From the NCBI RefSeq assembly GCF_006516955.1, contig NZ_VHLG01000002.1:248001-312000 (forward strand): 64,000 bases of DNA, in the 5' to 3' direction. Each line of letters opens with the position of its first letter. Position 1 is the first letter of the stretch. The position numbers and the translations under genes were made by a program. Below are positions 1-64,000 of the stretch, in pieces. The stretch is from Martelella alba. Lineage in GTDB: Bacteria > Pseudomonadota > Alphaproteobacteria > Rhizobiales > Rhizobiaceae. The notes below the pieces were generated by a model that was given only the letters and a program-made list of their open reading frames with translations, was not told where the DNA came from and did no database searches.

Positions 1-2
1 TC

Positions 3-956
3 TGGCTCATCCTCGGCGGCGGCGCCATCTTCGCCGCATGGCCGCTGATCTACGCCGTGTCCTTCTCCGGCTTCTATCTGGCCATGTTCGCGATCCTGTT
101 CGCGCTCATCCTGCGCCCGGTCGGTTTCAAATATCGCTCCAAGCGCGAAAGTGCCGCTTGGCGCAACACCTGGGACTGGCTGCTGTTCATCGGCGGTTTC
201 GTGCCGACGCTGATCATCGGCGTTGCGCTTGGCAACACCCTGCAGGGCGTTCCCTTCCGCTTTGACGATTCGCTCAGGGTCTTTTATGACGGCTCGTTCT
301 TCGGCCTTTTGAACCCCTTCGCGCTTCTGACCGGTCTGGTCTGCGTCGCCATGCTCGTCATGCACGGCGCCTCCTGGCTGACCCTGAAGTCCGACGGCCC
401 CGTTGCAGAGCGCGCCCGCGGCTATGGTGCCATCGCTGGCGTCTTGCTGATCGTTCTGTTCGCCATCGCTGGCGTCTGGCTCTATTATGGCATTGATGGC
501 TACGCCTTCACGGCTGCTGCAGATCCTGCCGGGCCGTCCAACCCGCTGATGAGCGAAGTTGTCCGCGAAAAGGGTGCCTGGTTCACCAACTACGGCAAGT
601 ATCCGTGGATGATCCTGGCCCCCGTGCTCGGCTTCCTTGGTGCCATCGGTGCGATCATCGGCTTCAAGTCGAAGAAGGAAATCTTCGGCATGCTGTCCTC
701 GTCGCTCTCGGTCTTCGGCATTGTTGCCACGCCCGGCGTTGCCATGTTCCCCTTCATCCTGCCCTCGTCGGAACATCCGACCAGCAGCCTGACGGTATGG
801 GATTCGTCATCCAGCCACCTGACCCTCTTCATCATGCTGGTCTGCTCGGTGATCTTTGTTCCGATCATCATCGCCTACACCAGCTGGGTCTACCACATCA
901 TGTGGGGTAAGGTGACGCCCAAGGACATCAACAAGGAAGGCGGCCACGCCTATTGA
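3..956 (+). CDS. cydB: Cytochrome bd ubiquinol oxidase subunit II (5' end outside window)
   Basis: Subunit II of the quinol-oxidising cytochrome bd terminal oxidase of the inner membrane. It supports the haem-bearing subunit I (CydA) in reducing oxygen to water with quinol electrons. The reading frame is already open at base 3 and encodes a hydrophobic stretch (WLILGGGAIFAAWPL) before the first internal ATG at 57, so the gene starts upstream of the window. Several membrane helices follow, and the C-terminus (HIMWGKVTPKDI) is typical of CydB. cydX follows after 60 bases, so this is the tail of a cydABX operon; cydA is presumably just upstream. Family assignment is firm. Which bd subtype it is, and its oxygen regulation, cannot be seen here. 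Confidence 0.95.
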   Translation, partial: WLILGGGAIFAAWPLIYAVSFSGFYLAMFAILFALILRPVGFKYRSKRESAAWRNTWDWLLFIGGFVPTLIIGVALGNTLQGVPFRFDDSLRVFYDGSFFGLLNPFALLTGLVCVAMLVMHGASWLTLKSDGPVAERARGYGAIAGVLLIVLFAIAGVWLYYGIDGYAFTAAADPAGPSNPLMSEVVREKGAWFTNYGKYPWMILAPVLGFLGAIGAIIGFKSKKEIFGMLSSSLSVFGIVATPGVAMFPFILPSSEHPTSSLTVWDSSSSHLTLFIMLVCSVIFVPIIIAYTSWVYHIMWGKVTPKDINKEGGHAY

Positions 957-1016
957 TCGACGGATGCGGGCCGCCCGCGCGGCCCCTCCCCCTCCAACGA
1001 ACAAGGAGAATTGACT

Positions 1017-1127
1017 ATGTGGTATTTCGCCTGGGTCCTCGGCCTTCCGCTGGCAGCACTCTTCGCCGTGCTCAACGCCATGTGGTATGAAATGATGGAT
1101 GACGCCGCGAAGCAGAAAAAGGGCTGA
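1017..1127 (+). CDS. cydX: Cytochrome bd oxidase small subunit CydX
   Basis: A 36-residue protein with one membrane helix, needed for assembly or stability of the cytochrome bd oxidase. It begins MWYFAWVLGLPLA and continues AVLNAMWYE, the pattern of the CydX/YbgT family, and has a charged C-terminal tail ending KQKKG. The ATG at 1017 is preceded by AAGGAG at 1003-1008, a strong ribosome binding site at good spacing. It lies 60 bases downstream of cydB and is followed by a terminator, so it closes the cyd operon. The gene is short enough to be missed by gene finders with a 60-residue cutoff. Confidence 0.93.
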   Translation: MWYFAWVLGLPLAALFAVLNAMWYEMMDDAAKQKKG

Positions 1128-1157
1128 TCCGCCCGATCCAGTTCATTGCGGACACAG

Positions 1158-1191
1158 GAAAAGCCGGAACGGGAAACCGTTCCGGCTTTTT
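1158..1191 (+). terminator. Intrinsic terminator of cydBX, probably bidirectional
   Basis: A perfect stem, AAAGCCGGAACG / CGTTCCGGCTTT, with a GGAAAC loop is followed by a T-run. The reverse strand also carries a T-run after the stem, so it can also stop transcription of the convergent TPR gene that ends at 1212. Confidence 0.85.
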
Positions 1192-1211
1192 GCTATCGGA
1201 AGCAAAACAAA

Positions 1212-1808
1212 TCAGATCCGCTTGCCCGCGAGCTTCTCATCTTCGGCGTCGACATGGGCCGCAACCTTGCGGTCGGCCGGATAGATATCCAGATAGTGCC
1301 GCCAGACGGAAAGCGCCTGCTCCGTTCGGCCAGATTGTTCAAGGATCGTCGCCATCAGCGCCATAGAGCCGATATCGCGCGGCTCCAGCGCCAGTACGGC
1401 CTGCAGATCGTCCATGCTTTTGTGGTAATTGTGATCGGCATAATGAAGCTGCGCGCGCTTGCGGCGGCCAGCGGGATCTTCAGGATCAAGCGCAATGGCC
1501 TCGCTCAGGAAGTCCAGCGCTGCGGCAGGATGCTGCTGGTTTCTGGCATCGTCCGACCAGGCGATCAGCAGTCGGATCGTGGCGCTGTCAGAATAATCGA
1601 GGTCTTCGTCAATCCGGGCGGCAATCGTGGCGGCCTCGTCGGCGTCACGGGTCTTCTTCAGCGAAGAGAACAACAGATCAAGCGATCCGTCCTCGCTTTC
1701 ATCCGCCAGGACGGCTTGCTGGCCAGATTGAGCCACCACCTCCGCGGCAAAACTTGCCGTGCCGGAGAGCAGGATAAATGCCAGAAATGGGAGCACAGAA
1801 AAACGCAT
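1212..1808 (-). CDS. Secreted TPR-repeat protein
   Basis: Encodes about 198 residues from the ATG at 1808. A longer start at 1820 adds MIPV but puts extra residues before an otherwise clean signal peptide (MRFSVLPFLAFILLSGTASFA). The mature part holds tetratricopeptide-like helices, for example SEAIALDPEDPAGRRKRAQL followed by a DLQAVLALEPRD repeat, in the C-terminal half. This suggests a periplasmic protein-interaction role. No catalytic motif is visible. It is convergent with cydX and has no functional neighbours that reveal its partner. Family: TPR superfamily, specific function unknown. Confidence 0.75.
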   Translation of the reverse strand: MRFSVLPFLAFILLSGTASFAAEVVAQSGQQAVLADESEDGSLDLLFSSLKKTRDADEAATIAARIDEDLDYSDSATIRLLIAWSDDARNQQHPAAALDFLSEAIALDPEDPAGRRKRAQLHYADHNYHKSMDDLQAVLALEPRDIGSMALMATILEQSGRTEQALSVWRHYLDIYPADRKVAAHVDAEDEKLAGKRI

Positions 1809-1865
1809 GACGGGAATCATATCCCGTCATGACGAAAAATCAAAGCAAATGCTGGAACCGGACAA

Positions 1866-1991
1866 TCAGCCCTGACGAGCCTTGAAGCGCGGGTTCAGCT
1901 TGTTGATGATGTAAACACGACCCTTGCGGCGAACCAGACGGTTTTCGCGATGGCGGGCCTTCAGCGCTTTGAGCGAATTCTTGATCTTCAT
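1866..1991 (-). CDS. rpmJ: 50S ribosomal protein L36, cysteine-free type
   Basis: A 41-residue basic protein, [18 protein letters not shown] through NPRFKARQG. It is the L36 protein of the large ribosomal subunit. It lacks the zinc-binding Cys/His set of the classical C+ form and matches the longer C- form that is usual in alphaproteobacteria and can work without zinc. It stands alone, downstream of no other ribosomal gene, which is normal for this lineage. The gene is below the usual length cutoff of gene callers. Confidence 0.93.
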
Positions 1992-2049
1992 TTTTTCGAT
2001 CCGCGTAATTTAACCGCGCTCGACTTCTCACAAGGCGGTCCGTTTCATA

Positions 2050-2078
2050 TCAAAAGCGCGCCAGGTCGGCGCGCTTGC
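2050..2078 (-). terminator. Terminator downstream of purK
   Basis: On the minus strand, AAGCGCGCC and GGCGCGCTT form a stem around a 5-base loop, followed by TTTT. It lies 40 bases after the purK stop. Confidence 0.8.
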
Positions 2079-2114
2079 TCGTGGTGGTGTGCATAGCGAA
2101 AGAAGGCAGCCGAG

Positions 2115-3179
2115 TCAACTGCCGAGAGGTGGCTGCAGCACGGTTACATGGCCCATTTTCCGCCCGGGACGTCTTTCTGCCTTGCCATAAAGATGGACAT
2201 AGGCGCCAGGGGTCTTCATCCACCGGGCAATATCCAGCATATCGTCGCCGATCAGATTATGCATGACGCAATCGCTATGGCGCGCCGGATCGATCAGCGG
2301 CAGGCCGCACACGGCACGGATATGCTGATCAAACTGCGAGATGACGCATGCCGCCTCGCTCCAGTGACCGGAATTATGCACACGCGGGGCAAATTCATTG
2401 GCAATCAACTGCTGATCGGAGGTCACGAAGAATTCGATACCCGCGACCCCGACATAGCCGAGCGCACCAAGCAGCCGCCCGGCCGCCGACACGGCATCTT
2501 CCGCAACGGCTGGCGCGATTGCAGCCGGCACGGTCGAGGTTCTCAAGATCCCATCGCGGTGGACGTTTTCCGCCACATCAAAGCAGACAACCGCGCCGTC
2601 GGCACCACGCGCTGCGATCACCGAAACCTCACGCTCAAAGGCGATCCATTGTTCAAAAATCGCCGGCTGGCCGGCAAGTGCGGCAAAGGCGCCTTCCGGA
2701 TCATTATTCTCGCCGGTAAAGACCCACTGACCTTTGCCGTCATAGCCGAAGCGACGGGTTTTCAGCACACCGCGCCCGCCGAATTTTTCAAGCGCGGACT
2801 TCAGATCGTCCAGCGTGTCAACAGCAACAAAACCGGCTGTGACGATGCCGCATTCATTGAGAAAGCGCTTCTCCGTCAACCGGTCCTGGGAGACCGACAG
2901 AGCACGGGCCGGCGGATAGACCGGCCGGCGGGCAGCAAGCCGCGTTGCCGTGCGTTCCGGCACATTCTCGAATTCATAGGTGATGATATCGCACGCATCC
3001 GCCATCGCCGAAAGGCCCGCTTCGTCGTCATAGGCGGCGACAATATGCTGATTGGCGACCTGGGCGGCCGGGCAATCCGGATCAGGCTCCAGGATAACAG
3101 TGCGGATCGACAGGCGGGCAGCAGCCATGGCCAGCATACGGCCAAGCTGCCCGCCGCCGACGATGCCAATGGTTCTCAT
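2115..3179 (-). CDS. purK: 5-(carboxyamino)imidazole ribonucleotide synthase
   Basis: ATP-grasp enzyme of purine synthesis. It uses ATP and bicarbonate to convert AIR to N5-CAIR, which PurE then isomerises. The 354-residue protein opens with MRTIGIVGGGQLGRMLAMAA, the PurK N-terminal signature, and carries the ATP-grasp features GGRGVLKTRRFGYDGKGQ and NEFAPRVHNSGHW. Length is normal. Its ATG lies 3 bases after the purE stop, so the two are translated as one purEK operon, and a terminator follows at 2050-2078. Confidence 0.97.
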   Translation of the reverse strand: MRTIGIVGGGQLGRMLAMAAARLSIRTVILEPDPDCPAAQVANQHIVAAYDDEAGLSAMADACDIITYEFENVPERTATRLAARRPVYPPARALSVSQDRLTEKRFLNECGIVTAGFVAVDTLDDLKSALEKFGGRGVLKTRRFGYDGKGQWVFTGENNDPEGAFAALAGQPAIFEQWIAFEREVSVIAARGADGAVVCFDVAENVHRDGILRTSTVPAAIAPAVAEDAVSAAGRLLGALGYVGVAGIEFFVTSDQQLIANEFAPRVHNSGHWSEAACVISQFDQHIRAVCGLPLIDPARHSDCVMHNLIGDDMLDIARWMKTPGAYVHLYGKAERRPGRKMGHVTVLQPPLGS

Positions 3180-3182
3180 TTT

Positions 3183-3686
3183 CTATTCGTCCTCATCAAT
3201 GGGATATTCGGCGACCGCCTCGCTCTGGCGGGCCCTGTATTCGTCAAGCCTAAGCGCGATCTCCGGATCAGACAGCGCCAATACGGCTGCAGCCAGAAGT
3301 GCCGCATTGACCGCACCGGCACGACCGATGGCCAGCGTACCGACCGGAATGCCGGCGGGCATCTGAACGATCGACAACAGGCTGTCCTGACCGGAAAGCG
3401 CGCGCGACTGCACCGGCACACCGAAGACCGGCAGCGGCGTCAGAGCCGCCGCCATGCCCGGCAGATGGGCGGCACCGCCCGCACCGGCGATGATCACCCG
3501 AAAGCCTTCCGCCCGCGCCCCGCTGGCAAAGGCATAAAGCCGTTCCGGCGTGCGATGGGCCGAGACAATGCGGGCCTCATAGCCAATACCGAGGATTTCC
3601 AGCATATCGGCGGCGTTCTTCATCGTGTCCCAGTCGGACTGGGACCCCATGATGATGGCAACAGGCGGTGTATCAATCTCGGTCAT
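3183..3686 (-). CDS. purE: N5-carboxyaminoimidazole ribonucleotide mutase
   Basis: Class I PurE, which rearranges N5-CAIR to CAIR in purine synthesis. The protein has 167 residues. The signature [13 protein letters not shown] lies near the N-terminus, SAHRTPERL follows, and [16 protein letters not shown] is the substrate-binding loop. The first gene of purEK, with purK 3 bases downstream. The 259 bases upstream (3687-3945) hold its promoter region; I see no purine riboswitch there. Confidence 0.97.
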
Positions 3687-3945
3687 CGGCTTCCGTCTTC
3701 AGGCAGAGTTGATGATAGCGGCACCATATGTTTGTACCGAACAGCTTATGTATCTTCCGATACCAGAAGACGCCATATCACCAAAGCCTGAATGAGGAAA
3801 GCCAGCGGCAAAATGCCCGAAAATTGCCTCCGGAATCACAATTCCGCCTTCGACAACGACCTTTTCTTGTGTCAGACTAATATTGCAAATTGATGACCAA
3901 GGAGACCATCCAGAAGGATGGAATAACGAAGGAAGGACGTGAAAG

Positions 3946-4119
3946 ATGACTGTTCAGACTCACATCGCCTCTCTCGAAGAAAAGCATGCCGATCTCGAGA
4001 AGAAATTACGTCACGTAATGACATCCCCTTCCAGCAATGACGAGGAAATCTCCGCACTCAAGCGCCGTAAACTTCAGCTTAAAGATGAGATGACGCGGGC
4101 ACAGACTGCATCGAACTGA
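3946..4119 (+). CDS. YdcH family small coiled protein (DUF465)
   Basis: A 57-residue protein, MTVQTHIASLEEKHADLEKK ending MTRAQTASN. The heptad-like charged helix, the ISALKRRKLQLKDEM core and the size match the DUF465/YdcH family of small cytoplasmic proteins common in proteobacteria, whose function is unknown. GGAAGGACGTGAAAG precedes the ATG and provides a ribosome binding site. A terminator follows at 4139-4184. It is monocistronic, and too short for many gene-calling cutoffs. Confidence 0.85.
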   Translation: MTVQTHIASLEEKHADLEKKLRHVMTSPSSNDEEISALKRRKLQLKDEMTRAQTASN

Positions 4120-4138
4120 CCCACACACATATTGGAAA

Positions 4139-4184
4139 GAGCCTCCCGGCACACCTGATTGATTGTGGCGGGAGGCTTTTTTCT
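4139..4184 (+). terminator. Terminator of the ydcH-like gene
   Basis: AGCCTCCCG pairs with CGGGAGGCT across a loop of about 20 bases, followed by TTTTTT. Confidence 0.85.
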
Positions 4185-4218
4185 GCGCTGTCGAAGCCAG
4201 GCGAAGCGCGCTGAAGCG

Positions 4219-4569
4219 TCAGATATCGTCAGCCTTTTTCTTCTTCTCGATGACGCCGACCTTCAGCATCACCTCTTTTGGAATGTCATAGGTTGCTGTC
4301 AGATGGTGGTCCGACTTCAGGCCGAGATAGTCGCGCTGGATGAACAGTGCAAAGGCCTTGTCGGCAGCATTCTGGACCAATGCATCGCGATCAAGATTGG
4401 AGCCGGGCGTATTGTCGTGCCGCTTCAGCGCCGCAAGCGCCTGTTCAAGATCGCGGCCGAGCCGGCCGAGCGCTTCTGCGGTCTCTTTCAGAAGCTCTTC
4501 CGAGAAGGCGTTGAACTGGCGTTCTACGGCATCGGGACGATCCGATTTCATTGATGTGAGCCTCGGCAT
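4219..4569 (-). CDS. Conserved hypothetical protein, 116 residues
   Basis: I do not recognise a named family with certainty. The protein is cytoplasmic, charged and mostly helical: ERQFNAFSEELLKETAEAL and DLEQALAALKRHD form amphipathic helices in the first half. The tail is lysine-rich (IEKKKKADD). No signal peptide, membrane segment or catalytic motif is visible. The ATG at 4569 has GGAAG a few bases upstream. Normal codon use suggests a real gene. It is separated from the protease gene by about 85 bases and may be independent of it. Confidence 0.7.
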   Translation of the reverse strand: MPRLTSMKSDRPDAVERQFNAFSEELLKETAEALGRLGRDLEQALAALKRHDNTPGSNLDRDALVQNAADKAFALFIQRDYLGLKSDHHLTATYDIPKEVMLKVGVIEKKKKADDI

Positions 4570-4654
4570 GGTGCTTCCTTTCGAAACGCATGACAGAGGG
4601 CGATTTTACCGCGTCGACGCATCCCCGTCAAAGCCATGACTGTCGGTCAGTGCC

Positions 4655-6391
4655 TCAATAGCACTCGACCAGCACCGTTGCCTGTCGCAGCCGATCGGCG
4701 AGGTCCTCGGGCGCAAGCGGCGTACCGGTCGTCGAATGGGTCAGATTGATACCATTGGCATTGGCAAAGATCTGCGCGATCGAGCCTCTTATGCCAAAAT
4801 TGACATTTTGCGGCAGATCGCCCGTCGTATCGGCGACATAAAGACCGTCAAGCTTGGCGACCACGACCCCCACAACCGCTCCATAGCGATCGACAATCGG
4901 CCCACCGGAATTTCCGGCCTGGACAGGTGCCGTGATCTGCAATCGCGTCGCATCATTGCCAACCCCCTTGAGGGACGAGACCGAGCCGCGTGTCACATTC
5001 AGCGTATCGATCAGCCCATGCAACGGATAGCCTGCAACCGTAACATCAGCATTGAGCCGCACCGGCTGATCGGAAAAGGCCAGTGGCTCGGCATCCGGTG
5101 ACAACCCGGCCTGTGGCCGGATCAGGGCAAGATCGAACCCTTCATCGACAAAGCGAATATCGGCGGGTTTGCCGTCCACCGTTACGCTGCTGCAGGCGTC
5201 GACGACATGATGATTGGTCATCACATCACCTGCCTCATCGACATAGAAGCCGCTGCCTGAGGAACGCGCGGCGCTGCCAGCGCCGGCCGCTTGCCCGGCC
5301 ATATCGGTTTCTGGCGGGATATCACCTGCGGCAGGATCGTCCGGGAGCAAACTATTCATTGCCGATACGAGATCAAGCAGGACACCCGTTTCAAGCGGCA
5401 GCAAATCGGGTTGCGGTCCGGCACGATAGCTCGCAATGATCAGGGCGGCACGATCAGAAACAGCCTCGGCCGGAGCGATAACCAGGAAATTTCGTGCCAA
5501 GGCACCTTCGACATCGCTGCGCAGATAAAATCGGGTATCGCCGGCCCTGCCTGATGTGACCCACAGGTCATCCCGGCGCAGCGTGTAAGGTGAAGCGTCG
5601 CTAGCGGAAACAACCTTTCGCAATTTTTCGTGCATCGCAACGCTTTGCGACAGGCCGTCCTTCTGCAGGACGACCCGCAGACTTCCGGCATCGTCCTCGA
5701 GCGTGATCCCTGCCTCATCATTGTTGACGACGTGGATCTTGGCATTCGGCAGCTGAAGTGAGACGCCGTATTGATCGATGCTGGTCGCGGTCCAGCCATC
5801 GTCATTGAAAATTCCATAGGCCTGCACAGCCAGCATGGCCGCATGCAGGGCGATAGGCTCAGCACTGAAATTGCGGGCAGACCAGCGCTCCAGCGCCGCC
5901 TGGGACCCGTTCCCCCAGGCGCAATCGAGTTGCCCCGTGTAATCCCCGGCGAGCGCCAGCCCTGCCTGCAGAAAGCACTTTTCGCTGCGGTTAAACGCCC
6001 GCGCGTCGAAAGGCGCCATCAACAGGTCAGCCGCTCCCGGTGTCTCTGCAGGCGCGTCAGAAGACCAGATCCGGTCTGTCAGACGCTCACCGGTCGAACA
6101 GAAAGCATCGGAGGGTACCAGGCCTGCAGCCTTTTGCTGCTGCAGCAGCTCGGGGGCCTGAAGACGGGGCAAAAGGCCGGAGGAGATGGCATACCAGCCA
6201 TTCGCCGAAGCATAGACGGCATCATAGAGATATTGCGGATGGTCTTGAACATAGTCGACCACCGCATCAATGCTGGACCGGGAGGCGATCACAACAGCGC
6301 AGCGGTCTGCCGGAATGCCATTGACCGGCGCAGCCGCTGCGGGCAGCGCTGTCATGAGCAGAATGAAAAACAAAATCCGCACGATAAACAT
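4655..6391 (-). CDS. Secreted trypsin-like serine protease with large N-terminal region
   Basis: From the ATG at 6391 the 578-residue protein starts with a signal peptide (MFIVRILFFILLMTALPAAAA); the in-frame ATG at 6466 would add 25 residues that break this signal. The first 370 residues have no domain I recognise. The C-terminal part is a DegP/trypsin-type protease: His395 in TNHHVV, Asp420 in FDLALI and Ser495 in QAGNSGGP form the triad. There is no PDZ domain, unlike HtrA/DegP. A Gly/Ala/Ser-rich linker (AGQAAGAGSAARSSGSG) joins the halves. Likely periplasmic. Substrate unknown. Confidence 0.85.
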   Translation of the reverse strand: MFIVRILFFILLMTALPAAAAPVNGIPADRCAVVIASRSSIDAVVDYVQDHPQYLYDAVYASANGWYAISSGLLPRLQAPELLQQQKAAGLVPSDAFCSTGERLTDRIWSSDAPAETPGAADLLMAPFDARAFNRSEKCFLQAGLALAGDYTGQLDCAWGNGSQAALERWSARNFSAEPIALHAAMLAVQAYGIFNDDGWTATSIDQYGVSLQLPNAKIHVVNNDEAGITLEDDAGSLRVVLQKDGLSQSVAMHEKLRKVVSASDASPYTLRRDDLWVTSGRAGDTRFYLRSDVEGALARNFLVIAPAEAVSDRAALIIASYRAGPQPDLLPLETGVLLDLVSAMNSLLPDDPAAGDIPPETDMAGQAAGAGSAARSSGSGFYVDEAGDVMTNHHVVDACSSVTVDGKPADIRFVDEGFDLALIRPQAGLSPDAEPLAFSDQPVRLNADVTVAGYPLHGLIDTLNVTRGSVSSLKGVGNDATRLQITAPVQAGNSGGPIVDRYGAVVGVVVAKLDGLYVADTTGDLPQNVNFGIRGSIAQIFANANGINLTHSTTGTPLAPEDLADRLRQATVLVECY

Positions 6392-6462
6392 CCCTGAGCC
6401 AAGCTTTTCTTGTGAACCCCTTTGACGATGAAAATCAAGCATGATCGGCCAATCCGGACAAA

Positions 6463-6494
6463 ACAAAACCGCCGGAGGTTTCCCTCCGGCGGCT
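6463..6494 (-). terminator. rpsA terminator
   Basis: CCGCCGGAGG and CCTCCGGCGG form a perfect 10-base-pair stem with a 4-base loop. On the minus strand it is followed by TTTTGTTTTG and lies just downstream of rpsA. Confidence 0.9.
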
Positions 6495-6519
6495 ATTCAA
6501 GATCAATCGCCTGTGACGA

Positions 6520-8229
6520 TTATTCTGCGTCGTCGCGGTTCTTCAGAGCGGCGCCGAGAATGTCGCCGAGCGAAGCGCCCGAGTCAGACGAACCGAACTG
6601 AGCCACGGCTTCCTTCTCTTCGGCGATTTCCAGCGCCTTGATCGAAAGCATGACCTTGCGGTCCTTCTTGGAGAAGTTGGTGATGCGGGCATCGACCAGC
6701 TGACCGACCGAGAAACGCTCGGGGCGCTGTTCGTCACGATCACGGGCCAGGTCCGAACGACGGATGAAGGAAATGATATCCTCGTGGTTGACGAGCTTGA
6801 CCTCGACACCACCGTCGTTGATTGCCGTGATTTCGCAGGAAACCACTGCACCCTTGCGCAGTTCGCCGGAAGCGGCAGCTTCAGTCAGCGAATCCTTGCC
6901 GAGCTGCTTGATGCCGAGCGAAATACGCTCCTTCTCGATATCGACGTCGAGAACAACAGCCTTGACGACATCGCCCTTGGCATATTCCTCGATGACCTGC
7001 TCGCCCGGACGGTTCCAGTCGAGATCCGACAGGTGAACCATGCCGTCGACATCGCCTTCCAGACCGATGAACAGACCGAATTCGGTCTTGTTCTTGATCT
7101 CGCCTTCAACGACCGTGCCGGCCGGATGCGAGAAGGAGAAGGCTTCCCACGGATTTTCGAGCGTCTGCTTGAGGCCGAGCGAAATACGGCGCTTGGCCGG
7201 ATCGACTTCGAGCACGACAACTTCGACTTCCTGGCTGGTGGACAGGATCTTGCCGGGGTGTACGTTCTTCTTGGTCCAGGACATTTCCGAGATGTGGATC
7301 AGGCCTTCGATGCCCGGCTCCAGCTCGACGAATGCACCGTAATCGGTGATGTTCGTGACAGTACCGGAAATCTTCTTGCCTTCCGGATACTTGGCCGAGA
7401 TGCCATCCCACGGGTCGGCTTCCAGCTGCTTCATGCCCAGGGAAATGCGGTGCGTTTCCTGGTTGATGCGGATGATCTGGACCTTGACCTGCTGTCCGAT
7501 CGACAGAAGTTCGGTCGGATGGTTGACGCGACGCCATGCCATGTCGGTGACGTGCAGCAGACCATCGATGCCGCCGAGATCGACGAACGCACCGTAATCG
7601 GTGATGTTCTTGACAACGCCTTCAACGACCTGACCTTCTTCAAGGTTCTGGACGATTTCCGAACGCTGCTCGGCGCGGCTCTCTTCGAGAACGGTACGAC
7701 GCGAAACGACGATGTTGCCGCGACGCTTGTCCATCTTCAGGATTTCGAAGGGCTGCGGCGTGTGCATCAGGGGCGATACGTCGCGAATCGGACGGATGTC
7801 CACCTGGCTGCGCGGCAGGAAAGCGATGGCGCCGTCGAGATCGACGGTGAAGCCGCCCTTGACCTGGTTGAAGATCAGGCCTTCAACGCGCTCGCCAGCT
7901 TCGAACTTGGCTTCGAGCTTGACCCAAGCTTCTTCGCGGCGAGCCTTTTCGCGCGACAGAACAGCTTCGCCAAGCGCGTTTTCGATGCGCTCGACATAGA
8001 CTTCGACCTCATCGCCGACCTTCAGCTCACCGTCCTTGGAACGGGCGCCGAACTCCTTAAGCGGAACGCGGCCTTCAACCTTGAGGCCAACATCGATGAT
8101 GGCAACATCTTTTTCGATCGCCGTGATAATGCCCTTGGCAACATAGCCTTCTGCGAGATCATTGTTCTCGGCAAAGGATTCCTCGAGCAGAGCGGCGAAA
8201 TCGTCCCGCGTGGGGGTCTGTGCAGTCAT
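6520..8229 (-). CDS. rpsA: 30S ribosomal protein S1
   Basis: S1 binds mRNA leaders and brings them to the 30S subunit. The 569-residue protein has six S1 (OB-fold) repeats. The best preserved contain NITDYGAFVDLGGIDGLLHV and NITDYGAFVELEPGIEGLIH. It ends with the rhizobial tail SLGDILGAALKNRDDAE. The start at 8229 (MTAQTPTRDDF) is chosen over the in-frame codon at 8331 because AGGAG sits at good spacing and the extra 34 residues are not S1-like. cmk lies 183 bases upstream on the same strand, the common cmk-rpsA order. Confidence 0.97.
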   Translation of the reverse strand: MTAQTPTRDDFAALLEESFAENNDLAEGYVAKGIITAIEKDVAIIDVGLKVEGRVPLKEFGARSKDGELKVGDEVEVYVERIENALGEAVLSREKARREEAWVKLEAKFEAGERVEGLIFNQVKGGFTVDLDGAIAFLPRSQVDIRPIRDVSPLMHTPQPFEILKMDKRRGNIVVSRRTVLEESRAEQRSEIVQNLEEGQVVEGVVKNITDYGAFVDLGGIDGLLHVTDMAWRRVNHPTELLSIGQQVKVQIIRINQETHRISLGMKQLEADPWDGISAKYPEGKKISGTVTNITDYGAFVELEPGIEGLIHISEMSWTKKNVHPGKILSTSQEVEVVVLEVDPAKRRISLGLKQTLENPWEAFSFSHPAGTVVEGEIKNKTEFGLFIGLEGDVDGMVHLSDLDWNRPGEQVIEEYAKGDVVKAVVLDVDIEKERISLGIKQLGKDSLTEAAASGELRKGAVVSCEITAINDGGVEVKLVNHEDIISFIRRSDLARDRDEQRPERFSVGQLVDARITNFSKKDRKVMLSIKALEIAEEKEAVAQFGSSDSGASLGDILGAALKNRDDAE

Positions 8230-8335
8230 GAAAACTCCTAATCGTGCCGTTTCCGCTCTGATTTCAGGTGCGCGGACGTGCACATATGCGCCGGTGGCTG
8301 GTGTTGAACCAGAGCCTTTCGCAGCACCCATTTCC

Positions 8336-8349
8336 TGACCATATGGTCA
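8336..8349. promoter_or_regulatory. Perfect 14-bp palindrome in the rpsA leader
   Basis: TGACCATATGGTCA lies in the cmk-rpsA intergenic region, about 110 bases upstream of the rpsA start. On the minus strand it starts with CTTGACC, which could also be the -35 element of an rpsA promoter. Function is not established. Confidence 0.35.
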
Positions 8350-8412
8350 AGAATATTCCGGCGCCTGGATGCAATGAAAGGCCGTTTTCGGGAAGCGGAA
8401 CGCCCGCAATCC

Positions 8413-9051
8413 TCATAAAAATGCTTTACGACGAGCCTCGATATACTCGCATGCTGCCGCAAACGCGGCTTCTATACCCATTTTGGACGTATCAAGCAAG
8501 TACGCATCTTCAGCCGGGCGTAAGGGGCTGTCCTTTCGCGATGTGTCCCGCTCGTCACGGCGGCGTACATCCTCCAGGATCACATCAAAATCAGCCTGCC
8601 CGCCGCCAGCGACGATCTCGTCAAAGCGACGGCGTGCGCGAACATCAGCATCCGCAGTGACATATAGCTTAACCGGCGCATCAGGGCAGACAACCGTGCC
8701 AATATCGCGCCCGTCCAGTACAGCGCCCGGCTCACGCGTCGCGAATTTCTGCTGCGCCAGAACAAGAGCCTGTCGCACTGCCGGCATCACAGCCACCCTG
8801 GAAGCCGCCTCGCCAATCGCATGAGCCGACAGGAGATCGCGATCGAGCCGGGACAGATCGACCTTGCCGGCCATATCAGCGGCGATGGCCTCGTCATCGA
8901 GCGGCAGGCCGGCTGAAAGCAGGGCATGGGCGGTTGCGCGATAGGTCAGGCCCGTATCGAGATGATCAAAGCCGTAGTAACCGGCAAGCTTGCGGGCAAG
9001 TGTCCCTTTGCCGGCTGCAGCCGGCCCGTCTATGGCGATCACGAAACCCAT
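8413..9051 (-). CDS. cmk: Cytidylate kinase
   Basis: Phosphorylates CMP and dCMP with ATP. The 212-residue protein opens with [20 protein letters not shown], a P-loop of the CMP-kinase family, and carries [14 protein letters not shown] and RRDERDTSR, the substrate-binding and lid segments. Length is normal. rpsA follows on the same strand. In many rhizobia aroA lies immediately upstream of cmk; here the upstream side is a gene-poor gap with a repeat element. Confidence 0.96.
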
Positions 9052-9254
9052 GCCACTCTCTTTTCTTCTGCAACTGCCGACTAGTTAGGGAAATGATCGG
9101 CCTTTTTCAATCATCGCCGCCGCCCGATCGGGAAAAAGAGGCTGATCGGCAGGCAAGAAGCATGGCGCCCCTGGCCGAGGTCCCCTCAACTTAGCCGTCC
9201 TACACGTGGCGCAGGCGCAATTTACATTGAAAGGCTTCACGACGGTGCCCGTCA
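9052..9254. other. Gene-poor gap upstream of cmk
   Basis: No credible coding frame: the open frames here have no family resemblance and run into the adjacent repeat. The interval should hold the cmk promoter. CGACGG-TGC-CCGTC at 9240-9253 is a small hairpin. A near copy of these 14 bases, followed by T5, lies just beyond repeat copy A at 9467-9488. The gap plus repeat looks like the scar of a rearrangement, but I cannot prove it. Confidence 0.5.
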
Positions 9255-9466
9255 CCAGACTGCTGACAAAGTCATTCAGACTGCATGTTTGAGGTGGAGA
9301 AGCTCCTCCCTCCGTCGTCGTCCCCGTGCTTGGTCCACGGGGATCCAGATTCATAAGGCATTGAATAGAAAGTTCTTTCGCCGCGCGGACGCGCGTCGGC
9401 TGGATGCCTGTGAACCAAGCGCAGGCATGACGTCGGAAAAGGAGGCGAGGTTTATCAGCAGCCTGG
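9255..9466 (-). repeat. Interspersed palindromic repeat, copy A (MITE-like)
   Basis: A 212-bp element, nearly the reverse complement of copy C at 38647-38845. Its ends are inverted repeats: CCAGACTGCTGACAAA at 9255-9270 and TTTATCAGCAGCCTGG at 9451-9466 (14 of 16 positions match). Inside is a hairpin CCCCGTG...CACGGGG and a second, degenerate one (GCCTG...CAGGC). Flanks CGACGGTGCCCGTC (9240-9253) and CGGCGTTGCCCGTC (9467-9480) agree at 12 of 14 positions and look like a target duplication. No protein is encoded. Strand is given relative to copy C. Confidence 0.8.
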
Positions 9467-9912
9467 CGGCGTTGCCCGTCGCGTTTTTCGATATTCTTCT
9501 GCCGCAATTTTTCCGCCACCTGGCATTGCAGCGCAGACAGATCATCGCGAAGCCTGGCTTTCCGGACACAAGATCTGGTCCGCTCCGCTCTGCCCCTCAA
9601 GCGCCGAGACGCGCTGCATCGAGTGAGATACCCGCGCGTCCTGTCGGCAGTTTGCTGATCGCAACACCAGCACGGCAGAGAGATGGATATGCAAATGATG
9701 CATTGCAGCATTTTTTAATATGCTAGTCTGCATTTTCATGAAATAAATTTGCGATACATCAAGGTCACTGCGAATTTTACCTGTCATCTGACAAGAAACC
9801 TTCTCTGCCAACTCGAAACACCAGATTTGCGGTGCAATAGAGCTTGCTCCCTGACAATCAAGAAGGACGGCAGAAAGAGGGATCCGCGACCGCGCCACTA
9901 CGGGAGACACCA
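9467..9912. other. Intergenic region upstream of the symporter gene
   Basis: I see no convincing gene. Minus-strand frames around 9540-9710 contain a charged stretch (LRDDLSALQCQVAEKLRQKN) that could be a coding remnant, but the frame continues straight into repeat A and has no recognisable start or family. The AT-rich part at 9700-9770 (for example TTTTTTAATATG) is likely the symporter promoter region. Confidence 0.4.
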
Positions 9913-11682
9913 ATGCTTTACGATTACCTTGTCATTGGCGGCTACTTCGCCTTGATGATCGCTATCAGCCTGATGTTCAAGAAGATGGCCGAAGGTTCAT
10001 CAAGCGACTATTTCCGCGGCGGCGGCAAGATGCTGTGGTGGATGGTCGGCGCGACGGCCTTCATGACACAGTTCTCCGCCTGGACCTTCACCGGCGCCGC
10101 TGGCAAGGCCTTTTCCGATGGCTTCGCCGTACTTGGTGTCTTCATCGGCAACATGGTCGCCTATGTCGCCGCCTATTTCTTCTTCGCGGCCCGGTTTCGC
10201 CAGATGCGGGTCGATACGCCAACTGAAGGGGTGCGGCGGCGCTTCGGCAATGGCAACGAGCAGTTCTTCACCTGGGTCATCATCCCCTTGAGCGTCATCA
10301 ATGCCGGTGTCTGGCTCAACGGGCTCGGTGTCTTTGCCTCGGCGGTGTTCGACAGCAACATTGTCACCACGATCTGGATCACGGGCCTTGCCGTTCTCGC
10401 GATTTCGCTGCTAAGCGGCGCCTGGGGCGTGGTTGCCTCGGATTTTATCCAGACACTGGTGGTCGCGGTAATTTCGGTAGCCTGCGCCGGTGTGGCCCTG
10501 TTTGCCGTTGGCGGCCCGGTGGAAATCGTCGAGAAATTCCCCGGCGGCTTTGTCATGGGGCCGGATATGAATTATCCGCTGCTGCTTGTCGGCACATTCC
10601 TGTTCTTCATCGTCAAGCAGCTGCAGAGCATCAACAATATGCAGGAGAGCTATCGCTTCCTGAATGCCAAGGACACGCCAAATGCCCGCAATGCGGCGCT
10701 GATGGCGCTTGTGCTGATGATGTTCGGCGCGGTCATCTGGTTTATCCCACCCTGGGCAACGGCAATTCTCTATCCCGATGCAGCAAATGCCTATCCCGAT
10801 CTCGGTGCCAAGGCCGCAGATGCCGTCTATCTGGTCTTTGCCCGCAACGCCATGCCGCTTGGAACGGTTGGCCTGCTGATGGCTGGCCTCTTCGCCGCCA
10901 CCATGTCATCGATGGATTCAGCCCTGAACCGCAATTCGGGCATTTTCGTCCGGTCATTCTATGCCCCGATCATCCGCAAAAATGCCGCCAGCGACCGCGA
11001 GCAGCTTCTCGCCGGCCAGGTCGTCTGCGTCGTCAACGGTCTTCTGGTCATCGGCATGGCGCAATTCTTCAACTCGATGAAAACGCTGAGCCTCTTCGAT
11101 CTGATGATGCAGGTCGCGACGCTTCTGCAGTCGCCGATCCTGGTGCCGCTCTTTGCCGGTATCTTCATCCGCAAGACGCCGAAATGGGCGCCCTGGGCAA
11201 CGGTCATCTTCGGCCTCTTTGTCTCATGGATGGTGGCCAATGTGGCCACACCTGATGTCGTCGCCGGCTGGTTTGGTGTCGATCAGCTAACGGCCCGCGA
11301 AACCGCCGATCTGCGTGTCATCGATACGATTGCCGCCCATCTGATCTTCACCCTCGGCTTCTTCTGCCTCACCACCCTGTTTTATGTCGAGGCACGCGAT
11401 CCCTATCGCTCAACCACCGATGCCTTCTTCAATGATGTGACGACCGCATGCGTGGCCGGCGCGGATCAAAGCGAGATCGACCGTGCCCAGCGGCGCAAGC
11501 TCGGCCTGCTCGTCATGGTTATGGGGGCGGGACTGGTGCTGATGACGGCAATTCCCAATCCGCTCTGGGGCAGACTTTTGTTCCTTGGCTGCGCCGCCGC
11601 CATCCTGATCATAGGCTACGGCCTTCGCAGAAGCGCCGGCACAGAGCACAGCGCAGCAAAACTCGCCACAAGCGAGGCCTGA
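9913..11682 (+). CDS. Sodium:solute symporter (SSS family)
   Basis: A 589-residue inner-membrane transporter of the SSS/SLC5 fold that uses the sodium gradient to import an organic solute. Support: about 13-14 hydrophobic helices; the N-terminal pattern MLYDYLVIGGYFALMIAISL then DYFRGGGKMLWWMVGATAFM; and the central LFAATMSSMDSALNRNSG, which matches the family signature around helix 8. The start at 9913 is preceded by GGGAGA; an earlier in-frame codon at 9844 lacks the membrane-type N-terminus. Substrate cannot be read from the sequence. It stands alone, with a terminator at 11717. Confidence 0.88.
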   Translation: MLYDYLVIGGYFALMIAISLMFKKMAEGSSSDYFRGGGKMLWWMVGATAFMTQFSAWTFTGAAGKAFSDGFAVLGVFIGNMVAYVAAYFFFAARFRQMRVDTPTEGVRRRFGNGNEQFFTWVIIPLSVINAGVWLNGLGVFASAVFDSNIVTTIWITGLAVLAISLLSGAWGVVASDFIQTLVVAVISVACAGVALFAVGGPVEIVEKFPGGFVMGPDMNYPLLLVGTFLFFIVKQLQSINNMQESYRFLNAKDTPNARNAALMALVLMMFGAVIWFIPPWATAILYPDAANAYPDLGAKAADAVYLVFARNAMPLGTVGLLMAGLFAATMSSMDSALNRNSGIFVRSFYAPIIRKNAASDREQLLAGQVVCVVNGLLVIGMAQFFNSMKTLSLFDLMMQVATLLQSPILVPLFAGIFIRKTPKWAPWATVIFGLFVSWMVANVATPDVVAGWFGVDQLTARETADLRVIDTIAAHLIFTLGFFCLTTLFYVEARDPYRSTTDAFFNDVTTACVAGADQSEIDRAQRRKLGLLVMVMGAGLVLMTAIPNPLWGRLLFLGCAAAILIIGYGLRRSAGTEHSAAKLATSEA

Positions 11683-11716
11683 TCCCTGAGCCCTTTTACC
11701 GGGATCGTCTCGTCGC

Positions 11717-11752
11717 ACGCCGCGCCCCCTTCCTTCCGGGGCGCGGCGTTTC
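11717..11752 (+). terminator. Terminator of the symporter gene
   Basis: ACGCCGCGCCCC pairs with GGGGCGCGGCGT across an 8-base loop. The following T-run is short (TTT). Confidence 0.75.
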
Positions 11753-11798
11753 CTGTCAGCGTCTCATCGCGCACCCGCATTGTGCCGGATGGCCAACT

Positions 11799-11830
11799 GA
11801 AAAGCCCGGTCGCATCAGCGGCCGGGCTTC
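11799..11830 (-). terminator. Terminator of the DUF4167 gene
   Basis: On the minus strand GAAGCCCGGCCGC / GCGACCGGGCTT forms a stem followed by TTTT, 20 bases downstream of the stop at 11852. Confidence 0.8.
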
Positions 11831-11851
11831 AATTCACTACCTGCAGACAAT

Positions 11852-12604
11852 TTATTCCGAAGAGGCTTCCGCCATTTCAGGCTTGTCAGCCTCTCCGCTC
11901 TCGGCATCCTTGCGGGTGCGGCGGCGGCGGGCCGGTTTCTTTTCAGCTTCGCCTTCGGCGCTCGCGGCTGCCTCAGCCGCCGGTGCAGCCTCAGCCTCTG
12001 CGGCGCCTTCGGCTGCCTCTCCTTCGCTTTCGGCGCCACGCTTGGTGCGGCGCGGGCGCGCACCGGTCGGCGTGCGGCGACGCGAATTGCGTCGGCCAGC
12101 AACCGGCTGACCATCGGCTTCTTCAGCCATCACCTCGGCAGGCGTGCCTTCGATGACCGGCTGCGGACCATCCGCATCAACCGCCTTTTCGGCTGCCGCC
12201 TGCTTGGACTGCTCGCTGCGGTCAGACTGGCGGCTCTGGTTTGGCTCCGGCTGAGCGACGATGGCTGGCGCATCATCATCATTGATGTCGCTGTCATTGC
12301 CATCATTGCGCTCGTCACGCTGATAGCGTTCCTGCAACTGCGCCTGGGCCGATGCAATGATCCGGTTATAATGCTCGGCATGCTGGAGGTAATTTTCCGC
12401 CATGACACGATCGCCCGAGCCCTGCGCATCCCGCGCCAGCGCCAGATATTTCTCGGCGATATGCTGCGCAGTGCCACGGATTTTCACGTCAGGACCCGAG
12501 CTGTCATAGGTCCTGGTCAGCGGGTTGGCGCCCTTGCGGTTGAAATTGTTATTGTTGTTATTGCCGCGCCCCCGGCTGCGCTTGTTCTGCTGTCCTGGCC
12601 TCAT
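11852..12604 (-). CDS. DUF4167 domain protein, low-complexity tail
   Basis: A 250-residue protein with a conserved N-terminal DUF4167 domain (MRPGQQNKRSRGRGNNNNNN, then KIRGTAQHIAEKYLALARDA and NYLQHAEHYNRIIA). The rest is low complexity: an acidic Asp/Asn part, then Ala/Glu-rich runs with basic clusters (ARPRRTKRG, KKPARRRRTRKD). Such RG/basic regions suggest nucleic-acid contact, but the function is unknown. The start at 12604 gives the conserved N-terminus; an upstream in-frame codon at 12715 does not. The neighbourhood with prmC and prfA is typical of Rhizobiales. Confidence 0.88.
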   Translation of the reverse strand: MRPGQQNKRSRGRGNNNNNNFNRKGANPLTRTYDSSGPDVKIRGTAQHIAEKYLALARDAQGSGDRVMAENYLQHAEHYNRIIASAQAQLQERYQRDERNDGNDSDINDDDAPAIVAQPEPNQSRQSDRSEQSKQAAAEKAVDADGPQPVIEGTPAEVMAEEADGQPVAGRRNSRRRTPTGARPRRTKRGAESEGEAAEGAAEAEAAPAAEAAASAEGEAEKKPARRRRTRKDAESGEADKPEMAEASSE

Positions 12605-12922
12605 GGAATAAACACCTGATTTTTGTTGTGGCCGAGCTAGACCGCACGGCAGCGCACAAAACGCTTCTCCGGCGGCATAGATCCGCTGGCTGGGCCAACT
12701 GAGCCCGTCTGCCAATCATAGAATCCAAATCACTGAATCACGCCAAAGGCGGCAAGGCCTGAACACAATAATCAAGCACAACACCTGAGACTGTCTGGGT
12801 CGAACGAATCGTTACCGCTTATCAGTCGCCTTTTTACGTGGCTGCAACCTAGCCCGCTTGCTCGAAAAATCCAAGCCCTTTCTCTGAAAGTTTTCAAAAA
12901 CATTGCGGGCGTGTCATTCCGA
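12605..12922. other. Intergenic region, DUF4167 leader
   Basis: 318 bases between prmC and the DUF4167 gene, with no credible coding frame and no strong hairpin. Probably holds the DUF4167 promoter and the 3' end of the prfA-prmC transcript. Confidence 0.5.
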
Positions 12923-13783
12923 TCAACGCGCCGGTTTAAAGATCACGACACGATCATTGCCGCCGAGATCCCGTATCGCTCGTTTGAGCGCAAAGCCTGC
13001 CGTTTCGAAAATCGCGACGACCGGCGCTTTCTGGTCATAGCCGATCTCCAGCGCCACGATACCACCCGGAACAAGGAATTTCCCCGCACCTGCAGCAATC
13101 GCCCGATAGGCGTCAAGTCCGTCATCACCGCCATCAAGGGCAGCACGCGGATCATGATCGCGCACCTCCGGCTGGAGCCGTTCTATCTCGTCCGTCCTGA
13201 TATAAGGTGGATTTGACACAATCATGTCGAACGGCCCGTCAAGCGGTGCATACCACGACCCGCATCGGGTCTCGAACCGTTCAGTCACTTTATGTACTAG
13301 TGCATTCCTTTGCGCCATTTCAAGGGCAGATTGCGAAATATCGCTCACGACAGCGTGTGCCTGCAGACATTGTGTCAAAAGCGTTATCGCAATGGCCCCG
13401 GTCCCTGTTCCCAGATCGGCAAAACGGACAGCACCACGCATGGCGACGATTTGCCGCATCTCGGTAAGTGCTTCCTCGACCAGAATTTCGGTATCCGGCC
13501 GTGGCTCAAGCGTTTCCGGACCAAGCGCAAAGTCAAGACCGTAAAACTCGCGGGCACCGAGAATGCGGTAGACCGGCTCACCGGCCGCCCGGCGGATCAC
13601 CGCGCCGCGCGCGCGCGCAAGTTCGTCGTCATCCAGAAGACGGGCGCCCTCAAGGGTCAGCCCGCCAAGCGAAAGAGAAAACAGGCCGCCGATCAGGTGA
13701 CGCGCCTCTTCGCGCGGTTCGGCGATACCGGCCGCGGCAAGGGCAGCACAGGCTTCATCGAACATCGCCCTCAGCGTTACCAT
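12923..13783 (-). CDS. prmC: Release factor glutamine methyltransferase
   Basis: SAM-dependent enzyme that N5-methylates the glutamine of the GGQ motif in release factors RF1 and RF2. The 286-residue protein has the SAM-binding stretch FADLGTGTGAIAITLL and the catalytic NPPY motif (IVSNPPYIRTDEI). The start at 13783 (MVTLRAMFDEAC) lies 4 bases beyond the prfA stop and is preferred to a longer start at 13840 that would run into prfA. Co-transcription with its substrate gene prfA fits the role. Confidence 0.96.
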   Translation of the reverse strand: MVTLRAMFDEACAALAAAGIAEPREEARHLIGGLFSLSLGGLTLEGARLLDDDELARARGAVIRRAAGEPVYRILGAREFYGLDFALGPETLEPRPDTEILVEEALTEMRQIVAMRGAVRFADLGTGTGAIAITLLTQCLQAHAVVSDISQSALEMAQRNALVHKVTERFETRCGSWYAPLDGPFDMIVSNPPYIRTDEIERLQPEVRDHDPRAALDGGDDGLDAYRAIAAGAGKFLVPGGIVALEIGYDQKAPVVAIFETAGFALKRAIRDLGGNDRVVIFKPAR

Positions 13784-13787
13784 TGGT

Positions 13788-14870
13788 TCAATTCCCCTGG
13801 GCACCAAGCTGGGCAAGCTGGCCGGCCTGATAGTCGGCAATCAGCGCATCGACCACCTCGTCGAGATCCCCCTGAATGATAGCATCGAGCTTGTAGAGCG
13901 TCAGATTGATACGGTGATCGGTCACACGGCCCTGCGGGAAATTATAGGTACGGATGCGCTCGGAACGGTCGCCCGATCCGACCTGGCTCTTGCGATCGGC
14001 CGAACGTTCGCTGTCAGCACGCTGGCGCTCGATGTCAAAAAGCCGGGCACGCAATACCTGCATCGCCTTGGCACGGTTTTGATGCTGGGATTTCTCCGAA
14101 CTGGTGACGATGATACCGGTCGGCAAATGGGTGATCCGCACCGCCGAATCCGTCGTGTTGACGTGCTGACCGCCGGCACCGGATGACCGCATCGTGTCGA
14201 TACGGATATCCTCGGCGCGGATTTCGACATCGATATCTTCCGCCTCCGGCAGCACCGCCACGGTCGCCGCAGACGTGTGGATACGGCCACTCGCCTCCGT
14301 CTCCGGCACACGCTGCACCCGGTGGACGCCGGATTCAAACTTCAGCCGGGAGAAAACCCCGCGCCCGCTGACCGAGGCGATGATTTCCTTGAACCCGCCG
14401 GCATCGCCGTCACTGGCCGAAAGGATCTCGACCTTCCAGCCCTTGCCAGCCGCATAGCGCTCATACATGCGGAACAGATCGCCGGCAAACAGAGCAGCTT
14501 CCGAGCCGCCCGTACCGGCGCGGATTTCCAGAACCGCGCTTTTCTCATCCGCCGCGTCCCTGGGCAGCAGCAGCAGCTGGATCTCGCCTTCGAGCGCCTC
14601 GATCCGCGCCTCAACCTCCGGCAGTTCCATTTCGGCAAGCTCGCGCATCTCGCGCTCGGTCGCCCTGTCGGAAAGCAGCGTCTCAAGATCGCGCACTTCG
14701 CTGGCAGCAGCGCTGTAATCACGGATCTTCTTCACCACCGGTTCAAGCTCGGCATATTCAGACGCCAGGCGGACATAGGTTTCCGCATCCGGCCCCGCCG
14801 ACATGCGGGCCTCGACCTCACTGAAGCGGCGCTCCAGTTCATTCATCTTTTCGACAGGTAGCCTCGCCAC
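13788..14870 (-). CDS. prfA: Peptide chain release factor 1
   Basis: RF1 recognises UAA and UAG and releases the finished peptide. In this 360-residue protein the codon-recognition tripeptide is PET at 189-191 and the catalytic GGQ is at 233-235 ([18 protein letters not shown]). Length is normal. The N-terminal coiled domain is complete. It sits between ptsP and prmC on the minus strand, an order seen in many rhizobia. Confidence 0.97.
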
Positions 14871-14964
14871 GCCGTTTTTATCTCCGTTTCCGTTGAATGA
14901 CGCGTCATTCAGCCTTTATGCCTGCCGCCCGCGCTAGCGGCAGATCATGGCAGAAGTAGCGGCG

Positions 14965-17232
14965 CTAAAGCGGAATATTGTTCTCGCTGGCAAAGCGTTG
15001 CAGCACTTCGCGCAACGGCATGTCATCGCCTGAATGATTGTCCAGCGCGGCATTCAAAAGCTCTGACAGTGCCACAACATCAAGCCCGAGCAACATCGCC
15101 TTGACCGGGCCAATCGCCGTCGGCGCCATGGAAATGGCGCGAAAACCGATGCCGAACAGTGCCATGGCCGACAGCGGCTTGCTGGCAAGCTCACCGCACA
15201 GCGTGACCGGCACCCCTGCCCGTTCGCCCGCGCGCACGATATCGCGCAGCACACGAAGGAAAGGCTTGCTGACCGGGTCGTAGCGATCGGAAACACGCGC
15301 ATTGCCGCGATCGACCGCCATGATGAACTGATAGAGATCGTTGGAACCGACCGAGACAAAATCCACCTCGGCCATCAGCTCGTCCATCTCATAAAGCAGT
15401 GCGGGGACCTCGATCATCGCACCAAGCTCGATCTTCTTCGGTACGCCATGGCCAAAGCGCTTCAGGTGCTGGATCTCCTTGGCCATCAGCGCCCGCGTCT
15501 CGCGCAGTTCCTGCACCTCGGACACCATCGGCACCATGACGCGCAGCACATCGCCGCTTGCCGCCTTCATCAGCGCGCGCATCTGCATGCGCAAGAGATA
15601 GGGCCGGTCAAGCGCCAGGCGGATGGCGCGCCAGCCCATGGCCGGGTTTTCCTCTTCCTGCGAGCGGAAATAGGACACCACCTTGTCAGAACCGATATCG
15701 AGCGTGCGGAAGGTGACGGGCCGGTTACCGGCAAAATCGAGCACCTGACGGTAGAAATTCTCCTGCTCAGCCGCCTTCGGCATGCGCGAGGCAATCATGA
15801 ACTGCAGCTCGGTGCGGAACAGGCCGATACCTTCAGCACCGCTGTCGTCAAACTGCGGCAGATCGACCAGAAGCCCGGCATTCATCATCAACTTGAAGCG
15901 AACGCCGTCACGCGAGACCGGCTCAACCAGCTTCAGCGCCCGGAACTGTTCCTGACGGCGCGCGCGCAGGCGGATCTTTTCATCATAGGCGGTGCTGACA
16001 GCTTCGATCGGGCGCAAATGCACCTCGCCATCATCGCCATCGACAATGATCTCATCGCCGTTCTCGGCCTGGGCCACTACGCCGACAGCCTGACCGATGA
16101 CCGGAATACCCATGGCGCGGGCCACAATCACCACATGGCTGGTCGCAGCGCCATCTTCCAGTACCAGACCTTTGAGATGATCGCGCGGGTAATCCAGAAG
16201 TTCGGCCGCCCCCATGGCCCGCGCGACAATCACCGCATCCAGCGGGAAACCATCGCGGCCATCACCGGAAAAGCCGGTCAGCTGGCGCAAGAGCCGGTTG
16301 GCAAGATCATCAAGATCATGCATGCGATCCCGCATGAAGGGATCGGTGAGCCGGATCATCCGCGCCTTGGTATCGCTTTGAACCTTTTCCACCGCACCTT
16401 CGGCCGTCAGCCCCAGCCGGATTGCCTCTTCAAGCCGGCGAACCCAGCCGCGGTCATGGGCAAACATGCGATAGGTTTCCAGCACCTCGCGATGCTCACC
16501 CTCGCTTGAGACATCGCGCCGATTCAGCATGTCGTCGATCGACAGACGGAGCGAATCCAGCGCCTCATGCAGGCGCTTGATCTCGGCGTCGCTGTCTTCA
16601 TTGACGAGATTATTGACGATGATGCGCGGCTCATGCAGCACCACATGCCCGATCGCGATCCCTTCGCCATAGGCATCGCCGGAAAGCGAGACCGAGCGGG
16701 TGAGATCCAGCTCCATGCCGGGACGGGTGATCTTCTTCAGATCGCCCGAGACGATCATCTCGGCGAGCAGCATCGCCGCCGTCTGCAACCCCTCGACCTC
16801 ATCTTCGGAATAGCCGCGCTCGTCGGTGTTCTGCACCACGAGAACACCGAGCGTGCGCCCGGCTCTGAGGATCGGTACGCCGAGGAAGGAATGATAGATC
16901 TCTTCGCCCGTTTCCGGCAGATAACGGAAGGCGGGATGCGACTGGGCATCGGAGAGGTTGAGCGGCTGGGCAGACGCGGCGATCGTGCCGACAAGGCCCT
17001 GCCCCATGCGCAGCTGCGCCAGATGGACGGCGTCTTTCTTCAGGCCTTGAGTCGCATAAAGCTCAAGCACGCTGTCGGCGCGCAGCACATAGACCGAGCA
17101 CACGGCCGCCACCATGTTGCTCGCGATCTGCCCGACGATACGGTCAAGGCGATCCTGCGGCTCCAGCGGCTCCGCCATCAGTTCTCGCAGCCGCTTGAGC
17201 AGGATGCGCGGGCCCGATGCTTGATCTCTCAT
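14965..17232 (-). CDS. ptsP: Phosphoenolpyruvate-protein phosphotransferase PtsP (EI-Ntr)
   Basis: Enzyme I of the nitrogen phosphotransferase system. It autophosphorylates from PEP and passes phosphate to NPr (PtsO), giving signalling rather than sugar uptake. The 755-residue protein starts with a GAF domain (about residues 20-160; IYHSFLGVPILRAGRTLGV). The Enzyme I body follows: the phosphohistidine lies in DGAATSHVVIVARAMGIP, the PEP-binding barrel includes LFRTELQFM, and the catalytic cysteine is in VTLCGELASKP. The GAF domain distinguishes it from the sugar-PTS EI. It lies between lysC and prfA. Confidence 0.95.
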   Translation of the reverse strand: MRDQASGPRILLKRLRELMAEPLEPQDRLDRIVGQIASNMVAAVCSVYVLRADSVLELYATQGLKKDAVHLAQLRMGQGLVGTIAASAQPLNLSDAQSHPAFRYLPETGEEIYHSFLGVPILRAGRTLGVLVVQNTDERGYSEDEVEGLQTAAMLLAEMIVSGDLKKITRPGMELDLTRSVSLSGDAYGEGIAIGHVVLHEPRIIVNNLVNEDSDAEIKRLHEALDSLRLSIDDMLNRRDVSSEGEHREVLETYRMFAHDRGWVRRLEEAIRLGLTAEGAVEKVQSDTKARMIRLTDPFMRDRMHDLDDLANRLLRQLTGFSGDGRDGFPLDAVIVARAMGAAELLDYPRDHLKGLVLEDGAATSHVVIVARAMGIPVIGQAVGVVAQAENGDEIIVDGDDGEVHLRPIEAVSTAYDEKIRLRARRQEQFRALKLVEPVSRDGVRFKLMMNAGLLVDLPQFDDSGAEGIGLFRTELQFMIASRMPKAAEQENFYRQVLDFAGNRPVTFRTLDIGSDKVVSYFRSQEEENPAMGWRAIRLALDRPYLLRMQMRALMKAASGDVLRVMVPMVSEVQELRETRALMAKEIQHLKRFGHGVPKKIELGAMIEVPALLYEMDELMAEVDFVSVGSNDLYQFIMAVDRGNARVSDRYDPVSKPFLRVLRDIVRAGERAGVPVTLCGELASKPLSAMALFGIGFRAISMAPTAIGPVKAMLLGLDVVALSELLNAALDNHSGDDMPLREVLQRFASENNIPL

Positions 17233-17315
17233 GGCTTTTCATCCCCGGACTTTGGGACGGAGGACGCCCCGGAAAGGCTGCCGAAACCCGGTGATTTCCG
17301 ACAGCCCGTTGACGG

Positions 17316-18569
17316 TCACTTCTTATCCAGACCGTAGCAGGAATGCAAAGTCCGGACAGCAAGTTCTGCATAGGCGCCGTCGATCAGGATCGAAATCTTG
17401 ATCTCGGACGTGGTGATCGCCTTGATATTGATGCCCTTTTGCGAGAGCGCCTTGAAGGCGGAAGCGGCAACGCCGGAATGCGAGCGCATGCCGATACCGA
17501 TAACCGAGATCTTGGCCAGTTCGGTCTCGCTCTGCAACACGTCGAAATCGATTTCACCGCGTTTCTCTTCAAGCGCCGCCTTGGCCTTCTCGACATCCGA
17601 CGCCGGCACGGTAAAGGTCATGTCCGTGTGGGTGCCGTCTTCGGATATATTCTGCACGATCATGTCGACATTGATATGCGTATCGGCAAGCGGGCCGAAA
17701 ATGGCAGCAGCCACACCCGGACGGTCCGAAACACGACGCAGGGAGATCTGCGCTTCATCCTTGGCATATGCAATGCCGGTAACGACTTCCTGTTCCACAA
17801 TCTCATCCTCGTCGCAAATCAGGGTACCGGGCGGATTATCAAAATCGCCCATGCCGGGAGCATCCGGCTCATCAAAACTCGAACGCACAAAGGTGCGTAC
17901 CTTGTGAACCATGGCCAGTTCGACCGAACGGACCTGCAGGACCTTGGCGCCGAGTGACGCCATTTCCAGCATTTCCTCGAACGCCACCTTTTTCATCCGG
18001 CGGGCCTTGGGTTCGATCCGCGGATCCGTGGTGTAGACGCCATCGACGTCGGTATAGATATCACAGCGGTCGGCCTTCACGGCAGCAGCAATGGCAACGG
18101 CCGACGTATCGGAGCCGCCGCGGCCGAGCGTTGCAACACGGTTATCCGGGCCGATACCCTGGAACCCGGCGCAGACGGCAACCTGGCCCTCGCCCATGCG
18201 CTTGATGATGTCTGAACCGTCAATCTCGGCAATGCGCGCCGCACCATGGGCGCTGTCAGTCTTGATCGGCAGCTGCCAGCCCTGCCAGGAGCGTGCATTG
18301 ACGCCCATGGACTGCAGCACGATCGCCAGCAGACCGGACGTCACCTGCTCACCGGAGGAGACGACGACATCATATTCACGCGCATCATGCATGGGCGAGG
18401 CTTCGCGCGTCCAGGCAACGAGCTCATTGGTCTTGCCCGCCATGGCGGAGACGACCACCGCCACTTCGTGACCGGCATCGACCTCACGTTTCACATGGCG
18501 CGCCACATTGCGGATGCGTTCGATATTGGCGACGGACGTGCCGCCGAATTTCATGACGATGCGGGCCAT
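17316..18569 (-). CDS. lysC: Aspartate kinase
   Basis: Phosphorylates aspartate, the first step to lysine, threonine and methionine. The 417-residue protein begins MARIVMKFGGTSVANIERIR, carries the kinase motif GRGGSDTSAVAIAAA, and ends with two ACT domains that usually bind lysine and threonine. The start at 18569 is chosen because it restores the conserved N-terminus; the extra 31 residues from 18662 do not resemble the family. The next step of the lysine branch in this window, dapB, is about 19 kb away on the other strand. Confidence 0.96.
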   Translation of the reverse strand: MARIVMKFGGTSVANIERIRNVARHVKREVDAGHEVAVVVSAMAGKTNELVAWTREASPMHDAREYDVVVSSGEQVTSGLLAIVLQSMGVNARSWQGWQLPIKTDSAHGAARIAEIDGSDIIKRMGEGQVAVCAGFQGIGPDNRVATLGRGGSDTSAVAIAAAVKADRCDIYTDVDGVYTTDPRIEPKARRMKKVAFEEMLEMASLGAKVLQVRSVELAMVHKVRTFVRSSFDEPDAPGMGDFDNPPGTLICDEDEIVEQEVVTGIAYAKDEAQISLRRVSDRPGVAAAIFGPLADTHINVDMIVQNISEDGTHTDMTFTVPASDVEKAKAALEEKRGEIDFDVLQSETELAKISVIGIGMRSHSGVAASAFKALSQKGINIKAITTSEIKISILIDGAYAELAVRTLHSCYGLDKK

Positions 18570-18752
18570 ACAATCATTCCAACATTCAAGAAGCGCCTGT
18601 AAGACGGATGGCAGGCACTCGACCATCGCGGAACCGGCGTCAGGCAAAGCGACAGTCGGCAAAGCTGCGGTTTATTAGCGAAAACGGGCCACGCGCGCAA
18701 TGGCGAGGTTCACGCTTTCGGTTCGCATTCGCCGCCAGTCACCAATAAAAGC

Positions 18753-19523
18753 TCAGGCAAGATCGAGAATAGTCACGGCAAGGCCGTCCTCACCGGCCTC
18801 GATCCGTGCGCGAACCCCGTAGACCTCAGCCAGCCGTTCGGCCGTCAGCACGTCCTCAGGGGGACCATCTGCAACAATCCGCCCCTCACTGAGCAGGATC
18901 AGCCGCGTGCACCAGCGCGCCGCCAGATTGAGATCATGCATCGAGGTGATCACCGAGCGGCTTTCACCGGTAAGATCACGAAACACTTTCATCAATCCGA
19001 TCTGATGGGCCGGGTCCAACCCCGCAGCCGGTTCATCGGCCACCAGAAGCGGCGTTGTCTGCGCCAGCGCCCGGGCGATCAGCACCCGCGCCTTCTCGCC
19101 GCCAGAAAGACTTGTCGCCACACGGCCGGCAAGATGCGATATGCCCATGCGGGCCATGGCATCGCTGATCACCCGGCCGCTTTCGAAATCACCGAAGGGG
19201 TGGCCGCTTTCGAACGGCTGGCGCCCGAGCGCCACCACATGGCGCACCGTGACCGGCCAGGCGATCTCATGCTCCTGCGGCAGATAGGCGACCGATCGCG
19301 CGCGCGTATCATATCCCATGGCTGAAACCTCATCGCCCAGAAGACGGACGCTGCCCTTGTGCGGCATCAGGCCGATCATGGATTTCAGCAACGTCGACTT
19401 GCCGGCGCCATTCGGTCCGATCAGCCCGATCAGCTCATTATGGCCGACAGAAAAACCGACATCATGCAGGATTGTGGCACCACCAGCCGAAACCGTCAGA
19501 TCCTTCACCGTAAAGATGCTCAT
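18753..19523 (-). CDS. btuD: Vitamin B12 ABC transporter, ATP-binding protein
   Basis: ATPase of a FecCD/BtuCD-type importer. The 256-residue protein has Walker [12 protein letters not shown], signature LSGGEKARVLIARAL and Walker B LLVADEPAAGLDP. Sequence alone fits siderophore, haem or cobalamin systems. The cobalamin riboswitch at the head of this operon favours vitamin B12. The ATG at 19523 overlaps the permease stop by 4 bases (ATGA), so translation is coupled. It is the last gene of the operon btuB-btuF-btuC-btuD. Confidence 0.88.
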   Translation of the reverse strand: MSIFTVKDLTVSAGGATILHDVGFSVGHNELIGLIGPNGAGKSTLLKSMIGLMPHKGSVRLLGDEVSAMGYDTRARSVAYLPQEHEIAWPVTVRHVVALGRQPFESGHPFGDFESGRVISDAMARMGISHLAGRVATSLSGGEKARVLIARALAQTTPLLVADEPAAGLDPAHQIGLMKVFRDLTGESRSVITSMHDLNLAARWCTRLILLSEGRIVADGPPEDVLTAERLAEVYGVRARIEAGEDGLAVTILDLA

Positions 19524-20521
19524 AGCAGCGACCGCCTCGTCTTGAAGATCAGCCACAGGAAGAAGGGCGCACCGACCAGCGCGGTCACAACCCCGATCTT
19601 CAGATCCCGGTCGGGAGCAACAAGCCTGACGGCGATATCGGCGGATAACAGCATGGCCGCACCGCCAAGCGCGCTGGCCGGAAGAAGCCGCGCAGGCACC
19701 GAGCCAACCAGCGGGCGCAAAAGATGCGGAACAACCAGGCCGACAAAGCCGATCGCGCCGGAAACCGCCGTTGCTGCCCCGACGCTTGCTGCCGTTCCCC
19801 ACATCACCCGGTTGATGAGCCGCTTCGGATCATGCCCGAGGCTGGCAGCGGCATCACCGCCAAGCATCATCGCATTCAACCCCCGCCCGGTCGAAAATAG
19901 GATTAACCAGCCCGCCAGCATGAAGGGGGCCGCCACATAGACCTGCAGCATGGAGCGATCCGCCAGTGAGCCGAGCATCCAGAACATGATCTCCATCGCC
20001 GCGAAGGGATTGGGCGACAGATTGAGCGCAAGCGACGTCATGGCACCGGCAAAGGCGGTGACGGCAACACCGGCGAGAATCACCGTCAGGCTCTGCAGGC
20101 CGCCGCCGGCAAGCCCGCGCACAATGATGACGGCACCAAGCGCGAAGACAAGCGCCATCAGCGGCAGCGCCAGCGCGAAAGCGGCTGAAAGGCCGGTGTA
20201 AATGGCAATCACCGCGCCAAGCGAGGCAGAAGACGAAATGCCGAGCAGGCCGGGCTCTGCCAGAGGATTGCGCAGATAACCCTGCAGCACCGCCCCGGAA
20301 AGCCCGAGTGTCGCGCCGATCATCAGCCCTAGTATCGCCCGCGGCAAACGCACTTGCTGCATGATCAGCATGATCGCACCGCCATCACGCGAGAACAGCG
20401 CCTTGAGGCTGGCCGAAAAGCCGATCGCCGCCGGGCCGATGGTCAGCGACGCCAGAAACAGCGCAAGCACGAGCACGCAAAGCGCGGTTAGCACAAGACG
20501 ATAGCGAAGGGTCTCATTCAT
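19520..20521 (-). CDS. btuC: Vitamin B12 ABC transporter, permease
   Basis: A 333-residue FecCD-family permease with about ten helices, starting MNETLRYRLVLTALCVLVLA. Family landmarks include RLPRAILGLMIGATLGLSGAV, then GLVVPHLLRPLVG, the loop that contacts the ATPase. The start at 20521 overlaps the end of btuF by 8 bases; longer starts would lie inside btuF. The riboswitch upstream of the operon points to cobalamin rather than iron. Confidence 0.88.
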   Translation of the reverse strand: MNETLRYRLVLTALCVLVLALFLASLTIGPAAIGFSASLKALFSRDGGAIMLIMQQVRLPRAILGLMIGATLGLSGAVLQGYLRNPLAEPGLLGISSSASLGAVIAIYTGLSAAFALALPLMALVFALGAVIIVRGLAGGGLQSLTVILAGVAVTAFAGAMTSLALNLSPNPFAAMEIMFWMLGSLADRSMLQVYVAAPFMLAGWLILFSTGRGLNAMMLGGDAAASLGHDPKRLINRVMWGTAASVGAATAVSGAIGFVGLVVPHLLRPLVGSVPARLLPASALGGAAMLLSADIAVRLVAPDRDLKIGVVTALVGAPFFLWLIFKTRRSLL

Positions 20522-21395
20522 CCACTTTGCTCCGGCCGACCTCGTTTCTGAGCTTCTCCATGGCCGTGATATTGAACGGACCACCACAAATCGTGTCGCG
20601 GCCGGGAAGGTCAACCACCTGGCTCGTTTTCGCAAGCGCGGCAAAAGCCGGATGCACAAAAACCTTCTCCGCCAGCGCCGGAGCCGTGTAGCTGTCGTCA
20701 CCGGTGATGATGACCTGCGGCGCAAGCATGATCAGCTTTTCCAGCGGCAACCGTCCAAGACCATCAAGCCCGATCGTTGCGCCGACATTCTTCAGCCCGG
20801 CATGGGCGGCGATTTCGCTGGTCAGCGTATTGTCGCCCGCCGTATAGCCATTGGCGAAATAGAAGGCGGCAGTCTTTTGCGTGAGCGGTTCGGCATCAAG
20901 CCGGGCAAGCGCCGTGTCAATTGAGGAAACCATCTTCTCAGCTGCCTGCTCACGCCCCAGAAGCGCGCCCATGCGCTGAAGATTGGCGCGCACATCCTTC
21001 AGCGAACTTTCCGGTGCGAATTCCGCGACAGGGACGCCGAGGCGCTTCAAAAGATTGACGGTGTCGCGCGTTGTATAACTTCCGGCCAGCACCAGATCCG
21101 GCTTCATCAGGAAGACTTCCTCGGCCAGGCCGTGGTTCAGCTGATAGCCGGCAGCAACATCGGAAAGCGCTGACACAACCGGATCTGCCGCCAGGAATGA
21201 GACGGACAGAAGCTGACCGGGCGCGGCCAGCAGCATCGCCATCTCATCGGTGCAAAGATTGATCGAAACGACGCGGGCCGGGGGAAGATCTGCCGGACGC
21301 GCATGCGCTGCGGCCGGACCGATAGATATGGCAAGGCATGCGGCGCGGGCAAGTGCCCGCAAGGATCGTAACAGATATGCCCGCGCCGCACGCAA
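20514..21395 (-). CDS. btuF: Periplasmic vitamin B12-binding protein
   Basis: Substrate-binding lipid-free protein of the type III (BtuF/FepB) fold, 293 residues. A signal peptide (ACLAISIGPAAAHA) is followed by PARVVSINLCTDEMAMLLA and KPDLVLAGSYTTRDT, typical of BtuF-like proteins. The initiation codon is TTG at 21395, directly after the btuB TGA, with AAGGA upstream. This suggests coupled and perhaps weak initiation. An ATG start further in would remove the signal peptide. Confidence 0.85.
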   Translation of the reverse strand: MRAARAYLLRSLRALARAACLAISIGPAAAHARPADLPPARVVSINLCTDEMAMLLAAPGQLLSVSFLAADPVVSALSDVAAGYQLNHGLAEEVFLMKPDLVLAGSYTTRDTVNLLKRLGVPVAEFAPESSLKDVRANLQRMGALLGREQAAEKMVSSIDTALARLDAEPLTQKTAAFYFANGYTAGDNTLTSEIAAHAGLKNVGATIGLDGLGRLPLEKLIMLAPQVIITGDDSYTAPALAEKVFVHPAFAALAKTSQVVDLPGRDTICGGPFNITAMEKLRNEVGRSKVDE

Positions 21396-23318
21396 TCAGA
21401 AGGTCCTTTTATAGGCCACGGTGACCGTCGTGCCGGGGGCATCATAGCCATAGACCGTCTGGTAATCTTCGTTGAACAGGTTCTCCACCGCCAGCTTCAC
21501 GTTTGATGCATCATCCAGCGCGTAAAGGGCCGAAACATTGACCAGCGTGTAATCGCCGAGCTGGGGATTTGCGTTGGAAGCATTGGTCCAGCGGCTAGCC
21601 ACATACTCGATATCACCATTGAGGCTCAACCTGTCTGTTGCTGCATAGCTGGCACCTGCCGTTAGCTTCAGACGGTTCTGGTTGGCAATATATTCATCCG
21701 AACTGTCATCCTTCGGCAGGCGATATTCCAGGCCGAAATCGAGATCGAGCAGATCGGCAATCAACGATTGCGAATAGGTCGCCCGCACGCCGGAGACCGT
21801 TGCTTCATCGATATTGGTATAGGTCGCATAATCGCTGGTGTAATCGATCATGTCATCGATGAAGTTCTGGAACCAGACCAGATCAACACTGCTGGAATCC
21901 GTCGCGGCCCAGTTGACGCCAACTTCATAGGACTTGGAACGCTCGGGGTTAAGATCCGGATTGCCGAGATAGTAGCCGTAATAGCCCGGATAATAGAGTT
22001 CGTTGAAGGTCGGAGCCTTGAAGCCGGTTGCAAACGAAGCCCGCGCCGTCAGACCGTCGACGATCTCATAGCCGACGCCGACATTATAGGTCAGAGCGCC
22101 GCCGAAATCCTCATTGCCGTCGTAACGCAGACCGGCATTGAGATCGAGAGCCTCCCATTCCAGCGCATATTGCGTGTAGACAGCGCCGACCGCGCGGCTG
22201 GATTTGGTGTAGTCCGTCGAAGAGCTGACATGTTCGTCATAGGCTTCGCCGCCGAAGGTCAACGTATTGGCCACATCACCGGTGACGAATTCCTTCTTCG
22301 TGCTGGCGCTAAAGCCATAGCGGCTGGTATTGAAATTGGAATTATAGGCGTCGTCGCCCTTCAGGAAGCTCTTGGTGTAATCGAGCGCCGAATAGATTTC
22401 GAAGGTCGAGGTCCAGTCCGGGCTGTGGTTGATATCAGCCCCGACCTTGAAGGCAGCATTGGTCTGCAGCGATTCGTTGGCGCCCGGATAGAGCGTTCCG
22501 TAGGACGAATACAGGCCGTCAAACTGCGGGTTCGAGCGCGAGTAGAAGCCACTGGTATAAAGCCGGCCCCATTCGAAATCTTTCGACAGTGAATAGTTGA
22601 ACGATCCCTGCAAGAACCCGTCCTTGTCGGGCTCGACATAGCCACTTTCCGGTGCGGTAAAATCATAGCCTTCCGTGCCGAGAATGCCGAGACCGATATT
22701 GAAATCGACACCGCTTTCAGAACGTCCGCGCACCGTGCCATTGGCAAAACCGCCCCAGGGCCAGGTGACACCGGTCTCGACCGTGGTGCAGACCGACTTA
22801 CCGTTTTCGCAGGTCGAACCATCCTTGGTGATAATGTTGATCACACCGCCGATCGCATCGGCACCCCACTGCGCCGAATGCGCGCCTTCGACGATTTCGA
22901 CACGCTGGATTGAGCTCAGCGGAATATTCGAAAGATAGGCCGTGCCCGTGGTCGCCGAGGCAACACGCATACCGTCCACCAGAACCAGCGTCTGATCGGC
23001 GCTTGCCGAACGTAGCGTCACGCTGGCAGTCGAGCCCTGCCCGCCATTGGTGGTGATGTTGACGCCCGGATATTTGCGCAGCAGCGATGGCAGGTCAGGC
23101 GCCGCTGATTTTTCGATGTCCTGCTCGGTGATCACCGTCACGGTGGAGGTGGACTGGGCAATCGTTGACGTGCGACGCAGTGGTGTGGTCACCGTGATCG
23201 GCGCCAGAACCACATCGTCATCGCTGACGGTACCGGCATCCTGGGCAAAGCTGCTCTGGCTAGCAAGAATGGCAATGACAGCAAAGCTGCCGGAAAAAAG
23301 GGTCTTTCTCATCTTCAT
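21396..23318 (-). CDS. btuB: TonB-dependent vitamin B12 receptor
   Basis: A 640-residue outer-membrane receptor: signal peptide ending SQSSFA, TonB box region VVLAPITVTTPLRR, plug domain (EKSAAPDLPSLLRKYPGVNI; GAHSAQWGADAIGGVINI), then a beta-barrel ending in YKRTF with a C-terminal aromatic. It could be a siderophore receptor by fold. The cobalamin riboswitch just upstream and the following BtuFCD genes make B12 the likely ligand. TonB, ExbB and ExbD are not in the window. Confidence 0.9.
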   Translation of the reverse strand: MKMRKTLFSGSFAVIAILASQSSFAQDAGTVSDDDVVLAPITVTTPLRRTSTIAQSTSTVTVITEQDIEKSAAPDLPSLLRKYPGVNITTNGGQGSTASVTLRSASADQTLVLVDGMRVASATTGTAYLSNIPLSSIQRVEIVEGAHSAQWGADAIGGVINIITKDGSTCENGKSVCTTVETGVTWPWGGFANGTVRGRSESGVDFNIGLGILGTEGYDFTAPESGYVEPDKDGFLQGSFNYSLSKDFEWGRLYTSGFYSRSNPQFDGLYSSYGTLYPGANESLQTNAAFKVGADINHSPDWTSTFEIYSALDYTKSFLKGDDAYNSNFNTSRYGFSASTKKEFVTGDVANTLTFGGEAYDEHVSSSTDYTKSSRAVGAVYTQYALEWEALDLNAGLRYDGNEDFGGALTYNVGVGYEIVDGLTARASFATGFKAPTFNELYYPGYYGYYLGNPDLNPERSKSYEVGVNWAATDSSSVDLVWFQNFIDDMIDYTSDYATYTNIDEATVSGVRATYSQSLIADLLDLDFGLEYRLPKDDSSDEYIANQNRLKLTAGASYAATDRLSLNGDIEYVASRWTNASNANPQLGDYTLVNVSALYALDDASNVKLAVENLFNEDYQTVYGYDAPGTTVTVAYKRTF

Positions 23319-23459
23319 CCCCGATAGGCCCCAAAAGGGCTCAAAATCCGGGAACGGAACTGGCTTGGAAATTTCCCCTCGCGCTTGGTTCCGTTCACGG
23401 CGACAGTTTCAACAATGTCACCGCGACGGACGACCGCGCCTGAACAACACCCCGTGTTC

Positions 23460-23660
23460 AAGCATGGGTGACCGGATCGGGCAGGTCTCCTGGCTTCCGC
23501 GTCATCGCCTTTTCTCCACCTTCCCGGGCCAAAGACCCAGTGGCTTTAAACGGAAATGGCTCTGCGGTTACAGTTGCGGGGGCAGCCACGGCTGAGACAA
23601 AAGCCTTCCCGTGTTCCCTTTTCATCCGCCAGCAAGGGCGGAACCTGATCCGGAAGCGAC
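23460..23660 (-). promoter_or_regulatory. Cobalamin riboswitch upstream of btuB
   Basis: On the minus strand the leader contains GCAACTGTAACCGCAGAG and, 3' of it, the B12 box GCCAGGAGACCTGCC (plus-strand positions 23480-23494). The flanking helices expected for adenosylcobalamin aptamers are visible, for example GGTTCCGCCCTTGCTGGCGG near the 5' end. About 140 bases remain between the aptamer and the btuB ATG for the expression switch. Binding of B12 would turn the btuBFCD operon down. Confidence 0.95.
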
Positions 23661-23769
23661 CTTAATTTAAACAAAATCGTTAAGTCAACGCCAGCCCGGA
23701 GAGGCTGCGCACTTTGTCCCAAGCTATTGTTAATCCGTCACACTTTTACGGTTTTGAAGGGACCGGAAT

Positions 23770-25074
23770 TCACACCAGAACCGGGTGAGAGACCATGTCG
23801 TCACTACCGAAAAACTTCAGATAGCGTTCGACTTCCGCATGTTCGCCGGTTGCTTTTTCCGGGTTGTCGGAAAGCTTGACCGCCGGATGGCCATTGGCAT
23901 CCGTCACCTTGCAGACGATCGAGATCGGCTTCAGCCCGCCGACGCGATGCGGCGCGCAGCCGATGAAATCATTGGTGAGATTGGTACCCCAGCCGAAACT
24001 CATGCGCACCCGGCCCTCGAAATGCTTGTAGGTTTCGATAATGGCATCGACATCAAGTCCGTCGGAAAAGATCAGCAGCTTCTCGCGCGGATCGCGACCC
24101 ATCTTCTTCCACCAAGCAAGAATTTTCTCACCGCCCTCGATCGGCGGCGCGCTGTCGGGGCGGAAACCGGTCCAGTCCGCCACCCATTCCGGTGCATTGC
24201 GCAGAAATGCGGTCGTTCCAAAAGCATCCGGCAGCGCGATCAGAAGATTGCCGCCATAAAGCTTGTTCCAGTCGCGCATCACCCGATAAGGCGCTTCGGC
24301 AAGCTGCGCATCGGTTTCAGAAAGCGCGGCGGCCACCATCGGCAGTTCATGGGCATTGGTGCCGACGGCTTCAAGATCCGTATCCATGGCCAAAAGCACG
24401 TTGGACGTCCCGGTAAAGGCCGAACCGATCCCCTCCTTCAAGGCTTCCACGCACCAGCGCTGCCACAGGAAGGAATGGCGGCGGCGGGTGCCGAAATCGG
24501 AGATCTTGAGCCCCGGCAGCGCCGAAAGCCGCTCCACCTTCGACCACATCTTCGCCTTGGCCCGGGCATAGGTGACATCGATGGTGAAAACGCCAAGATC
24601 GCGCATCGCCGCGCGCGAGCGCAGCTCGTTGATAATGCACAGTGCCGGGATTTCCCACATGGTGGTTTCCATCCAGCGGCCGTGGAATGTCAGCTGATAC
24701 TGGCCATCCTTCTTGGTCAGCTCATATTCAGGCAAACGGAAATCGGCGAGCCAGGTCAAAAATTCCGGCTCGAAAATCTGCGAACGGCCATAGAAACTGT
24801 TGCCCGCCAGCCAGATCAGCTCCTTTTTCGAAAGCTTCACCGCGCGCGCATGATCCAACTGATCGCGCAGTTCCTGCTCATCGATGATGTCAGCAAGCCT
24901 GACTGTGGTAGTCCGGTTGATGACGGAGAAGGTTGCGTGCACGTCTGGATAGAGTTTCCAGATCATCTGCAGCATCAACAGCTTGTAGAAATCCGTGTCC
25001 AGCAGGCTGCGGATGATCGGATCAAGCTTCCACGTGTGATCATAGACGCGGGTCGCGATATCGGTCTTGGCCAT
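23770..25074 (-). CDS. pncB: Nicotinate phosphoribosyltransferase
   Basis: Converts nicotinate, PRPP and ATP to nicotinate mononucleotide in NAD salvage. The 434-residue protein opens with [20 protein letters not shown] and carries [25 protein letters not shown] and [11 protein letters not shown], all landmarks of PncB. The conserved histidine lies in [10 protein letters not shown]. Length is normal. It is monocistronic, and a perfect palindrome lies 45 bases upstream of the start. Confidence 0.96.
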
Positions 25075-25118
25075 GATGTTCCGTCCCTGCCGGCAATCCC
25101 CGGTTCGGCCTGCCGAGG

Positions 25119-25135
25119 ATACTCGATTAGAGTAT
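25119..25135. promoter_or_regulatory. Candidate operator upstream of pncB
   Basis: ATACTC-GATTA-GAGTAT is a perfect inverted repeat, with an AT-rich TATATTAT directly beside it that could be part of a promoter. Its place 45 bases upstream of pncB suggests control by an NAD-related repressor such as NrtR or NadQ. The regulator is not identified. Confidence 0.5.
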
Positions 25136-25271
25136 ATTATCGTGGCGAACCGGCATCACATGCCGCCAGATCACCCTGTGCTGCAATCGAGCAGCATCTT
25201 CAGGTCGCAAGCATTAGCGACAAAAGGGTATGAAAGTCCAGAGCCCAAAGCCGGTGAAAGCTCATCCCCGC

Positions 25272-26237
25272 TCAGTAACCTGCCCCGTGATCCACCAGAT
25301 GTTGAAGCGCCTCGCCGGCCTCGAAGCGGATGATCTGCCGCTCCACATGGGCAAAAAGCGAGGTCACATCGCTGTCGGCGGCAACATGCGGGGTCAGGAT
25401 CGCATGATCCATGGCCCAGAGCGGGCTTTCAACGCCAAGCGGCTCCTGTTCGAAGACATCCAGCGAGACCCCGCCGAGAACGCCCGTCTGAAGTGCGGCA
25501 ACGATGTCGGCCTCGACCTGGCTGCCGCCACGCCCGGCATTGATGAATATCGGACGGGAAAGCGCGCCGCCCTGCTTGAGCTTTGCAAACAGCGATGCGT
25601 TGAACAGCCCTGTCGTTTCCGCCGTCAGCGGCAACAGGCCGACGAGAATGTCCGTCTTTGCGAGAAAATCATCCAGCCCGGCGGCATCAAAGGTCTCTAG
25701 CCCTTCGATCACGCGCTTGCGCCGTGACCAGCCGATCACGTTAAAGCCCATGATTTTCAGCTTTTCCACCGCATCACAGCCAAGCACGCCAAGCCCCATG
25801 ACGCCAACCGTCACGGCGCAGGCTTCCGGCTGCACCGAGGGCCGCCACTGCGCCTGCTGCTGCTGCTGCGCGTAAGCCGGCATCTGGCGCAGATGGGTGA
25901 GCGCCTGCAGCACCACATATTCGCTCATCCGCCGTGTCAGCGTGCCATCGACGAAGCGCACCAGCGGCAGATCCGGCAGGCCCTCAAGCGCCATGATCCT
26001 GTCGACGCCGGCACCGCCGGAAAACAGCACCTCAAGATTTCGGGCACGGGTAAAGAGATCGGCATCCGGCTTCCATAAAAGCGCATAGCGACAATCGGAA
26101 AGATCGCGCCCGGCATGTTCCGGATCGGCGAGGTTGACCACCTCCCGCCCGGCAAAGGCCTTCGGCAGCGCATTGGCGACGGCCTGCGGATTGGTAAACT
26201 TGAGGTCGACAAGGATGGTACCCTGGGCTTTGGTCAT
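25272..26237 (-). CDS. Glyoxylate/hydroxypyruvate reductase A-like dehydrogenase
   Basis: D-2-hydroxyacid dehydrogenase of the GhrA type, 321 residues. The NAD(P)-binding Rossmann stretch is VGVMGLGVLGCDAVEKL, followed by VIGWSRRK, which favours NADPH. Active-site elements are LLPLTAETTGLFN, INAGRGGSQVEADIV and the catalytic histidine in ILTPHVAAD. It likely reduces glyoxylate or hydroxypyruvate. It lies between pncB and the yej operon on the same strand; yejF ends 26 bases upstream of its start, so it may be co-transcribed with yejABEF. Confidence 0.88.
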   Translation of the reverse strand: MTKAQGTILVDLKFTNPQAVANALPKAFAGREVVNLADPEHAGRDLSDCRYALLWKPDADLFTRARNLEVLFSGGAGVDRIMALEGLPDLPLVRFVDGTLTRRMSEYVVLQALTHLRQMPAYAQQQQQAQWRPSVQPEACAVTVGVMGLGVLGCDAVEKLKIMGFNVIGWSRRKRVIEGLETFDAAGLDDFLAKTDILVGLLPLTAETTGLFNASLFAKLKQGGALSRPIFINAGRGGSQVEADIVAALQTGVLGGVSLDVFEQEPLGVESPLWAMDHAILTPHVAADSDVTSLFAHVERQIIRFEAGEALQHLVDHGAGY

Positions 26238-26262
26238 GCAATCCGGCTTTCAATTGTCTGTG

Positions 26263-27870
26263 TCAGTTGGCTTCGACCGGCTCGATGTCGAAGGCGGCGG
26301 CAAGCAGCGCCTTTGTATAGTCGGCCTTCGGATTTTGAAAGACCTCGGCCGCCGGGCCGCGTTCCACCACCTTGCCGAAGCGCATGACGACGATCTCATT
26401 CGCCAGCGCCCGTACCACTTTCAGGTCATGACTGATGAAGAGATAGGCGAGATCATGCTTTTTCTGCAGATCGGCGAGCAGATCGACCACCTGCGCCTGA
26501 ACACTCATATCAAGCGCCGAAGTCGGCTCATCCAGCATGACAAAGCGGGGTTTGAGCACCATGGCGCGGGCAATGGCGATACGCTGGCGCTGGCCGCCGG
26601 AAAATTCATGCGGGTAGCGCCAGCGCGTGGCGGCAGAAAGCCCGACCTCTTCCAGCGCCGCACAGACGCGGGCATCACGCTCGCCCGCCGACAGCGAAGT
26701 TTCATGGATCTTCAGCCCCTCGGCAATGATCTCACCGACCGACATGCGCGGGCTGAGCGAGCCATAGGGATCCTGAAACACGATCTGCATGCGGTTGCGA
26801 TAAGGCTTCATCGCCTTGAATGAAAAGCCGTCAATATCCTGCCCGATGAAGGCGATCCGACCCTCAGACGAGATCATCCGCGTCAGCGCAAGGCCGAGCG
26901 TTGTCTTGCCGGAGCCGCTTTCGCCGACAATGCCGAGCGTTTCCCCGGCGCGCAATTGCAGCGAAATGCCGTCAACCGCCTTCACATGGTCAACCACCTT
27001 GCGCAGGAAGCCGGATTTGACCGGAAACCAGACCTTCACATCATCGGCCACCACCACGACCGGACGCTGCGGATCATGCGGCGGCGGATCGCCCTTGGGC
27101 TCGGCAGCCAGCAGGTGTCTGGTGTATTCATGCTGCGGATTGTCGAAAATCTCGGCAACCGGCCCACGTTCGACAATCTTTCCCCCGGTCATGACGCAGA
27201 CCCGGTCGGCAAACTTGCGGACAATGCCGAGATCATGGGTGATGAACAAAAGCGACATGCCATATTCGCGCTGCAGCTTTTTCAGAAGCTTCAGGATCTG
27301 CGCCTGAACCGTGACGTCCAGCGCGGTGGTCGGCTCATCGGCAATCAGCAGCTTCGGCCGGTTGGCGAGCGCCATGGCAATCATCACGCGCTGGCGCTGG
27401 CCGCCGGAAAGTTCGTGCGGATAGGCCGAAAGCCGCTTTTCCGCATCGCGAATGCCGACCTCGTTCAGGAGTGTCAGCACCCGCTCGCGCGCCTTCGGCC
27501 CGGTCAGCCCCGCATGCAGCGCCAGCACCTCGCCGACCTGCTTCTCGATGGTCTGCAGCGGATTGAGCGAGGTCATCGGCTCCTGGAACACCATGGTGAT
27601 CGCCGCGCCGCGCACCTGTCGCAGCCGTCGGTCGCTCACCGTCAGCAGGTCTTCGCCTTCAAACAGGATTTCGCCGGACGGGTGGCTGGCCGCCGGATAG
27701 GGCAGCAGCTTCAGCACCGAATTGGCGGTAACGGATTTGCCCGAACCCGATTCCCCCACCAGCGCCAGCACTTCACCGGGCTGGATATCGAACGAAACAT
27801 GATCGACGGCGAGGCTCGTCCCGAAGGCAACGGAGAGATCGCGGACGGAGAGAAGTGGAGCGTCGGTCAT
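26263..27870 (-). CDS. yejF: Peptide ABC transporter, fused ATP-binding protein YejF
   Basis: A 535-residue tandem ATPase. The first half has Walker [14 protein letters not shown] and signature [15 protein letters not shown]; the second has [13 protein letters not shown] and [15 protein letters not shown]. It drives the YejABEF importer of oligopeptides (in enterobacteria also microcin C and antimicrobial peptides). The ATG overlaps the yejE stop by 4 bases. Both nucleotide sites look intact. Confidence 0.93.
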
Positions 27871-29009
27871 TTGAACGTCTTCCTCGGATCAAAGGCGTCG
27901 CGCACCGCCTCGCCGACGAAAATCAGCAGCGACAGCATGATCGACATGGTGAAGAAGGCCGTCAGCCCGAGCCAGGGCGCCTGCAGATTGCGCTTGCCCT
28001 GAGCAATCAGCTCCCCCAGAGACGGCGATCCCGGTGGCATGCCGAAGCCTAAGAAATCCAGCGATGTCAGCGTCGTGATCGCGCCTGACAGGATGAAGGG
28101 CAGGAAGGTCAGCGTCGCCACCATGGCATTGGGCAGAAGATGCCGGAACATGATCGTGCCATTGCCGACGCCGAGCGCGCGGGCCGCATTGACATATTCG
28201 AAATTGCGCGCGCGCAGGAACTCCGCCCTGACCACGCCGACAAAACTGACCCAGGAAAACAGCAGCATGATGCCGAGCAGCACGAAGAACCCTGGAGGCA
28301 ACACGGCCGCAATGATCAGCAGGATGTAGAGCAGCGGCAGCGACGACCAGATCTCGATGAAACGCTGCATCAGAAGATCGACCCAGCCGCCGAAATAACC
28401 CTGCACGGCCCCGGCCCCCACCCCGACGACAGCCGAAAGGATGGTGAGGATCAGCCCGAACAGAACCGAAATACGGAAGCCGTAGAGAACACGGGCAACG
28501 ACGTCGCGCCCGAGATCATCGGTACCAAGCCAGTTCATATTGCCGAGCACACAACCCGGATCGTCAACACCCTTCTCATAACCGGCGCAGCGTTGCTCAC
28601 GGCTCATGGTCCAGAATGGCGCGGTCGGCGCCGAATAGGGCACATTGGCGTTGACGGTGCGATAGGAGTAGCGGATCGGCGGCCAGATCATCCAGCCATT
28701 GGCGTTGATCTCGTCCTGAATATAGGAGGAGCGGTAATCGGTAACGGCGAGGAAACCGCCGAATTTCTCCTCCGGATAGTCGACGAGAACCGGAAACAGG
28801 ATCTCGCCCTTGTAATCAACCACGATCGGCTTGTCATTGGCGACAAATTCCGAGCCGAGGCTGACGATGAAAAGCACGAGAAACAGCCACAGCGACCAGT
28901 AGCCACGCCGGTTGGCCTTGAAATTCTGCCAGCGCCGGGCATTCATCGGCGACAGGAAACGGCGCTTCGGCGCATCTTCCGGTAAAACGGGCGTCACGAT
29001 ATCGGCCAT
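27867..29009 (-). CDS. yejE: Peptide ABC transporter permease YejE
   Basis: Inner-membrane permease of the DppC/OppC class, about 380 residues. The N-terminus MNARRWQNFKANRRGYWSLW and a long periplasmic loop before helix 2 are characteristic of YejE. The EAA-type loop is seen at YVNAARALGVGNGTIMFRHL. I prefer the ATG at 29009 because AGAGGG lies about 10 bases upstream; the ATG at 29018 is also possible and adds three residues. It follows yejB immediately. Confidence 0.92.
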   Translation of the reverse strand: MADIVTPVLPEDAPKRRFLSPMNARRWQNFKANRRGYWSLWLFLVLFIVSLGSEFVANDKPIVVDYKGEILFPVLVDYPEEKFGGFLAVTDYRSSYIQDEINANGWMIWPPIRYSYRTVNANVPYSAPTAPFWTMSREQRCAGYEKGVDDPGCVLGNMNWLGTDDLGRDVVARVLYGFRISVLFGLILTILSAVVGVGAGAVQGYFGGWVDLLMQRFIEIWSSLPLLYILLIIAAVLPPGFFVLLGIMLLFSWVSFVGVVRAEFLRARNFEYVNAARALGVGNGTIMFRHLLPNAMVATLTFLPFILSGAITTLTSLDFLGFGMPPGSPSLGELIAQGKRNLQAPWLGLTAFFTMSIMLSLLIFVGEAVRDAFDPRKTFK

Positions 29010-29010
29010 C

Positions 29011-30108
29011 TCACACATCCCTCTTTTCGAAATCGATGCGCGGATCGATCCAGGTGTAGATCAGGTCGGAAATCAGGCCGACAATGAGGCCGATGAGGGA
29101 AAAGATGTAAAGCGTGCCGAAGACCACGGGATAGTCGCGGTTGACGACCGAGAGATAACCGAGCCGCCCGAGACCATCGAGCGAGAAAATGTTCTCGATC
29201 AGCAGTGAGCCGGTGAAGAAGGCGGAGATGAAGGCGCCGGGAAATCCTGCAATGACAATCAGCATGGCATTGCGGAACACATGGCCGTAAAGCACCTGCC
29301 GCTCGGACAGGCCCTTGGCCCGGGCGGTCACCACATATTGCTTCTTGATCTCGTCAATAAAGGAATTCTTGGTCAAAAGCGTCGTTGTCGCAAAGGCGGA
29401 GACGGCAAGAGCAATGACCGGCAGGGTGATGTGCCAGAGATAATCGAGGATCTTCTGCCACCAGGACAGCGAGGCGAAATCATCCGAGACGAGCCCGCGC
29501 AAGGGGAACCAGTCAAAGAAGGAACCACCGGCAAACAGCACGATCAGCAGGATACCGAACAGGAAGGATGGCACGGCATAGCCAACCACCACGATGGCCG
29601 AGGTCCAGACATCGAAACGCGTGCCATCACGCACTGCCTTGGCAATGCCGAGCGGAATGGAAATGCCGTAGGACAGGATCAGGATCCAGACGCCAAGCGA
29701 AATCGATACGGGGAGTTTCTCGATGATCAGATCAATCACAGAGGTGTTGCGAAAGAAGCTGTCGCCGAAGTTGAAGGTTGCATAATCCCGCATCATCAGC
29801 AGGAACCGTGTCAGCGGCGGCTTGTCGAAACCGAACTGCTTTTCCAGCTTCTTGATCAGTTCCGGGTCCAGCCCCTGGGCGCCGCGATATTGCGACGACC
29901 CGCCACTGTCGAAATTATCCATCGACATGCCGGCATCCGAGCCACCGGAAATGCGCGCCTCGGCACCGCCGGCCTGACCGTTGAGCTGGGCGATAACCTG
30001 CTCGACCGGTCCGCCGGGCGCAAACTGCACGACGATGAAGGATATCGCCATAATGCCGATCAGTGTCGGGATCATCAGCAAAATTCGGCGCAGGATATAG
30101 CTTCCCAT
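29011..30108 (-). CDS. yejB: Peptide ABC transporter permease YejB
   Basis: A 365-residue permease of the DppB class. [20 protein letters not shown] is the typical N-terminus, and [14 protein letters not shown] is the conserved periplasmic segment. A Gly/Ser-rich insertion ([20 protein letters not shown]) precedes the core, as in other YejB proteins. The EAA loop is [19 protein letters not shown]. Second gene of yejABEF. Confidence 0.93.
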
Positions 30109-30160
30109 CAGCCCCCGGCCCTTGCAAACTCAATATGCAGCACGTCTTTCCTTACTCGCC

Positions 30161-31993
30161 TCACTGGGCGGCATCCGTCGACCACCAGGCACCCGGAAAG
30201 TCGAGCCCGTATTCGGGCAAGGTCGGATGGGTGATCTTGTCCCAATAGGCAATGCGATAATTCTTCGAATAATAGAGCGGTATCACATAATCATGCGCCA
30301 GAAGAACCCGGTCGAGCGCCTTTGATGCCGCCACCAGCTCATCACGGTCCTTGGCGAAGATGACCTTGTTGATCAGCTGGTCGATGCCGGGATCGGAAAT
30401 GCCGGCATAATTCTGCGAACCAGGCTGATCCGCTGCTTTCGAGCCCCAGTAGTAAAGCTGCTCATTGCCGGGACTGAGCGACTGGCCCCAGACATTCCAG
30501 ATCATATCATAATCAAAGTCATTGACCCGGTTCTGATACTGGGAATCATCAACCACCCGGATCGTCGCGGTAATGCCGATCTTGCGCAGCGCTTCGGTAT
30601 AGGGCAGCAGCACGACATCGAGACCGGGATTGGAAATCAGGATCTCGAAAGTGAAGGGTTTGCCGGTCTTGATATTGACCATCTGCGTGCCCTGCCGCTC
30701 GAAACCGGCTTCTTTGAGAAGTTTCAGCGCGGCCATCAGGTTCTTGCGCTGATTGTCTTCCGAGCCGCCAACCGGCAGCGTGTTGGGCGTGTCGAAGACC
30801 GAAGCCGGAATGTCGTCCTTGACGCTGTTGAGGATGTCCAGTTCCTCCCCCTCCGGCAGGCCGGACGAGGCAAGCTCGGTGCCGAAGAAGAAGCTGTCGT
30901 CACGCGCATAGGCGCTGGAAAGGGCGGTCCGGTTGATCGTTTCGAAATCAAAGGCGAGGATCAGCGCCTCGCGCACCCGCTGATCATCAAAGGGCGCGCG
31001 GCGCATGTTCGGCACCAGCGCCTGCATGATGCCGACCGAGCGCAACGGGTTCTGCACCTCCTCGCGCTTGACCTTGCCTTCAGTGACGGCCGGAAAGTCA
31101 TATTGCGTTGCCCAGCGCTTCGACCGGGTCTCTGTCCAGAAATCGAGAACACCGGAACGGAAGGCCTCGAAAGCAACATCGGGATCAGCGAAATAGAGAT
31201 ATTTGAGCGTGCCGAAATTATTGCGGCCGATATTGACCGGCAGATCCTTACCCCAGTAATCGTCGCGCAGCCTGTAGGTAATCGACCCGCCGGGATCAAC
31301 GCTGTCAATCACGTAAGGCCCGGAGCCGATCGGCACCGACAATGTCGTCTTGGAAATGTCGCGCGGCTTGCCGTCGGCGCCGTTGGCCTCCCACCAGTGT
31401 TTCGGGAAGACCAGAAGCTGTCCGGTGATCTGCGGCAGTTCGCGATTGCCTTTCTCGTCGAAATGGAAGGTGACCTCATGGTCGCCGGTCACTTCGGCAC
31501 TCGTCACATGACGGTAGTAATTGGCCTGCTGAACATTGTCTTCCTTCAGCGCGTTGAAGGAAAAGACCACATCCTCCGGGGTTACCGGTGTGCCATCGGA
31601 AAAGCGGGCCTCGGGCCTGAGCTTATAGGTTACCTGCGAATAGTCGTCGGGATAGCGCAGGGCTTCGGCCAGAAGCCCGTATTCGGTCGAGATCTCATCG
31701 GGCGACGATGTCATCAACGTTTCGAAGACGAGGCCGAGACCGGCGGCTTTGACGCCATTGTCGGGAACGAGATTGAGCGAATCAAATGTTCCGACCGCCG
31801 GCAGGGTGACCGTGCCGCCCTTCGGCGCATCGGCATTGACATAGGCGAAGTGATCGAAACCATCAGGATAAAGCGGATCACCCACGAGCGCGACGGCTGT
31901 GCGCCAGGGGCTTTCATCCTCCGCCCGGGCAGGGCCGGTCGCCGCAAGGCAACAAAGGAGGACGCCGGTACCGGCAAGCGCTCGTTTCCACAT
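30161..31993 (-). CDS. yejA: Periplasmic oligopeptide-binding protein YejA
   Basis: Family 5 solute-binding protein, 610 residues, with a signal peptide (GVLLCCLAATGPARA). Landmarks are LRPEARFSDGTPVTPEDVVF, the family-5 motif, and RAPFDDQRVREALILAFDFE. It captures peptides for YejBEF. First gene of the operon, divergent from mepA; the 154 bases between them must hold both promoters. The AT-rich stretch at 32000-32080 is likely part of that region. Confidence 0.93.
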   Translation of the reverse strand: MWKRALAGTGVLLCCLAATGPARAEDESPWRTAVALVGDPLYPDGFDHFAYVNADAPKGGTVTLPAVGTFDSLNLVPDNGVKAAGLGLVFETLMTSSPDEISTEYGLLAEALRYPDDYSQVTYKLRPEARFSDGTPVTPEDVVFSFNALKEDNVQQANYYRHVTSAEVTGDHEVTFHFDEKGNRELPQITGQLLVFPKHWWEANGADGKPRDISKTTLSVPIGSGPYVIDSVDPGGSITYRLRDDYWGKDLPVNIGRNNFGTLKYLYFADPDVAFEAFRSGVLDFWTETRSKRWATQYDFPAVTEGKVKREEVQNPLRSVGIMQALVPNMRRAPFDDQRVREALILAFDFETINRTALSSAYARDDSFFFGTELASSGLPEGEELDILNSVKDDIPASVFDTPNTLPVGGSEDNQRKNLMAALKLLKEAGFERQGTQMVNIKTGKPFTFEILISNPGLDVVLLPYTEALRKIGITATIRVVDDSQYQNRVNDFDYDMIWNVWGQSLSPGNEQLYYWGSKAADQPGSQNYAGISDPGIDQLINKVIFAKDRDELVAASKALDRVLLAHDYVIPLYYSKNYRIAYWDKITHPTLPEYGLDFPGAWWSTDAAQ

Positions 31994-32147
31994 AATTCAG
32001 CCTTTTCCCGCTATTACTTTTTTTTCCTATATCCGAAAATAAGCAAAATTCGGTCAGAATACACAAGAGCATTTATAGTATTTGCGAGAGCCCGCACCTG
32101 ATCACTGCACCACAACGCCGTTGCTGCAACGCATTCTGGAGGATGAG

Positions 32148-33158
32148 ATGGGATTGAAAAAACTGATTCTTGCGCTGTCTGCCCTCGTCGCATGCCTGAC
32201 GCCGGCACGCGCCGAAGATCCGCCCTCGGCCAAGGTTCTGTTTGCCTCGGTCTCAACCCCATCCGCCGGTCCCGCCCGCGCGATTGGCTTTTATGCCGAT
32301 GGCTGCCTTTCCGGGGCGCAAGCCCTGCCGATCGACGGTGAGACCTGGCAGGCAATGCGGCTGTCGCGCAACCGCCGTTTCGGCACCCCGCAACTCATTG
32401 ATACGATCGAGAAACTGTCCCGCGACGCTGCGCAATATGACGGCTGGCCCGGCCTTCTGGTCGGCGACATGTCCGAACCGCGCGGAGGGCCGATGATTTC
32501 AGGCCACGCCTCCCATCAGATCGGCCTTGATGTCGATATCTGGCTGACGCCGATGCCGGATCACCGGCTTTCACTGCGCGAACGCGAGGACCTGTCGGCA
32601 CAATCCGTGCTGAAGAATGACGGCACGCTGTTCATCGACCCGAAAAAATTCACCCCCGCCGGCGAAAAACTCGTCATGCGTGCTGCAAGCTACCCGGAAG
32701 TGCAGCGGATTTTCGTTCATCCCGGCATCAAGAAAGACCTTTGCGACAACTGGAAGGGAGACCGCTCCAATCTTGCCAAAGTGCGCCCCTATTGGGGCCA
32801 TGACGATCATATCCACATCCGCCTGTTCTGCCCGAAAGGACAGAAGGACTGCAAAGCCCAGAACGCTGTCGACATGAAGGATGACGGTTGCGGCGAGAAT
32901 CTCGCCTGGTGGTTGTCCGATGAGCCGTGGAAACCGGCAGAGCCCGTAAAACCCGTCAAGCCCGCAAAACCGTCGAAAAAGCCGAGCCGGCCGTCTTACA
33001 AGATCCTGTCCGATCTGCCCAAGGCCTGTGCCACCGTACTGAGCGCTGCCGCCCCCTCACCTTTGCCGGCCGCAGCCCTGACGCCGCCGATCCCGCTGCC
33101 GCCGCTTGCCCCCTGGCCGGAAGTCGGCCCCGTGCCAACACCCAGGCCCGCCGGTTGA
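32148..33158 (+). CDS. mepA: Penicillin-insensitive murein endopeptidase
   Basis: LAS-type metallopeptidase that cuts D-Ala-meso-DAP cross-links in peptidoglycan. From the ATG at 32148 (GGAGG just upstream) the 336-residue precursor has a signal peptide ending TPARA. Zinc ligands are in SHQIGLDVDIWL and WGHDDHIHIRL. The C-terminal 90 residues are Pro/Lys/Ala-rich (EPVKPVKPAKPSKKPSRPS) and beyond the catalytic core, probably a flexible wall-contact tail. The in-frame start at 32082 would mask the signal. Confidence 0.93.
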   Translation: MGLKKLILALSALVACLTPARAEDPPSAKVLFASVSTPSAGPARAIGFYADGCLSGAQALPIDGETWQAMRLSRNRRFGTPQLIDTIEKLSRDAAQYDGWPGLLVGDMSEPRGGPMISGHASHQIGLDVDIWLTPMPDHRLSLREREDLSAQSVLKNDGTLFIDPKKFTPAGEKLVMRAASYPEVQRIFVHPGIKKDLCDNWKGDRSNLAKVRPYWGHDDHIHIRLFCPKGQKDCKAQNAVDMKDDGCGENLAWWLSDEPWKPAEPVKPVKPAKPSKKPSRPSYKILSDLPKACATVLSAAAPSPLPAAALTPPIPLPPLAPWPEVGPVPTPRPAG

Positions 33159-33491
33159 AACAATCGGGCACAGCTTGTCTGTTAGCTCTTCCAAACCGGT
33201 TTGGCTTGATGTAGGTCATTGAAGCGCACTAAATCGATTGTATTACCTCAAACAGCACGGAAGGGTAGCGTTTCGGCCTTTCATGGCGCCGCAATCACCC
33301 TTGACGCCTGTTTTCACGGACGAAACGGATGACAAGGCGCAACCGCATGAGAAAGGCCCCGGCGACTTAAAAGTTTCAACCAGGGCGACCATATTGTCGT
33401 CGAACTGGTTGAAGCAGACTTCCAACACGGGCTAAATGCCGTCAGACACCGTTACAGAGCCTTCGACGAAAAGGCAGATATGGGAAACACC
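33159..33491. other. mepA-glk intergenic region
   Basis: 333 bases without a credible gene. It contains the palindrome at 33191-33204. The remainder is unremarkable and should include the glk promoter. Confidence 0.5.
33191..33204. promoter_or_regulatory. Perfect palindrome, LacI-type operator candidate
   Basis: CCAAACCGGTTTGG is a 14-bp perfect palindrome with the AAACCGGTTT core seen in many LacI-family operators. It lies 32 bases after mepA and about 290 bases before glk. The regulator is unknown. Confidence 0.4.
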
Positions 33492-34517
33492 ATGGCCAAA
33501 TCCAGTGATATTGATCAGCCCCTTTCTTTTCCGATTCTGATCGGTGACATCGGTGGCACGAATGCCCGTTTTTCGCTGCTTGTCGACCCTTATGCCGAGC
33601 CGCGCGATTTTCCGATCGTCCACACCAAGGAATTCGCCACTATTGGCGAAGCCATCCAGGCCGGGGTGATGGACAAATCCTCACTGCAGCCGCGCTCGGC
33701 GATTCTTGCCGTTGCCGGTCCAATTCGCGGCGACGAGATCCCGCTCACCAATTGCGACTGGGTGGTCAAGCCGAAGGAAATGATCAGCGAACTTGGTCTT
33801 GAGGATGTGCTGATCATCAATGATTTCGAGGCTCAGGCGCTGGCAATTGCCAATATGCCGGACAAATACCGCGTTGCGATCGCCCCGCGCCCGGACAAGA
33901 TGATGGCATCGCGCGTGGTGCTGGGTCCGGGAACAGGCCTCGGCGTCGCCGGACTTGTCTATGCCCAGCACAAATGGATCCCCGTTCCCGGCGAAGGCGG
34001 CCATGTCGATCTCGGCCCGCGCAGCAAGCGCGATCTCGAAATCTTCCCGCATATCAAGACCATTGAGGGCCGCGTCGCTGCCGAGCAGATCCTCTGCGGC
34101 CGTGGCATGGTCAATCTCTACAACGCCATCTGCACGGCCGACGGGATTACGCCAAGCCTTATCGAACCCTCTGACGTCAGCCATGCCGGACTTGATGGAT
34201 CCAACGAGCAGGCAGTGGAAACCCTGTCGCTTTTCGCCACCTATCTCGGCCGGATCGCCGGCGACATGGCAATGATCTTCATGGCCCGCGGCGGTGTCTA
34301 TCTGGCAGGCGGCATTTCGGAAAAGATCCTTCCTGCACTGCAGAAGCCCGAATTCCGCGCCGCCTTCGAAGACAAGGCACCGCATGATGCGCTGATGCAG
34401 TCGATCCCGACCTATGTCGTCACCCATCCGCTGGCAGCCCTTGCAGGCCTTGCCACCTATGCCCGCACGCCCGGCCGTTTCGGGCTGGCGCTTGAAAACC
34501 GCCGCTGGCGCGGCTGA
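33492..34517 (+). CDS. glk: Glucokinase
   Basis: Phosphorylates glucose with ATP. From the ATG at 33492 it has 341 residues; an ATG at 33480 would add MGNT. ATP-binding [13 protein letters not shown] near the N-terminus, [13 protein letters not shown] and the sugar-binding [16 protein letters not shown] are all present, with the phosphate-binding [14 protein letters not shown] near the C-terminus. It belongs to the bacterial Glk family rather than the ROK family. Repeat copy B lies right behind it, inside its apparent terminator. Confidence 0.95.
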
Positions 34518-34518
34518 A

Positions 34519-34551
34519 GCCTCCACGCCTTCGCCCGATCCGGCGGAGGTG
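34519..34551 (+). terminator. glk terminator hairpin, separated from its T-tract by repeat B
   Basis: GCCTCCACGCC pairs with GGCGGAGG(T) across 12 bases, two bases after the glk stop, but no T-run follows. Instead, repeat copy B starts at 34552. A second copy of the right arm, GGCGGAGGCG at 34683-34692, is followed by T5. The original terminator was probably one unit. Confidence 0.6.
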
Positions 34552-34682
34552 CCAGAGTGTTGACAAAGTCATTCAGATTGCCTGCTCGGGGTCACAGAAC
34601 CAGCCCTCTCCGTCGTCATCCCCGCGCTTGTCGCGGGGATCCAACTTCTTAAGTCATTGAACAAAAAACCTTTCGCCGTGCT
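34552..34682 (-). repeat. Interspersed palindromic repeat, copy B (short form)
   Basis: About 131 bp matching the first part of copy A in the same orientation: CCAGAGTGTTGACAAA at the left end, then the hairpin ATCCCCGCG-CTTGT-CGCGGGGAT. The other half with its terminal repeat is absent. It is bracketed by GGCGGAGGTG (34542-34551) and GGCGGAGGCG (34683-34692), 9 of 10 identical. Confidence 0.75.
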
Positions 34683-34697
34683 GGCGGAGGCGTTTTT

Positions 34698-35111
34698 CCG
34701 GTCCGGCAACGCCTTGCCCACCCTTTCACGAAAATTCGCCCGCCCTTCCTGCCCGACTACCAGGCAAGCATGGGCGTGATGACAGACCTTCTGAAGCTGG
34801 TCATCGGCTATGAGACCGGCGATCCTGACCGGATTGCCGCCGTGATCCTCGACCTTTCCCGCCGCGATGACCTGCCGGACCATCTGGTCCTTGGCTCCGA
34901 CGCGCTTGCCTTTCTGAAAGTGGCCGACGAAAAGCGCAGACAAGACGGCGAGACCTGGGAGGCCATCGGCCGATCGATCGATTTTGACGATGCCGATTTC
35001 GCTGTTCTGGATGGTTTCGGCGACATTCAAAGATGCCCCCTGCCCGGTACCGGCACTGGCACCGGCAGATCAAAACCCGCCGGTGCCGCTCTGTTCAACG
35101 CCAGCGCCTGA
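34698..35111 (+). pseudogene. Remnant of a short-chain dehydrogenase gene (C-terminal part only)
   Basis: An open frame of about 138 codons reads RQRLAHPFTKIRPPFLPDYQ and then GYETGDPDRIAAVILDLSRR followed by LPDHLVLGSDAL, the usual C-terminal part of classical SDR oxidoreductases. The Rossmann motif and the YxxxK active site, normally about 170 residues upstream, are missing; the sequence before 34698 is the glk terminator T-tract. An ATG at 34770 would give 113 residues, but that is only a fragment of the fold. I regard it as a decayed gene. Confidence 0.6.
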
Positions 35112-35167
35112 CGCTATAGAAATGACGGGCAAACGTCACACTTGACAGACGAGACAGGACACGGTCT

Positions 35168-36970
35168 TTGGAAAAACATCATAAAAAACAGATGGATACG
35201 GGAAATACCGTCGGGCTGTACCCGGTTATGAAGCGCGTCTTTTCGGAAAATGCGCGCGAGCATTTCTGGGGCTACAGCTTCTCAACCCTCTGCCTGATGG
35301 CCGTTGCCGGCTGCACCGCCTTTTCCGCCTGGATCATGCAGACGGTGGTCGACGAGATCTTTGCCAATCAACGCGGCGACCTGGTCGCGCTGGTGTGTTT
35401 TTCGGTCTTTCTCGCCTTCACCATTCGCGGCTTTGCCACCTATGGCCAGTCGGTCGTGCTCAACATGATCGGCAACAACATCATCGCGCGCTACCAGCGC
35501 AAGGTGTTCGACCACCTGATGAACCTGTCGCTGACCTATTACAGCGAGGAACGCTCGGCCAAGCTGATTGCCCAGCTGAACCAGAATATCGGCGGTATCC
35601 GCGACATGATGAACCTCGTCATCACCTCGGCGGCACGCGATGCGCTGTCGGTGATCGCGCTGGTAGGCGTGATGATCGCCAAGGATCCGATGCTGACGCT
35701 GATCATCTTCGTCGCCGCCCCGCCGGTGGTGATTTCACTGCGCAGCATTTCGCGCAAGATGCGCAAGGTCTCGCGTGAAACGGTCGAGATCGGCTCGCGT
35801 ACCTTTGCTGCCATGCAGGAAAGCGTGCAGGGCATTGCCGTGGTCAAGGCCTTCACCATGGAAGACCTGCTGCGTGACAAGGTCGGCAAGCTGATCGACC
35901 GCTCGGAAAACCGCAATAACCGCGCCGCCAAGCTTTCCCAGCGCACCGTGCCTTTGACGGAGACCTTTGCCGGTGGCGCCATTGCCGCCGTCATCGCCTA
36001 TGCCGGCTATCGCACCATCTATCACGCCGTGCCGCCCGGTTCGTTTTTTGCCTTCATCACCGCCGTTCTGATGGCCTATGACCCGGCCAAACGCCTTGCC
36101 AAATTACAGGTGCAGCTGGAGCGCGCCGCCATCAATGCCAGCATGCTCTACGAGGTGCTCGACACGATCCCGCACCAGCCCGATGACGAAGATGCCGGGC
36201 CGCTCGTGGTCGGCAAGGCTGAAATCCGGCTGGATGATGTCGTCTTCGGTTATGGCCGCACGGAAATCCTGAAGTCAGTGAACTTCGTTGCCGAAGGCGG
36301 CAAGACCACAGCGCTGGTCGGCCCGTCAGGGGCTGGCAAGAGCACGATCATCTCGCTCATTCCCCGCTTCTACGATATCCGCTCCGGCCGGATCACCATT
36401 GACGGGACGGATCTCGATCGGGTCACCAAGCATTCCCTGCGCAGCCAGATCGCCTATGTCAGCCAGCGACCTTATCTCTTCGAAGGCTCGATTGCCGACA
36501 ATATCCGCTATGGCCGTCCCGATGCCAGCGACGAAGATGTCCGTGAAGCCGCCCGACTTGCCTATGCCCATGATTTCATTCTCGCCCAGCCGCAGGGCTA
36601 TGACACACCGGTCGGCGAAAGCGGCAGCACGCTTTCCGGCGGTCAGCAGCAGCGCATCTCGATCGCCCGCGCCATATTGCGCAATGCCCCGATCCTGCTT
36701 CTCGACGAGGCGACCTCGGCGCTTGACGCGGAATCAGAAGCCTTTGTCCAGAAGGCGTTGGATGAAGCGATGCGCGGGCGCACCGTCATCGTCGTTGCCC
36801 ACCGGCTTTCCACCGTCATCAATGCTGACAAGATCATCGTCATGCATGAGGGCCAGGTGGTCGAGGAAGGAACGCATCGCCAGCTGATTGCGAAGCCCGG
36901 AGGCCTCTATGCCCATCTGAGCGAGCTGCAGTTCAATGCGGGTTCAAAAACGGCCCCGAAAAATGACTGA
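35168..36970 (+). CDS. ABC exporter (fused membrane and ATPase domains, MsbA-like)
   Basis: A 600-residue half-transporter that would act as a homodimer. Residues about 30-320 form the six-helix exporter domain. The ATPase has Walker A GPSGAGKSTIISLIP, Q-loop SQRPYLF, signature [15 protein letters not shown], Walker B ILLLDEATSALD and the H-loop VAHRLST. Lipid A or another lipid is a common cargo for such proteins, but the substrate is not proven. The start is TTG at 35168 with AGGA upstream; an ATG at 35192 is an alternative. Confidence 0.88.
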   Translation: MEKHHKKQMDTGNTVGLYPVMKRVFSENAREHFWGYSFSTLCLMAVAGCTAFSAWIMQTVVDEIFANQRGDLVALVCFSVFLAFTIRGFATYGQSVVLNMIGNNIIARYQRKVFDHLMNLSLTYYSEERSAKLIAQLNQNIGGIRDMMNLVITSAARDALSVIALVGVMIAKDPMLTLIIFVAAPPVVISLRSISRKMRKVSRETVEIGSRTFAAMQESVQGIAVVKAFTMEDLLRDKVGKLIDRSENRNNRAAKLSQRTVPLTETFAGGAIAAVIAYAGYRTIYHAVPPGSFFAFITAVLMAYDPAKRLAKLQVQLERAAINASMLYEVLDTIPHQPDDEDAGPLVVGKAEIRLDDVVFGYGRTEILKSVNFVAEGGKTTALVGPSGAGKSTIISLIPRFYDIRSGRITIDGTDLDRVTKHSLRSQIAYVSQRPYLFEGSIADNIRYGRPDASDEDVREAARLAYAHDFILAQPQGYDTPVGESGSTLSGGQQQRISIARAILRNAPILLLDEATSALDAESEAFVQKALDEAMRGRTVIVVAHRLSTVINADKIIVMHEGQVVEEGTHRQLIAKPGGLYAHLSELQFNAGSKTAPKND

Positions 36971-37103
36971 GGGACGGCCATGGCCACTGCCGGCCTTTCG
37001 CCATTGACGCAAAGCGGGTTATAGAGGCAAACAGAATGCAGTCCGGGCAGCAAGGCCCGAAACAGGGCCGGGCCGCCGCCCGGCCAACAGACCAGGAAAA
37101 GAC

Positions 37104-37928
37104 ATGACCGAAAAGGCAATGAAACTCGTCGTCGTGGGTGCCAGCGGCCGCATGGGCAAGGCGCTCATCCGCATCATCGCCGAAACCGAGGGCGCAGTCC
37201 TGCATGCCGCCGTCGAGCGCAAGGGCTCACCGATGATCGGCAGGGATGCCGGTGAAATGTCCGGGATAGAGCCGCTGGGTGTTGCCGTGAGCGACGCACC
37301 GCTTGAAGCCTTTCTGGAGGCTGATGGCGTGCTTGACTTCACCGCACCGGCCGCAACCGTTGAATTTGCCAGTCTCGCCGCCCAGGCCCGCATTGTCCAT
37401 GTGATCGGCACGACCGGGCTTTCCGAGACTGATGAGACACAGATCAAGGCGGCCGCCCGCCATGCCCGTATCATCAAATCCGGAAATATGAGTCTCGGGG
37501 TCAATCTGCTCGGCGTTCTCGTGCGTCAGGCAGCCGCTGCCTTGTCTGCCAAGGGCTGGGATATCGAAGTTCTGGAAATGCATCATCGCCACAAGGTCGA
37601 TGCACCGTCCGGAACGGCGCTCCTTCTCGGCGAAGAGGCAGCGAAGGGCCGGAAGGTGGATCTGCGCGATAAGGCAGTGCGAAGCCGCGACGGCCATACC
37701 GGTGCGCGGCCGGAAGGGGCGATCGGTTTTGCCTCGCTGCGCGGCGGATCGGTGGTCGGCGAGCATTCGGTGCTGCTGGCTGGCGAGGGTGAGGTTGTGA
37801 CGCTGTCCCACAGCGCGCTCGACCGTAGCATTTTCGCCCGGGGCGGTGTTCAGGCCGCTCTTTGGGGCAAGGACCAGAAACCCGGTCTCTATTCCATGCT
37901 CGACGTGCTCGGGCTTTCCGATAGTTAA
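37104..37928 (+). CDS. dapB: 4-hydroxy-tetrahydrodipicolinate reductase
   Basis: NAD(P)H-dependent reductase of the lysine/diaminopimelate pathway. The 274-residue protein has the nucleotide-binding [13 protein letters not shown] and the catalytic signature [20 protein letters not shown]. Length is normal. gpmA follows after 34 bases on the same strand. An in-frame ATG five codons in ([11 protein letters not shown]) is an alternative start. Confidence 0.96.
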
Positions 37929-37962
37929 ATGTAACACTGCTAAGTCTTGAAGGAACATTGTC

Positions 37963-38598
37963 ATGAGCGGAACTCTGGTTCTGGTGCGCCACGGCCAAAG
38001 CGAATGGAATCTGAAAAACCTCTTCACCGGCTGGAAGGACCCGGATCTGACCGAGCTCGGCGTTCAGGAGGCAACGGCTGGCGGCAAGGCGCTTGCCGAA
38101 ACCGGCATCAAATTCGACGTCGCCTACACCTCGGCGCTCACCCGCGCCCAGCACACCTGCAAGCTGGTTCTTGAACAGATCGGCCAGAGCGACCTTGAGA
38201 CCATCAAGGATCAGGCCCTCAACGAACGCGATTATGGCGATCTTGCCGGCCTCAACAAGGATGATGCGCGCGAGAAATGGGGTGAGGAACAGGTCCATAT
38301 CTGGCGCCGCTCCTATGACGTGCCCCCGCCCGGCGGCGAAAGCCTGAAGGATACCGGCGCCCGCGTCTGGCCCTATTACATGACCGAGATCCTGCCGCGC
38401 GTTCTCCGCGGCGAAAAGGTTCTGGTTGCCGCTCATGGCAATTCGCTGCGCGCCCTCGTCATGGTGCTGGACCGTCTGAGCCAGGAAGAGATCCTGAAGC
38501 TCAACCTCGCCACCGGCGTGCCGATGGTCTACACGCTGAACGCCGATTCCACCGTCGCCAGCAAGAAGGTTCTCGGCGACATGTCCGGCGCCCACTGA
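37963..38598 (+). CDS. gpmA: 2,3-bisphosphoglycerate-dependent phosphoglycerate mutase
   Basis: Interconverts 3- and 2-phosphoglycerate. The 211-residue protein opens with [20 protein letters not shown], where the RHG histidine is phosphorylated. [16 protein letters not shown] and [12 protein letters not shown] complete the active site. It probably shares a transcript with dapB. Its terminator at 38621-38646 has been split by repeat copy C. Confidence 0.96.
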
Positions 38599-38620
38599 GG
38601 TCGCAGACAGCTGGAGTTTC

Positions 38621-38646
38621 AAAAGGGGCGGTCTTCGGGCCGCCCT
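38621..38646 (+). terminator. gpmA terminator hairpin, split from its T-tract by repeat C
   Basis: GGGCGGTC-TTCG-GGCCGCCC (38626-38645) is an 8-bp stem with a UUCG tetraloop, preceded by AAAA. It is followed not by T's but by repeat C. A second copy of the hairpin sequence, GCGGTCTTCGGGCCGCCCT at 38846-38864, carries the T5. Confidence 0.8.
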
Positions 38647-38845
38647 CTGGCTGCTGACAAACCTCGCTCCTTTTTCTGACGTCATGCCTGTGCTTGTCAC
38701 AGGCATCCAGCCGACGCGCGTCTGCGCGGCGAAAGGACTTGTCTATTCAATGTCTTATGAATCTGGATCCCCGTGACAAGCACGGGGATGACGACGGAGG
38801 GAGGTGCTGCTCCACCTCAAATATGCAATATGAATGGCTTTGTCA
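38647..38845 (+). repeat. Interspersed palindromic repeat, copy C (MITE-like)
   Basis: About 199 bp. Ends GCTGACAAA (38653-38661) and TTTGTCAGC (38839-38847) are perfect inverted repeats. Two internal hairpins are ATGCCTGTG-CTTGT-CACAGGCAT and ATCCCCGTG-ACAAG-CACGGGGAT. It is close to the reverse complement of copy A along its whole length. It is flanked by the 19-bp direct duplication GCGGTCTTCGGGCCGCCCT. No protein is encoded; open frames across it are artefacts. Confidence 0.85.
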
Positions 38846-38867
38846 GCGGTCTTCGGGCCGCCCTTTT

Positions 38868-39644
38868 TCACTCCAGATCGGCCGCATCAATCGTCAGCCG
38901 CACCCGGTCGGCGGCGAAACGGGTCAGGGAATACTGGATCGGCCGGCCGTCAGGATCGGTATTGACCGAACGGGCGACAAGCAGGATCGCGCCGGGCGAA
39001 AGATCGAGTGCCGCACAGTCTTCGGGGCTGGCATGACGTGCCGTCACCTCCGTTTCGCGCCGCAAATAATCCTCCACGCCAAAACGCTTCAACGCCGCCG
39101 TCACGGAAAGCGTGTCGGCGAGAACATCGCCAATGCCGCCGAAACGGTTTGCCGGAAAGAAGCTGGTCGCCCGCGACAGCGCCAGACCATCGGCGCGCCG
39201 CACGGTCTCGGTGCGGATTACCTCTTCACCGTCCTCAAGATCAAGCGCGCGCGCCACCCGCCCCGGCGCCCGCTCGCGCGCCGCCTCCAGCAGACTGCCG
39301 GAAAAAACCCGTGCCTGATCGCCGAGCCCTGCGGAAAACCGGGTTCGGCGTGAAATCGGAAAAGCGAAATCGGCTTGTCTTGCGATGAAGGTTCCTCGTC
39401 CGCGTTCCGAGCGCACGACGCCCTCCTGCGCCAGCGCCGCAAGGGCTGCGCGCACCGTATGCCGGTTGACAGCAAAACGGGCGGCAAGCTCCATCTCCGG
39501 CGGCACCATGCCGGTGGAATCAAAGCTGCCAGCGGCAATCTCCTCGCGGATCAGGTCGGCGATCTGACGCCAGAGCGCAACGCCATTGCTGCGTGCAAGC
39601 GCCGAGACGCCGGCAATCTCCGCTTCGCTTCTTTCCACTGACAC
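38868..39644 (-). CDS. phnF: GntR-family repressor of phosphonate genes
   Basis: A 258-residue HutC-subfamily GntR regulator. The winged helix lies at about residues 20-90 (MVPPEMELAARFAVNRHTVR, then EGVVRSERGRGTFI), followed by a UTRA ligand domain (about 105-250). It starts with GTG at 39644 with GGGGGCG upstream. It is divergent from phnG; palindromes between the two are likely its operators. It probably represses phnGHIJKL until a phosphonate or a breakdown product binds. Confidence 0.92.
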   Translation of the reverse strand: MSVERSEAEIAGVSALARSNGVALWRQIADLIREEIAAGSFDSTGMVPPEMELAARFAVNRHTVRAALAALAQEGVVRSERGRGTFIARQADFAFPISRRTRFSAGLGDQARVFSGSLLEAARERAPGRVARALDLEDGEEVIRTETVRRADGLALSRATSFFPANRFGGIGDVLADTLSVTAALKRFGVEDYLRRETEVTARHASPEDCAALDLSPGAILLVARSVNTDPDGRPIQYSLTRFAADRVRLTIDAADLE

Positions 39645-39685
39645 CGCCCCCGATCAACATTCAGACTTCATAAACCTGTCACAGC

Positions 39686-39701
39686 ATGGTTCTATAACCA
39701 T
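39686..39701. promoter_or_regulatory. Candidate PhnF operator 1
   Basis: ATGGTT-CTAT-AACCAT is a perfect 16-bp inverted repeat between phnF and phnG. Its TGGT...ACCA ends resemble the PhnF sites described in mycobacteria. Confidence 0.6.
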
Positions 39702-39716
39702 AGGCATATGTATAGT

Positions 39717-39734
39717 TGTCTATATTAATAGACA
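39717..39734. promoter_or_regulatory. Candidate PhnF operator 2
   Basis: TGTCTAT-ATTA-ATAGACA is a perfect 18-bp inverted repeat ending 15 bases before the phnG ATG. Binding here would block the phnG promoter or start region. Confidence 0.6.
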
Positions 39735-39749
39735 TTTAGAGGTTTGGCA

Positions 39750-40223
39750 ATGACATCCGCTGAAGCAGAAAAACTAAGTGCCGGCCAGAGAGCACGGAAA
39801 AGGGCCGCCGGTCTTCTGGCCCGCGCCAGCGCCGAAGAACTGGGCAGCGCCCTGAACCGCATCGCCCCCGACGAAGCCGTCAGCCCCTTGCGCGGTCCAG
39901 AAACCGGCCTTGTGATGCTGCGCGGCCGGATCGGTGGTGGCGGTGCCGCTTTCAATCTGGGCGAGGCAACCGCCAGCCGCGCCTCGGTGCGTCTCGGCGA
40001 TGGCCGGGTGGGGCATGGCTATTGTCTGGGGGCCGATCGCAGCAAGGCGCAGATGATCGCCATTCTCGATGCCCTGATGCAGCGGCCGGATCTTGGCGCG
40101 CTGATCGAGACAACACTGCTCGCGCCGCTTGGCGCCCGCATCGCCGCAGAGCGCAACAGACAGGCCGAGGAAACAGCAGCAACGCGTGTTGATTTCTTCA
40201 CCATGGTGCGGGGAGAAGACTGA
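39750..40223 (+). CDS. phnG: C-P lyase core subunit PhnG
   Basis: A 157-residue subunit of the PhnGHIJ core complex, which helps PhnI displace adenine of ATP with the phosphonate. Recognisable segments are GLVMLRGRIGGGGAAFNLGE and GHGYCLGADRSKAQMIAILD. I start at the ATG at 39750, since AGAGG lies 8 bases upstream; a TTG at 39744 is too close to it. Its stop overlaps the phnH ATG (TGATG). First gene of the phnGHIJKL operon. Confidence 0.95.
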   Translation: MTSAEAEKLSAGQRARKRAAGLLARASAEELGSALNRIAPDEAVSPLRGPETGLVMLRGRIGGGGAAFNLGEATASRASVRLGDGRVGHGYCLGADRSKAQMIAILDALMQRPDLGALIETTLLAPLGARIAAERNRQAEETAATRVDFFTMVRGED

Positions 40224-40831
40224 TGGACGGAAAAGCCGCAATCCTTCACGGCGGGTTTCCCGATCCCGTTTTCAACGCCCAGTCCGTGTTCCGCAACGTC
40301 ATGGAAGCCATGGCCGAGCCCGGAACAATCCGGACCATCGCCGAAACGGCCGAAGCGCCTGAGCCCCTTGGCACCGCCATGAGCGCCGTTCTGCTGACGC
40401 TTCTCGACAATGACACGCCCTACTGGCTGACCCAGAGCCTGGCCGACACCGTACTCGCGAGCTGGATCTCCTTTCACACCGGCGCGACGGTCACGGATGA
40501 GAAGGCCTTCGCCGCCTTCGCCGTGATCGAAAAAGGCGCATCCGTGCCCTCTTTCGAGCTTTTCGCCACCGGCAGCCAGGATTATCCCGACCGCTCGACG
40601 ACGCTGATCATCGAACTCGACGCGCTTGATGCAGGCGATCCGCTCACACTGTCAGGCCCTGGCATTGATGGCAGCCGCGATGTGATACTGTCCGGCCTGC
40701 CGCCGCATTTTCTTGCCCGCTGGGCCGGAAACCGCGCCAGCTTCCCGCGCGGCATCGACATCATCTTTACCTGCGGTAACGCCATCCTTTGCCTGCCGCG
40801 CTCCACCACAGTCATGAACACGGAGGGCTGA
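40223..40831 (+). CDS. phnH: C-P lyase core subunit PhnH
   Basis: A 202-residue member of the C-P lyase core complex. GGFPDPVFNAQSVFRNVMEA near the N-terminus and WAGNRASFPRGIDIIFTCGN near the C-terminus are typical. It overlaps phnG by one base, indicating coupled translation. PhnH is related to PLP-type folds but has no known catalytic site; its role is structural in the PhnGHIJ assembly. Confidence 0.95.
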   Translation: MDGKAAILHGGFPDPVFNAQSVFRNVMEAMAEPGTIRTIAETAEAPEPLGTAMSAVLLTLLDNDTPYWLTQSLADTVLASWISFHTGATVTDEKAFAAFAVIEKGASVPSFELFATGSQDYPDRSTTLIIELDALDAGDPLTLSGPGIDGSRDVILSGLPPHFLARWAGNRASFPRGIDIIFTCGNAILCLPRSTTVMNTEG

Positions 40832-40835
40832 GCCG

Positions 40836-41936
40836 ATGTATGTTGCCGTCAAGGGTGGCGAAGCCGCCATCGACAACGCCCACCGCCTGCTGGCAGACCG
40901 CCGGCGCGGCGACCGGTCGCTGCCCGCCATTTCGGTCGATCAGATCATCGAACAGATGGCGCTCGCCGTTGACCGGGTCATGGGCGAGGCCTCGCTCTAC
41001 GACCGCGACCTTGCTGCGCTGTCGATCAAACAGGCGCGCGGAGACATGATCGAGGCCATATTCCTGTTACGCGCCTATCGCACCACACTGCCGCGTTTTG
41101 GCGCGTCATTGCCGCTCGATACCGGCAATATGCGGATCGAGCGCCGGGTCTCGGCCACCTACAAGGATCTGCCCGGCGGTCAGCTGCTTGGCCCGACTTT
41201 CGATTATACCCACCGCCTGCTCGATCCCGGCCTGCTCGAAGACGGCCCGGTCGAGGACCCGGCGCGGCGCGAAACGAACGATGCCAGGGCCATGCGGGTC
41301 TCCGACATTCTCGCCGGTGAGGGGCTGATCGAGGGTGATGGCACCCTGCCCGAGGATCACCGTCCGGGCGACATTACCCGCGAGCCGCTCGATTTCCCGC
41401 TTGAGCGCGACAGCCGGCTGCAGGCGCTGGCGCGTGGCGATGAGGGCTTTCTGCTGGCGCTCGCCTATTCAACCCAGCGCGGCTATGGCCGCAGCCACCC
41501 CTTTGCCGGCGAAATCCGCATCGGGATGGTCGAGGTTGAAATCGACGCGCCGGAGCTTGGCTTTTCCGTTTCGATCGGTGATGTCCGGCTGACCGAATGC
41601 CAGATGGTCAACCAGTTCAAGGGCTCGGCCAAGGCGCCGCCGCAATTTACCCGCGGCTATGGCCTCGTCTTTGGCCAGGCCGAGCGCAAGGCCATGGCCA
41701 TGTCTCTGATCGACCGCTCGCTCCGCGCCGGAGAGCTTGGCGAAGATCGCGAACATCCCGCCCAGGATGAGGAATTCGTGATTTCCCATTGCGACAATGT
41801 TCAGGCGACCGGCTTCGTCGAACATCTGAAACTGCCGCATTATGTCGACTTCCAGGCCGAACTTGATCTGGTACGCCGCATGCGTTCCGCCTTCGACAAT
41901 ACCCATGGCAGTAACCGTAAGGAGGCCGCCGAATGA
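40836..41936 (+). CDS. phnI: C-P lyase core subunit PhnI
   Basis: A 366-residue nucleosidase subunit. With PhnG, H and L it forms 5'-triphosphoribosyl-1'-phosphonate from ATP and alkylphosphonate. MYVAVKGGEAAIDNAHRLLA is a classic N-terminus; RISERR-like IERRVSATYKDLPGGQLLG and FCQ-type CQMVNQFKGSAKAPPQFTRG follow. The phnJ ATG overlaps its stop by 4 bases. Confidence 0.96.
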   Translation: MYVAVKGGEAAIDNAHRLLADRRRGDRSLPAISVDQIIEQMALAVDRVMGEASLYDRDLAALSIKQARGDMIEAIFLLRAYRTTLPRFGASLPLDTGNMRIERRVSATYKDLPGGQLLGPTFDYTHRLLDPGLLEDGPVEDPARRETNDARAMRVSDILAGEGLIEGDGTLPEDHRPGDITREPLDFPLERDSRLQALARGDEGFLLALAYSTQRGYGRSHPFAGEIRIGMVEVEIDAPELGFSVSIGDVRLTECQMVNQFKGSAKAPPQFTRGYGLVFGQAERKAMAMSLIDRSLRAGELGEDREHPAQDEEFVISHCDNVQATGFVEHLKLPHYVDFQAELDLVRRMRSAFDNTHGSNRKEAAE

Positions 41937-42808
41937 ACGTCCATCGCGCAGGTCTTGCGACCTATAACTTCGCCTATCTCGATGAGCAGACCAAGCGGAT
42001 GATCCGTCGCGCCATTCTGAAGGCGATCGCCATTCCCGGCTATCAGGTGCCCTTCGCCTCGCGCGAAATGCCGATGCCCTATGGCTGGGGCACGGGCGGC
42101 GTGCAGGTGACGGCGGCGATCATCGGCCCCGATGACTGCCTGAAGGTGATCGATCAGGGCGCCGACGACACCACCAATGCGGTGTCGATCCGCAAGTTTT
42201 TCCGCAATGTTGCCGATGTTGCCACCACCACCCACACGGCCGACGCCACCATCATCCAGACCCGGCACCGCATTCCCGAGGCGCCGCTGAAGCCCGGTCA
42301 GGTGATCGTATTTCAGGTGCCGATCCCCGAGCCGTTACGCTTTCTCGAACCGCGCGAGACCGAGACCCGCAAGATGCATGCGCTTTCCGAATACGGCCTC
42401 ATGCATGTGAAACTCTACGAGGATATTGCGCTGAACGGCCATATCGCCACCACCTATGCCTATCCGGTCAAGGTCGACGGGCGTTATGTCATGGACCCCT
42501 CACCGACGCCGAAATTCGACAATCCGAAAATGCACCGCTCGAAGGCGCTGCAGCTTTTCGGCGCCGGTCGCGAAAAACGCATCTATGCCGTCCCGCCTTA
42601 TACCGATGTCGTCAGTCTCGATTTCGAGGACTACCCTTTCGAGGTCCAGACATTTGAAAAACCCTGTGCGCTCTGCGGTGCGCGTGGCGTCTATCTCGAT
42701 GAGGTGGTGCTCGATGACAAGGGCAGCCGAATGTTTGTCTGCTCCGACACCGACCATTGCGAAACCCGCCGCGCCGAGGGGCATACGGGCGAAGGAGATG
42801 CAGCATGA
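41933..42808 (+). CDS. phnJ: Alpha-D-ribose 1-methylphosphonate 5-phosphate C-P lyase
   Basis: The radical SAM enzyme that breaks the C-P bond. The 291-residue protein carries Cys245, Cys248, Cys270 and Cys276 (PCALCG and VCSDTDHC), with the same spacing as the iron-sulfur ligands and thiyl cysteine of the E. coli enzyme (241, 244, 266, 272). PYGWGTGGVQVTAAIIGPDD is a conserved block near the substrate site. All key residues are present, so the lyase should be active. Overlaps phnI and phnK by 4 bases each. Confidence 0.97.
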   Translation: MNVHRAGLATYNFAYLDEQTKRMIRRAILKAIAIPGYQVPFASREMPMPYGWGTGGVQVTAAIIGPDDCLKVIDQGADDTTNAVSIRKFFRNVADVATTTHTADATIIQTRHRIPEAPLKPGQVIVFQVPIPEPLRFLEPRETETRKMHALSEYGLMHVKLYEDIALNGHIATTYAYPVKVDGRYVMDPSPTPKFDNPKMHRSKALQLFGAGREKRIYAVPPYTDVVSLDFEDYPFEVQTFEKPCALCGARGVYLDEVVLDDKGSRMFVCSDTDHCETRRAEGHTGEGDAA

Positions 42809-43590
42809 CGGCTAAATCCAGCCAGCCGCTGATGAAGGTCACCGGTGTTTCGAAATTCTATGGCAAAAGGCCCGGCTGCCTTGATGTCGGTTTTGAGCTT
42901 TATCCCGGCGAAGTTCTGGCGATCGTCGGCGAGAGCGGCTCCGGCAAGACCACGCTTTTAAACTGCATTTCCACCCGACTGACACCGACCACCGGTACGG
43001 TGGAATATCGCATGCGCGACGGCCGTTTTTCCGATCTCTACCGCATGGGCGAGGCAGAACGGCGGGTGCTGATGCGCACCGATTGGGGCTTTGTTCACCA
43101 GAACCCGGCCGACGGGCTGCGCATGACCGTCTCGGCCGGCGCAAATGTCGGTGAGCGGTTGATGGCGATCGGTGATCGCCATTACGGCAAGATCCGCGAG
43201 ACGGCCGCCGACTGGCTGGAGCGCGTCGAAATAGCCGCCGACCGGATCGACGACCAGCCGCGCGCCTTTTCCGGCGGCATGCGCCAGCGCCTGCAGATCG
43301 CCCGCAATCTGGTCACCGGCCCGCGCCTCGTCTTCATGGACGAGCCAACCGGCGGCCTCGATGTTTCGGTCCAGGCGCGGCTTCTCGATCTGGTGCGCGG
43401 CCTCGTCAACGATCTCGGCCTCGCCGCAATCGTCGTCACCCATGATCTTGCCGTCGCAAGGCTTCTTTCGCATCGGATGATGGTGATGAAATCCGGCCGG
43501 GTGATCGAACAGGGCCTCACCGACCGGGTGCTGGACGATCCGCGCGAGCCCTATACCCAGCTTCTCGTTTCCTCCATCCTGCAGGTGTAA
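42805..43590 (+). CDS. phnK: C-P lyase ABC-type ATPase PhnK
   Basis: A 261-residue ABC ATPase that docks on the C-P lyase core rather than on a membrane protein. Walker [16 protein letters not shown], signature FSGGMRQRLQIARNL and Walker B LVFMDEPTGGLD are intact. The ATG at 42805 overlaps the phnJ stop; an in-frame start at 42757 lies inside phnJ and is rejected. Confidence 0.95.
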   Translation: MTAKSSQPLMKVTGVSKFYGKRPGCLDVGFELYPGEVLAIVGESGSGKTTLLNCISTRLTPTTGTVEYRMRDGRFSDLYRMGEAERRVLMRTDWGFVHQNPADGLRMTVSAGANVGERLMAIGDRHYGKIRETAADWLERVEIAADRIDDQPRAFSGGMRQRLQIARNLVTGPRLVFMDEPTGGLDVSVQARLLDLVRGLVNDLGLAAIVVTHDLAVARLLSHRMMVMKSGRVIEQGLTDRVLDDPREPYTQLLVSSILQV

Positions 43591-43593
43591 GCC

Positions 43594-44301
43594 ATGCCCG
43601 TTCCGCTGATCGTTTCCGAAGTCTCCAAAAGCTTCACCATGCATCTCCGCGGCGGGCTGAAACTGCCCGTCATCGACAATGCCTCCTTTGCCGTCGAGGC
43701 CGGCAGCTGTGCCGTGCTTGGTGGACCGTCGGGAATCGGCAAAAGCTCGATCCTGAAAATGGTCTATGGCAATTATGCCGTCGACCAGGGTCAGATCCTC
43801 ATCGCCCACAAGGATGCAACAGTGGATCTCGCCAGTGCCGATCCACGCCTGATCCTCGCAGTCCGGCGTGACACGCTCGGCTATGTCAGCCAGTTCCTGC
43901 GCGCCGTTCCGCGCGTTTCGGCGATCGACGTTGTCGCCGAACCGCTTCTGGCCGCAGGCAGCGGACAGAAAAAGGCGCGCGACAAGGCAAAGGCACTGCT
44001 GTCCCGTCTCAATCTGCCGGAGGCTTTGTGGCAGTTGCCGCCAGCGACCTTTTCCGGCGGCGAACAGCAGCGCGTCAATATCGCCCGCGGCTTCATCACC
44101 AGCCATTCGATCCTGCTTCTGGATGAGCCGACGGCCTCGCTCGATGCCGAAAACCGCAAGGTGGTGATCGAGATGATTGCCGAGAAGAAAGCCGACGGTG
44201 TCGCGCTCCTCGGCATCTTTCACGATTCTGAAGTGCGCGAAGCGGTTGCCGACACGGTGATCGATGTCATGGCCTTTTCGCCTCGCAGGAGCGCCGCATG
44301 A
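43594..44301 (+). CDS. phnL: C-P lyase ABC-type ATPase PhnL
   Basis: A 235-residue ABC ATPase that works with PhnK and the core complex. Walker A is GPSGIGKSSILKM, the signature is FSGGEQQRVNIARGF and Walker B is ILLLDEPTASLD. Starts 3 bases after phnK; its stop overlaps the next gene by 4 bases. Confidence 0.95.
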   Translation: MPVPLIVSEVSKSFTMHLRGGLKLPVIDNASFAVEAGSCAVLGGPSGIGKSSILKMVYGNYAVDQGQILIAHKDATVDLASADPRLILAVRRDTLGYVSQFLRAVPRVSAIDVVAEPLLAAGSGQKKARDKAKALLSRLNLPEALWQLPPATFSGGEQQRVNIARGFITSHSILLLDEPTASLDAENRKVVIEMIAEKKADGVALLGIFHDSEVREAVADTVIDVMAFSPRRSAA

Positions 44302-44909
44302 CCAGGCTTGGCATTGCCCCCGTCATTCATAAGACAGCCTCGGTGAAGGAAAGCCGGCTTGGCCGCTATTGCGAGATCGAGGCGCGCTGCCGGATCGAGG
44401 ATGTGGAAATGGGCGATTATTCCTACATCATGCAGGATGGCGCCGTCTGGTGCGCCACGATCGGTAAATTCGCCAATATCGCCGCTTCCGTGCGCATCAA
44501 CGCCACCAATCACCCGGTCGAACGGGCAACGCTGCATCACTTCACCTATCGCTCAAATGACTACTGGAATGATGCCGAGCCCGATCATGCCTTCTTTGCC
44601 AGACGGCGGGAAAAGCGCATTGTCATCGGCCATGATGTCTGGATCGGCCATGGCGCAACGCTGCTGCCGGGCATCAGCGTCGGCAATGGCGCGGTGATCG
44701 GCGCCGGCGCTGTCGTCTCGAAAGATGTCGAGGCCTATACGATCGTTGCCGGTGTTGCGGCAAAGCCGATCCGGCAGCGCTTTCCCAGAGAGATCGCGGC
44801 ACGCATGGATGCGCTTTGCTGGTGGGACTGGGAGCATGACCGGCTGCGCGCCGCACTCTCTGATTTCCGGACGATGAGCGCGGAAGAATTCCTGAACACC
44901 TACGAGTAA
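44298..44909 (+). CDS. Hexapeptide-repeat acyltransferase of the phosphonate cluster
   Basis: A 203-residue left-handed beta-helix transferase. The hexapeptide repeats run from about residue 15 to 165, with the catalytic-type loop RINATNHPVERATLHHFTYR and coils IVIGHDVWIGHGATLLPGIS. It matches the transferase family that is often found inside phn operons (TIGR03308 type). It may acetylate an aminophosphonate, a role filled by PhnO elsewhere, but that is inference. ATGA overlap with phnL puts it in the same operon. Confidence 0.85.
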   Translation: MTRLGIAPVIHKTASVKESRLGRYCEIEARCRIEDVEMGDYSYIMQDGAVWCATIGKFANIAASVRINATNHPVERATLHHFTYRSNDYWNDAEPDHAFFARRREKRIVIGHDVWIGHGATLLPGISVGNGAVIGAGAVVSKDVEAYTIVAGVAAKPIRQRFPREIAARMDALCWWDWEHDRLRAALSDFRTMSAEEFLNTYE

Positions 44910-44978
44910 ATCCGTGCGAATCTCAGGTTGTTATATTTCCGATACAAAACTGACATTCGGCCTTCAAACAACACCGTT

Positions 44979-44995
44979 ATGACAACGCTTAACAG
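44979..44995 (-). promoter_or_regulatory. Possible PHO box upstream of phnC
   Basis: On the minus strand CTGTTA-AGCGT-TGTCAT resembles the two 7-base direct repeats of a PhoB site (CTGTCAT spaced by 4). Two or three positions deviate. It lies 65 bases upstream of phnC, where PhoB control of phosphonate import would be expected. Confidence 0.35.
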
Positions 44996-45059
44996 GTCGC
45001 TCACCCCGACCTGCCGGACGCGGTGCGCCCGGCGTTTAAATCTCGTTGAAAGTTGTCGC

Positions 45060-45929
45060 ATGAACTTCGCAATCAGGAACGTCACCCGCCGCTTTGGCGT
45101 CAAGACAGCGGTCAGCAATGTCAACATCGTCATCCCGCAGGGACAGATGGTAGGCGTGATCGGCCGTTCCGGCGCCGGAAAGTCGACGCTGTTGCGCATG
45201 ATCAACCGGCTGATCGACCCATCTGAAGGCGAGATCCTGTTCGGCGATCATGATGTTTCAAAGCTCAAGGGCAAGCCGCTGCGCGACTGGCAGCGTGATT
45301 GCGCGATGATCTTCCAGCAGTTCAATCTGGTGCCGCGCCTCGACGTGCTGACCAATGTCCTGCTCGGCCGGCTGAACCACCGCTCCACCGTGCTGTCGCT
45401 GATGAACTCGTTTACCCGTGAAGAGCGGATCATGGCGATTGCCGCCCTGGAACGGCTCGGCATCGAGCAGACGGCGCTGCAGAAGGCCGGCACATTGTCC
45501 GGTGGCCAGCAGCAGCGCGTCGCCATTGCCCGGGCGCTGATGCAGGATCCGAAAATGGTGCTTGCCGATGAGCCGATCGCCTCGCTCGATCCGCTCAATG
45601 CCAAGGTGGTGATGGATGCGCTGCGCGATATCAACGAGCGCGAGGGCATCACGGTCATCACCAATCTGCACACGCTTGATACCGCCCGCGCCTATTGCGA
45701 GCGCATTATCGGCATGTCGCAGGGCCGCGTGGTCTTTGACGGCACGCCGCAGGAGCTGACGGCGGAGAAGGTACACGAAATCTACGGTTCCGACCGGAAC
45801 GGCGCCGGCATCGACGAGAGCATGACCTCGACAAGCATTAACGAGGAAAAGCTCCCTGTTGCCGCAAGCGCCCGGAAATCGACCGTTGGCAACCCCTTGC
45901 TGACGGAAGCCGAGGCAGCCACGCCTTAA
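45060..45929 (+). CDS. phnC: Phosphonate ABC transporter, ATP-binding protein
   Basis: ATPase of the PhnCDE importer, 289 residues. [20 protein letters not shown] opens the domain, with Walker [14 protein letters not shown], signature [15 protein letters not shown] and Walker [15 protein letters not shown]-terminal tail of about 40 residues ([17 protein letters not shown]) goes beyond the usual end. The ATG at 45060 is chosen; the 44 codons upstream lie in the presumed promoter region. First gene of the transport block phnCDE1E2. Confidence 0.94.
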
Positions 45930-46015
45930 CGGGACGCCTCAACGAGCGCCCGCGTGAAGGGCAAATACGATCCCCAAAATCCGGCAGGGACGCCGGACAT
46001 CTAGGAGAGACAGTC

Positions 46016-46921
46016 ATGTTCAAGAAAATTCTTCTGGCCACGGCAGCCCTTGCCGCGCTTTCGACCTCGGCCATGGCCGAAGACCTGAAGGTCTTCCGCA
46101 TCGGCATTCTCGGCGGCGAAAATGAATCCGACCGCCTGCGCAACTTCCAGTGCCTGGTCGACGAAATGCCGGCCGCCATCGGCGTTGAAAGCATCCAGCT
46201 GTTCCCGGCTGCCGATTATGACGGCGTTATCCAGGGCCTGCTCGGCGGCACGCTTGATTATGCAGAGCTCGGCGCTTCCGGCTATGCCAAGGCTTACCTC
46301 TCCGACCCGAACGCTGTTGAGCCGATCCTCACGACGGTCCAGACCGATGGCTCCATGGGCTATCACTCGGTCATGGTCGCCCGCAAGGATAGCGGCATGA
46401 CCACGCTTGCCGACATGAAGGGCAAGAAGCTCGGTTTCGCTGACCCGGATTCCACTTCCGGCTACCTGATCCCGACTGTGACGCTGCCGGAAGCCGTTGG
46501 CATGCCGGTTGATCAGTTCTTCTCCGAAACCGGTTTCGGCGGCGGCCATGAAAACCTGGTTCTCGAAGTCGTCAAGGGCACGTTCGATGCCGGCACGACC
46601 TGGGCTTCAGGCGTTGGCGATTTCGAAGATGGCTACACCTCCGGCAATCTGCGCAAGATGGTCGACAAGGGCATCCTCAACATGGACGATCTGGTTCAGC
46701 TGTGGGAAAGCCCGCTGATCCCGAACGGCCCGATCGTTGTCCGCAGCTCGCTGAATGATGACATGAAGACCAAGGTCAAGGACTTCATGGTCAACCTGCC
46801 GAAGACCGATCCGGAATGCTTCGCAGCCGTTGAAGGCGGTGACTTCACCGGTTTCGCCGACGTCAACGTCGATTTCTACCAGCCGATCATCAACGCCCGC
46901 AAGGCCACCATCGGCGGCTGA
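46016..46921 (+). CDS. phnD: Periplasmic phosphonate-binding protein
   Basis: A 301-residue binding protein. The signal peptide is cleaved after STSAMA. Landmarks are LKVFRIGILGGENESDRLRN, GTLDYAELGASGYAKAYLSD and LGFADPDSTSGYLIPTVTLP, the last being the phosphonate/phosphite-binding loop. A strong hairpin follows the gene before phnE1 and may raise its relative expression. Confidence 0.95.
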   Translation: MFKKILLATAALAALSTSAMAEDLKVFRIGILGGENESDRLRNFQCLVDEMPAAIGVESIQLFPAADYDGVIQGLLGGTLDYAELGASGYAKAYLSDPNAVEPILTTVQTDGSMGYHSVMVARKDSGMTTLADMKGKKLGFADPDSTSGYLIPTVTLPEAVGMPVDQFFSETGFGGGHENLVLEVVKGTFDAGTTWASGVGDFEDGYTSGNLRKMVDKGILNMDDLVQLWESPLIPNGPIVVRSSLNDDMKTKVKDFMVNLPKTDPECFAAVEGGDFTGFADVNVDFYQPIINARKATIGG

Positions 46922-46941
46922 TTTCAGCCTCATCCCTCAAA

Positions 46942-46967
46942 GCCCGTATCGCCACGGCGATACGGGC
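46942..46967 (+). terminator. Intercistronic hairpin between phnD and phnE1
   Basis: GCCCGTATCGCC-AC-GGCGATACGGGC is a perfect 12-bp stem with a 2-base spacer. The downstream sequence is only moderately T-rich (TTCTTGTTT), so it may be a partial terminator or an mRNA-stabilising element. Confidence 0.6.
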
Positions 46968-47002
46968 CTTCTTGTTTATCGACATTGTCCCAGGCAGATT
47001 TC

Positions 47003-47968
47003 ATGAAGACGTCCGACAACCGGCCAAAATTGAGCGACAGCGGTGCGCTGATCGAGGAACACTGGAAGAAGCTTGCGGCCCAGAAGCGCTTCTACACCGT
47101 TCTGACGCTCGTTATCCTGTTTCTGGCGCTGGCCGGCTCCTTCTGGTTTGCCAATGCCACCAATGCCGGCAAATTCTTCGACCGTCTGCCGCATTTTCTC
47201 GATTTTACCGGCGAGCTGGTGCCACGCGATGCGCTGGAGCCCTTCCGCGCGCTGTTCGACCGCGCATCGCCCTATTATGACGGCTCGCTGCAATATGATT
47301 ATCCCGATGGCCGCATCTACCTGTTCGGCACCCAGTTCTACGTGCCGGAATATTTCGAGAAGATGCTGGAAACGCTGAATATCGCCATCGTGTCCACCAT
47401 TATCGGTTTCGTCTTCGCCTTCATGCTGTGCTTCTTCGCGGCAAAGAACATCACCCGCAATGTCTGGCTGCGCGGCACGGTCCGCCGTTTCATGGAAGTG
47501 CTGCGTGCCTTTCCCGAAATCGTGCTGGCCGGCTTTTTCCTCGCCATTCTGTCGATCGGCCCGATCCCGGCAATGATCGCCGTGACGATCCATACGATCG
47601 GGGCGCTCGGGAAACTGTTCTTCGAAGTGGTCGAAAATGCCGACATGAAACCGGTCGAAGGCCTGAAAGCCTCCGGTGCCAACTGGGTCGAGCAGGTCTG
47701 GTTCGGTGTCGTGCCACAGGTTCTGCCAAACTTCATGAGCTATTTCCTCCTGCGTCTGGAAATCAATGTCCGCGCCTCCACCATTATCGGCGCCGTTGGC
47801 GGCGGTGGCATCGGCGAGCAGCTCCGGCTGTCGATCAGCCGTGGCCATGCCGCCAAGACCATCGCTATCGTGCTGCTTCTCTTTTGCACCATTGTTGCCG
47901 TTGACCAGTTCTCCGCCTGGCTGAGACGCCGCCTCGTCGGCAATCAGGCCTTTGCCCCGGCCATGTGA
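47003..47968 (+). CDS. phnE: Phosphonate ABC transporter permease PhnE1
   Basis: First of two PhnE permeases, 321 residues from the ATG at 47003; a TTG at 46985 is possible but lacks a good ribosome binding site. One N-terminal helix is followed by a periplasmic stretch (FDRASPYYDGSLQYDYPDGR), then the permease core with an EAA-type loop (EGLKASGANWVEQVWFGVVP) and NVRASTIIGAVGGGGIGEQL, characteristic of PhnE. Confidence 0.92.
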   Translation: MKTSDNRPKLSDSGALIEEHWKKLAAQKRFYTVLTLVILFLALAGSFWFANATNAGKFFDRLPHFLDFTGELVPRDALEPFRALFDRASPYYDGSLQYDYPDGRIYLFGTQFYVPEYFEKMLETLNIAIVSTIIGFVFAFMLCFFAAKNITRNVWLRGTVRRFMEVLRAFPEIVLAGFFLAILSIGPIPAMIAVTIHTIGALGKLFFEVVENADMKPVEGLKASGANWVEQVWFGVVPQVLPNFMSYFLLRLEINVRASTIIGAVGGGGIGEQLRLSISRGHAAKTIAIVLLLFCTIVAVDQFSAWLRRRLVGNQAFAPAM

Positions 47969-47982
47969 GAGGAACTCAAACC

Positions 47983-49500
47983 ATGAGCGTTATTGCCGTT
48001 TCCGAAATGGAAGCCGTCGCCGCAAGGCATCCCGATCTCCTCAAGGGATCAATGAAGTCACGCATTCGTGCCATTGCGATCATCGCTGGCACCCTTGCCT
48101 ATCTCGCCTTCTGCTGGTGGTTTTTCTCCGTTGGCGCCGTTCTTGGCTCGGCCAACTGGGCGATCGCCGGCAATTATCTCGCCGACTGGATCTCCTATGA
48201 GGGCCGCCCGACGGTGGAAATTTCCGCCGATGGCGCCATGGAGGTCACCTATCCGCGCTTCTCGCCGCTGGGCGAACATCCAGATCCCGACTGGGTCTCC
48301 GCCACGACAGAGGCAATGACGCGCACCATCGATACCGGCGCTGCGACGCAAGCCGCCCCGGCCACAACGCCCTCCTCCTCCTTCATGTTCGTCGCGCCGC
48401 AAAATGCCGGCGAGCAGGGCAAGACGGAAACGGCGGCGCCAGCCACCAAGACGGTGACCGAAGAGGTCGTCACAAGTGCCTCGATCAGTCTTGGCGGCAG
48501 AAAGTCGGTCACGGTACTGCCGCGGCTGGTCACCCTTCAGCGTGGTTCAGAGACCATCCGCCTGGAGCTGCGCCATGATCAGGGTGTCTATCCGCTTGAT
48601 TCGCTGCCATCCTGGGCCGAGCAGGACCGGCCGGGTGCCAAGGTCTATGCCTATTACGGCTTTGCCGGTTATGTTGAAATCCGCGATGACAAGGTTCTCG
48701 TCCACCGCCGTTTCCTCGGCTGGGAAAACTTCTTCTTCGACACCAATTCCGCCTTCTGGGGCATGCCCTTCAGCCAGGTGATGCATGAGATCGTATCTGC
48801 GCCGCGCATCGATCCGTCAAAGAGCAATTTCGCCCTGGCGATGAATGATTTCCTCTATAACCCTTCCTGGCAGCATCTCGATGTCTGGATCAAACTCGGC
48901 CAGACCATTGTCATGGCTTTTGTCGGCACGCTTTTCGCCGGAATTTTAGCCTTTCCGCTGTCCTTCCTCGCTGCGCGCAACATCTTCCGCAACAAGCCCG
49001 TGAACCAGATCGTCAAGCGCTTCTTCGATTTCCAGCGCTCCGTAGACATGTTCATCTGGGCGCTGTTCTTCACCCGCGCCTTTGGCCCCGGACCACTGGC
49101 CGGCATGTCGGCGATCTTCTTCACCGATACCGGCACACTCGGAAAGCTCTATTCCGAGGCGCTGGAAAACATCGATGACAAGCAGCGCGAGGGCGTCAAA
49201 TCCGTCGGTGCATCTCCGATTGCCGTCCAGCGTTTCGGCGTGCTGCCGCAGGTTCTGCCGGTCTTCTGCTCGCAGGCGCTTTATTTCTGGGAAAGCAATA
49301 CCCGCTCGGCCACCATCATCGGCGCGGTTGGTGCTGGCGGTATCGGCCTGAAATTGTGGGAGGCGATGCGCACCAATTCCGACTGGGAAAATGTCGCCTA
49401 TATGGTGGTGCTGATCCTTATTGTGGTCTTCATCTTCGATAATATTTCAAATGCGCTCAGATCGCGTTTGATGGGCACCGCGAAGACCGACCAGCATTAG
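47983..49500 (+). CDS. phnE: Phosphonate ABC transporter permease PhnE2, with long extracytoplasmic insert
   Basis: Second PhnE, 505 residues, far longer than the roughly 260-290 of typical PhnE. After helix 1 (AIAIIAGTLAYLAFCWWFF) about 240 residues are hydrophilic, with a Thr/Ala/Pro-rich linker (TGAATQAAPATTPSSS) and a beta-like section (FAGYVEIRDDKVLVHRRFLG). The permease core then follows, with EGVKSVGASPIAVQRFGVLP and TRSATIIGAVGAGGIGLKL. The ATG at 47983 has AGAGGAA upstream. Confidence 0.9.
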   Translation: MSVIAVSEMEAVAARHPDLLKGSMKSRIRAIAIIAGTLAYLAFCWWFFSVGAVLGSANWAIAGNYLADWISYEGRPTVEISADGAMEVTYPRFSPLGEHPDPDWVSATTEAMTRTIDTGAATQAAPATTPSSSFMFVAPQNAGEQGKTETAAPATKTVTEEVVTSASISLGGRKSVTVLPRLVTLQRGSETIRLELRHDQGVYPLDSLPSWAEQDRPGAKVYAYYGFAGYVEIRDDKVLVHRRFLGWENFFFDTNSAFWGMPFSQVMHEIVSAPRIDPSKSNFALAMNDFLYNPSWQHLDVWIKLGQTIVMAFVGTLFAGILAFPLSFLAARNIFRNKPVNQIVKRFFDFQRSVDMFIWALFFTRAFGPGPLAGMSAIFFTDTGTLGKLYSEALENIDDKQREGVKSVGASPIAVQRFGVLPQVLPVFCSQALYFWESNTRSATIIGAVGAGGIGLKLWEAMRTNSDWENVAYMVVLILIVVFIFDNISNALRSRLMGTAKTDQH

Positions 49501-49508
49501 CATTCCGA

Positions 49509-49538
49509 CGGGGGCGGGCGGTGACGTTTTCGCCCCCG
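49509..49538 (+). terminator. Hairpin after phnE2
   Basis: CGGGGGCG and CGCCCCCG form an 8-bp stem over a 14-base loop. No T-run follows the stem, so it may attenuate rather than end transcription. Confidence 0.4.
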
Positions 49539-49615
49539 CGCCTACCGGTTGCTTGTGTGAAAGGGCGAATCCCCTCACCTTGCTGCCGGTTTCATGTTTT
49601 CGAGGATTTCGTTTC

Positions 49616-50302
49616 TTGCGCTACGCCATCTATTTCACTCCCGAGGCGACCGATCCGCTGACCATTGCGGCCAGCAGCTGGCTCGGTCGCAGCGCCTTTT
49701 CCACAGAGCCCACGGGCTTTCCCGAAACCGTGCCGGTCAGCCCCGACCGAATGCAGGTTGTCACCGCTGCGGCTGCCCGCTACGGTTTCCACGCAACACT
49801 GAAGGCGCCCTTTACGCTGAAAGAAAGTGTCACGCCGGCTGCCCTGGAGGCTGCGTTCGACGTTTTCTGCCGCAAGCATTCCGCCTTCACCCTGCCGGAA
49901 ATCACCCTTGGCGAGCTCGGCAATTTCTTCGCCCTCGTGCCGGCAGAGCGCTACCCGCATCTCCAGGCCTTCGCCGCAGGCGTGGTTGACCAGTTCGAGC
50001 CGATGCGTGCGCCACTTTCCGAAGCCGATATTGCCCGCCGCAAACCGGAGAGCCTGTCGGATACCGAGCGCGCCAATCTGCTGCGCTGGGGCTACCCTTA
50101 TGTCTTTGATGAATTCCGCTTCCACATGACGCTGACCGGGCCGGTGCAGGGCACCGATGCGACCGTAATCCGCTCGGCAGCGGCTGAATATTTCGCGCCT
50201 TTTATCGGCCGCCCGCTCGCGATCAACGGGCTGGCGCTGTTTGTCGAGGAAACGCGCGGTGGACCTTTTACCGTAAGACGCTGGCAAAAGCTTGCCGGCT
50301 GA
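49616..50302 (+). CDS. DUF1045 phosphonate-cluster protein, 2H phosphoesterase fold
   Basis: A 228-residue protein from a TTG at 49616 (GAGGA 10 bases upstream); the longer start at 49553 adds 21 residues without family resemblance. Two HxT motifs, His59-Ala-Thr61 (GFHATLKAPF) and His170-Met-Thr172 (FHMTLTGPV), mark the 2H phosphoesterase superfamily, whose members open cyclic phosphates. It sits directly before phnM, and phnP is not in the window. It may hydrolyse the cyclic ribosyl phosphate made by PhnJ, but this is inference. Confidence 0.85.
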   Translation: MRYAIYFTPEATDPLTIAASSWLGRSAFSTEPTGFPETVPVSPDRMQVVTAAAARYGFHATLKAPFTLKESVTPAALEAAFDVFCRKHSAFTLPEITLGELGNFFALVPAERYPHLQAFAAGVVDQFEPMRAPLSEADIARRKPESLSDTERANLLRWGYPYVFDEFRFHMTLTGPVQGTDATVIRSAAAEYFAPFIGRPLAINGLALFVEETRGGPFTVRRWQKLAG

Positions 50303-50324
50303 ACAGACGAAAGCTTGAACCGAA

Positions 50325-51464
50325 ATGACCAAGGAAACCATATTCACCAATGCCGCGATCGTGCTCGAGGATGAAATCATCCAGGGCACGGTCCTTGTCC
50401 GCGATGGGCTTATTGCCGATATTTCTGAAGGGGCAAGCGCCCATGGCGAGGATTTCGAGGGCGACTATCTGATCCCCGGCCTCGTGGAGTTGCACACTGA
50501 CCATCTGGAAGGACACTATTCCCCGCGCCCCGGCGTGCGCTGGAACCAGATTGCTGCGGTCCAGGCCCATGATGCCCAGATCGTCACCTCCGGCATCACC
50601 ACCGTGTTTGACTGCCTGCGCCTCGGCTCTGATGAAGATGGCGGTTTCAAGCAGGGTGAAATGCGCGAGATGGCCGATGCCATTTCAAAGGCCGAGCGAG
50701 AAGACCGGCTGCGCGCCCAGCACTTCCTGCATCTGCGCTGTGAGGTTTCGGCAGGCGATGTGCTGGAACATTTCTCCGATTTCGAAGACGACCCGCATGT
50801 GAAACTCGCCTCGCTGATGGATCATGCCCCAGGCCAGCGCCAGTTTACCGAGCTCGAACAATATACGCTCTATTACAAGACCAAGCGTGGTCTTTCCGAT
50901 GAGGCCTTCGACGCCTTCATCAAACGCCGCCAGGAGGCCTCAGCGCTTTATTCAGAAAAGCATCGCCGCTATATTGCCGATCACTGTGCCGCCCGCGCCA
51001 TCACCGTTGCAAGCCACGATGATGCCACCGAAGCGCATGTGAGCGAGGCGGTTGATCACGGTGTGAAGTTGGCGGAGTTTCCGACCAGTTTCGATGCCGC
51101 CCGCGCCTCCCACGGCGCTGGCCTTTCAGTGCTGATGGGCGCGCCGAATGTGGTGCGCGGTAAATCCCATTCCGGCAACATCGCCGCGCGCGATCTCGCA
51201 GCAAATGCTGTTCTCGATGTGCTGTCGTCGGATTATGTGCCGCTCAGCCTGATCTATGCCCCCTTCGTGCTGGCCGATGAAGTCGACGGCATCACCTTGC
51301 CGCAAGCGCTGAAAATGGTAACAGCAACACCTGCCAAAACCGTCGGCCTGACTGATCGCGGCCGGATCGCGCCGGGCCTTCGTGCCGATATCGTACGGGT
51401 CTATCGCCCCGAAGGCGTGCCGGTGACACGCGCCGTATGGCGCGGCGGAAAGCGGGTTGCGTGA
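50325..51464 (+). CDS. phnM: Alpha-D-ribose 1-methylphosphonate 5-triphosphate diphosphatase
   Basis: Amidohydrolase-fold enzyme, 379 residues, that removes pyrophosphate from the product of PhnGHIL before C-P cleavage. Metal ligands are in LVELHTDHLEGH, and SHDDATEAHVSEAVDHG and HSGNIAARDLAANAVLDVLS follow. It starts 22 bases after the DUF1045 gene. Its TGA overlaps the phnN ATG by one base. Confidence 0.96.
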   Translation: MTKETIFTNAAIVLEDEIIQGTVLVRDGLIADISEGASAHGEDFEGDYLIPGLVELHTDHLEGHYSPRPGVRWNQIAAVQAHDAQIVTSGITTVFDCLRLGSDEDGGFKQGEMREMADAISKAEREDRLRAQHFLHLRCEVSAGDVLEHFSDFEDDPHVKLASLMDHAPGQRQFTELEQYTLYYKTKRGLSDEAFDAFIKRRQEASALYSEKHRRYIADHCAARAITVASHDDATEAHVSEAVDHGVKLAEFPTSFDAARASHGAGLSVLMGAPNVVRGKSHSGNIAARDLAANAVLDVLSSDYVPLSLIYAPFVLADEVDGITLPQALKMVTATPAKTVGLTDRGRIAPGLRADIVRVYRPEGVPVTRAVWRGGKRVA

Positions 51465-52042
51465 TGAACCTTGCGACACCGAAGCCTGAAGGCGGACGGG
51501 TGATCGTCGTTGTCGGCCCGTCTGGCGCCGGCAAGGACAGTCTGATCAACCGGGCGGCCGTCAGTCTTGCCAACCATGACGGTATCCGCTTCCAGCGCCG
51601 TGTGATCACCCGGCCGCGCGATGGCGCGACCGAGGATCATGACAGTGCCACGCCGGACGCCTTCATCGAGATGGCAGAGCGCGGCGCCTTCGCCGTGTCG
51701 TGGACCGCCCACGGGCTCCATTACGGCATTCCCGCCGATGCGTGCGATTTCGTCGCCGGAGGCGGCATTGCGATCTGCAACGGATCGCGCAAGGCGCTGC
51801 CGCTGTTTCGCGATGCCTTCACGGCGCTGACGGTGATCAATGTGACGGCGACGCCGGATATTCTCGCCGCACGGCTTCAGGCGCGCGGACGGGAAAGCCG
51901 GGAGGAGATCCTCAACCGCCTGTCGCGGGCCAATATGGCCGTTCATGGCGATTTTGACGTGATTTCCATCGACAATTCCGGTGACCTCGACACCGCCGCG
52001 GCCATGTTCATCACCACGCTCCGCGCTTATCTGCCAAGCTGA
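51464..52042 (+). CDS. phnN: Ribose 1,5-bisphosphate phosphokinase
   Basis: Makes PRPP from ribose 1,5-bisphosphate, closing the C-P lyase pathway. The 192-residue P-loop protein has GPSGAGKDSLINR and the guanylate-kinase-like RRVITRPRDGATEDHDS. The ATG at 51464 overlaps the phnM stop; an in-frame start at 51437 lies within phnM. Last gene of the phosphonate locus. Confidence 0.95.
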   Translation: MNLATPKPEGGRVIVVVGPSGAGKDSLINRAAVSLANHDGIRFQRRVITRPRDGATEDHDSATPDAFIEMAERGAFAVSWTAHGLHYGIPADACDFVAGGGIAICNGSRKALPLFRDAFTALTVINVTATPDILAARLQARGRESREEILNRLSRANMAVHGDFDVISIDNSGDLDTAAAMFITTLRAYLPS

Positions 52043-52077
52043 TTACGAGCGCTGTTTGACCAGCCAGAAAGCCGCGC

Positions 52078-52425
52078 TCAGTGCCCGGCCGTGGTGGAAA
52101 ACAGGTTCATCACCACGACACCGCCGACAATCATGGCAATGCCGATCATGCCGGCAAGATCAAGCGGCTGGCGCAGATAGACAACGCTAATGGCCGCCGT
52201 CAGCACGATTCCAAGTCCGGCCCATATGGCATAGGCGACCCCGAGCGGAATGGCTTTCAGCGCCTGCGACAGCAGGAAGAAGGCAATGATGTAGAAGACG
52301 GCAACGCCAAGCGTCGGCAAAAGCCGGGTAAAACCTTCCGACTTCTGCAAAAGCGTCGAGCCGATCACCTCTGAGATGATGGCAACTGCGAGCGCGCCAT
52401 AGGCCACCAGAACCGGGTTCATCAT
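52078..52425 (-). CDS. Small multidrug resistance (SMR) family transporter
   Basis: A 115-residue, four-helix inner-membrane protein of the EmrE/QacE type. The essential glutamate is in helix 1 (AVAIISEVIGSTLLQKSEGF), and AYAIWAGLGIVLTAAISVVY is the typical helix-3 signature. It would export cationic compounds by proton exchange; it acts as a dimer. A second ATG one codon in is equally possible. It is convergent with phnN and not part of the phosphonate operon. Confidence 0.93.
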   Translation of the reverse strand: MMNPVLVAYGALAVAIISEVIGSTLLQKSEGFTRLLPTLGVAVFYIIAFFLLSQALKAIPLGVAYAIWAGLGIVLTAAISVVYLRQPLDLAGMIGIAMIVGGVVVMNLFSTTAGH

Positions 52426-52453
52426 CTCTCACCACCTGTCTTGTTTCGCGCTA

Positions 52454-55444
52454 TCAATGCGCCTCATCCCAGTTATCCGCCGCACGGGCATCCACTTTCA
52501 GCGGCACCGCCATGGAAATGGCCGGCATGGCGGCATCTTCCATGACCGAGACGACCAGATCGCGGGTCTTCTCGACGGCGTCATTCTTCACTTCGAAGAT
52601 CAGTTCGTCATGCACCTGCAGCAACATCTCGGCATCATCGGAAAGACCTGCCTTTTCCATTTCCGGCTCGATACGGATCATCGCCCGGCGGATGACATCA
52701 GCCGCCGAGCCCTGGATCGGCGCATTGATCGCGGCCCGTTCGTTGAAGCTTCGGACCTGGTGGTTGGAAGAGCTGATTTCCGGATAATGGATACGCCGGC
52801 CGAAAATCGTCTCGACATAGCCCTTGTCGCGCGCCTCCTGCTTGGTCGCTTCCATATAATCGCGAATGCCGGGGAACCGCTCGAAATAGCGCTTGATATA
52901 ATCGCCAGCCTCACCGCGCGCGATCGACAGCTGATTGGCAAGACCGAAGGCGGAAATGCCGTAAATGATACCGAAATTGATCGCCTTGGCGCGGCGGCGC
53001 ACATCCGGCGGCATCCCCTCGACCGGCACGCCGAACATTTCCGACGCGGTCATCGCATGAATATCGATCCCATCGGCAAAGGCCTGCTTCAGTTGCGGAA
53101 TGTCGGCAACATGGGCGAGCACCCGCAATTCAATCTGGCTGTAGTCAGCCGACAGAAGCTTGTGCCCCGGCGTAGCGATGAAGGCGGTGCGGATCTTTCG
53201 GCCCTCCGCCGTGCGAACCGGAATATTCTGCAGGTTGGGATCAGACGAGGACAGGCGCCCGGTCGTGGTCGCGGCCAGCGAATAGGAGGTGTGGACACGC
53301 TTTGTCTCGGGGTTGATAAAGCCCGGCAGCGCATCGGTATAGGTCGATTTCAGCTTGGTGAGCTGGCGCCAGTCTACAATCTTGCGCGGCAGATCATGGC
53401 CTTCGGCGGCGAGGTCTTCGAGAACCTGGGCCGAGGTCGACCACTGACCGCTCTTGGTCTTCTTGCCGCCGGGAAGCCCCTGCTTGCCGAACAGGATCTC
53501 GCCGAGCTGCTTGGGCGAGCCGACATTGAATTTCTCGCCAGCCAGTGCGTAAATCTCATCTTCGAATGCGGCTGCACGCTGGGCAAGTTCGCCGGAAAGC
53601 CGCGACAGGATCTGCCGGTCGATCGAGATGCCGCGTGCTTCCATGCGCGCCAGAACCGGCATCAGCGGCCGTTCCAGCCGCTCATAGACCCGGGTCACGC
53701 CTTCCGCCACCAGACGGGGTTTCAGCACCAGCCAGAGCCTCAGCGTCACATCGGCATCTTCCGCAGCATAGGCCGTGGCGCGCGTGATATCGACCATGTC
53801 GAAGGTCACCATGGCCTTGCCGGTACCGGCGACCTCTTTATAGGGGATCGGCGTGTGACCGAGAAAACGCTCCGACAGCGCGTCCATGCCATGGCTGCCG
53901 TCCCCGGCATCCAGCGCATAGGAGATCAGCATCGTGTCGTCGAAATTCTCGATCCGGATGCCGAGCCGGGCCATGACGAGATAGTCATATTTGAGGTTCT
54001 GCGCGATCTTCAGCACAGAGCGGTCCTCAAGCAGATCCTTCAGCACGGCGACCGCATCATCGAACGGGATCTGGCCGTCCACCAGCCCGCCACCGAGCAG
54101 GTCGCCCGTGCCGGATTTGTGCGCAAGCGGCACATAGGCCGCGCGGATCAGATCGGCATCGCTCTTGGCCTCAGGGTCATAAAGCGCCAGCGAAAAGCCG
54201 ACGAGTTCGGCCTGCATCGCATCAAGCGATGTCGTCTCGGTATCAAAGGCGACGAGACCACGTTCCTTCGCCTCGGCCACCCAGAGTTTCAGCGTATCGA
54301 GATCACGGATCGCGACATAGCGCTCACGGTCGATGGGCAGGCTGGCGAAACGCTTCATCCGCGCTTCGGCAAAGGCGGAAGGCGTTTCCGCGCCGTCCAC
54401 TGCCGGTAGGGAGGATGGCTTGCCTGCAGGCGTTTCGCCGCCATTCGCCGATTTTTCCGCAACACCCGGATCGAGATCCGGTCCGTGCGCATCCGCACCC
54501 CATTGAACATTGACCTCTGCGGCTTCGATTTCCGCCGCCTCGGTATCGGTCACCTCGGCGACGCGCCGGGTCAGCGAGTTGAACCCCATGGCCTTGAGAA
54601 AGGCGACCAGTTTCGGTCCGTCCTGCGCTTCAAGCGCCAGATCGTCGAGCGCGACCGGCACCGGGCAATCGCGCTTCAGCGTCACCAGCTGCCGGGAAAT
54701 CTTCACCAGATCGCGATTGGCGATGATGTTTTCACGGCGCTTGGTCTGCTTGATGGTCTCGGCCTTTTCAAGCAGCGTATCGAGATCGCCAAACTCTTCC
54801 AAAAGCGTTGCCGCCGTCTTCGGCCCGATACCGGGAACGCCGGGGACATTATCGACCGCATCACCTGTCAGCGACTGCAGATCAATCATCTTTTCCGGCG
54901 GCACGCCCCATTTCTCGATCACCTCGGCAATGCCGATCTGCTTGTCCTTCATGCCGTCATACATATGCACCTGCGGCCCGACGAGCTGCATCAGATCCTT
55001 GTCAGAGGAAATGATCGTGGCCTCGGCACCGGCGGCAACGGCCAGATCGCAATAGGTGGCGATGATATCGTCAGCCTCAAACCCTTCCATCTCGATGCAG
55101 GGCAGATTGAAGGCGCGGGTCGCCTCGCGGATCAGCGCGAATTGCGGCACGAGGTCTTCCGGCGGCGGCGGACGATGCGCCTTGTAATCCGGATAGATCT
55201 CCTTGCGGAATGTCTGGGAAGAAAAGTCGAAGATCACCGCCAGATGGGTCGGCGTGACACCGACCGAAGTGTCGCGGGCGGCCGTCAAAAGCTTCCAGAG
55301 CATGTTGCAGAAGCCGGACACGGCTCCCACTGGCAGGCCGTCTGGCTTACGCGTCAGCGGCGGCAAGGCATGAAAGGCCCGGAAGATGAAACCCGAACCG
55401 TCTATCAGGAAAATGTGATCGTTCTTCTTCATGCTGGAAGCCAT
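52454..55444 (-). CDS. polA: DNA polymerase I
   Basis: A 996-residue repair and Okazaki-processing polymerase. Residues 1-300 are the 5' nuclease (IFLIDGSGFIFRAFHALPPL; SLTGDAVDNVPGVPGIGPKT). The middle carries a proofreading domain with an intact DxE motif (GLVAFDTETTSLDAM), unlike polymerases that lost it. The C-terminal third is the polymerase, with SADYSQIELRVLAHV, RRRAKAINFGIIYG and LLQVHDELIFEV. The ATG at 55444 is preferred over 55540 because the upstream residues do not resemble the family. Confidence 0.96.
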   Translation of the reverse strand: MASSMKKNDHIFLIDGSGFIFRAFHALPPLTRKPDGLPVGAVSGFCNMLWKLLTAARDTSVGVTPTHLAVIFDFSSQTFRKEIYPDYKAHRPPPPEDLVPQFALIREATRAFNLPCIEMEGFEADDIIATYCDLAVAAGAEATIISSDKDLMQLVGPQVHMYDGMKDKQIGIAEVIEKWGVPPEKMIDLQSLTGDAVDNVPGVPGIGPKTAATLLEEFGDLDTLLEKAETIKQTKRRENIIANRDLVKISRQLVTLKRDCPVPVALDDLALEAQDGPKLVAFLKAMGFNSLTRRVAEVTDTEAAEIEAAEVNVQWGADAHGPDLDPGVAEKSANGGETPAGKPSSLPAVDGAETPSAFAEARMKRFASLPIDRERYVAIRDLDTLKLWVAEAKERGLVAFDTETTSLDAMQAELVGFSLALYDPEAKSDADLIRAAYVPLAHKSGTGDLLGGGLVDGQIPFDDAVAVLKDLLEDRSVLKIAQNLKYDYLVMARLGIRIENFDDTMLISYALDAGDGSHGMDALSERFLGHTPIPYKEVAGTGKAMVTFDMVDITRATAYAAEDADVTLRLWLVLKPRLVAEGVTRVYERLERPLMPVLARMEARGISIDRQILSRLSGELAQRAAAFEDEIYALAGEKFNVGSPKQLGEILFGKQGLPGGKKTKSGQWSTSAQVLEDLAAEGHDLPRKIVDWRQLTKLKSTYTDALPGFINPETKRVHTSYSLAATTTGRLSSSDPNLQNIPVRTAEGRKIRTAFIATPGHKLLSADYSQIELRVLAHVADIPQLKQAFADGIDIHAMTASEMFGVPVEGMPPDVRRRAKAINFGIIYGISAFGLANQLSIARGEAGDYIKRYFERFPGIRDYMEATKQEARDKGYVETIFGRRIHYPEISSSNHQVRSFNERAAINAPIQGSAADVIRRAMIRIEPEMEKAGLSDDAEMLLQVHDELIFEVKNDAVEKTRDLVVSVMEDAAMPAISMAVPLKVDARAADNWDEAH

Positions 55445-55613
55445 AACCCGGCCGCCCTCAAAGGTCCATCCGCAAAGCCTTGCGACAGAGGGATTCCCCC
55501 TGACAATCAGGATAGGTCTTTGCGATAAAGAAATAAGCATAGATTACTGATTTGTAATCGAACGGGGTAGAATCGTCCCTTGAATCGACACAATTCAAAG
55601 TACATTTAGATCT

Positions 55614-55760
55614 CAGCGGCGATTGATCACGCCGATGCCTGAACGAGGCCCGTCCCCCGCCTCTTCAGACAAGGATAAAGGCTCCATCCCCCCTCTCCGG
55701 CCTTTATCCCATAAAACGCCGCCATGGCTCGTCCCCCTCCAGGCCATGGCGGCATTTTCT
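55614..55760 (+). ncRNA. Candidate small RNA with three C-rich loops (alpha-r14/NfeR1-like)
   Basis: Three consecutive stem-loops: CTGAACGAGGC/GCCTCTTCAG (55639-55668, loop CCGTCCCCC); GGATAAAGGC/GCCTTTATCC (55673-55709, 17-base loop with CCCCCCTCTCC); GCCGCCATGGC/GCCATGGCGGC (55718-55753, loop with CCCCCTCC), the last followed by ATTTTCT as terminator. All loops expose C/U-rich anti-Shine-Dalgarno sequence. A possible promoter is TTGAAT at 55580-55585 with TACATTTA at 55601-55608. No protein is plausible here. The 5' end is approximate. Confidence 0.6.
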
Positions 55761-55920
55761 ATTCTTCTCCCCCTCGCTTCGCTTTACCTGACTTTATCTA
55801 CCGCTGCTTCCGTAGCACGGACTGCCGTTTCAAACCGTGAAAGCGGTTTCCTCGGCCGACAAAAATGCCTATGGTCGGCGCGACGAATCCCGTCTCATCT
55901 GGATATGACCGAGGCATGAC

Positions 55921-57306
55921 ATGACCGATCTTTCCGCGCTTCTGGCGCGTGCCGACAGCAACCTTCCTTCCAGCCTCGACAAGCTTTTCGAGCTCCTGCG
56001 CATTCCCTCGATATCGACCGATCCGGCCTATAAGGCCGATTGCGCCAAGGCAGCGGACTGGCTTGTCGGTGAATTGAAGACGCTGGGCTTTATCGCACGA
56101 ACCGTTCCCACCGCCGGCCATCCTATGGTGATTGCCGACAGCCCCGAAGCGCCTGAAGGTGCGCCACATGTGCTGTTTTACGGCCATTATGACGTTCAGC
56201 CCATTGATCCGATCGATCTGTGGAACGATGACCCCTTCGATCCGAAGGTCAAGGAGGTCGAGCCCGGTCACAAGATCCTGACCGGACGCGGCACCTCCGA
56301 TGACAAGGGCCAGTTGATGACCTTTCTGCAGGCGCTCAGGGCCTATCGCGAGGAAGGCGAAACGCTGCCGGTCAAGGTCACCATCATGTTCGAGGGTGAG
56401 GAAGAATCCGGATCGCCATCGCTTCCGGCCTTCCTGAGAGACCATGCAGACATGATCAAGGCCGATTTCGCGCTTGTCTGCGACACCGGCATGTGGGACC
56501 GCGAAACACCCGCCATTGCCGCTTCGCTGCGCGGCCTCGTCGGCGACGAAGTGGTGATCACCGCCGCCGACCGCGATCTGCATTCCGGCTTCTTCGGTGG
56601 CGCCGCCGCCAATCCGATCCATATTATCGCCGATATCCTTGCCGGGCTCCACGATGAAACCGGCCGTGTGACGCTGCCGGGCTTTTATGACGGCGTCGAG
56701 GAAACCCCGGAACAGATCAAGCAGGGCTGGGCAAGCCTTGGCGAGACCGATCAGCGCTTCCTCGGCGAGATCGGCCTGGCGATCCCCTCCGGCGAAAAGG
56801 GCCGTTCCGTGCTGGAACTGACCTGGACCCGGCCGACGGCCGAGGTCAATGGCATTACCGGCGGCTATACCGGCGAAGGCTTCAAGACCGTGATTGCGGC
56901 AAAGGCCTCTGCCAAGGTTTCCTTCCGCCTTGTCGGCAGCCAGGATCCGGAAAAGATCCGCGAAAGCTTCCGCGCCTATGTGCAGTCAAAAATCCCCGGC
57001 GACTGCTCGGTGACATTCAACCCGCATGGCGGTTCGCCTGCCATTCATCTTGATTATGACGCCCCCTTCCTGAAGAAGGCGCAGATCGCGCTCAGCGACG
57101 AATGGCCGAAGCCCGCCGTTGTTATCGGCATGGGGGGGTCTATCCCGATCGTCGGTGATTTCCAGAAGCTGGGCATGGATTCACTGCTGGTCGGCTTCGG
57201 GCTCAATGATGACCGCATCCATTCGCCGAACGAGAAATACGAGCTGAATTCCTTCCATAAGGGCATTCGCTCCTGGATCCGCATTCTGGCCGCGCTGGCA
57301 GACTGA
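55921..57306 (+). CDS. M20 family dipeptidase
   Basis: A 461-residue zinc peptidase of the M20/PepV-CNDP-like group, probably cytosolic since it has no signal peptide. Metal site residues are in VLFYGHYDVQPIDP, GRGTSDDKGQLMTFL, FEGEEESGSPSLPAF and the C-terminal NDDRIHSPNEKYELNSF. It likely cleaves dipeptides or N-acylated amino acids; the exact substrate is not known. It lies behind the sRNA candidate and starts at an ATG directly after a TGAC context. Confidence 0.9.
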   Translation: MTDLSALLARADSNLPSSLDKLFELLRIPSISTDPAYKADCAKAADWLVGELKTLGFIARTVPTAGHPMVIADSPEAPEGAPHVLFYGHYDVQPIDPIDLWNDDPFDPKVKEVEPGHKILTGRGTSDDKGQLMTFLQALRAYREEGETLPVKVTIMFEGEEESGSPSLPAFLRDHADMIKADFALVCDTGMWDRETPAIAASLRGLVGDEVVITAADRDLHSGFFGGAAANPIHIIADILAGLHDETGRVTLPGFYDGVEETPEQIKQGWASLGETDQRFLGEIGLAIPSGEKGRSVLELTWTRPTAEVNGITGGYTGEGFKTVIAAKASAKVSFRLVGSQDPEKIRESFRAYVQSKIPGDCSVTFNPHGGSPAIHLDYDAPFLKKAQIALSDEWPKPAVVIGMGGSIPIVGDFQKLGMDSLLVGFGLNDDRIHSPNEKYELNSFHKGIRSWIRILAALAD

Positions 57307-57331
57307 GACAGCCGGACATTAAAAGCCTTGC

Positions 57332-57364
57332 AAGGCGGTCGCACCGAAAGGATGCGGCCGCCTT
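57332..57364 (+). terminator. Hairpin after the M20 peptidase gene
   Basis: AAGGCGGTCGCA pairs with TGCGGCCGCCTT across a 9-base loop. The T-run behind it is weak (CATCTT). Confidence 0.6.
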
Positions 57365-57492
57365 CATCTTGCATTCATCCTGTATGAGCGATTTGTGCAC
57401 TGCCGATTGCCGGCACGCCTTAACAGGGCCTTAAAGCCGCGCGAGCTATGATCATCGCAGCGGACCAGTGACGAGGATGGATATAAGGCCTT

Positions 57493-59655
57493 ATGGCGGG
57501 AAAGAAAAAAGCGCGCACCAAGCACGAACCCTCCCTGTTCGATAATGACAAGACGCCGCCACAGCGGCGCAGCACAGGTTCGGGCAAAGGCAAGAGCAAG
57601 AAGAGTAGCGCCCGCCGCAAGACGAGCAGGGGGCCGATCACCCGTACCGCACGGTTTGTGCTCTACTGGGGTGCCATTGCCGCCGTATGGTGTGTGGTCG
57701 CCGTTGCCGGCATCGTCATCTATTATGGCGCACAGATGCCTTCGGCCTCGACCTGGGCCATTCCGGACCGCCCGCCCAATGTCAAGATCGTCGCCGTCGA
57801 CGGTTCGTTGATCGCCAATCGCGGCGTGACCGGTGGCGAAGCCGTGCCGCTTTCGGACATGTCGCCCTATATTCCCGAAGCCATCGTCGCCATCGAAGAC
57901 AAGCGCTTCTATTCACACTTCGCCATCGATCCGATCGGTCTCGGCCGCGCGCTGGTGACCAACCTGATTTCCGGCCATACCGTGCAGGGCGGTTCGACGC
58001 TGACGCAGCAGCTGGCGAAGAACCTGTTCCTGTCCCCCGACCGAACGCTTGAGCGCAAGGTGCAGGAAGTGCTGCTCGCCGTCTGGCTGGAGACCAAGTT
58101 CACCAAGGACCAGATCCTCGAACTTTATCTGAACCGCGTCTATTTCGGCTCCGGCGCCTATGGTGTGGAGGCTGCCTCCCAGCGTTATTTCCACAAATCC
58201 GCAAGCGATGTCACCCTTGGTGAGGCCGCCCTTCTCGCCGGTCTCGTCAAGGCCCCCTCACGCCTGTCGCCAGCCCATGACCCGAAGGCTGCCGAAGACC
58301 GGGCCCAGGTGGTGCTGACGGCCATGCATGATCAGGGCATGATTGACGACGAGGACATGACAGCGGCCATGGCGCGCAAACCGACCAAGGCACCGAGCTA
58401 CTGGTCCGGCGCGCAGCATTATGCCGCCGACATGGTGATGTCCGATCTGCCCGATCTGATCGGCGATGTGAAGGGCGACATCATTGTCCACACGACCATT
58501 GACCCGCATCTGGAAAAGGCCGGCGAAGAGGCGATCCAGAACACGCTCGACAGCAAGGGCCAGAAATACCGCGTCAGCCAGGGTGCTCTGGTAGCGGTCG
58601 ACGCAACGGGTGCGGTGCGCGCCGTCGTCGGCGGCCGTGATTATGCCAAGAGCCAGTATAACCGCGCGGCGACAGCCAAACGCCAGCCCGGCTCCGCCTT
58701 CAAGCCCTTCGTCTACGCCTCGGCGCTGGAAATCGGTGACTGGCCTGATTCGGTGCGCAATGACGCGCCCATCAAGATCGGTGACTGGACGCCGGAAAAT
58801 TACGAGAAGACCTATGAAGGGCCGATCACGCTGACCGAGGCGCTGGCCCATTCCGTCAATACGATCGCCGCACAGCTGGTGATGGAGGCGGGCCCCGACC
58901 ATGTGGTCAAGCTTGCCCACCGGCTGGGGATTGAATCCGATATCGCCCCCAATGCCTCAATCGCGCTTGGCACGTCAGAGGTCACGCTGATGGAGCTGAC
59001 CAGTGCCTATACCGCCTTCATGAATGGCGGTTACAAGGCGACGCCCTATCTCGTCAGCTCAATCGAAACCTCATCGGGGAAATCGCTGTACAAGGCGGAT
59101 TTCGGCGCCCCGCCGCGTGTGCTCGCCCCGCAAGTGGCGGCCAATATGGACGGTATGCTGATGCATGTCGTCACCGAAGGCACCGGACGCAGGGCCGCCA
59201 TTGACGGCTGGCAGGTGGCAGGCAAGACCGGCACGACGCAATCCTCCCGCGATGCGCTGTTCATTGGTTTCACCTCCAATCTGACGGCTGGCATCTGGCT
59301 TGGCAATGACGACAACAGCCCGATGAAGGGCGTGACGGGTGGTACATTGCCGGCCGAAACCTGGCACAATTTCATGGCGGCGGCCCATAAGGGACTGACA
59401 CCGAAACCGCTTTATGGCGGCGGCAGGCTGATCGAACCTTCCAGCGCCCCGGCTGTCGCCGGCAATGGCGGCACAACCACGATTACAGATTTTCTCGGGC
59501 GGCTGTCCGGCAATGGTCAGCAATCGGCCCCGCCGACGGGCTCTGCATCACAAAATAACCAGGCAATGCCGGTGCCGCCTGGCGATGTCGGCACACAGCA
59601 GCCGCAACCGGCCCGGCGTTCAGGCGGCTGGTTGCAGCTTCTGGGAGGCGGTTGA
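57493..59655 (+). CDS. Bifunctional penicillin-binding protein 1A/1B-type
   Basis: A 720-residue class A PBP that polymerises and cross-links peptidoglycan. A basic cytoplasmic tail (residues 1-50) is followed by a membrane anchor (FVLYWGAIAAVWCVVAVAGI), then the transglycosylase domain with AIEDKRFYSHFAIDP and GGSTLTQQLAKNLFL. The transpeptidase has the serine of PGSAFKPF, the SxN motif HSVN and KTGTTQ. The C-terminus is Pro/Gln-rich. All catalytic motifs are intact. Confidence 0.94.
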   Translation: MAGKKKARTKHEPSLFDNDKTPPQRRSTGSGKGKSKKSSARRKTSRGPITRTARFVLYWGAIAAVWCVVAVAGIVIYYGAQMPSASTWAIPDRPPNVKIVAVDGSLIANRGVTGGEAVPLSDMSPYIPEAIVAIEDKRFYSHFAIDPIGLGRALVTNLISGHTVQGGSTLTQQLAKNLFLSPDRTLERKVQEVLLAVWLETKFTKDQILELYLNRVYFGSGAYGVEAASQRYFHKSASDVTLGEAALLAGLVKAPSRLSPAHDPKAAEDRAQVVLTAMHDQGMIDDEDMTAAMARKPTKAPSYWSGAQHYAADMVMSDLPDLIGDVKGDIIVHTTIDPHLEKAGEEAIQNTLDSKGQKYRVSQGALVAVDATGAVRAVVGGRDYAKSQYNRAATAKRQPGSAFKPFVYASALEIGDWPDSVRNDAPIKIGDWTPENYEKTYEGPITLTEALAHSVNTIAAQLVMEAGPDHVVKLAHRLGIESDIAPNASIALGTSEVTLMELTSAYTAFMNGGYKATPYLVSSIETSSGKSLYKADFGAPPRVLAPQVAANMDGMLMHVVTEGTGRRAAIDGWQVAGKTGTTQSSRDALFIGFTSNLTAGIWLGNDDNSPMKGVTGGTLPAETWHNFMAAAHKGLTPKPLYGGGRLIEPSSAPAVAGNGGTTTITDFLGRLSGNGQQSAPPTGSASQNNQAMPVPPGDVGTQQPQPARRSGGWLQLLGGG

Positions 59656-59711
59656 ACACCGCTTGCAGCAAGAAAAGCCATGCAAATGCCGTTATCACCC
59701 ATTGAACGTGC

Positions 59712-59740
59712 CTTGCAGAGCGTTTTTTCGCTCATTATAT
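59712..59740 (+). promoter_or_regulatory. Candidate dnaK promoter (heat-shock sigma factor type)
   Basis: CTTGCA at 59712-59717 and CATTATAT at 59733-59740 are separated by 15 bases. This resembles the alphaproteobacterial RpoH promoter (CTTG ... CNTATNT). It lies 110 bases upstream of dnaK. Confidence 0.45.
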
Positions 59741-59851
59741 AGCGCTCACAACGGTGATTTCGCCGCGTAATCGTTTAAGACCATAGCTCAAGGGGCCATC
59801 CATTGAATGCCTGACGGGTTCTGATGGCCTGCTACAAGGAGACAGCGAAAA

Positions 59852-61777
59852 ATGGCAAAAGTAATTGGTATCGACCTCGGAACCACCAACTCCTGCGTCG
59901 CCATCATGGATGGCAAGGACGCAAAGGTAATTGAAAATTCTGAAGGCGCCCGCACGACCCCGTCCATGGTCGGTTTTTCCGATGATGGCGAACGTCTCGT
60001 CGGACAGCCGGCAAAGCGTCAGGCCGTCACAAACCCGACGAACACGCTGTTTGCCGTCAAGCGCCTGATCGGCCGCCGTTTCGACGACCCGACCGTGACC
60101 AAGGACAAGGGCCTGGTTCCCTACAAGATCGTGCGCGGCGACAATGGCGACGCATGGGTTGAAGCCGCTGGCAAGCCCTACTCCCCCTCGCAGATTTCCG
60201 CGATGATCCTTCAGAAGATGAAGGAAACCGCAGAAGCCTATCTCGGCGAGAAGGTTGAGCAGGCTGTCATCACGGTTCCCGCCTACTTCAACGACGCCCA
60301 GCGTCAGGCCACCAAGGATGCAGGCAGGATTGCCGGCCTTGAAGTGCTGCGCATCATCAACGAGCCGACGGCAGCAGCGCTCGCCTATGGTCTCGACAAG
60401 AATGACGGCAAGACCATTGCGGTCTATGACCTTGGCGGCGGTACCTTTGACGTGTCGATCCTCGAAATCGGCGACGGCGTGTTCGAAGTGAAGTCCACCA
60501 ATGGCGACACCTTCCTTGGTGGTGAAGACTTCGACATGCGACTGGTCGAATATCTGGCTGCCGAGTTCAAGAAGGACAACGGCATTGACCTGACCTCCGA
60601 CAAGCTGGCCCTTCAGCGCCTGAAGGAAGCCGCAGAAAAGGCCAAGATCGAGCTGTCCTCGTCGCAGCAGACCGAAGTCAACCTGCCCTTCATCACAGCT
60701 GATGCTTCCGGCCCGAAGCACCTGACGCTGAAGCTGACCCGCGCGAAATTCGAAAGCCTTGTAGAAGACCTCGTCAAGCGCACCATCAACCCGTGCAAGG
60801 CAGCACTGAAGGATGCCGGTGTTTCCGCCAGCGACATCGACGAAGTGGTTCTGGTCGGCGGCATGAGCCGCATGCCCAAGGTTCAGGAAACCGTCAAGCA
60901 GCTGTTCGGCAAGGAGCCGCACAAGGGTGTTAACCCGGACGAAGTCGTGGCGCTCGGTGCTGCGATCCAGGGCGGTGTTCTGCAGGGCGACGTCAAGGAC
61001 GTTCTGCTGCTCGACGTGACCCCGCTGTCGCTCGGCATCGAAACGCTGGGTGGCGTGTTCACCCGCCTGATCGACCGCAACACCACGATCCCGACCAAGA
61101 AATCCCAGGTCTTCTCGACCGCCGAGGACAACCAGTCGGCCGTGACGATCCGCGTCTTCCAGGGCGAGCGTGAAATGGCTGCCGACAACAAGATCCTCGG
61201 CCAGTTCGACCTCGTCGGCCTGCCGCCGGCACCGCGCGGCGTTCCGCAGATCGAAGTGACCTTCGATATCGACGCCAACGGCATCGTTCAGGTTTCGGCC
61301 AAGGACAAGGGTACCGGCAAGGAACAGCAGATCCGTATCCAGGCTTCGGGTGGCCTCTCCGACGCCGACATCGACCAGATGGTCAAGGATGCCGAATCGC
61401 ACGCCGAGGAAGACAAGAAGCGTCGTGCTGGTGTTGAAGCCAAGAATCAGGCCGAAAGCCTTGTTCACTCCAGCGAGAAGTCGCTGGCAGAACATGGTGA
61501 CAAGGTTTCCGAAGAAGACCGCAATGCCATCCAGGCTGCGATCGATGCGCTGAAGGAAGCCGTTGCTGCCGAAACGCCGGACGCCGAAGACCTGCAGGCC
61601 AAGACCCAGACCCTCATGGAAGCTTCCATGAAGCTTGGCCAGGCGATCTATGAAGCCCAGCAGGCTGATGAAACGGCACAGGCCTCGGCTGACGCCCAGA
61701 AGGACGCCGACAGCGATGTTGTCGATGCCGATTTCGAAGATGTCAGCGACGACGACGACAAGAAGAAGTCGGCCTGA
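59852..61777 (+). CDS. dnaK: Chaperone DnaK (Hsp70)
   Basis: ATP-dependent chaperone, 641 residues. [39 protein letters not shown] and [20 protein letters not shown] are the three Hsp70 signatures. The substrate-binding domain follows from about residue 390, and the C-terminus ends in an acidic tail ([14 protein letters not shown]). AAGGAGA is placed well before the ATG. dnaJ lies 93 bases downstream. Confidence 0.98.
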
Positions 61778-61820
61778 GCATCCTGATCTGACAGGATAAC
61801 ATCACATCACTACCAAAAGC

Positions 61821-61842
61821 CCGGCCGCGCATTCGCGGCCGG
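61821..61842 (+). other. dnaK-dnaJ intercistronic hairpin
   Basis: CCGGCCGCG and CGCGGCCGG form a perfect 9-bp stem with a 4-base loop between the two genes. No T-run follows, so it may stabilise the upstream dnaK mRNA or reduce read-through to dnaJ. Confidence 0.6.
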
Positions 61843-61870
61843 ACATTCCTATAAAGAGGTTGGGACCTTT

Positions 61871-63010
61871 ATGGCAAAAGCGGATTATTACGAAACGCTC
61901 GGCGTCGCCAAGACGGCCGACGAAAAGGAGCTGAAGAGCGCTTTCCGCAAACTTGCAATGAAGTATCACCCGGACAAGAATCCGGACAATCCCGAGGCCG
62001 AGAAGAAGTTCAAGGAAATCAACGAAGCCTATGAAACGCTGAAGGACCCGCAAAAGCGCGCGGCCTATGACCGTTTCGGCCATGCCGCCTTTGAAAATGG
62101 CGGTCCGGGTGCCGGTGGCTTCGGCGCAGGCGGCTTCTCCGGTGCCGGTGGGTTCTCTGATATTTTCGAAGATATTTTCGGCGAGATGATGGGCGGTGCC
62201 CGCGGGCGGCGCTCCTCCGGTGGTCGCGAACGTGGCGCGGATCTGCGCTACAATATGGAAATCACCCTTGAGGAAGCCTTTGAGGGCAAGACGGCACAGA
62301 TCCGGGTTCCGACCTCGATCGTCTGTGACGAATGTTCGGGCTCCGGCGCCAAGCCCGGCACCAAGCCCACCACCTGCCCGACCTGTCATGGCGCAGGCCG
62401 CGTGCGCGCGGCTCAGGGCTTTTTCTCCGTCGAGCGCACCTGCCCGACCTGCCACGGACGTGGTGAAACCATTTCCGACCCCTGCCCCAAATGCCGCGGC
62501 GAAGGCCGTGTGATGCAGGAACGCTCGCTGTCGGTGAACATTCCGGCCGGTATTGAAGACGGGACCCGCATCCGCCTTCAGGGCGAAGGTGAAGCGGGCC
62601 TGCGTAGCGGCCCCTCGGGCGATCTCTATATATTTCTCTCCGTCACCCCCCATCCCTTCTTCCAGCGGGATGGCGCCGATCTGCATTGCGTGATCCCGAT
62701 CTCCATGACCCAGGCGGCCCTTGGCGGCAAATTCGAGGTGACCACGCTTGATGGCGCGAAGTCCCGCGTCGCCGTGCCGGAAGGTACCCAGACCGGCAAG
62801 CAGTTCCGCCTGAAGGGCAAGGGCATGCCGGTGTTGCGCTCGTCACAGCGCGGCGACCTTTACATTCAGGTCCGCGTCGAGACGCCGCAAAAGCTGACCA
62901 AGCGCCAGCGCGAGCTTATGGAGGAATTCGCTGAAATCTCCTCCAGCGAAAACAGCCCGGAATCAAACGGCTTCTTCGCCCGGATGAAGGACTTCTTCGG
63001 AACGGAATAA
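61871..63010 (+). CDS. dnaJ: Chaperone DnaJ
   Basis: Co-chaperone that stimulates DnaK ATPase, 379 residues. The J domain has HPD in [12 protein letters not shown] Gly/Phe-rich region ([15 protein letters not shown]) follows. The zinc centre has four CxxCxGxG-type repeats ([32 protein letters not shown]). The C-terminal domain is complete. Type I (full) DnaJ. Confidence 0.98.
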
Positions 63011-63011
63011 A

Positions 63012-63057
63012 TAGTCGCCTCGCCTGCAGCCATATCTGCACGGCGGGGCTGACTTTT
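63012..63057 (+). terminator. Putative terminator of dnaKJ
   Basis: An imperfect hairpin in which GCCTGCAG and CTGCACGGCG pair around CATAT, followed by a short TTTT. It is the only hairpin directly after dnaJ. Confidence 0.45.
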
Positions 63058-63473
63058 GCAGCCTTGATCCTCCCGCCATCTATCAAGTCATTTGCGGATA
63101 GCAGCGCCTAACAAGGAGCCCGGATCCACAGATCTGGTCGCTGCGGATGCCGCCTTGCGACATCGCCGACATGACTTTCGTCAGCCTTTCCATTCCATCG
63201 GAACCTAAACCTGCGTTGACGCTTTATTGATCAAGAATTTGAATTTGATAGCGCAAACCAGCATTTGAGCGGTGCATACATACTTGAAAAGACACGTAAA
63301 CCATGTAATTTAGGACCCACATCTTATTGGAAAGGCGATTTTCTGTTGCTGCATTGCAACACTTACATGCGATGCGACACCAAGACGGATGAGAAAACAG
63401 AAATCTCCCATATGAGCTTTGACTAAAATAGCATTTTGACTATCTTACAAGATAGAAACAGAGGAGTTCCCTG
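63058..63473. other. AT-rich leader upstream of the terminal gene
   Basis: 416 bases without a credible gene and, especially from 63230 on, clearly more AT-rich than the surroundings. It contains GTTGC-TGCATT-GCAAC and the perfect palindrome CTATCTT-AC-AAGATAG at about 63440-63455, 20 bases before the start codon. This looks like a regulated promoter region. Confidence 0.5.
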
Positions 63474-64000
63474 ATGCCCCTTTCACGGTCATTCTACGCT
63501 GCGGCAACTGCCGTTGCCCTGACACTCGGTACGACGGCCGCGATGGGCGTTGCCGTACCGACTGCTGCTTACGCGCAGGCAGTGACAACACCGCAAAGCC
63601 TGCTCGCCGGGCGTATCGCCGCCAAGGTTGCCGCACTTGGTGCCAACCCGACGCCGGCACAGGTTCAGGCCGCTGTTGCCGATGCTGTTGCTGAGATTTC
63701 AGCCGCGACCAACACGACCTTCTCCACGCCGGATGTCGTTGGCGCGGTGAACGCGGTTGCCAACAGTCCCTCGGTTTCCTCAACGCAGGCAAAATCCAGC
63801 CTGAACACGACGACGGCAACAGCTGCAACGCAGACTGCTTCGCAGGTTAGCAATGGCGGTAGCGCAACCCGCTCAGTCAGTGTCTCGACGTCTGGTGGAA
63901 CAACCACTGTTGTGGACACGCAGACCGGCACCAGATCAGTGACGACAGGCAATCAGACCACCACCACCACGACAGGCGGCGGCACCACGACAACGAGCGT
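63474..64000 (+). CDS. Secreted Thr/Ser/Ala-rich protein (3' end outside window)
   Basis: The frame is open from the ATG at 63474 to the last base: about 175 residues, still continuing. A signal peptide is clear (FYAAATAVALTLGTTAAMG, cleavage likely after AAYA at residue 34). An Ala-rich helical part (AAKVAALGANPTPAQVQAAV) is followed by Thr/Ser/Asn/Gly-rich low complexity (TTTTTTGGGTTTT). GAGGAG precedes the start. The composition suggests an exported surface or matrix-type protein. No family can be assigned from this part. Confidence 0.75.
   Translation, partial: MPLSRSFYAAATAVALTLGTTAAMGVAVPTAAYAQAVTTPQSLLAGRIAAKVAALGANPTPAQVQAAVADAVAEISAATNTTFSTPDVVGAVNAVANSPSVSSTQAKSSLNTTTATAATQTASQVSNGGSATRSVSVSTSGGTTTVVDTQTGTRSVTTGNQTTTTTTGGGTTTTS

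What the first reader, a model, noticed from the sequence alone, without database searches (positions are those of the whole stretch)
9255..38845. A short MITE-like repeat family that may target rho-independent terminators
Three copies (9255-9466, 34552-34682, 38647-38845) share terminal repeats close to CCAGACTGCTGACAAA and stable internal hairpins. The hairpin arms covary: CCCCGTG/CACGGGG in A and C, CCCCGCG/CGCGGGG in B, so base pairing is maintained although sequence changes. Each copy is in an apparent terminator. Known rhizobial intergenic elements (RIME, Sm repeats) are similar in kind, but I cannot tell whether this one is described or which transposase moves it.
Basis: partly seen in the sequence, partly recalled or inferred. 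Interest (0 to 1): 0.7.

Follow-up and report, generated by a model that had tools for sequence, protein, structure and literature searches.

The report
Mobile element that duplicates transcription terminators
A short, roughly 210-base mobile element present in about a hundred copies in this bacterium inserts beside the hairpins that end genes and, in most copies examined, leaves a copy of the whole hairpin on both of its sides, so the gene-ending signal probably survives the insertion.

Summary
The repeat is real. The genome holds about 105 copies (226 matches to the 16-bp end TCAGACTGCTGACAAA against 15 for the reversed control) of a ~210 bp MITE. IS1182-family insertion sequences with the same ends (mostly about 1.5 kb; transposase frame of 455 codons or more open in 60 of 80 loci) occur across Alphaproteobacteria; none was found in this draft genome. 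MITE and IS both sit at the feet of terminator-like hairpins, and the target duplication is the whole hairpin. Its length follows the hairpin: both end at the same base in 36 of 40 IS and 27 of 42 MITE copies. Flank duplication was scored in 42 of 54 IS and 49 of 79 MITE copies, against 10 of 2862 and 3 of 3121 cross-locus pairs. Empty sites in sister genomes show one hairpin. The interior is a pair of CGTC-REP palindromes, a repeat class published as lacking a dedicated transposase; the combination recurs in other genera and one other family. RIME-like loci lack these ends (0 of 11). Hairpin targeting by IS1182 members is known; whole-hairpin duplication was only drawn as a hypothetical pathway.

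The parts
9255..9466 (-). Copy A: complete MITE (212 bp); ends 9255-9270 and 9451-9466
   Evidence: L011
9240..9253 (.). Left copy of the decayed terminator hairpin at A
   Evidence: 12 of 14 identical to 9467-9480, below the duplication threshold used
9467..9488 (+). Right copy of the terminator hairpin at A with its T-run
9316..9347 (+). CGTC-REP palindrome in A
   Evidence: read from the sequence
9401..9432 (-). Second CGTC-REP palindrome in A, inverted
   Evidence: read from the sequence
34552..34682 (-). Copy B: half MITE, left end only (34552-34567)
   Evidence: no second terminal repeat found (L247)
34527..34551 (+). Left copy of the terminator hairpin at B
   Evidence: single empty-site hairpin in G005 (L163)
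34683..34697 (+). Right remnant of the B hairpin (one arm) with T-run
34614..34643 (+). CGTC-REP palindrome in B (CCCCGCG variant)
38646..38847 (+). Copy C: MITE with eroded right end; left end 38646-38661, right end remnant 38839-38847
38626..38645 (+). Left copy of the 20-bp terminator hairpin at C
38848..38868 (+). Right copy of the C hairpin (5' edge lost) with T-run
38680..38709 (+). CGTC-REP 1 in C
38764..38793 (-). CGTC-REP 2 in C, inverted

Best explanation
The repeat is a non-autonomous (MITE) member of an IS1182-family group whose DDE transposase recognises 16-bp ends TCAGACTGCTGACAAA. Shown: MITE and IS share these ends, lie at the feet of terminator-like hairpins, and in most scored copies are flanked by copies of the entire hairpin, with duplication length following hairpin length; the T-tract stays once, on the outer side. 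Inferred: the transposase recognises the palindrome as an extruded cruciform or equivalent folded structure and joins the element's 3' ends to the two 5' feet of the stem-loops, so gap repair copies the whole hairpin. Inferred consequence: the outer hairpin plus T-run still ends transcription, so insertion is nearly neutral, the site can be reused, and the REP hairpins end up in the 3' untranslated region. The autonomous partner has been lost from this genome, lies in an assembly gap, or is too divergent to be found.
For: Copy number. Same ends on an IS1182 element; 55 of 80 fetched loci have both ends inside the locus; 3 of 3 transposases tested score 484-493 bits on the IS1182 model, cutoff 270. 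Flank duplication: 49 of 79 MITE copies vs 3 of 3121 cross pairs; 42 of 54 IS copies vs 10 of 2862. Hairpin at the edge: either side 68 of 79 MITE and 53 of 54 IS copies vs 331 of 3000 random positions; both sides 45 of 79 and 46 of 54 vs 7 of 3000. Duplication vs hairpin length: Spearman 0.90 (42 MITE copies) and 0.91 (40 IS copies); ends coincide exactly in 27 of 42 and 36 of 40. Empty sites: one hairpin plus T-run in 5 of the 12 other genus genomes at copy C, and one hairpin without MITE in G005 at copy B. Serial insertion at one terminator gives hairpin-MITE-hairpin-MITE-hairpin (L005/L013). Among 30 loci, a long open frame ends within 400 nt on both sides of 18 and on one side of 12.
Against: 30 of 79 two-ended MITE copies did not reach the duplication threshold; some show a visible but gapped or decayed match, others none. 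12 of 54 IS copies did not reach it either; by eye at least 7 of these have clear but different hairpins on the two sides, explained here by later recombination, which was not tested. No IS1182 element of this kind was found in this genome, so MITE-transposase pairing rests on shared ends and shared target habit. Beyond the ends, MITE and IS share no convincing sequence. Four other IS1182 elements with other ends showed no flanking hairpins by eye. Cruciform recognition is untested, and no transposition was observed.
Confidence: 0.85

Rival explanations
1. Ordinary staggered-cut transposition with a preference for GC-rich palindromic sequence; the stagger is set by the enzyme, not by DNA structure.
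For: Some DDE elements prefer palindromes and give fixed duplications (recalled). IS1272 of the same family targets hairpins without any duplication, so the use of structure can vary.
Against: Duplication length varies over 15-27 bp in MITE copies and 16-26 bp in IS copies and tracks hairpin length; mean difference 0.25 bp for IS copies vs 2.59 by permutation (minimum of 5000 permutations 1.5).
Confidence: 0.07
2. Hairpin replacement as in IS1272: the element removes the target stem-loop, and the flanking hairpins are coincidental or part of the element.
For: Same IS family; IS1272 and TnSha1 replace or partly delete stem-loops.
Against: Flanking hairpins differ from locus to locus but match each other within a locus (49 of 79 and 42 of 54, vs 3 of 3121 and 10 of 2862 cross pairs). 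The empty site has one copy.
Confidence: 0.03
3. The repeat is a RIME or CGTC-REP element spread by a REP-type (RAYT) or unknown route, and the IS1182-like ends are incidental.
For: The interior is a CGTC-REP pair, and RIME-like loci share it without these ends (0 of 11). 22 of 100 listed REPs in this genome were not placed in a MITE copy.
Against: 78 of 100 listed REPs lie in MITE copies, and at least 3 of the other 22 do too: copy B itself (C22:282614) and two read later (C2:100269 and C11:93575; L315, L316). The ends match IS1182 elements, and the hairpin duplication is shared with the IS.
Confidence: 0.05

Closest known systems
IS1182 family, notably IS1272 and TnSha1 of staphylococci (PMC5678879: abstract, passages and part 1 of 2 of the discussion read; PMC4923244: passages read)
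   Same: Same transposase family, 16-bp ends, targets are stem-loops that are often terminators.
   Different: IS1272/TnSha1 replace or partly delete the stem-loop and leave no duplication; here the whole stem-loop is duplicated. Wan et al. 2017 drew that outcome as hypothetical pathway b.
CGTC-REP palindromes (Di Nocera et al. 2013, PMC3733652: passages read)
   Same: The two inner palindromes fit: CGTC tag, 9-bp stem beginning AT, loop of about 5, CCA tail, inverted pairs.
   Different: Published as apparently lacking a dedicated transposase; here 78 of 100 listed copies in the genome lie inside IS1182-type ends.
RIME / rhizobial intergenic mosaic elements (Osteras et al. 1995, not held; recalled)
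   Same: Loci taken here as RIME-like share the REP pair and a similar spacer.
   Different: 0 of 11 such loci have the 16-bp end at 12 of 16 or better. No published RIME sequence was compared.
IS1182-family MITEs of Methanosarcina acetivorans related to ISMac2 (PMC3852290: passages read)
   Same: MITEs of the same IS family (160 and 169 bp, 14 and 7 copies in its table).
   Different: Its table gives two short values per MITE (26/4 and 25/0), which I take as repeat and duplication sizes; no whole-hairpin duplication or REP interior is described in the passages read.

Membership tests
MITE | Short, multicopy, terminal inverted repeats | tested here: met
   about 210 bp; 79 of 90 fetched loci have both ends; 226 end matches
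MITE | No coding capacity | not tested
   not examined systematically; the element is only about 210 bp and its interior is palindromes
MITE | Target site duplication | tested here: met
   49 of 79 vs 3 of 3121 cross-locus pairs
IS1182 family (mobilising element) | Full IS with the same ends encodes an IS1182 transposase | tested here: met
   found in other genomes, not in this one
IS1182 family (mobilising element) | Transposase acts on the MITE ends | not testable with these tools
   needs an assay
IS1272-type inverted-repeat replacement | Target stem-loop is lost and no duplication is made | tested here: not met
   hairpin present on both sides of most scored copies; single hairpin at empty sites
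CGTC-REP dimer (interior) | CGTC tag, 8-9 bp stem starting AT, 4-5 nt loop, CCA tail, inverted pair | tested here: met
   154 matches to such a pattern in the genome at up to 3 mismatches vs 0 control; arrangement in alignment A2
RIME | Sequence match to published RIME1 | not tested
   the original paper is not held
RIME | RIME-like loci carry the same ends | tested here: not met
   0 of 11 loci
Rfam RNA family | Match at gathering score over the MITE copies in the window | tested here: not met
   2 matches in the window, neither over a MITE

The most novel reading that the evidence does not exclude
A clade of IS1182-family transposases measures its target by structure: it inserts at the feet of an extruded terminator hairpin and duplicates exactly that hairpin, whatever its length. 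In several alphaproteobacterial lineages the CGTC-REP dimers, published as having no dedicated transposase, spread as the interior of MITEs moved by this system.
Probability: 0.5. Interest if true: 0.8.

Novelty: new variant of a known kind. Interest (0 to 1): 0.7.

Why it matters
Target duplications normally have a set length that reflects the transposase's geometry (recalled). Here the length follows the target's own secondary structure, which offers a direct test of cruciform-guided transposition and would realise an outcome that Wan et al. drew only as hypothetical. It suggests how an element can insert into terminators a hundred times with little harm, since the terminator is rebuilt. It also offers a candidate answer, in several lineages, to the published question of which transposase moves CGTC-REP palindromes.

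Tried and rejected
Autonomous partner in the window genome: none found; the only IS1182-model match is a weak fragment (E = 9.5e-4). The genome is a draft of 55 contigs, so a partner in an assembly gap is not excluded.

Other IS1182 elements in relatives (L031, L032, L033, L035; 4 examined): different ends, and no flanking hairpins seen by eye, so hairpin duplication is not claimed for the whole family.

MITE as an internal deletion of the IS: not supported; the 3 MITE copies compared match the 2 IS over about 13-18 bp at the ends (one copy, L026, over 23 bp; C over 27 bp at 81%), and the remaining matches are short.

RIME as the same thing: not supported (0 of 11). Two papers opened for RIME (PMC2873474, PMC3233446; passages) only cite the original or mention repeats.

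End matches in G003: 3 of 3 sampled had neither a REP nor a clear hairpin and look like chance. In G132, 2 of 10 sampled had no CGTC-REP within 60 nt.

First hairpin control was too lenient (798 of 1800 random positions passed); replaced by a stricter score. The two-sided control and the open-frame count were redone for this report, because one search had used wrong positions for some loci near contig ends. Rows dropped: 11 of 90 loci without two usable ends before the duplication counts; 4 of the 79 before the alignment (end score or length); 9 of 30 partial or short loci; 26 of 80 IS loci without both ends and 45-nt flanks.

Empty site for copy A: not informative in the 12 other genus genomes; G007 has a different MITE in that region (L177). 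Copy B: informative only in G005.

Literature: 10 searches. In the listings and the passages opened I saw no paper describing a MITE or IS that duplicates whole terminator hairpins; one search listed 15 of 592 papers, and most subscription papers are not held. Searches returned nothing. ISfinder was not available.
Full report
THE OBSERVATION. Copies A (9255-9466) and C (38646-38847) are ~210-bp elements with 16-bp inverted ends; B (34552-34682) is a half copy with one end. A BLAST search of the window's own genome with C scored 40 of 127 first-look candidates and returned 41 strong long matches, one weaker long match and many short secondary ones. The end sequence alone matches 115 forward and 111 reverse places at up to 3 mismatches, against 6 and 9 for the reversed control, which implies about 105 copies, partial ones included. 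Only the first 100 places are listed, so copies were collected without regard to their flanks: 90 loci were read, of which 79 have two usable ends.

THE TARGET. Most copies lie between two copies of a hairpin that differs from locus to locus. An ungapped flank-to-flank score of 10 or more was reached in 49 of 79 copies, against 3 of 3121 cross-locus pairs. A hairpin at the element edge (score 5 or more) was found on the right in 55, on the left in 58, on either side in 68 and on both sides in 45 of 79; random nearby positions gave 168 of 3000 for one side, 331 of 3000 for either side and 7 of 3000 for both. A hairpin followed by a T-rich tract on at least one side was found in 50 of 79, against 7 of 3000 random positions scored the same way. 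In the first 30 loci, an open frame of 170 codons or more ends within 400 nt on both sides of 18 and on one side of 12.

DUPLICATION LENGTH. In 42 MITE copies with both measures, duplication and hairpin ends coincide exactly in 27 and within one base in 38; Spearman 0.90. In 40 IS copies they coincide exactly in 36; Spearman 0.91; mean difference 0.25 bp against 2.59 by permutation. Duplication length is measured from flank-to-flank identity and hairpin length from the right flank alone, so the two measures are separate.

THE MOBILISER. A search of 61 genomes with the NCBI IS1182 model (4 of 61 over the cut-off) gave, in G021, an element in two pieces whose flanks carry perfect 16-bp ends; its C-terminal part is 100% identical to a Xaviernesmea oryzae contig. 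That copy is frame-broken. A scan of named genomes with that part found 491 encoding stretches among the rows seen and kept the best 80; 55 have both ends in the locus, mostly about 1.5 kb apart (1475-1962 bp). The transposase frame is open for 455 codons or more in 60 of 80 loci and is exactly 470 in 45; several of the shorter ones lie at contig ends. Three transposases tested score 484-493 bits on NF033551 (cutoff 270); two tested on Pfam match DDE transposase domains. Hosts among the 80 include Rhizobium, Mesorhizobium, Agrobacterium, Brucella, Novosphingobium, Sphingomonas, Rhodopseudomonas, Acidocella and Nitrospirillum. 42 of 54 IS copies with long enough flanks show the duplication, against 10 of 2862 cross pairs. 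By eye at least 7 of the 12 others have hairpins on both sides, but different ones, as recombination between copies would give; this was not tested. The window genome, a draft of 55 contigs, showed no IS1182 element of this kind. In 151 genomes of the family, 31 have the end at up to 1 mismatch; the window genome has the most (66), and in several others the matches lie close to contig ends, as collapsed multicopy elements would.

EMPTY SITES. At copy C, G005 carries the same insertion with a perfect 20-bp hairpin on both sides. Of the 11 remaining genus genomes, five (L141-L144, L146) have one such hairpin plus T-run and no MITE, and six have other intergenic sequence, in some a different hairpin, and no MITE. 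At copy B, G005 has one hairpin and no MITE, so B inserted after the two lineages split, or was lost without trace in G005; the other genus genomes could not be compared there. Copy A was uninformative. Within the 13 genus genomes the MITE is multicopy only in G000 and G005; G006 (1) and G007 (2) have short matches only.

THE INTERIOR. The two inner palindromes fit the published description of CGTC-REPs: CGTC, a 9-bp stem starting AT, a loop of about 5 and a CCA tail. The genome has 154 pattern matches at up to 3 mismatches against 0 control; of the 100 listed, 78 lie in identified MITE copies, and at least 3 of the other 22 do so too (copy B, L315, L316). In sister genomes G001, G006, G007 and G008, with different REP sequences, 17 of 42 ends of 21 full dimers have the IS1182-type end at 12 of 16 or better, against 12 of 2100 control windows; 7 of 21 have both ends at 11 or better. 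In G132, another genus of the family, 8 of 10 sampled ends (14 found) are followed within 60 nt by a CGTC-REP. Over 397 genomes of the order, a TGACAAA-gap-CGTC-REP pattern was found in 22, with no control match in the rows listed: 36 matches in G000, 14 in G456 of another family, 2-3 each in three genomes of genus g54, and 1-2 in the other 17, many of which look like chance. In G456, 2 of 6 fetched loci have matching hairpins on both sides (L305, L307). Against this, 11 RIME-like loci from Sinorhizobium, Rhizobium and Agrobacterium plasmids share the REP pair but none has the end at 12 of 16. The link is therefore shown in several lineages, not for all CGTC-REPs.

MECHANISM. Shown: shared ends, hairpin targeting and whole-hairpin duplication. 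Inferred: a DDE transposase joins the element's 3' ends to the 5' feet of an extruded cruciform. Wan et al. 2017 drew this outcome as pathway b beside the replacement pathway they propose for IS1272. Also inferred: because the T-tract stays outside the outer hairpin, termination is rebuilt. The serial insertion at one terminator (L005/L013) fits a reusable site.

KNOWN AND NEW. IS1182-family targeting of palindromes and terminators is published, and IS1182-family MITEs are listed in an archaeon. Whole-hairpin duplication with length following the hairpin, a terminator-homing MITE family of this IS group, and its link to CGTC-REPs were not seen in the listings and passages of the 10 literature searches made. 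That does not exclude ISfinder records or papers not held.

ORGANISM. Its family contains G021, whose IS-bearing contig matches Xaviernesmea oryzae, so Rhizobiaceae is inferred.

The open-frame count was replaced by a recount and a two-sided hairpin control was added.

Noticed in passing
window 23463-23663, minus strand: Cobalamin riboswitch (Rfam RF00174, 125.9 bits).
   Followed up: no
window 55614-55758, plus strand: Alphaproteobacterial sRNA ar7 (Rfam RF02342, 84.7 bits).
   Followed up: no
L177/L252 (G007), next to the gene flanking copy A: A different REP-dimer MITE with a related end sits between hairpin copies in the same intergenic region in which the window genome carries copy A, suggesting independent reuse of a terminator region.
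   Followed up: partly
L005 and L013 (G000:C54:203803-204240): Two MITEs inserted in series at one terminator, with three hairpin copies.
   Followed up: partly
L056, L061, L092, L094, L112, L118, L126: IS copies whose two flanks are, by eye, clear but different hairpins, as if copies had recombined.
   Followed up: no
L082 (Mesorhizobium sophorae): After the second hairpin copy a fragment resembling an element end follows, perhaps a trace of an earlier insertion.
   Followed up: no
L014 (G000:C51:158723-158940): An exceptional copy whose left flank looks like a CGTC-REP palindrome rather than a terminator.
   Followed up: no
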